From positions 1 to 21,443 of the IMG/VR virus record IMGVR_UViG_3300044675_008556: a stretch of 21,443 bases of DNA; one strand, given 5' to 3'. This DNA is from a virus. The position numbers and the translations under genes are program-made. Below the pieces are notes generated by a model that made no database searches, was not told the origin of the DNA, and worked only from the letters and a program-made list of their open reading frames with translations. This document shows positions 1 to 21,443 of this stretch, piece after piece; the first letter of the stretch is position 1, and every line of letters starts with the position of its first letter.

Positions 1-179
1 GAGTCAACAAATCCAAGATGAAGTTCTTCGATGTTGACAATACAAACAATAACCTCATCAACGCAAACAATACCGATGAGGAAGCATTTGGCTCAGGTTC
101 GGATGGTCAGGCATTCAATCCACAGTTCGGAAAGAAGAAGAACAAGGCCATCAACTGGACCTTTGAAGGCGCTAAATAA
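1..179 (+). CDS. C-terminal end of a gene, possibly gp41-like replicative helicase (5' truncated)
   Basis: An open frame enters from the left edge (codons in phase from base 3) and ends at TAA 177-179, giving about 58 residues. The start of the fragment, VNKSKMKFFDVD, resembles the last conserved strand of phage DnaB/gp41-type helicases, and the rest is an Asn/Gly/Lys-rich tail ending INWTFEGAK. In T4, gene 41 (helicase) lies beside gene 61 (primase), and a gp61 homologue follows here, which supports the call. The stop overlaps the next start as TAATG. The function rests on context and a short weak match. A single-strand binding protein or recombinase tail is possible. Confidence 0.5.
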   Translation, partial: VNKSKMKFFDVDNTNNNLINANNTDEEAFGSGSDGQAFNPQFGKKKNKAINWTFEGAK

Positions 180-222
180 TGCTATACATTGACAAGAAGT
201 ATGTTAATCTTCTGTCAGGTCG
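179..222 (+). pseudogene. Displaced N-terminal remnant of the primase gene (frame differs from the body)
   Basis: ATG 179-181 overlaps the preceding stop (TAATG) and opens a frame reading MLYIDKKYVNLLSGR. That resembles the N-terminus expected for T4-like gp61 primases (T4: a WIDNEF-type start). The frame then leaves homology and stops, while the primase body continues in the +1 frame from about base 220. In T4 gp61 about 64 residues precede the second zinc-ribbon Cys pair; here the distance from this ATG to that pair (TGT at 249) is about 23 codons. About 40 codons, including the first Cys pair, therefore seem to be missing. The join could be a real deletion or a sequencing/assembly error. 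Confidence 0.55.
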
Positions 223-1052
223 AGCACAAAGGAAATTATGTATACAAATGTCACAATTGCGGTGTTGCTTGCAATCTATATTCTGTACTTGAAAGTGTCA
301 GCCCATCTCTCTGCAAGGAATACGCATTCGAAATCTACAAAGAAAAAAATCCAGTCTTGGAAGAAGAGGCCAAGCCCGAGAAGCGTCAGCCTGTATTTAC
401 AGAACTCGGGACAAGACTGGACCTGCTCAACGCAGACCATAAGGCGGTAAAGTATGTTCAATCTAGATTTATTCCGAAAGAAAAGTACAGCAACTTTTAT
501 TACACTGCTGATTTTGGCAAGATCATGCGATCCTTTGATCGGGATGGCAAGACGGAGGAACGGCTTGTCATTCCCTTCTACGATGAAAGCGGAGAGCTTT
601 TGGGCGTACAAGGACGAGCGTTCAGCGAGAATGCAATCCGCTATATCACGCTCAAACAACAAGGTTGCGAGCGTCTTTGGTATAACCTAGATAAAGTAGA
701 TCCCCGCTCAACGGTATATGTAACCGAAGGGCCGATTGATTCGATGTTCCTGCCGAACGGAGTTGCACTCCAAGGTGCAGGATGGATTGAGACACTTCCA
801 GAAAAGATCAAAAAATCGAATGTGGTGTTCATATTCGACAATGAGCCTAGAAACGCAGAGATAGTCCACCTCATTGGAAAGTACATTGACTCTGGAAGAA
901 ATGTCGTGATATGGCCTTCTGAAATCAATAAGAAGGATGTAAACGACATGGTAATGGCTTACGGTTTGGAAATAACCTACAAGCTCATTATCAACAATGT
1001 TTATTCTGGACTTAAGGCTAAGATGAAATATACTAACTGGAAGAAGGTTTAA
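201..1052 (+). CDS. 61: T4 gp61-like DNA primase, TOPRIM domain intact, zinc ribbon truncated
   Basis: The product should synthesise RNA primers for lagging-strand replication together with the gp41-type helicase. The body aligns by eye with T4 gp61: KCHNCG (second Cys pair of the zinc ribbon), KEYAFEIYKEK, IPKEKY, RLVIPFYDESGELLGVQGRA, then the TOPRIM signatures VTEGPIDS (catalytic Glu) and FIFDNEPRN (DxE-like acidic motif), and KKDVNDM near the end. The first Cys pair (T4 CPVC) and about 40 residues are absent, and the natural start (ATG 179) lies in another frame. ATG 201 or TTG 189 are only the first in-frame starts. If the join is real, the protein lacks a complete zinc-binding site needed for template recognition and may be non-functional or altered. 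TAA 1050-1052 lies just before the next ATG. Confidence 0.85.
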   Translation: MLIFCQVEHKGNYVYKCHNCGVACNLYSVLESVSPSLCKEYAFEIYKEKNPVLEEEAKPEKRQPVFTELGTRLDLLNADHKAVKYVQSRFIPKEKYSNFYYTADFGKIMRSFDRDGKTEERLVIPFYDESGELLGVQGRAFSENAIRYITLKQQGCERLWYNLDKVDPRSTVYVTEGPIDSMFLPNGVALQGAGWIETLPEKIKKSNVVFIFDNEPRNAEIVHLIGKYIDSGRNVVIWPSEINKKDVNDMVMAYGLEITYKLIINNVYSGLKAKMKYTNWKKV

Positions 1053-1053
1053 A

Positions 1054-1284
1054 ATGGATGAAGAAGAAATCTCAGAGGAAGATATCCTCAAGGCTAGCGA
1101 AGCTTATTTAACGTTTGTTCAGCGCTTTGGTGAATATGTAAAGGAAATGGATCCAAAGCTCTGGGCCCGTGCAAGAGATTACGCTGCAGACTTCACAAAG
1201 ATCCCAGGCGTAAAAATTGAACTTGTTGATGATGATGAGGATGAAAATGACAGAGATTCAGAACATAAAAATGGCGCAGACTAA
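1054..1284 (+). CDS. Small acidic hypothetical protein
   Basis: A 76-residue protein that I do not recognise. It is strongly acidic at both ends (MDEEEISEED at the start, VDDDEDENDRD near the end) with an amphipathic middle containing EMDPKLWARARDYAADF. The ATG lies two bases after the primase stop, with AGAAGG as a ribosome binding site about 7 bases upstream. Its last 38 bases overlap the preferred thyX start, so translational coupling to thyX is likely. Acidic small proteins are common in phage replication blocks, but nothing identifies a partner. Confidence 0.7.
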   Translation: MDEEEISEEDILKASEAYLTFVQRFGEYVKEMDPKLWARARDYAADFTKIPGVKIELVDDDEDENDRDSEHKNGAD

Positions 1285-1981
1285 GTATTTTGTTTTGGAT
1301 CATGGACATGTTGATCTGGTTGACTATATGGGATCGGATCTCAGTGTTGTCAACGCCGCAAGAGTTTCCTTCAACAAGGAAAGTTATTGGGATTCAGAGA
1401 AAAACTGGACTGGCTATCAGGAACAAAAATTGCTGGAGAAAGATACAAAGCTTATCAAGTATCTTGCAAAGCACAATCACTTTACTCCATTCTGTCATCC
1501 GCAGATCAGCTTGCGCATCAAGTGCCCGATCTTTGTTCGTGCACAGCTTGGCAAGCACCAGATTGGTCTTGTCATGAACGAGGTCAGTCGCAGATATGTC
1601 ACGTTTGAACCGGAAATCTATGTTCCTATGTGGCGTGGTGCACCTACCGATGGTGCAAAGCAAGGAAGCAGCGGTGCAATCGAAGATATGGATATGTGCA
1701 TCAAGTTGCGACAGGAATACCAAGGTGTCGTCAACGAGTGTCTTGATCTTTACAATAAACTTTTGGCAGATGGTGTTGCCCCCGAGCAAGCCCGTTCAAT
1801 CTTGCCACAAGGAACTTATACGGAATTTGTGTGGACTGGTTCTCTCTACGCATTTGCCCGTGTTTATAACCTGAGAATCGACAGTCACGCACAGTGGGAA
1901 ATTCAAAAATTTGCCGAGGCAATCGGACAACTTATTGCTCCACTTTTCCCGGTTTCGTGGCAAACTCTAACAACTAAATAA
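1247..1981 (+). CDS. thyX: Flavin-dependent thymidylate synthase ThyX
   Basis: ThyX makes dTMP from dUMP using FAD, NADPH and methylene-tetrahydrofolate. The family signature (RHR-x7-S in bacteria) appears in a phage-like variant, KHQIGLVMNEVSRRY at residues 103-117, so the two Arg are Lys and Gln and one residue is added. The N-terminal VVNAARVSF and HNHFTPFCHPQISLRIKCPIFVR blocks and the C-terminal SHAQWEIQ-F and APLFP segments also fit the family, and length (244 residues) is normal. ATG 1247 is preferred because GAGGA at 1237-1241 is correctly spaced; ATG 1271 (MAQTKYFVLDHG) is the alternative and begins nearer the conserved part. It sits directly before the ribonucleotide reductase gene. 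Confidence 0.93.
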   Translation: MTEIQNIKMAQTKYFVLDHGHVDLVDYMGSDLSVVNAARVSFNKESYWDSEKNWTGYQEQKLLEKDTKLIKYLAKHNHFTPFCHPQISLRIKCPIFVRAQLGKHQIGLVMNEVSRRYVTFEPEIYVPMWRGAPTDGAKQGSSGAIEDMDMCIKLRQEYQGVVNECLDLYNKLLADGVAPEQARSILPQGTYTEFVWTGSLYAFARVYNLRIDSHAQWEIQKFAEAIGQLIAPLFPVSWQTLTTK

Positions 1982-2007
1982 AGACACCCACCAAAGGAGT
2001 CTCAAAT

Positions 2008-3897
2008 ATGGCAGAAATTTTATCACCATTTCAATCGTTTATTTTCATCTCTCGCTACTCTCGCTGGATGCCGGATTACAATCGGCGTGAATCCTGGGAT
2101 GAATGCGTTGACCGCTGGTGGAAGTACTTTACCGCAAAGGTTCCGCAACTCGCAGAGCGTCCTGACGTAAAGGAAGCAATTCTCAATCTTGAGGTATTGC
2201 CTTCCATGCGCAGCCTTATGACTGCTGGACCTGCTCTTGATCACGACAACACTTGCTTGTACAATTGCTCGTACTTGCCAATCGATAGCCTTGATTCATT
2301 TGCCGAACTTTTTGTCGTGCTCATGAACGGCACCGGCGTTGGTTACTCCGTTGAGCACCAGTACACCGACAAGCTTCCACAGGTTGCAAACAAAATTGAA
2401 AAGTCTTTCAACATCACTTATGTTGTTGAAGACTCAAAGGAAGGCTGGGGCAACGCAGTCAAGTTCCTCATGGATCATCTATACGCAGGTCGCCATGTTA
2501 AGTGGGATCTGTCCAAGATTCGTCCGGCTGGCGCTAGACTTAAGACCTTTGGTGGTCGTGCAAGTGGTCCTGCTCCTCTTGACAATCTGTTCAAGTTCAT
2601 CGTCAAGGTGTTCTACAATGCACAAGGACGCAGACTCACTGCTCTTGAGTGCCACGACATCTGCTGCGCGATTGCAAACGCCGTCATCGTCGGTGGAGTC
2701 CGTCGTTCTGCGATGATCTCCCTCAGCGATCTTTCTGACCGTGAGATGGCTCTCTGCAAGAGCGGTGCATGGTGGGAGCAGGCTGGGTTCCGTTCCTACG
2801 CAAACAACTCTGCGGTCTACCGTGGGCGTCCTCCGATGGGCCAATTCCTTGAGGAGTGGACTTCGCTCTACAACAGCCACAGCGGTGAGCGTGGAATGAT
2901 CAACCGCAAGGCATTGCAGGAACAAGCAGCCAAGTGGGGCCGTGACGAGAACTGCGAGTATGGCACTAATCCATGCTCGGAGATCATTCTCAAGCCATTT
3001 GAGTTCTGCAATCTTTCAACTGTTGTTGTTCGTCCTGATGACACTGCTGCTTCCTTAAAGAAGAAGATTGAGATCGCCACCATCATCGGCACGGTTCAAT
3101 CCACCTTCACTCACTTCCCATACCTTCGTCCCGAGTGGAAGAAGAACTGCGAAGAGGAGCGTCTGCTCGGTGTCAGCATGACCGGAATTTATGATAATAA
3201 ATTGACCAGTGGTCTTGAGGGCAAGCCGAAGTTGGTGCGTCTACTTGAAACCCTCCGTGACCATGCAACGGCAACGAACATGAAGTGGGCAGAGAAGCTT
3301 GGCATCAATCCAAGCAAGTCCATTACATGCATCAAGCCAGAGGGCACGACTTCGTGCTTGGTCGATTCGGCATCGGGTCTCCACCCACGTTATGCGGAAC
3401 ACTATTATCGTAGAATCCGCATCGACAAGAAGGACCCGATTTACAATCTCATGAAGGATCAAGGCGTTCCTTGCGAAGATGATGTGATCAATCCTAATAA
3501 CACAGCGGTCTTCACCTTTGCCATGAAGGCCCCAAGAGGCACAATCACCACGGAAGATCTCCGTGCATTGGATCACTTGGATCTGTGGAAGACTTATCAG
3601 GAACATTACTGCCATCACAAGCCATCGATCACCGTCAACTACAAGGACTCCGAGTTCCTTGAGGTCGGTAACTGGCTCTGGGAGAACTTCGATGTCGCAA
3701 CAGGCATCTCGTTCCTTCCCGGTGGTGACAATCACACATACGCTCAGGCTCCATTTGAGCAAATTGATTCTGCAACATATGCAGCGCACCCGAAGGTTAA
3801 GGTTAACTTCAAGGAGCTCTCTAAATATGAGGCAGAAGACAATACTGAGTCGGCAAAGGAATTTGCCTGCAGTGCTGGAGGTTGCCAGATAGTCTGA
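2008..3897 (+). CDS. nrdJ: Adenosylcobalamin-dependent (class II) ribonucleoside-triphosphate reductase
   Basis: It reduces ribonucleoside triphosphates to deoxy forms with a cobalamin-generated thiyl radical. Motifs match the monomeric Lactobacillus-type enzyme: NTCLYNCSYLP (Cys87, reducing pair), NGTGVGYSV, NPCSEI (Cys323 as thiyl-radical site, Glu325), EFCNLS (Cys334, second reducing Cys), KPEGTTSCL, and a C-terminal CSAGGC tail (Cys621/Cys626) that would shuttle electrons from thioredoxin. At 629 residues it is shorter than the 739-residue Lactobacillus enzyme. A clear AAAGGAG lies 8 bases before the ATG. Together with thyX it forms a dNTP supply unit. No class I NrdA/NrdB genes are visible here. 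Confidence 0.95.
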   Translation: MAEILSPFQSFIFISRYSRWMPDYNRRESWDECVDRWWKYFTAKVPQLAERPDVKEAILNLEVLPSMRSLMTAGPALDHDNTCLYNCSYLPIDSLDSFAELFVVLMNGTGVGYSVEHQYTDKLPQVANKIEKSFNITYVVEDSKEGWGNAVKFLMDHLYAGRHVKWDLSKIRPAGARLKTFGGRASGPAPLDNLFKFIVKVFYNAQGRRLTALECHDICCAIANAVIVGGVRRSAMISLSDLSDREMALCKSGAWWEQAGFRSYANNSAVYRGRPPMGQFLEEWTSLYNSHSGERGMINRKALQEQAAKWGRDENCEYGTNPCSEIILKPFEFCNLSTVVVRPDDTAASLKKKIEIATIIGTVQSTFTHFPYLRPEWKKNCEEERLLGVSMTGIYDNKLTSGLEGKPKLVRLLETLRDHATATNMKWAEKLGINPSKSITCIKPEGTTSCLVDSASGLHPRYAEHYYRRIRIDKKDPIYNLMKDQGVPCEDDVINPNNTAVFTFAMKAPRGTITTEDLRALDHLDLWKTYQEHYCHHKPSITVNYKDSEFLEVGNWLWENFDVATGISFLPGGDNHTYAQAPFEQIDSATYAAHPKVKVNFKELSKYEAEDNTESAKEFACSAGGCQIV

Positions 3898-3904
3898 TCC
3901 TCAA

Positions 3905-3977
3905 TCCTCTGTAGCTCAGTCGGTAGAGCGGGAAGCTGTTAACTTTCATGTCACTGGTTCGATTCCAGTCGGAGGAG
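3905..3977 (+). tRNA. tRNA-Asn (anticodon GUU)
   Basis: The 73-base sequence folds as a cloverleaf. The acceptor TCCTCTG pairs with CGGAGGA (one G-U), the D stem is GCTC/GAGC, the anticodon stem GGAAG/CTTTC has loop CTGTTAA (anticodon GTT), and the T stem ACTGG/CCAGT encloses TTCGATT. Discriminator base is G, as expected for tRNA-Asn. The 3' CCA is not encoded (G is followed by CAT). It lies 7 bases after the reductase stop and is probably cotranscribed with it. Confidence 0.95.
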
Positions 3978-3981
3978 CATA

Positions 3982-4018
3982 TTATAACCCCCCTAGGAGT
4001 AATCCTGGGGGGTTATAA
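3982..4018 (+). terminator. Long GC-rich stem-loop after tRNA-Asn; possible terminator or processing hairpin
   Basis: TTATAACCCCCC-T-AGGA pairs with TCCT-GGGGGGTTATAA around a GTAA tetraloop: 16 base pairs with one bulged T. No U-tract follows on the plus strand, so it is not a classical intrinsic terminator. Its 3' arm overlaps the late promoter octamer at 4014-4021. It may end or protect the nrdJ/tRNA transcript while insulating the next late gene. Confidence 0.6.
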
Positions 4019-4021
4019 ATA
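4014..4021 (+). promoter_or_regulatory. T4-type late promoter (TATAAATA) for the gene at 4027
   Basis: An exact match to the T4 late promoter octamer, recognised in T4 by gp55 sigma with gp33 and the gp45 clamp. Only 5 bases separate it from ATG 4027, so transcription is predicted to begin at or next to the start codon. Confidence 0.65.
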
Positions 4022-4026
4022 TTGGT

Positions 4027-5295
4027 ATGATCAAATTTAAAGAATTTTTGACAGAAGCCCCCTCAATTGAAGATCAGCTAAAAGCAGCTGAAAGTGTTGT
4101 AAATGACTTAAAAGGTGGTGCATCAAAAACGGAAATTCCTATAGCAAACTCAAATATTGTTGTGGATGCTAAATTAGGCTTTGGTAAATTGCCACCAAAA
4201 ATGGAGGGATCATATAGATCGTTGCCAGCATTATTTGATGTGGTAAAACAATTTGGTCCGGGTGTAAGCAAGTTAAAAGAAAAGATAAGAATTCCTGGTT
4301 CAGAAATTGTAGTAAGTTCAGATATTTCTCCAATTTCTGCAGAAATTGCTGGAGCCCATGAGGGTGGTGGTCACGGCTATCAACAGGGAGCTCAGATGAG
4401 AGATGTGGCCAATCAAAAAAATGTTGATCCGATGAATAGAAAACAAAAGGCACAAGAGACGCAAATTAAAAGAGAGGATATACTTAAACGGAGGGGTGCA
4501 AATATAACGGATTTGCAACGAGCCGAGTATTCTTCTTATAAATTTGACCCACAAGAAGTAAACGCAAGAAGTGTACAGGGTGGACATACTATTATGCGCG
4601 ACTTAAAAAATGTATTGAATAAAGTTGCCAGTCTAGAAACTAGAAATACTATGTCTAGAGATTTGGAATTAAGAAATGCAGCAATGAAATATGGTATGGA
4701 TGTTGCTGGAGTTAATGACAAGACAGGAGAATTGCCTGATTCAGCTACACGGCATCAAAGATCTCAATTGAAGAGACAAAAGATGTTAGCGGATAAAGAT
4801 GCCAGAAGCGCTGTTGCCAGAGGAATACAACAAAGTTTTGTTGATGGTCGCTCTGCGTTTAAAAATTTTGATGAGGTTATTTCGGCTTATAAATCCAAAA
4901 AAAGAAATGAGGAAATACAACAAAGAGTCGAAGCAATGCGGGCTAAACGAGCACAACGGGGACAAGTTCAAACTACTTCATCGGAAATAGCAAAGGGAGC
5001 AAAAGTTGCAAAACCTATATCCGCAGCTGCTCTAAAAGCTTTGCCGGTAATTGGAACTGCAGCATCCATAGCAGCCATGGCACAAAGAGCCCAAGCAGGA
5101 GATTATGTGGGAGCTGGATTGGAAGCGGCATCTGAAGTTGCAGATTATATTCCAGGTGTTGGTACAGCTGCTTCCATGGGAATACAGGGCTATCTTGCAG
5201 ACCGGGATATGAGTGACGAAGAAAGAAAAGAAGCAGAAAAGAAAGCCGCGAGACAGGCTTTAAGGTCGATGAACGTTCACAGCCCAAGATATTGA
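4027..5295 (+). CDS. Putative packaged internal head protein with zincin-like motif
   Basis: A 422-residue protein of unknown function. The N-terminus MIKFKEFLTE-A closely mimics the capsid-targeting leader of T4 internal proteins (MKTYQEFIAE-A), where gp21 cuts after the Glu, so cleavage after Glu10 is predicted. Residues 105-120 contain AHEGGGHGYQQ and residues 171-181 YKFDPQEVNAR. This His-Glu...His plus E-V-x-A-R arrangement resembles zincin metallopeptidase domains in phage polyvalent proteins, but the spacing is HExxxH rather than HExxH. Residues 200-325 are Lys/Arg/Gln-rich helix, 325-392 are Ala/Gly-rich and hydrophobic, and the end is VHSPRY. No Shine-Dalgarno is visible. It is AT-rich beside the reductase gene. 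Confidence 0.75.
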   Translation: MIKFKEFLTEAPSIEDQLKAAESVVNDLKGGASKTEIPIANSNIVVDAKLGFGKLPPKMEGSYRSLPALFDVVKQFGPGVSKLKEKIRIPGSEIVVSSDISPISAEIAGAHEGGGHGYQQGAQMRDVANQKNVDPMNRKQKAQETQIKREDILKRRGANITDLQRAEYSSYKFDPQEVNARSVQGGHTIMRDLKNVLNKVASLETRNTMSRDLELRNAAMKYGMDVAGVNDKTGELPDSATRHQRSQLKRQKMLADKDARSAVARGIQQSFVDGRSAFKNFDEVISAYKSKKRNEEIQQRVEAMRAKRAQRGQVQTTSSEIAKGAKVAKPISAAALKALPVIGTAASIAAMAQRAQAGDYVGAGLEAASEVADYIPGVGTAASMGIQGYLADRDMSDEERKEAEKKAARQALRSMNVHSPRY

Positions 5296-5303
5296 TAAAA
5301 ATA

Positions 5304-5334
5304 AAAATCCTCCCCAACAAAGGGGAGGATTTTT
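5304..5334. terminator. Bidirectional intrinsic terminator between convergent genes
   Basis: AAAATCCTCCCC and GGGGAGGATTTT form a perfect stem around AACAAA, with T-runs at both ends when read in the respective strand. It would stop transcripts from the plus gene ending at 5295 and from the minus gene ending at 5356. Confidence 0.92.
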
Positions 5335-5355
5335 TAATACATTTTAATTTTTTTA

Positions 5356-6474
5356 TTAGGAATTGCCCTGCCAGTAGTATGAAGAATCACCTAATACTAC
5401 GGAATAGTTTCCACTATAATAAATTGGCATCGGGGAGCCTGAAGAAAGGCTTTGGACTGAAAAACCTACTCCTCCGGCAAATCCGGGACTTAGAATACTG
5501 ACATCTGCCGAATCACTGATCGTCATTTTACAAGTAGCACTATTCATGGTTCCCTGTCCTATTCGGCATCCATCGTTTGGTCCTGCTGGGCCAAATTGAA
5601 TGTGACCTGCTTGCATTTGAAGATTTGTAAAATCCGTTCCATGGCCGACATAGACATATGGTCTAGAATTATTACTTCCTTCTGTTATCAATTTTAAAGT
5701 TGTTTGAGTAATTTCTGATGGGCCTGTATCGCCGGTGATACCGAGAGGAACTAGATACAACGATTGTGTAGAATCTCCAGCATATGTTCTCAAGAACATT
5801 GATTTGTCATTTTGAATTGCAAATCCTTTTTGAATATAAATTTGATTTCCTTTACCTTGGAAAATCATATCATTTTGTATCATAGAAGTTGGATCAAAGT
5901 AAAAAGCATCATTAGATGTTGATGCCCATGAATAAACATATCCATCAAAATTATACAAATATATATTTGAGTAAGTTGGGTATGCTGTGGTTATGACTGA
6001 AACATTACCGTAGCCCTTGATGTAATAATTTACACCAGGTGCTTTACTGGATGGATTGATATACCCAAGGACCCCCGAAGTCGGATGTGGTTGCATGTTA
6101 AGATAAACATTGCTATGGGAATTTTCTGCGTGGTAAAGATTTACTGTATCTGCATATACATTCAAATATGTTGTAGCGCCACTAATACCAACATTTAAAG
6201 GAAAGTCTTCGGCAACTTTAATTGATTTTAGATATCTTACTCCAGCAGTTGATGCTGCCGAAGTAGTATTTCCAGTTAAAGTTCCGCTTGGACCAAAAAT
6301 GGGATAATTTAAAGTTCCACCAGAAGACAAAAATTTTACAAACTGGATATCAGATCCCCAAACTGGTTTTGTAGGTGCAGCGGGTGGGCCAGAGGCACCG
6401 CTGGGCCATAGTGTCCAGTTTTGTGGGTCGTTTACGTTAGTGCTTACTGCCCCGCGCCAATAGTATATTGCCAT
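5356..6474 (-). CDS. Beta-rich virion structural protein (fibre/decoration-like)
   Basis: A 372-residue protein beginning MAIYYWRGAVSTNVNDPQNW. This YWRG...NDP-NW opening is typical, as I recall, of surface or fibre-like phage structural proteins in environmental T4-like phages. The rest is rich in Ser/Thr/Gly/Asn/Tyr with alternating beta-strand patterns (YLNVYADTVNLYHA, QIYIQKGF, RPYVYVGHG) and few charged residues, consistent with a beta-helix or stacked beta fold. No enzymatic motif is seen. The ATG follows AAGGA at 6 bases, and a late promoter lies about 22 bases upstream. It is transcribed opposite to its neighbours and ends at a shared terminator. A role on the virion surface is inferred. 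Confidence 0.8.
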   Translation of the reverse strand: MAIYYWRGAVSTNVNDPQNWTLWPSGASGPPAAPTKPVWGSDIQFVKFLSSGGTLNYPIFGPSGTLTGNTTSAASTAGVRYLKSIKVAEDFPLNVGISGATTYLNVYADTVNLYHAENSHSNVYLNMQPHPTSGVLGYINPSSKAPGVNYYIKGYGNVSVITTAYPTYSNIYLYNFDGYVYSWASTSNDAFYFDPTSMIQNDMIFQGKGNQIYIQKGFAIQNDKSMFLRTYAGDSTQSLYLVPLGITGDTGPSEITQTTLKLITEGSNNSRPYVYVGHGTDFTNLQMQAGHIQFGPAGPNDGCRIGQGTMNSATCKMTISDSADVSILSPGFAGGVGFSVQSLSSGSPMPIYYSGNYSVVLGDSSYYWQGNS

Positions 6475-6496
6475 ATGATTTCCTTTTTATTACAAA

Positions 6497-6504
6497 TATT
6501 TATA
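6497..6504 (-). promoter_or_regulatory. T4-type late promoter (TATAAATA) for the fibre-like gene
   Basis: Minus-strand TATAAATA, 22 bases before ATG 6474, leaving room for a short leader with AAGGA. It overlaps a plus-strand octamer in the palindrome AATATTTATAAATATT, forming a divergent promoter pair. Confidence 0.75.
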
Positions 6505-6508
6505 AATA
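6501..6508 (+). promoter_or_regulatory. T4-type late promoter (TATAAATA) reading into a structured non-coding segment
   Basis: Plus-strand TATAAATA overlapping the minus-strand copy at 6497-6504. The predicted start, about 6 bases downstream, falls at G6514, the base of the long stem-loop at 6514-6603. Confidence 0.65.
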
Positions 6509-6513
6509 TTTTA

Positions 6514-6603
6514 GCCAGCGGCGGTGGGGTTGTTCCACGCATTCCTTTTGGGCCAATCGAAGTAAACGCTCATCGTAATGCTCAGGAACCACCGCTGCTG
6601 GCC
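6514..6603 (+). ncRNA. Candidate small structured RNA (about 90 nt single long stem-loop)
   Basis: The segment between two TATAAATA boxes is more GC-rich than its surroundings and folds on itself. Bases 6514-6527 pair with 6589-6602 (14 pairs, one G-U), GTTCC 6532-6536 pairs with GGAAC 6585-6589, and GCATT 6539-6543 pairs with AATGC 6577-6581. The predicted start of the upstream late promoter coincides with the stem base. No start codon or ribosome binding site supports a protein, though one frame is open without a start and ends within the next promoter. It matches no RNA family I recognise. Alternatives are a cruciform DNA site or the remnant of a lost gene. Confidence 0.45.
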
Positions 6604-6607
6604 AAGG

Positions 6608-6615
6608 TATAAATA
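6608..6615 (+). promoter_or_regulatory. T4-type late promoter (TATAAATA) for the RuvC-like gene
   Basis: Exact octamer 12 bases before ATG 6628 and 3 bases before the in-frame ATG 6619. The predicted transcript start is around 6621, giving almost no leader. Confidence 0.65.
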
Positions 6616-6627
6616 TATATGTTCTCC

Positions 6628-7167
6628 ATGTTAGCAGGAATTGACTATTCTATAACCAGCCCAGCAATTTGTCTTTATGACGAGAAGCGAGAGTTTTGCT
6701 TTGCTAATTGCTCATTTTATTTTTTGACCAATACAAAGAAGTATGCCACAAAAATTGCCCCAAATATCAATGGGGAAGGTTTTGAGGAATATGCCTACGA
6801 TACCGAAAGATTTGATACAATTTCAGAATGGGCCACAAATTTATGTGTTGGGGCTGCGGACGTAGCCATCGAAGGATATTCTTACGGTTCTCATGGGCGA
6901 GTTTTCAATCTCGCAGAGAACTGCGGAATCCTGAAATACAAGCTCCATAAGCTCGCCGTTCCCGTGACCATCGTAGAGCCGTCTAAGGTCAAGAAACTCG
7001 CCACGGGCAAGGGAAACGCCGATAAACAGGCAATGTACGATGCCTTCAGCAAAGAAACAAAGACCGATTTAATTTCGGTCTTTGGTCAAAATTCACTGAC
7101 TAATCCTGTTACTGATGTTATAGACAGTTATTATATTTTAAAGGCAATGATGCAGGGTAAGGCTTAA
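6628..7167 (+). CDS. RuvC-like Holliday junction resolvase (RNase H fold)
   Basis: A 179-residue protein with the acidic motifs of the RuvC/RNase H superfamily. LAGIDYSITSPA on strand 1 gives Asp6, DVAIEGYSYG gives Glu82, and the C-terminal helix TDVIDSYYIL provides Asp163/Asp166, preceded by KKLATGKGNADKQAMYDAF, typical of phage RuvC-like enzymes. It probably resolves branched DNA before or during packaging. ATG 6628 is preferred because the conserved strand starts immediately; ATG 6619 would add MFS and lies at the predicted transcript start. No Shine-Dalgarno is seen. Its TAA overlaps the TAA of the convergent gene in a TTAA palindrome. T4 itself uses the unrelated gp49 for this job. Confidence 0.82.
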   Translation: MLAGIDYSITSPAICLYDEKREFCFANCSFYFLTNTKKYATKIAPNINGEGFEEYAYDTERFDTISEWATNLCVGAADVAIEGYSYGSHGRVFNLAENCGILKYKLHKLAVPVTIVEPSKVKKLATGKGNADKQAMYDAFSKETKTDLISVFGQNSLTNPVTDVIDSYYILKAMMQGKA

Positions 7168-7469
7168 CGCACGATACGGCCAGCATTCATATTTGCACTG
7201 GCATCAAGTTTTCCATGCAATCTTTTTGGAACCTGACCGCTGCTTTTAATTTTGTCTATTACTTCTTTAAACTGGCTTCCCACGACCTTGCTTGGGGTCA
7301 AAGTTGCATCCATAGCAAGAGAAGGTGCACTAGCAGCCCAATCTCTAATAATTTTCTTTTTATTGCAACTGGGACAGGGTTTTGTGGTTGGAAGATCTCT
7401 ATCTTCGTATTTCAACATTTCATCGAACGAATGTTCACATTTTTCACACTTATAAGCATAATTTGGCAT
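7164..7469 (-). CDS. FmdB-like zinc-ribbon protein
   Basis: A 101-residue protein with an N-terminal zinc ribbon: MPNYAYKCEKCEHSF (Cys8, Cys11) and KPCPSCNKK (Cys32, Cys35), matching FmdB-type putative regulatory domains that start with a short Tyr-containing strand. The remainder (residues 45-101) is a basic, probably helical tail with no recognised motif. In phages such proteins are common but lack a defined role; nucleic-acid or protein binding is inferred. AGGAAG lies 7 bases before the ATG, inside the end of the upstream HNH gene, so the two are likely co-transcribed. Confidence 0.85.
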   Translation of the reverse strand: MPNYAYKCEKCEHSFDEMLKYEDRDLPTTKPCPSCNKKKIIRDWAASAPSLAMDATLTPSKVVGSQFKEVIDKIKSSGQVPKRLHGKLDASANMNAGRIVR

Positions 7470-7470
7470 T

Positions 7471-7998
7471 TTATTTCTTCCTAAAACTAATTAGCATGTT
7501 CTCAAACAAGAATCCATAGGATGGCTCTTTTGGCTTCGATTTGAGATCCATCTTTGCTTCTTTTGGTGTTCGGTTTCCCTTGGCCAAATTGCAGTCTCTG
7601 CATGCAGCAACCATATTGACCCAAGAGGAAGCTCCACCTTTGGATTTTGGAATTACGTGATCCACGGTAGCCTCTTTTGGAGTCATGTCAATACCGCAAT
7701 ACTGACAACAGAAATGATCTCTGCGTAGGATGTTTTGTCTAGAAGGTGCTGCCTTTTTATAAGGCAATTTTACATAGTATTTAAGAATCAAAATTTTAGG
7801 AATTTTGACAATCTTTGATACTGATGCGACTTCATAATATTCGTTGGTTTCATCCCCCCAAACCTTGTCACGGGACATCAATTTATAGGCTTTACTGACG
7901 GTAATGATATTCAGGGGGGTATTGTCTTGATTGAGCAAGAGTACCTGTTTCTTCATACCTTTTAAGTATTTATGAAAATCTAAATATTTTACAGCCAT
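7471..7998 (-). CDS. HNH endonuclease
   Basis: A 175-residue protein of the common HNH class: QVLLLNQDNTPLNIITVSKAYKL at the N-terminus, then RRDHFCCQYCG (Cys98/Cys101), TVDHVIPKSKGG (Asp113-His114), WVNMVAACRDCN (Asn128, Cys133/Cys136, Asn137) and KGNRTPKEA. Cys pairs hold a structural zinc and His114 is the expected catalytic base. It may be a free-standing homing-type or packaging-associated nuclease. ATG 7998 overlaps the divergent start at 7997. An internal ATG at 7956 (MKKQVLLLNQ) lies 10 bases after CATAAATA and begins at the conserved core, so it could be the true late start. Confidence 0.88.
   Translation of the reverse strand: MAVKYLDFHKYLKGMKKQVLLLNQDNTPLNIITVSKAYKLMSRDKVWGDETNEYYEVASVSKIVKIPKILILKYYVKLPYKKAAPSRQNILRRDHFCCQYCGIDMTPKEATVDHVIPKSKGGASSWVNMVAACRDCNLAKGNRTPKEAKMDLKSKPKEPSYGFLFENMLISFRKK
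7967..7974 (-). promoter_or_regulatory. Late-promoter-like CATAAATA upstream of internal HNH start
   Basis: One mismatch to TATAAATA, 10 bases before ATG 7956 on the minus strand with AAAAGG between. It lies inside the longer reading frame, supporting the shorter HNH protein. Confidence 0.4.
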
Positions 7999-9610
7999 GG
8001 ATAATAAACAAGATAGACAATTTTATTGGGAAGTCAAGAACTTTTTAAACAAAAACTCTGAACCAATGGCCCCAAAACCATCTCAGGGAAATTTGAATTC
8101 TGCAGCCAAAACCATAATGGAGCAGAATAATCAATATAAGCAATCAACTTTTAAGCCAAATATTGATAATGACACATCAATCAATAATTTGGTAAATTAT
8201 ATTGCTGCTACCCATAAAAAGGCAGAACCAAGCTCGATAGCACACCAGAAGACAGCACACATCAATCCATTTGGAATGATCTCCGAAAGTATTTTTGGAC
8301 AAGCAGCAAGTGCAGCCAAAAAACTTAGTTCGGCTGCAATGGCTTCGGCAAACCCTTCTTTAAACATTAATGCAAGAAATGCACAATCCAATGCTCAAGC
8401 GCAGATGCCCGGTCCAATAGGAATACCATCAGCATCTTCGTCTACAGGAAGTCCATCGACGCCAGGGGCACCACCGATGGTGATTGGTGGCGTCCCCGGA
8501 GGTCCCGGTGGTCCTGCACTACCAGCTTCCGTTACTTCATCTACGGCATCAGGCGCTTCACCAAGTGATGCAAGCGACGCAGATCTAATTGATAATCTAA
8601 GAAGCGCCAGAGGAATGCCAAAAGGAGATAGAGGTGGAATTGGAAATAAAGGTAGAGGTGAATCGGAACGTGCTGCAAATCGGGCAGATAGAGCTGCTAG
8701 AAATGAAGCCTTGAAGACCGCTGGCATTGCTGCAACACGCCGAAGAGAAGAAAACAGAGACGAAGAAAAAAGAACGAGAGAAGAAGCAAAAGAAGCACAA
8801 AAAGCTCTTGATGCAGCACAAAAAGCAAAGGAAGCCACAAGAAGAGAGGAAGCCGGTCCAACTCCAGATGGCTCTCCTGCAGTAAGTTATGGTGCACAAG
8901 AATCAAAAGCATATGATGAGGCTCAAAGATCATATCAGGATGCACAAAAAGCTGCCAAAGAAGCAAAAGAAAAAGCAAGAACTTTTAATGAAAGAAGTGG
9001 TTACAACCAACCAAGTCCACAGTTTGGAAACTCCACTCCAGCAGACATTGCATTGAGATATAAAGCAAAAGCTGAAGAAAATGCATTGCCGTTTGACGAT
9101 AGACCTATTTCTCCATTTTATAGAATGACACGCAATCAGTTTAGAGCAGCAACTGGTCGTGATTTTGATGCATCTGGTGGATCTGTAGAAGCAAACATGA
9201 GAACTCTTGTAAACAACCAGACAAATCTTGCTGGAAGACTTAGAGAAAATGATGCAATTCAGCAAGCTAATGCAATCCATGCTGCTCAAATGAAAGCTAT
9301 GGATGAAAATATGGATCTGTTTAGACGTGCTCAACGCGGAGATGCTGCAGCAGCAGATGAGTTCCTGAGAATCATGAATGATGCGAAAGAGAAAGCAAAA
9401 CGAGAAAATCCAAGAAGAAACTGGACAGTTAGTGATTTTGATGTACCGCCAACTCAAAACCCAATAGACAACAGAGATCCATACCCAAATAATGCTCTCA
9501 GAACAAATGTTTATGACCCGGCGTATAAAGAGAATACAGGGACAACAAACCAAGGTAATAGTCCCAGAAGAGCTACAAATAGAAGAGAGCGTGAAGGGCT
9601 AAATCCGTGA
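7997..9610 (+). CDS. Low-complexity, coiled-coil late protein (probable virion/internal protein)
   Basis: A 537-residue protein I do not recognise. Residues 1-100 are mixed (MDNKQDRQFYWEVKNFLNK...); 100-130 are Ala/Ser-rich; 138-192 are Pro/Gly/Ser-rich with a collagen-like stretch around GGVPGGPGGPALP; 222-330 are highly charged Ala/Glu/Arg/Lys helix likely to form a coiled coil (KEAQKALDAAQKAKEATRR); 330-537 are polar with Asn/Arg/Pro. No signal peptide or membrane segment. Such composition fits a scaffold, core or packed protein. The ATG overlaps the divergent HNH start in CCATGG, so its promoter must lie inside that gene; TCTAAATA at 7979-7986 is a late-like candidate. Its TGA overlaps the next GTG start. 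Confidence 0.75.
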   Translation: MDNKQDRQFYWEVKNFLNKNSEPMAPKPSQGNLNSAAKTIMEQNNQYKQSTFKPNIDNDTSINNLVNYIAATHKKAEPSSIAHQKTAHINPFGMISESIFGQAASAAKKLSSAAMASANPSLNINARNAQSNAQAQMPGPIGIPSASSSTGSPSTPGAPPMVIGGVPGGPGGPALPASVTSSTASGASPSDASDADLIDNLRSARGMPKGDRGGIGNKGRGESERAANRADRAARNEALKTAGIAATRRREENRDEEKRTREEAKEAQKALDAAQKAKEATRREEAGPTPDGSPAVSYGAQESKAYDEAQRSYQDAQKAAKEAKEKARTFNERSGYNQPSPQFGNSTPADIALRYKAKAEENALPFDDRPISPFYRMTRNQFRAATGRDFDASGGSVEANMRTLVNNQTNLAGRLRENDAIQQANAIHAAQMKAMDENMDLFRRAQRGDAAAADEFLRIMNDAKEKAKRENPRRNWTVSDFDVPPTQNPIDNRDPYPNNALRTNVYDPAYKENTGTTNQGNSPRRATNRREREGLNP

Positions 9611-10539
9611 GTCTAATCTCAAACCTTTATAAGAACAAGGCCAGAGATCTTCATGAACAAGTAAAAAAACTTGAGCATGAATTAAAAATGCTGGAAGAGG
9701 GTGTTGTTCCTCCACCCCCTCCACCGTTTTTTAGTGCAAAAGATGTTGCAAAAGAATTTACCACCTTTCCAGCTACAGCTGCAACAGGTAGAGCAATTGC
9801 TACCGGAGCAAAGGCAACGGCTTCTGCAGTAGCACATCCAGTAGAAACCACAAGACAAGCAGTAGGCGCAGCAAAGGAAGCAGCATCAAAAGCAACCGGT
9901 GCTGTGGCCGATGCAATCAAAAATCCAGGTCCTGCAGCCGCAGCATTAGCACAAAAGGCCGGAAGCGCAGCCCAGACAACTGCTATGCTCGGTGGTGCAA
10001 TTGCATTACCTCTGGGTGCTGGAATGCTGGCAAGAACTGCCGTAGACCTTCCCATGGCAGCAGCGGGGTTTGAGGAAACTAATCCATTTGCGGGTGAAAT
10101 GCCAGCCGTAAGAAATATTGCAACAGATGCCGCAGATTGGGCAGCAATGACAGCAACCAGTCAACTTATTGGAAATGTTCTTGCTGGTGCTCCTCTTTCT
10201 TCTGGAGTGGGATCAGCTGCCGTCGCAGGTGGAATTGCGGGGGCATTAGTTCCCGTTGTATCTTATGGAGGTTATAAAGCTGGAGAAGCAATCGGTTCTA
10301 TGAAACTCCCGGAATTTGCTGGTGGCGAAAGCATCCATAGCAATATTTCTGATGTTGTTCAAGCTTGGCAAGAATCGGGTCTCAAGACCGCTGGCATGGA
10401 AAAATCCGATTATCCCAGCACAGAAGAACTTGCACAAGAATCAAAATCAGAAAGAGAAAAAAAAGAACGATCTGAAGCAATGGCAAGACAACGTATGAGA
10501 GATGCACAATACGATCCGGTGCACAGACCTAAGTATTGA
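9607..10539 (+). CDS. Ala/Gly-rich membrane-active-looking late protein
   Basis: A 310-residue protein, GTG start inside the previous stop (GTGA), with GAAGGG about 10 bases upstream. Residues 10-31 form a short coiled coil ending KMLE-E, a possible prohead-protease site, followed by a run of six prolines (35-40). Residues 50-120 are Ala/Lys/Thr amphipathic helix. Residues 123-155 and 176-222 are hydrophobic and Gly/Ala-rich (MLGGAIALPLGAGMLA; AGGIAGALVPVVSYGGY), like transmembrane or glycine-zipper segments. The charged C-terminus ends DPVHRPKY, echoing VHSPRY at the end of the protein ending at 5295. A role in DNA ejection or membrane penetration is inferred from composition only. Confidence 0.72.
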   Translation: MSLISNLYKNKARDLHEQVKKLEHELKMLEEGVVPPPPPPFFSAKDVAKEFTTFPATAATGRAIATGAKATASAVAHPVETTRQAVGAAKEAASKATGAVADAIKNPGPAAAALAQKAGSAAQTTAMLGGAIALPLGAGMLARTAVDLPMAAAGFEETNPFAGEMPAVRNIATDAADWAAMTATSQLIGNVLAGAPLSSGVGSAAVAGGIAGALVPVVSYGGYKAGEAIGSMKLPEFAGGESIHSNISDVVQAWQESGLKTAGMEKSDYPSTEELAQESKSEREKKERSEAMARQRMRDAQYDPVHRPKY

Positions 10540-10555
10540 AGTAAGCGGACTTATC

Positions 10556-11665
10556 ATGAAAAATTATCTAACAGAACATATTCTGGAATATCGTTATAAG
10601 ACCAACGCATATATTGCTTTACTTTGCGAAAGTCATTACTTTGATCCTCATATTTCTGATTTTTGCCGTGAAGATATTTTAAAAAGAATTACAGAGTTAA
10701 GTAACGCTGTATGTGAGGGTCGAGTACACTATCCACACGCTTTGGTAAAAAAATACCATTTACATGAGCAAGTTCCAGGTGTATCAAGTTCCATAAGTAA
10801 AGCACTAAAAGCAGTTGAAGCAGCTAAAGTAGCGAGAGAAGCAAAAGCAGCAGCGGAGGCAGCAGAAGTAGCAAAGGCAACAGCAAAAGCAGCAGAAGCA
10901 GCTACAAAAACCACAGAAGCAACTAAACCTGTGCGTCCAGCTATTTTACCGGCTCAATCTGGAGTTCAGCCTATAACTCCAATAAGAGGTCAGGCACTCG
11001 AAGCACAGGCTATGGATTATATTCAGATGCAGGCAATACAACATGCACAACAAGGTTTGAGGGGAGAAGATCTTGCAAATGTTGTTAGAGAAACATTAAA
11101 AAATAATCCAAAATTTGCAGAACTCGGTCAAAATGCAGAGAGAGTTGAAAAAAGTGCAGAACAAATTCTTAAAAACGCTGAAGAGACTGCAAATAAAATT
11201 GCAAAAGGCGAACAAATAAGTGGTATATCGACTTGGGAATATGGCGGTACACGTTTAACCCCAGAAGAAGGAAATTTTTCAAGAGAAGATATACTTACAA
11301 TGGGTGCATCTTTGCGGGGATCTAGATCATCTCTGGAGAACCAGAGGAGAAATGCACTAATAGATCTTCAAGCCGAACCTAGAGTAAATTGGCAAGGGAG
11401 CGAAGGATTGCCTCAAACTGAAATTCGCAGCTACATTGATGCAGCAGAACGAGAAGCACTAAAAACACGTAAAGCGGGAGAAGAAGCTTTACGTCGTATC
11501 GCACCAGAAAGTGAAAATGTATCAAATAAGGTTAAAGACTTGGTTTATGAGCTTAATCGAAGAAAAGCTCAAGGTGAAGTTTTTACACCGGAAGAACAGC
11601 AGTCATATCAAAAGATGTTGGATGATTTGAAAAAACTTAGAGAAACCCAAAATGCCAGTAAATAA
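10556..11665 (+). CDS. Ala/Glu/Lys-rich late protein, paralogue of the next gene
   Basis: A 369-residue protein of unknown function. ATG 10556 is chosen because its sequence aligns with the start of the next gene: EYRYKTNAYIALLCES here and EYRYETNAYIALLVES there. Residues 1-75 form that conserved head; 80-125 are Ala/Lys/Glu helix; 145-215 form a second shared block (AMDYIQMQAIQHAQQGLRGEDL; AEQILKNAE); 225-369 are unique charged helix. The leader contains several hydrophobic-x-Glu sites (LTE7, ILE11, LCE25) that a gp21-type protease could cut. It ends 14 bases inside the next gene, suggesting coupled translation and origin by tandem duplication. Confidence 0.75.
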   Translation: MKNYLTEHILEYRYKTNAYIALLCESHYFDPHISDFCREDILKRITELSNAVCEGRVHYPHALVKKYHLHEQVPGVSSSISKALKAVEAAKVAREAKAAAEAAEVAKATAKAAEAATKTTEATKPVRPAILPAQSGVQPITPIRGQALEAQAMDYIQMQAIQHAQQGLRGEDLANVVRETLKNNPKFAELGQNAERVEKSAEQILKNAEETANKIAKGEQISGISTWEYGGTRLTPEEGNFSREDILTMGASLRGSRSSLENQRRNALIDLQAEPRVNWQGSEGLPQTEIRSYIDAAEREALKTRKAGEEALRRIAPESENVSNKVKDLVYELNRRKAQGEVFTPEEQQSYQKMLDDLKKLRETQNASK

Positions 11666-13127
11666 TATAGTAAAGTATATACTAGAATATCGTTACGAAA
11701 CAAATGCATATATTGCATTGTTGGTAGAAAGTGGTTACTTTGATTCTTCAATATCCAAAGATTTAAGAAAAAATATTTTAAATAATGTTATTTTAGAAAC
11801 TCAAAAAGTTATTTTAGGTAAATCTACTTATCCAAAAATAAAACATAAAAATTTATTTGAATCCTCTGGAGTTTTGGGAGCTGTATCAAAAGCAACAGAA
11901 GCAGCAAAGGCTGCAGCAGAAGCAGCAAAGGCAGCAGAAGCAGCAAAGGCAGCAGCAGAAGCAGCAAAAGCAGCAAAAGCAGCAAAAGCTGGAACAGCAG
12001 CCAGAGAAGCAGCTGCCGTTGAGCGCGGTTTGGGCACTGCAGCAAAACCACTAATACCTCCGTCAAGAGTATTTCCTGGTGAAATTGTTTTAGCAACCAA
12101 AGGTGCACCAACAGCAAAATTTACTGCCGATACTGCCAAGTTTAGAGCACAGGATATTCTAGATTATGTCCAGTATAAAGCACTGGAATATAGTGGTCAG
12201 GGTTTACAAGGACAGGAATTGCGTGATATAATTAAAGAAACACTCAAATCACATCCAGCTTTGACTCAAATAAATTATGAGCCTGAGTTAATGCGAGAGC
12301 TAGAGATGGTTGAAGATGCTGCAGAGCAAATTATAAAAAATGCAGAGCAAATTGCATCAAAATACAGTCAAGGTCAACAGATGCTTCCTGATGAAATATC
12401 AAGAAGTATTTCCCAACAAGGAATAATGACACCTGAAGAGTTTGCTGCTTATCAGGAAAGAATTGCTAAGGCAACACAACCAAAAACTCCACCTTCCATT
12501 GAACCAGCACCGGCAGAGATTAGTCCACCGGAATCACCTAAAGTCACTCCAAAACCAGATTATACTCCTTGGACACCAAAGCCTGCAGAACCACCTGTTA
12601 CTACACCAAAGCCTGCAGAACCACCTAAAGCTCCAGAGCCAAGCACACCTAAAGCTCCAGAGCCAAGCACACCTAAAGCTCCAGAGCCAAGCACACCTAA
12701 AGCTCCAGAGCCAAGCACACCTAAAGCTCCAGAGCCAAGTACTCCACCAAATCCGAACCCCAATCCGAATCCGAATCCGAACCCCAATCCGAATCCGAAC
12801 CCCAATCCGAATCCGAACCCCAATCCGAATCCGAACCCCAATCCGAATCCGAACCCCAATCCGAATCCGAATCCGAACCCCAATCCGAATCCTAATACTC
12901 CACCTCCTTCAAAAATACCACCACCACCTCCACCAAATGCTTCTGCACCACCACCATCAGGTAAAGAAGAAAAACCAGAAGAGGGAGGATTCAAATTCTG
13001 GTGGCCATTCGGTGCCGGATCTGTTGAAAGCTCCGCATACACTGAAAAGGGTGCAAGCACCGAGATTGATCTTGCTCTAGGACAACAGGCAATGGGTAAG
13101 TTTGCTACCAGACAAGTTTGGAGATAA
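11652..13127 (+). CDS. Repeat-rich late protein with (EAAKA)n, (KAPEPSTP)5 and (PN)25 tracts
   Basis: A 491-residue paralogue of the preceding protein. Residues 1-75 and 150-235 match it (YETNAYIALLVESGYFD; DILDYVQYKALEYSGQGLQG). Between them, residues 79-115 are nearly pure Ala/Lys/Glu helix repeats. The C-terminal third is a disordered proline stalk: two TPKPAEPP units, five KAPEPSTP units, 25 Pro-Asn dipeptides and a polyproline run, capped by a distinct globular-looking end (GFKFWWPFGAG...ATRQVWR). Such rods usually act as spacers between folded ends. Leader sites ILE11 and LVE26 fit prohead-protease cutting. Phage-internal placement is inferred. No close family is recognised. Confidence 0.78.
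   Translation: MPVNNIVKYILEYRYETNAYIALLVESGYFDSSISKDLRKNILNNVILETQKVILGKSTYPKIKHKNLFESSGVLGAVSKATEAAKAAAEAAKAAEAAKAAAEAAKAAKAAKAGTAAREAAAVERGLGTAAKPLIPPSRVFPGEIVLATKGAPTAKFTADTAKFRAQDILDYVQYKALEYSGQGLQGQELRDIIKETLKSHPALTQINYEPELMRELEMVEDAAEQIIKNAEQIASKYSQGQQMLPDEISRSISQQGIMTPEEFAAYQERIAKATQPKTPPSIEPAPAEISPPESPKVTPKPDYTPWTPKPAEPPVTTPKPAEPPKAPEPSTPKAPEPSTPKAPEPSTPKAPEPSTPKAPEPSTPPNPNPNPNPNPNPNPNPNPNPNPNPNPNPNPNPNPNPNPNPNPNPNPNPNTPPPSKIPPPPPPNASAPPPSGKEEKPEEGGFKFWWPFGAGSVESSAYTEKGASTEIDLALGQQAMGKFATRQVWR
11886..11996 (+). repeat. Ala-Lys-Glu helix repeat (coding)
   Basis: Degenerate repeats of gcagcaaaggcagcagaa encode (AAKAAEAAKAAA)-type helix in the gene starting at 11652. A shorter, more diverged version lies in the upstream paralogue at about 10795-10930. 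Confidence 0.9.
12624..12743 (+). repeat. Five direct 24-bp repeats encoding KAPEPSTP
   Basis: Five tandem 24-base units starting CCTAAAGCTCCAGAGCCAAG, in frame. The first four are identical and the last ends AGTACT instead of AGCACA. Near-identity points to recent expansion by slippage or recombination. Confidence 0.95.
12747..12896 (+). repeat. 25 hexamer units encoding (Pro-Asn)25
   Basis: 150 bases of CCN-AAY hexamers, organised mostly as an 18-base higher-order unit AATCCGAATCCGAACCCC. It is in frame within the gene starting at 11652 and flanked by proline-rich sequence on both sides. Confidence 0.95.
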
Positions 13128-13131
13128 AGGT

Positions 13132-13158
13132 AGTTTTTTAAAAAACTCGTGTTATAAT
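13132..13158 (+). promoter_or_regulatory. Palindrome and -10-like TATAAT before the exonuclease gene
   Basis: A perfect 16-base palindrome AGTTTTTTAAAAAACT (13132-13147) follows the repeat-protein stop, then TATAAT at 13153-13158 and AAAGGTG before ATG 13173. There is no good -35 box. It could be a host-sigma promoter that lets the nuclease genes be expressed apart from the late genes around them; the palindrome is too AT-rich to call a terminator. Confidence 0.35.
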
Positions 13159-13172
13159 AAAGGTGAATTTTT

Positions 13173-13841
13173 ATGTTAAGTCGTACAGAAAAAGTTTTTA
13201 CACATAAACCTATTGAAATAACAGGTTCCCTCAAAGAGGTCAGCACAGACGGTAAGCGTCTGTATGAAACTCCAGAGGGAATTTTTCCATCGGTGACAAC
13301 CGTAGTTGGATTCAAGAAGCAGGAATTCTTTGCCGAGTGGCGAAAGAAAAACCCAGAAGAGAGCAAGCGGGTCACAACAAGGGGAACTAAGTTTCATAGT
13401 ATTATTGAACAATACCTGAAGAATGAACCTATAGATTATGATAATCTTCATTCAAACTACAAAGCTCTTTTTTCTATCTTAAGACCAGAGATTGATAAAA
13501 TAGACAATATACTGGCCTTAGAGACCCCGCTGTGGTCGAAGACTCTTGGTCTTGCAGGAAGAACGGATTGTATTGCCGAGTATGACGGCAAGCTGTCAAT
13601 TATTGATTTTAAGGCAAGCACCAAGGAAAAGAGAGAAAAGGACATTGATAATTATTTTGCACAGGCTACAGCATATGCGTTGATGTTCCAGGAAAGAACT
13701 GGAATCATAGTAGAAAACTTTGCAATTTTGATAGCGTGCGAAGATGGACTCAGACAGGTTTTCCAAGGAAAGCCTATAAACTACGTAAGACCTCTAAAGT
13801 CCTTAATAACGGAGTATAAGTCAACCAATGGAATATTATGA
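13173..13841 (+). CDS. RecB/Cas4-like PD-(D/E)XK exonuclease
   Basis: A 222-residue protein with the ordered motifs of the RecB/Cas4/MGME1-type nuclease family: FPSVTTVVG near the N-terminus, RGTKFHSIIE (His75), ALETPLW (Glu117), LAGRTDCIAEYDGKLSIIDFKAS (Asp132 and the Asp145-x-Lys147 core), and the C-terminal helix YFAQATAYALMF (Gln164, Tyr168). These residues bind the catalytic metal ions. The family degrades or trims single-stranded DNA ends, so a role in recombination or replication is likely. AAAGGTG lies 7 bases before the ATG. The gene overlaps the next by 14 bases. Confidence 0.9.
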   Translation: MLSRTEKVFTHKPIEITGSLKEVSTDGKRLYETPEGIFPSVTTVVGFKKQEFFAEWRKKNPEESKRVTTRGTKFHSIIEQYLKNEPIDYDNLHSNYKALFSILRPEIDKIDNILALETPLWSKTLGLAGRTDCIAEYDGKLSIIDFKASTKEKREKDIDNYFAQATAYALMFQERTGIIVENFAILIACEDGLRQVFQGKPINYVRPLKSLITEYKSTNGIL

Positions 13842-14430
13842 ACAAAAAACCGTAGAAGATCTGGTAAACACCCGAGGAACACGCCTGTGGAGTCAGATGA
13901 ACGAAAATTCCAGAGGAGAAAAAAATCGTCTTAGATTTGTACAGGAACACGGTGGCTTTTTCACTAGAAATGAAAAATATTGGGTTTGGACTAGCTCCAT
14001 AAAGGAAAAGAACGGTTACTGGCTCAAGCGCGTAGATACCGGAGAAAAGGTATTTTTTGAAAATATGTCCGAATTTGCAGCACAGAATGGCATGACTGCT
14101 GTAAAAATTTGTGAGCTGATGAACGGTAAAAGAAAGACATATAAAGGATGGACGGCATCTGAAATCCGCGAGGTCAAGGAAACGGTTGGATCACACGAAA
14201 AGATTCCGGAACCAAAGAAAAAGAAGATTCCCATAACCAAAACATTTGTATTGGTGGATATGACCACTAATCAGATTTTGACCATTCCAAATCTGTCTCA
14301 GTTTGCCAAAAACAATAATTTAGACTATGCCAACCTGAAAAAGGTAGCCAATGGAAAGATGAAAAGCTACAAAAACTTAAAATTATATAATCCATTGGAA
14401 CAATATAAGGATTCTCCAGAGCCTAAATAA
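13828..14430 (+). CDS. Protein with two NUMOD/IENR1-like DNA-binding repeats, no nuclease domain
   Basis: A 200-residue protein with two similar modules. Residues 65-109 (YWLKRVDTGEKVFFENMSEF...LMNGKRKTYKGW) and 139-187 (VLVDMTTNQILTIPNLSQF...VANGKMKSYKNLKLY) each have a short beta pair followed by a helix-turn-helix ending NGK-K-YK. This pattern is typical of NUMOD1/IENR1 modules that place homing endonucleases on DNA. The N-terminal 60 residues contain no HNH or GIY-YIG motif that I can see, and a KKKK linker joins the modules. It may be a DNA-binding regulator or the remains of a homing enzyme. It is coupled to the exonuclease gene upstream. Confidence 0.8.
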   Translation: MEYYEQKTVEDLVNTRGTRLWSQMNENSRGEKNRLRFVQEHGGFFTRNEKYWVWTSSIKEKNGYWLKRVDTGEKVFFENMSEFAAQNGMTAVKICELMNGKRKTYKGWTASEIREVKETVGSHEKIPEPKKKKIPITKTFVLVDMTTNQILTIPNLSQFAKNNNLDYANLKKVANGKMKSYKNLKLYNPLEQYKDSPEPK

Positions 14431-14436
14431 TTGGAG

Positions 14437-16812
14437 ATGAACTTTAAGAATCTTTTAGATAAAATTAATAATGTATTTGTTCTTCTAGAGGCCCCAGAGG
14501 GCCCCGGTACTGCCACCAAAAAAGAGGCAGCAAAGGCTTCCAGCACCAGCGATAAGGCCAAGGATGCTGCCAGAAAGCGCGTAGAGCGCTCCAGAGAAAC
14601 CCCAAGGGAAAGAAAACCAAAGCAAGAACTAATCAAAGATGTTGTTCTGGTAAAAACCCGTTCTGGTACCATTCAATTAATTTTTAAAGATTCTTTCAAC
14701 GGAAGCCAGCATGAAAAGCTTAATAAAGATGTTCTGACAATTGAAGAAGCGCAGCGCGTTCTCAAAGATGAAAAATTTGAGCAAACCAGAGCATCCAAGC
14801 TTCTCTTCGGAAATGTAAAAGAAAAAGAAAAAGTAGGCAGAGAGAAGTCTACCAAAAAAGAGGAAGAAGAAGCACGCCGGGAAGCAAAGCCAAAGACCGA
14901 AGAGGAAAAGGTCAAGGAAGAAAAGCGCAAGGCAACCAAGCTCAGTAAAGAACAGGTTATGCAGACCATGACTCAGATGACACCTGAGCAGCTGGCCGCA
15001 ATGCCACCTGACATTCGGAATGAGTATTTCCGAATGATAAGAAAGCCCCCTGCAAATACAGACTTCGACAAGATGTCTTATGAAAATCTTACGGTTGCTT
15101 TCGGTCTCAGCAATACCAGCGGAACTCCATATAATCAACAAGTTCTCAATGCACTGATCTTCCTAGCAAAGCTCAAGGCCGGTGCAAGTGAACAAGAGGT
15201 ACAAACCTATCTTGCCTTGGCTCCTGAAGGAAGAGAATTCACAAGAGCCGCATTCTTCACCGCAAAGAAAGTCTTGTCTCAGATCGGTGACCAATGCATT
15301 CAAAATCTCGTAACGAATATCGAGACCACAGGTAAGCCGGTAAATGCCGAAGGTGCAGCCGACATGGAATGTGGCGCATATAAATTCAAAGTTTCTGCAG
15401 GAGGTGAAATCTCACTTTCAACTACGGACTTCGATCAGTCGAATAAGCAGTTCAAAGGATATATTGCATCTGCTCTCTCTAATGCATTGCGAAATCCGCA
15501 ACTGATCGCCAGCGATGCAAAACTTTCTTCAGAATTCCAAACCATGCAAAAGGGAATGGAAGCCTTCTCTGACATCCTTGTTCCCGACAATCTATTGCCG
15601 GAAATCAAAAACGATCCAAAGCTTCTACAGAAGCTTCAGAGCATGCCAATCAAGGATGCATCTGGAAAAGTAGTTGGCACCGTAATTGATGCAGATGGAA
15701 ACTTGAACGATTTGGCTTCTGCTTCGCGTTATCAAAAGGGCTGGGAAGAAAGTGCCAAAGCCTTTATGAAAGGTGGAACCAAGTCAAATGCATTGAAGAA
15801 AGAGGTCATCAACGGAATCTTGAAGACCGTTCTTCGTGGCGATGGAATCACCGACCCAGAGATGGCTCCCAATCATCTTATAACAGTCAACGGAATAATG
15901 CCGATGACCGATGATTATTTTGCAACCATTTCGCAGAATTCAAATCTTGATGTAAAGCCATCCAAGGATGTAATGACTTCCAGCAACATTTCCAAATATA
16001 AGCCTTCATCGGCTGAAATGTTTAAAAAGTATACCACAGTCGTAGAAGCCACAGAAGAACAAGAAAAACCATCTTTGGAGGCCATGTTAATCAAGAAGGA
16101 CAGCATAGATCCCTACAATTACATGGTTAACTACATTGTCAAGAACAATGACTTCCTATTGAATGCCAGTTTGTTGCCAGGGTTCAGTACAGCAGATCTG
16201 AACTCTGTTCAGTACAACTACGTTACAATCGGAAAGAAGACAATAAAGATTCCCGTAATGAAGGGAGAAAACATAAGCAATGAGGTATTGAGCGAAGGAA
16301 TCATTGCAATCAATGATCTCCTTCTGGAATCTCTCTCCAATAACTTTGTTCTTTCTTCTCTTGTCGGACGTGGATTGGTTACTCCATCCGAAGCCTCCAT
16401 CCTGCTGGACGGGGAAACTTTGCTCACAGAGAATGCGGAATACGTGTATATCAATCTGCAATCGATCTTCGAGAGAGCTGTCGAAAGATATGCCGAGAAC
16501 CACGCAATCCTGGACTTGATCTTCGAGGATATTCTTGAAGAAAAGTACAAGAGAGATTACAAAATGGAATACCGCAATTACCACGGTAAGCCAAAGCAAA
16601 GAAAAGAACGAGCCGCCAGAACCGCTGCACGTGAGCTGATGATCAAGAAGGGTAAGGTCAAGAAAGGCGATGGCAAGGACATTGACCATAAAAAGCCTCT
16701 CCGTCACGGTGGATCAAAAGGTATAAATAATTTACGTGTAAGAAAAAAGTCAGAGAATAGATCTGACAATGGCCACCGCAAAGGTGAAAAACAGAACAAG
16801 GATTGGAAATGA
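14437..16812 (+). CDS. Large late protein with capsid-targeting-like leader and C-terminal HNH motif
   Basis: A 791-residue protein. The leader MNFKNLLDKINNVFVLLE-A resembles that of the gene at 17967 (MKFKNLLNKITN) and ends in a hydrophobic-x-Glu site (Glu18) before Ala, as in T4 packed proteins. Residues 20-190 are Lys/Glu/Arg-rich and probably disordered or coiled; 200-690 look globular with no known motif; 695-791 are strongly basic with DIDHKKPLRHGGSKGINNL (Asp750-His751, Asn764/765) and SENRS (Asn774), the D-H...N...N pattern of an HNH/His-Me nuclease without zinc Cys. ATG 14437 is preferred over TTG 14431, although GGAG abuts it with no spacer. Packaging in the head is inferred. Confidence 0.78.
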   Translation: MNFKNLLDKINNVFVLLEAPEGPGTATKKEAAKASSTSDKAKDAARKRVERSRETPRERKPKQELIKDVVLVKTRSGTIQLIFKDSFNGSQHEKLNKDVLTIEEAQRVLKDEKFEQTRASKLLFGNVKEKEKVGREKSTKKEEEEARREAKPKTEEEKVKEEKRKATKLSKEQVMQTMTQMTPEQLAAMPPDIRNEYFRMIRKPPANTDFDKMSYENLTVAFGLSNTSGTPYNQQVLNALIFLAKLKAGASEQEVQTYLALAPEGREFTRAAFFTAKKVLSQIGDQCIQNLVTNIETTGKPVNAEGAADMECGAYKFKVSAGGEISLSTTDFDQSNKQFKGYIASALSNALRNPQLIASDAKLSSEFQTMQKGMEAFSDILVPDNLLPEIKNDPKLLQKLQSMPIKDASGKVVGTVIDADGNLNDLASASRYQKGWEESAKAFMKGGTKSNALKKEVINGILKTVLRGDGITDPEMAPNHLITVNGIMPMTDDYFATISQNSNLDVKPSKDVMTSSNISKYKPSSAEMFKKYTTVVEATEEQEKPSLEAMLIKKDSIDPYNYMVNYIVKNNDFLLNASLLPGFSTADLNSVQYNYVTIGKKTIKIPVMKGENISNEVLSEGIIAINDLLLESLSNNFVLSSLVGRGLVTPSEASILLDGETLLTENAEYVYINLQSIFERAVERYAENHAILDLIFEDILEEKYKRDYKMEYRNYHGKPKQRKERAARTAARELMIKKGKVKKGDGKDIDHKKPLRHGGSKGINNLRVRKKSENRSDNGHRKGEKQNKDWK
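16722..16729 (+). promoter_or_regulatory. TATAAATA inside the HNH domain, possible late promoter for downstream genes
   Basis: An exact late octamer 79 bases before ATG 16809, spelled by the Gly-Ile-Asn-Asn codons of the HNH motif. It may be functional or a coding coincidence. Confidence 0.35.
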
Positions 16813-17957
16813 GCTCAGAAAACGTCGAAGTAATACTTGAAAAAGTATATGCAAACTCAGGGCTTGGCAAATGGTTCAACAAGGAATCTGCTGGCGGTGG
16901 TCCAGGATGGGATCGCTATAATACCAAGGGTGAGCGCGTAGGAAAGTGCGGAGACGCAGACGAGGGAGATTCTTATTCTGCATGCCTGAGCAAACAGAAG
17001 GCAAAAAAGCTAGGAAAAGAGAAGATAGCCAGCTTTGTCCGCCGCAAAAGAGTAGCCCAGAAAAAAGCAGGTAGAGGCAAAAAAGGATCTGTTGAAGGTA
17101 AGGGAAAGAAGCCGGTATATGTAAAAACCGGTGTTACTGAATTAAAAGAATGTTTTGAGCACTTCATCGTGGAGAGCATGAATGTCGTTCCAAGTCTTCC
17201 ATTCGTAAGCATCGAAGCCAGAGAACTGCTTCCATGCGATCTTGTAATAAATGAATCTGGTGAAATTTTTAATGTAGACATGGTTGAAATATATGAAGGC
17301 TCTTATTACGTAAGCTTTACAAACAGTGAAGGTTGCCCAATATACGAAGTCTTTACTCCAGACACAATAATGGGATTTGTCGATGTAACTGAGGGTGAAG
17401 AGACAAATGAGTACGGTGATCTTGTAGGCATTTACGAAGAGACCAATAAAAAGGTCAAGCTAAACAAGATCATGAAAGGCGATGTAAAGAAGTACAAAGT
17501 CTACGTCAAGAATGATAAGGGTAATGTCGTCAAGGTAAACTTTGGCGATCCAAACATGGAAATCAAGCGTGATGATCCTGATCGCAGACGCAATTTCCGT
17601 GCTCGTCATAATTGCGATAATCCAGGACCGAGATGGAAAGCTCGCTACTGGGCATGCAAGACCTGGAGCACGCAATCTGTAACTTCCATGTTGAAAGAAA
17701 ACAGCGACCTCCAAGAGGGAAGCAAAAATGAGCCAAAGGACAAGGCTCGATGGAATTCGTGCATTCAACAAGCCAAGAATAAATTTGATGTCTATCCTTC
17801 CGCCTACGCCAACGCATGGGCATCCAAGTGCTATAAGAGCAAGGGTGGAAAATGGAAAAAAGTATCAGAATCGATAGAGACTTCGATTCTAAAACAAATC
17901 AACGAAAGAACCTATAACCCAGATCTATATGGGATGGTAAGCAGACACGCTAAATAA
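16809..17957 (+). CDS. Three-module basic late protein of unknown function
   Basis: A 382-residue protein starting at ATG in an ATGA overlap with the previous stop. Module 1 (residues 21-83) contains GPGWDRYNTKGERVGKCG and YSACLSKQKAKKL. Module 2 (217-285) contains KYKVYVKNDKGNVVKVNFGD and RARHNCDNPGPRWKARYWACK. Module 3 (303-351) contains KFDVYPSAYANAWASKCYK. As I recall, all three motifs recur as small basic domains in large phage and giant-virus genomes, often in virion-related proteins, but no activity is established. Cys and His in modules 1 and 2 could bind zinc. Residues 130-195 form a beta-rich insert. VILE11 is a possible protease site. Confidence 0.78.
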   Translation: MSSENVEVILEKVYANSGLGKWFNKESAGGGPGWDRYNTKGERVGKCGDADEGDSYSACLSKQKAKKLGKEKIASFVRRKRVAQKKAGRGKKGSVEGKGKKPVYVKTGVTELKECFEHFIVESMNVVPSLPFVSIEARELLPCDLVINESGEIFNVDMVEIYEGSYYVSFTNSEGCPIYEVFTPDTIMGFVDVTEGEETNEYGDLVGIYEETNKKVKLNKIMKGDVKKYKVYVKNDKGNVVKVNFGDPNMEIKRDDPDRRRNFRARHNCDNPGPRWKARYWACKTWSTQSVTSMLKENSDLQEGSKNEPKDKARWNSCIQQAKNKFDVYPSAYANAWASKCYKSKGGKWKKVSESIETSILKQINERTYNPDLYGMVSRHAK

Positions 17958-17966
17958 AGGACAGCC

Positions 17967-18524
17967 ATGAAATTTAAAAATTTACTCAACAAAATAACCA
18001 ATTTGGCCGAAGAAGCAGGCGAACATACCATGGGAGGCGGTCTCTATATCGGAGATCCACAAGCACCAAAGGGCCCATCTACAGTAACAGACAAGGGTAC
18101 ATTCAATCTTGGAATGGCTCGCCATATCGACGCGATCAACGCCATGCTCTACAGTTTCAGTGGCCGGGACTACATTGAACCAGACAGCATGGTCGCTGTC
18201 GTCAAGCAAAAATTAAATCTTTATGGTCTTGACTTTGCTCAACCAAAGCAACCACTTACCGATGGCTTGAACACCTTTGAGCTAGTACAATACGGAAGCC
18301 CTCAATTGGGCGTATATGGCCAAAACCCATATGAGGACGTAAATGTAAAGGGCTTCAAGCAAGGCGATGGCATCAAGGAAAAAATTGGGCACTCACTTGC
18401 ACTGAACATCGACATCGTAAAGCAGCCAAATCATCTACGTAAAATGATCATGGTTATCGCTCCAACAGCTACATCTTCATATAACCAAGATCTACCAGCC
18501 AATGATTGTGGATGCCAGCACTGA
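17967..18524 (+). CDS. Late protein with capsid-targeting-like leader, function unknown
   Basis: A 185-residue protein. Its leader MKFKNLLNKITNLAE-E matches the start of the 14437 gene, and LAE15 is a likely prohead-protease site. The rest contains no recognised motif: TMGGGLYIGDPQAP, then a helical stretch (NLGMARHIDAINAMLYSF), a region with Tyr/Gly/Pro, and a Cys-rich end (NDCGCQH). The ATG lies 9 bases after AAAGGA, and CTAAATA overlaps the preceding stop. Absence of Lys/Glu low complexity separates it from the 14437 product despite the shared leader, as expected if the leader is a transferable targeting tag. Confidence 0.75.
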   Translation: MKFKNLLNKITNLAEEAGEHTMGGGLYIGDPQAPKGPSTVTDKGTFNLGMARHIDAINAMLYSFSGRDYIEPDSMVAVVKQKLNLYGLDFAQPKQPLTDGLNTFELVQYGSPQLGVYGQNPYEDVNVKGFKQGDGIKEKIGHSLALNIDIVKQPNHLRKMIMVIAPTATSSYNQDLPANDCGCQH

Positions 18525-18531
18525 TACCTGC

Positions 18532-18930
18532 ATGCTAGATAAAAGCAAACCATTGACAGAAGAAAACTTTATTTTATTCTGTCAGAGTTGCTATTTCAAC
18601 AGCGAATGCTCCGGGAAAAACGAATTTATCGATGATTTGAAGAGAATAAAGTACGTAAAGCGTCTTCTTCAAAAGATTCACAAACACAAGACTCTCAAGT
18701 CAATTCGAGAGCGTTTGATCATCAATCACATCATAATACTGAAAAATGTTTTTGGTGAGCACAATACAGCTCGAATTTTATTTTTCAAGGTAGAACCAAA
18801 ACTGTATTCGTATCTAAAGTCGTTTACAGTATTTTTAAATTTTGACATCAAAGATCTGCCTGAAGTAAAATATTCGGAGTTGAACACTGATCCAAGGGTG
18901 GACCGCAAACTGGCCCAAACAGAACAATGA
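18532..18930 (+). CDS. Conserved T4-like phage protein of unknown function
   Basis: A 132-residue protein. MLDKSKPLTEENFILFC, RIKYVKRLLQKI, RERLIINHIIILKNVFGEHNTARILFFKVE and LKSFTVFLNF fit a small helical protein that I recall as conserved in T4-like phages of cyanobacteria and relatives, usually among structural genes. No catalytic motif. ATG 18532 begins at the conserved part; ATG 18502 would overlap the preceding gene by 23 bases and add ten residues. It overlaps the next start as ATGA. Confidence 0.8.
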   Translation: MLDKSKPLTEENFILFCQSCYFNSECSGKNEFIDDLKRIKYVKRLLQKIHKHKTLKSIRERLIINHIIILKNVFGEHNTARILFFKVEPKLYSYLKSFTVFLNFDIKDLPEVKYSELNTDPRVDRKLAQTEQ

Positions 18931-20585
18931 ACAGCTTACAATACATTCCCTCCTTTTATTTTAATAGATTTGCACAAGCAATCTCGGAACCATATACCAA
19001 TACACAAGCATACCGGTCCGGTGTAATTGATGCAAGCGGGAATGTAATGAAGCCGGAGAGCAGCATAGATCCATTTGAATACTTTGTCATCAAACTAAAG
19101 AAGATATTCGATGAACTGCCTTCCGGAATGACCAAAGCACAACTGAACAATTATCTCACTACGATGAAGTTGTTCTCGGAATCAATTGAGTATTTCGGTG
19201 TCACCAAAGACGAATACATTGGCCTCATGGAAGGCTACTTGGCCCAAGCAGGATACCCAGAAGCATCCTTGGTCGAACTTAATGAGGATATGGGAGCAGG
19301 AGGTATGGCCGTTGCTGGGTCTTCGCCGGGATACAATACCGGTGGAGTTTCTGGATACGATCCTCCGATGGGAAAGACACAAAAAAGGGTTGAACCAGTC
19401 TTAAAAGGTCTTGACGCCTGTGATATATTTGATGTATGTCCAGAGGAACTAAAGTCATTTCAGAGTGCTACCAAATGGGGAGATCTGGAAGACGGGGAAA
19501 ATACTCGTTATCTCAGACGATATGCGTTGAGAAATCCAAACAAGAAGCTTGCAGTAAGATCAGTTGATCCCGATACAGGCAAATCAACTGTTCACTGGTT
19601 AAATTTTAAACCAACAAGATTAAAAGAAGAATTTATGAATGACTGTGCCTCTTTGCTAGAGGATACAGAACGTCAAATTTTTTCAACAATATTATCTAAA
19701 AATTTAGATGCTGTTCAACAAACTGGAGCTGATACGGCAATAAAAAGTGGAAAGAAACTCACTAGGGGTCAAGTAGAGGCCGTAGTTGGACTTGAAGGAC
19801 TTATCTCCTCAGCCGCAGATTTTAAAAGTGCCCCTGATAAAGTTCGAGCAAAATTTTTAGATCTTGCAGCAAAGACATCAGAAAAAGGTGGGGTATCAGA
19901 CACCTCGCCAATTGATGCTGTATTCCTAAAAGGAACCGAGATAGTCGGAACTGATGTAAAAATGGGAACTGCTACCAATCCAATTAGATTGGATACTTTG
20001 GATCTTACACCTCCAGAGGAAGCCTCTCCTGAAAGATTTTGGAAGGCAAAACAAGAACAAGAAGCTATAGTAAAAGATATTGGTACCAGAACAGCTACCA
20101 GAGCAGAAAGTAAAAAATTAGAAGAGCTGGAATCACAAAAAGTGGCGATTAGGTCTGCAGCAAAAAACTGGTCTAGCACAGCTGAAGTACAAGAAAAAAT
20201 GCGTACCGGATTGGGTGCTGCAGTATTAGAAAAAGGCTTGCCAATAACTTTGGCTATTCCGGGTACAACTAGAAATTTTGGTGGTCTGCAAAGACATGTC
20301 ATTGGCGCAGAACAAATTGCCGGGCATATTCAAACAGAACCAGCTAGAGTTGTTTACGGAACCGAAGGAGAAAAGCTGAAAGGCGGTGTCAGAAGACACG
20401 AACCTCAAGTTTTGTCGAGGGAGCTTGCCAGATCCAAACGTGGATTTGATAGACTGGCTGCGAATGTAGGAAAAGATAACATGGCTCTCATGGGCCGAAC
20501 TGACGAAGACGAGAGTGCATGGCCAGATTTATTTGGTGAAGAGCCGTTGGCCAGATTATATAAGATTCTTCGCGGAGAAAATTAA
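18927..20585 (+). CDS. Virion-type protein with possible C-terminal PD-(D/E)XK nuclease module
   Basis: A 552-residue protein. Residues 1-115 are helical and look conserved (SSIDPFEYFVIKLKKIFDEL, KAQLNNYLTTMKLFSES), followed by a Gly-rich linker (121-148) and a compact segment to about 230. From about residue 240 the coding sequence becomes visibly more AT-rich. Residues 300-365 contain SPIDAVFLKGTEIVGTDVKMG: Asp330 and the Asp343-x-Lys345 pair fit the P-D...(D/E)-x-K core of restriction-like nucleases. Residues 366-440 are charged helix, and the end is basic. The first half is likely a structural or packaged part and the second an exchanged payload; both are inferred. It ends at a strong terminator. 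Confidence 0.78.
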   Translation: MNSLQYIPSFYFNRFAQAISEPYTNTQAYRSGVIDASGNVMKPESSIDPFEYFVIKLKKIFDELPSGMTKAQLNNYLTTMKLFSESIEYFGVTKDEYIGLMEGYLAQAGYPEASLVELNEDMGAGGMAVAGSSPGYNTGGVSGYDPPMGKTQKRVEPVLKGLDACDIFDVCPEELKSFQSATKWGDLEDGENTRYLRRYALRNPNKKLAVRSVDPDTGKSTVHWLNFKPTRLKEEFMNDCASLLEDTERQIFSTILSKNLDAVQQTGADTAIKSGKKLTRGQVEAVVGLEGLISSAADFKSAPDKVRAKFLDLAAKTSEKGGVSDTSPIDAVFLKGTEIVGTDVKMGTATNPIRLDTLDLTPPEEASPERFWKAKQEQEAIVKDIGTRTATRAESKKLEELESQKVAIRSAAKNWSSTAEVQEKMRTGLGAAVLEKGLPITLAIPGTTRNFGGLQRHVIGAEQIAGHIQTEPARVVYGTEGEKLKGGVRRHEPQVLSRELARSKRGFDRLAANVGKDNMALMGRTDEDESAWPDLFGEEPLARLYKILRGEN

Positions 20586-20586
20586 A

Positions 20587-20607
20587 AAACCCCCTTTCGG
20601 GGGGTTT
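20587..20607. terminator. Bidirectional intrinsic terminator between convergent genes
   Basis: AAACCCCC-TTTCG-GGGGGTTT. On the minus strand it is followed by six T residues, making it the better terminator for the operon ending at 20610; on the plus strand TTTCTT follows. Confidence 0.9.
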
Positions 20608-20609
20608 CT

Positions 20610-20822
20610 TCAATCCTGAATAAAGTTTTTACAGCATTTAGGCTTGCTGCATCCAGAGTTTTCTCTGGCTTCTGCAATTATCTTTTTGTGTGCATCATCC
20701 CAGCCCACCAACCATTCTTGAATATAGACATTATTCATGTCAGAGGTTAGCATGTCTCTGGGGCTTCCCTCCATTCTGGCCTTGAAGCCAGCACCGTATG
20801 CCGATCCTGGAATATATGTCAT
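20610..20822 (-). CDS. Rmf/CrpP-like small protein
   Basis: A 70-residue protein. GSAYGAGFKARMEGSPRDM followed by QEWLVGWDDAHKK resembles ribosome modulation factor (RMF: GYQAGIAGRSKEM and WLGGWREAM) and the related CrpP fold. E. coli RMF binds the 30S subunit and dimerises 70S ribosomes into inactive 100S particles. A Cys-rich tail (SGCSKPKCCK) is extra. ATG 20822 is chosen because AAGGAG lies 5 bases upstream; ATG 20837 would remove that spacing. It overlaps the upstream gene as ATGA, so the two are translationally coupled. Confidence 0.8.
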   Translation of the reverse strand: MTYIPGSAYGAGFKARMEGSPRDMLTSDMNNVYIQEWLVGWDDAHKKIIAEARENSGCSKPKCCKNFIQD

Positions 20823-21217
20823 TTGTTCTCCTTCCAAACAATTTGAATTTGATTGAGAAGCTTATCCAAAGCCTTTACGTGAGCATGCTGCTCGGTAATA
20901 TTCAGATAGCCACGAATTTCAATGAGCTTCATATAATCATCTTGACCAAACATTGCTGGCTTTGGATCATGTTTTTGATGATGTGAGATCTTACGGGGCT
21001 TTTTCTGTGGCTTGAGATCATCCATGTGGAAGTACTGCTTCATGTACTCCATTGGATCCTCGTTTTTATTGATCTTGTTCCACATGTTCTTGAAAGCATC
21101 ACTGCTGGATCCGTAATAGAAGAATCCGCCCTTGGGAAACCAGTTGTTGGGATTATTCATCTCATTCTCGTCTCCGTTTTGCCAGTTGTTGAAATCGTTA
21201 TAATCAGAATTATTCAT
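20819..21217 (-). CDS. Hypothetical Asn/Asp/Lys-rich protein
   Basis: A 132-residue protein I do not recognise. The N-terminal third is rich in Asn/Asp/Tyr/Trp (NNWQNGDENEMNNPNNWFP), the middle is basic with His (KKPRKISHHQKHDPKP), and the C-terminal 40 residues form a likely amphipathic helix (EQHAHVKALDKLLNQIQIVW). AAAGGA lies 4 bases before the ATG, between it and the upstream gene's stop. It forms a minus-strand operon with its neighbours. Confidence 0.75.
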   Translation of the reverse strand: MNNSDYNDFNNWQNGDENEMNNPNNWFPKGGFFYYGSSSDAFKNMWNKINKNEDPMEYMKQYFHMDDLKPQKKPRKISHHQKHDPKPAMFGQDDYMKLIEIRGYLNITEQHAHVKALDKLLNQIQIVWKENK

Positions 21218-21225
21218 AGTATCCT

Positions 21226-21443
21226 TTAGTTGGTGTCGAAGAACTGCTCGTAAACAACCTTGCCACGGTTATCGGTGACAGAGATGTAACGAACATGACG
21301 CTCAATTGCGTCGGAGATATTTAGGGGGTCTTGAGGACCAAAAGACATATGCTTGATCCAAGCGGGGCATCCACCAAGGGAAATGCGAACCTCTGAACCA
21401 GTGGCATCAGTTCCATAAAAATCAAACGTAGATTTGTCACCAT
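21226..21443 (-). CDS. C-terminal part of a protein running off the right edge
   Basis: Minus-strand frame without a start in the window, stop TAA at 21226-21228. The visible 72 residues include STFDFYGTDATGSEVRISLGG, CPAWIKHMSFGPQDP, DAIERHVRYISVTD and VYEQFFDTN at the end. It looks like a small alpha/beta or beta-rich domain that I do not recognise. It is the most upstream visible member of the minus-strand operon, 8 bases before the next ATG. Confidence 0.75.
   Translation of the reverse strand, partial: GDKSTFDFYGTDATGSEVRISLGGCPAWIKHMSFGPQDPLNISDAIERHVRYISVTDNRGKVVYEQFFDTN

Follow-up and report, generated by a model that had tools for sequence, protein, structure and literature searches.

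Related systems

The described proteins closest to those of the present locus are the internal proteins IPI-III and Alt of phage T4 (PMC9026906, PMC12373910), which combine a short leader ending in L/I-x-E, their capsid targeting sequence, with an S77 prohead protease, and of which several, with variable mature bodies, are encoded per genome. The same traits are found here. In T4, the proteins Ip1-3 each inhibit distinct GmrSD subtypes (PMC12373910). The present locus departs from this scheme in having two further propeptide types, cargo modules between internal cut sites and a carrier that mimics the arm of a capsid protein; moreover, predicted nucleases take the place of small inhibitors, and packaging is a prediction.

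The gp61.1 family of the T4 superfamily (phrog_2086, phrog_18642 and phrog_1823) shares with the protein encoded at position 18927 a homologous N-terminal domain and arm, a conserved cut site and, in phiM12, the neighbouring gene, of phrog_407. The known members examined are 54-163 aa long and end soon after the arm, whereas 60 of the 72 distinct homologues of the 18927 protein carry an added, exchangeable payload.

A conserved, head-associated N-terminus with exchangeable C-terminal effectors is also characteristic of the MuF polymorphic toxins, which belong to temperate phages (PMC5576092). Here, in contrast, the phage is of the T4 type with no sign of lysogeny in the DNA examined, release would proceed through prohead-protease sites, and no exchanged immunity gene was seen adjoining the payload; the 18927 protein has no MuF domain, and a Pfam scan of the whole protein was without match. 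Finally, the polyvalent proteins (PMC5512222) are likewise large late proteins with nuclease-type domains that are thought to be packaged and injected. In the present locus, however, the modules appear separable by cut sites, and a Pfam scan of ten cargo proteins of relatives revealed none of the typical domains of polyvalent proteins and no usable match.

A probable head-cargo module

The sequence analysed, hereafter the window, comprises nt 1-21,443 of the IMG/VR virus record IMGVR_UViG_3300044675_008556; 21 proteins encoded in it were examined for leaders, and all features described below lie on the plus strand. A scan of a contig database gave a single contig from a Chitinophagaceae MAG, which we do not take as evidence on the host.

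The sequence evidence indicates that several proteins are packed in the head of this T4-related environmental phage. As the best explanation of the whole, we propose that in this region a T4-superfamily phage encodes a head-cargo module comparable in kind to the T4 internal proteins (probability about 0.62), within which the capsid-arm-mimicking carrier with its polymorphic, probably nuclease, payloads represents a novel form. A sequence-only reading had already proposed a modular arsenal injected with the DNA. This reading is supported in part: IP-like leaders are present, cargo is exchangeable, and relatives encode a gp21-type protease, but the protein at 16809 as simple leader-bearing cargo and a zincin domain in the window find no support.

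In the proposed mechanism, cargo would enter the prohead by way of short leaders (4027, 14437, 17967), longer propeptides (9607, 10556, 11652) or the gp61.1-type carrier (18927), which would imitate the capsid-protein arm of its own phage. The S77 prohead protease would cut after L/I-x-E where leaders end and modules meet; the HNH module of the 14437 protein and the 18927 payload would be freed as enzymes amid the packaged DNA, and the freed cargo would be injected with the genome upon infection. The 18927 payloads, probably PD-(D/E)XK-type nucleases, would be swapped as a 3'-end cassette, and their target may be resident or competing nucleic acid, or a defence. If this is true, the phage would use its head to deliver an exchangeable weapon, and effectors that are probably nucleolytic and are rapidly exchanged may be delivered from the capsid in a T4-type lineage.

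Proteins with internal-protein-type leaders

Leaders were defined by a start of the type M-x-[FY][KRQN]-x-[FYLIM][LIVM] and an end L/I-x-E within residues 8-20. This strict rule selects 3 of the 21 window proteins, exactly those at 4027, 14437 and 17967, where leaders had been noticed before: MIKFKEFLTE/AP, MNFKNLLDKINNVFVLLE/AP and MKFKNLLNKITNLAE/EA, respectively (a slash marks the predicted cut). Shuffling of the first 40 residues yielded a mean of 0.009 leaders, against three real ones, and three were reached in 0 of 2000 shuffles. Comparison of the N-termini across related phages revealed that the leaders are kept in 37-38 distinct relatives despite changing spacer lengths. In the 17967 protein, all 37 distinct sequences have Glu-15 and L/I/V-13, whereas residues 12 and 14 are variable; in the 14437 protein, [LIVM]xE is kept in 38/38 distinct relatives with a leader of 11, 12 or 18 residues.

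The first putative cargo protein (4027..5295, 422 aa; leader nt 4027-4056) has a variable body and a conserved, Gly/Ala-rich and hydrophobic C-terminal module (about aa 324-396). Three relatives (L135-L137) have the leader and the C-terminus in common with it (63-77% identity) but not the middle, and the C-terminus also occurs in cyanophage proteins. The "zincin-like" domain formerly assigned to this protein is not borne out, the actual letters being HEGGGH and not HExxH. HExxH is present in leader-bearing proteins of one relative (G001). The protein at 17967..18524 (185 aa; leader to Glu15, nt 17967-18011) is conserved, leader included, in 67 relatives with 56-72% identity.

The largest leader-bearing protein (14437..16812, 791 aa), a homologue of which is encoded in 65 of 67 related loci, consists of a leader to Glu18 (nt 14437-14490), a large middle and a putative C-terminal HNH module (nt 16543-16800). 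The earlier assignment of HNH is supported by a match to phrog_4590 (unnamed; 6.5e-21); the motif reads DIDHKKPLRHGGSKGINNLRV, one tblastn match overlaps a phage gene annotated as endonuclease, and a Pfam scan of the protein gave no match. Its L/I-x-E sites are clustered at aa 620-702: in 36 distinct relatives the 32 aa preceding the HNH module hold 2.67 sites, and the 77-aa HNH tail holds no site.

Longer propeptides and a probable multiply cut protein

Weaker leaders had been suggested at 9607, 10556, 11652 and 16809, none of which fits the rule given above. The first three are not of the IP type, but relatives reveal in them two more kinds of conserved N-terminus, each followed by a body that varies, and [LI]xE is depleted behind these N-termini. 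The type B protein (9607..10539) has a coiled-coil-like propeptide ending in KMLEE (Glu31, nt 9697-9699), a pattern kept in relatives, and an Ala-rich body. Type C comprises two paralogues: in the first (10556..11665) a propeptide of about 71 residues, to Glu71, holds five L/I-x-E sites while the body is almost without them, and in the second (11652..13127) the propeptide extends to Glu70. Upstream of these lies a type A protein (7997..9610, 537 aa) with a conserved N-terminus, MDNKQDRQFYWEVK, and a variable body.

The basic modular protein at 16809..17957 (382 aa), which has a DUF5754-like stretch, does not behave as simple leader-bearing cargo, since its 10 [LI]xE sites, versus 2.7 expected, are spread over the whole protein. 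The putative gp22-like scaffold has a similar excess (13-14 sites versus 4.4-5.3 expected), and the 16809 protein is probably a multiply cut core protein.

Prohead protease and depletion of cut sites

The fragment of 21 kb encodes no S77 protease and is too short to tell for the whole phage; relatives were therefore searched. Two long ones (G001 and G002) encode an S77 protease (PF03420; E-values 7e-40 and 3e-39), so that the objection that a gp21 homologue might be lacking does not apply.

In 26 dissimilar 18927 payloads, 36 [LI]xE sites were counted versus 74.8 expected, a number as low as this being reached in 0 of 300 shuffles, and six control motifs showed no depletion. Type B bodies have an observed/expected ratio of 0.22 and type C is depleted too; for the 4027 type P is 0.057, and depletion is absent in the 14437, 17967 and type A proteins. 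In T4 ipI-III the leader site is the sole [LI]xE site of each protein. Scarcity in the payload bodies is as expected if payloads meet the protease, and the depletion in the cargo together with the cut sites at module borders strengthens the cleavage logic. Depletion separates several of the cargo types from other phage proteins, and might be used to screen for proteins packaged in the head wherever the specificity of a phage's prohead protease is known. The motif L-x-E is short and common, and the genes could in principle be ordinary late genes whose leaders and sites are vestigial or accidental, with no cargo system. We disfavour this as very improbable, as the leader statistics, the site depletion with its motif controls, the junction placement and the arm co-variation (see below) are far from chance.

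A carrier of the gp61.1 family

The 18927 protein (18927..20585, 552 aa) was overlooked in the sequence-only reading; it uses the arm and cut site of the capsid protein in place of an N-terminal leader, is the main component and has the clearest payload exchange. It is preceded by a conserved partner gene (18502..18930, phrog_407), and in Sinorhizobium phage phiM12 a phrog_407 homologue likewise precedes the gp61.1 homologue. Its gp61.1-like prodomain (18927..19286; phrog_2086/phrog_18642) ends in LVELNE (Glu120, nt 19284-19286). The match to phrog_2086, a family common to T4, Acj9 and Aeh1, has an E-value of 2.5e-7 over aa 7-150, and tblastn to phiM12 gave 5e-5. At this first cut site E-D-[MT] is kept in 53/53 distinct homologues. 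The stretch that follows (aa 121-167, 19287..19427; DMGAGG...GYNTGGVSGYDP..KR) copies the N-arm of the phage's own capsid protein including the cut site, LNE/DM: local alignment scored 96-110 with own-clade capsid-protein arms versus 37-48 with T4-like ones. In three phage lineages the arm of the gp61.1-family protein resembles that lineage's own major capsid protein.

A second prohead-protease-like site, SLLE/D (Glu245, 19659..19661), marks the junction of carrier and payload. Among 55 distinct payload-bearing homologues L/I-x-E occurs in this 12-residue stretch in 85%, versus 0-13% for any other stretch of 12 residues.

The N-terminus of T4 gp61.1, MKTFKEFIKE/DM, is an IP-type leader, and the predicted cut between Glu10 and Asp11 would give the new N-terminus DMVAGDSGGNPENISIG. 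We found no virion proteomics in the literature naming gp61.1; the unexplained, widespread T4 gene 61.1 would with this prediction become a testable head protein. Tentatively, at slightly less than even odds, we propose a polymorphic-effector system based on capsid mimicry, in which gp61.1-family proteins gain access to T4-type proheads through a copy of the N-arm of their phage's own major capsid protein and of its cut site, in which in this environmental clade an exchangeable nuclease is cut free by the prohead protease, each virion injecting a strain-specific DNA-cutting enzyme, and in which T4 gp61.1 is a payload-less ancestral or reduced form. The wide distribution of gp61.1 in the T4 superfamily, with matches in 1444 INPHARED records, and the short forms without payload, found in T4 and in 12 of the 72 homologues in this clade, would also suit a structural or morphogenetic head protein, i.e. 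an arm-mimicking assembly factor or a vertex/portal adaptor with C-terminal surface or assembly modules instead of cargo. Such a role is unlikely, since the second cut site would detach the C-terminal domain, and neither a nuclease-like motif nor such diversity across the classes would be expected of an assembly part.

Payload exchange and the nature of the payloads

The payload (19662..20582) has three candidate catalytic residues, an Asp at nt 19914-19916, a second Asp (19953-19955) and a Lys (19959-19961). In the 60 payload-bearing homologues payload length is mostly 260-390 aa. That cargo is exchangeable, as had been supposed, is evident from near-identical relatives with unrelated payloads: nine pairs show clean swaps at the DNA level, and one more pair differs by presence or absence. 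A toxin-immunity pair was rejected, since no co-exchanged gene adjoins the payload.

Motif, conservation and topology make it likely that the payloads are PD-(D/E)XK nucleases. An in-register D...(D/E)xK pattern is found in the window payload and most payload classes; in most classes identity is low, and D and K belong to the few positions that never vary. Profile alignments among classes A2, A5, A6 and A7 gave probabilities of 88-97% (A6-A7 only 10%), with K exactly in register and D within 3 residues. These links are not general noise, because control alignments of the payload profiles with the phage's own PD-(D/E)XK exonuclease, HNH, RuvC and other families all remained below 0.5%. Nor did they link any payload class to a known nuclease. 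PDB searches with the profiles of two payload families, Pfam and PHROG scans of ten payloads (no usable match) and Foldseek comparisons, in which two AF2 payload models were run against PDB and one against BFVD (no significant match), were negative as well. Detection by regular expression alone was dropped as too permissive: D..[DE]xK matches 47/60 payloads versus 23 in shuffles, but also 17/53 other phage proteins. The AF2 prediction for the window payload (pLDDT 79) puts both motif parts on a beta hairpin; the order alpha-beta-beta-beta-alpha-beta fits the model of another payload (L001), and that of the window only partly.

The proteins might also be head-packaged and processed while their payloads, instead of being active nucleases, bind to or act as decoys for defence enzymes of the host, which they would block, and diversify with their targets. 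The T4 internal proteins act in this way, Ip1-3 inhibiting GmrSD subtypes one by one (PMC12373910), the swaps occur without an adjacent immunity gene, and several classes lack the Lys (A8 and part of A9) or a clear acidic residue two before it (L030 and L050). We regard decoys as a minor, though not negligible, possibility compared with nucleases, since the D and K that are invariant at low identity in most classes fit catalysis better.

Prohead protease and leader sequences

The fragment, a virus sequence of 21,443 bases from IMG/VR, encodes a primase, ThyX, ribonucleotide reductase, tRNA-Asn and RuvC-like, HNH and PD-(D/E)XK exonuclease proteins, and large late-type genes follow one another from 4027 to 20585. 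Its gene order is largely shared with two relatives of 136 and 137 kb (G001 and G002), whose T4-superfamily major capsid protein has ~53% identity to gp23 proteins of cyanophages and other phages. The sequence-only reading had proposed that several late proteins carry leaders like those of the T4 internal proteins (IPs), cut by a gp21-type protease. Such a protease gene, for which the fragment is too short, was read in G001 and G002: both encode a Peptidase_S77 (PF03420) protein (E 3e-39 and 7e-40), adjoining the genes for the capsid protein, a probable scaffold and a probable portal, the latter two labelled by position and size only. The clade capsid protein has HLYE/DMGG or HLVE/DMGS (slash, predicted cut after Glu) at the gp23 cut position. 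The putative gp22-like scaffold contains 13-14 L/I-x-E sites against 4.4-5.3 expected, as befits a protein that ends up in fragments.

T4 gp21 cuts after the Glu of L/I-x-E (PMC9026906), and the leaders of the window clade fit the same pattern. A strict rule (M-x(1,3)-[FY][KRQN]-x-[FYLIM][LIVM], then L/I-x-E ending at residues 8-20) selects exactly three window proteins, at 4027, 14437 and 17967, the very ones for which strong leaders had been claimed; shuffled N-termini gave a mean of 0.009, and none of 2000 shuffles reached three. G001 has eight such proteins and G002 two (0.07 expected). The 17967 protein has 67 IMG/VR relatives (56-72% identity), in which the leader is conserved along with the body: all 37 distinct N-termini have Glu-15, preceded at residue 13 by L, I or V, with variation at 12 and 14. 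The 14437 leader retains [LIVM]xE in 38/38 distinct N-termini despite lengths of 11, 12 or 18 residues. Typical T4-IP leaders are found in four adjoining small genes of G001 (6193-8081; MKKFKTFLYE, MKKFKEFLRE, MKSFKEFLRE, MKSFKNFLIE) and in one more at 133286.

A gp61.1-family carrier that copies the capsid arm

The gene at 18927-20585, overlooked in the sequence-only reading, encodes a 552-residue protein in which aa 117-167 align with the capsid protein of its own phage at 43% and 42% identity (E 7e-8, 4e-6): LNE/DMGAGG..GYNTGGVSGYDP..KR aligns with LVE/DMGSG..GYNTAAVSGYDP..RR of the capsid. The E-D-[MT] cut site is retained in all 53 distinct homologues of the first collection. The N-terminal domain places the protein in the gp61.1 family of the T4 superfamily (phrog_2086 and phrog_18642, shared with proteins of Acj9, Aeh1 and phiM12, and phrog_2086 also with T4 gp61.1), and in phiM12 the gene next to the gp61.1 homologue is a homologue of window gene 18502 (phrog_407 by sequence). 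In T4 gp61.1 itself, which reads MKTFKEFIKE/DMVAGDSGGNPENISIGTTSGAVVNKGP..., a copy of the gp23 arm comes after an IP-type leader. When gp61.1 proteins were scored against capsid arms from twelve phages, window-clade proteins scored 77-110 on own-clade arms versus 32-52 on T4-like arms, T4-like proteins matched T4-like arms, and phiM12 gp61.1 was best on the phiM12 arm; the mimicry therefore tracks the lineage's own capsid protein, and may serve entry into the head. In Aeromonas phage Aeh1 (~109725-109832), a 141-aa ORF matches residues 80-117 of the clade capsid protein and is possibly a second arm-mimic.

Exchangeable payloads of the carrier

Behind the ~236-residue carrier, 60 of the 72 distinct homologues continue into a C-terminal domain, in most cases 260-390 residues long; the other 12 have none (L010 is truncated by a contig end). 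Three loci (L001, L002, L037) have carriers 98.7-99.6% identical and payloads without BLAST similarity; their DNA is ~96% identical on either side, as far as the carrier extends and from the stop codon of the payload onwards, and what lies in between cannot be aligned. Other pairs show the same clean swap, and L050 and L048 differ in payload presence. Since DNA similarity returns right at the stop codon or close to it, the payload swap brings along no adjacent immunity gene.

Every payload class was aligned separately. In the window class (11 sequences, 16-27% identity to the window member) three Asp, Lys109 and Pro209 are invariant or nearly so, which in the window member gives the motif D-x(12)-D-x-K (PIDAVFLKGTEIVGTDVK); other classes have PD...(D/E)xK plus a helix Glu upstream. 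In profile-profile alignments four classes match one another at 88-97% (the pair A6-A7 at just 10%), with Lys exactly in register and Asp in register to within three residues; families of the phage that are unrelated to the payloads stayed below 0.5%. AlphaFold2 placed the window motif on a beta hairpin (pLDDT 79), and modelled helix, three strands, helix and strand around that of L001 (pLDDT 64). Foldseek of both models against PDB, and of one against BFVD, gave no significant match, nor did the payloads match the profile libraries searched. We predict, at odds of roughly two in three, that the payloads are PD-(D/E)XK nucleases; those lacking the motif Lys (class A8, part of A9) may be inactive or different.

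Predicted cut sites around and inside the proposed cargo

L/I-x-E occurs within the first 12 residues past the carrier in 85% of 55 distinct payload-bearing homologues, against 0-13% for any other 12-residue stretch; the junction is typically LDILNE/, in the window SLLE/D. Inside 26 mutually dissimilar payloads the site is depleted (36 versus 74.8 expected; 0 of 300 shuffles), whereas the control motifs [LI]xD, Ex[LI], [LI]xQ, [VF]xE, [LI]E and [LI]xxE are not. In T4 IPI, IPII and IPIII the leader site is the sole L/I-x-E. Observed-to-expected ratios are 0.22 for type B (9607) and 0.50 for type C (10556, 11652), against 1.09-1.13 for the remaining G001/G002 proteins, although members of each type are related, so that the z-scores overstate independence. 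In relatives of the 14437 protein (36 distinct sequences), the 32 residues that lead up to the HNH module contain a mean of 2.67 sites, and the 77-residue tail of that module contains none. The simplest reading of these patterns is that the cargo modules meet an L/I-x-E protease and would be released by it. No depletion was found in 14437 as a whole, type A (7997) or 17967, whose case therefore stands on leader and site placement.

Types B and C (9607-13127 and relatives), whose bodies vary, have short C-terminal tails in common as well (PKY/PKF-like ends or DLxL..A.GKYSRYLR-like); signals for targeting or processing may thus lie at both ends. The 11652 protein contains a long Asn-Pro repeat (NPNPNP..., ~12750-12930).

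Proposed function

We infer that cargo would enter the prohead through a leader or arm mimic, that the S77 protease would cleave at leaders and module borders, and that the freed enzymes would be packaged with the DNA and injected. The polymorphic nuclease would then act on nucleic acid, whether non-self or the host's, or counter a defence. A defence-directed role for the cargo is the main alternative, with a precedent in the T4 IPs, which inhibit distinct GmrSD subtypes (PMC12373910). The nearest functional analogue of the proposed packaged-cargo system, the MuF toxins (PMC5576092), is a separate family. The general notion of T4-like phages using leaders to load a range of proteins has been published (PMC9026906); as far as our searches went, what is new is the capsid-arm-mimicking gp61.1 carrier, the polymorphic payload that it bears together with a second cut site, and the use of L/I-x-E depletion to test proteins for being head cargo.

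Other candidate cargo

The 4027 slot, between the reductase and RuvC-like genes, holds different cargo among relatives; the leader and C-terminal module of the window protein recur in L135 and L136, its middle does not. The zincin-like domain suggested for the window protein was not borne out, the string there being HEGGGH. Leader proteins of G001 have HEGQH (42287-44185, in this slot) and HELQH (128195-129082); zincin-like by motif only, they are possible packaged metalloproteases. The leader cargo in the slot of L135 (4305-5396) starts with FYHKTDPGTAARLVSGEKIKPQGLSVFIDPAKAAEY, a sequence reminiscent of ADP-ribosyltransferase-type N-termini (compare T4 Alt); a Pfam search gave no match to such a family. 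Adjoining the slot in the window, a 372-aa minus-strand gene (5356-6474) has no PHROG match or G001/G002 relative.

The 16809-17957 product, also proposed as leader cargo, looks like a multiply cut core protein or head polyprotein rather than an IP: its ten L/I-x-E sites (2.7 expected) lie mostly between basic, perhaps DNA-binding, modules (~aa 12-113, 211-296, 304-365), which relatives gain or lose. At L066 a 14437-type gene is broken across several open frames, which may reflect decay of the gene or a mistake in sequencing or assembly.
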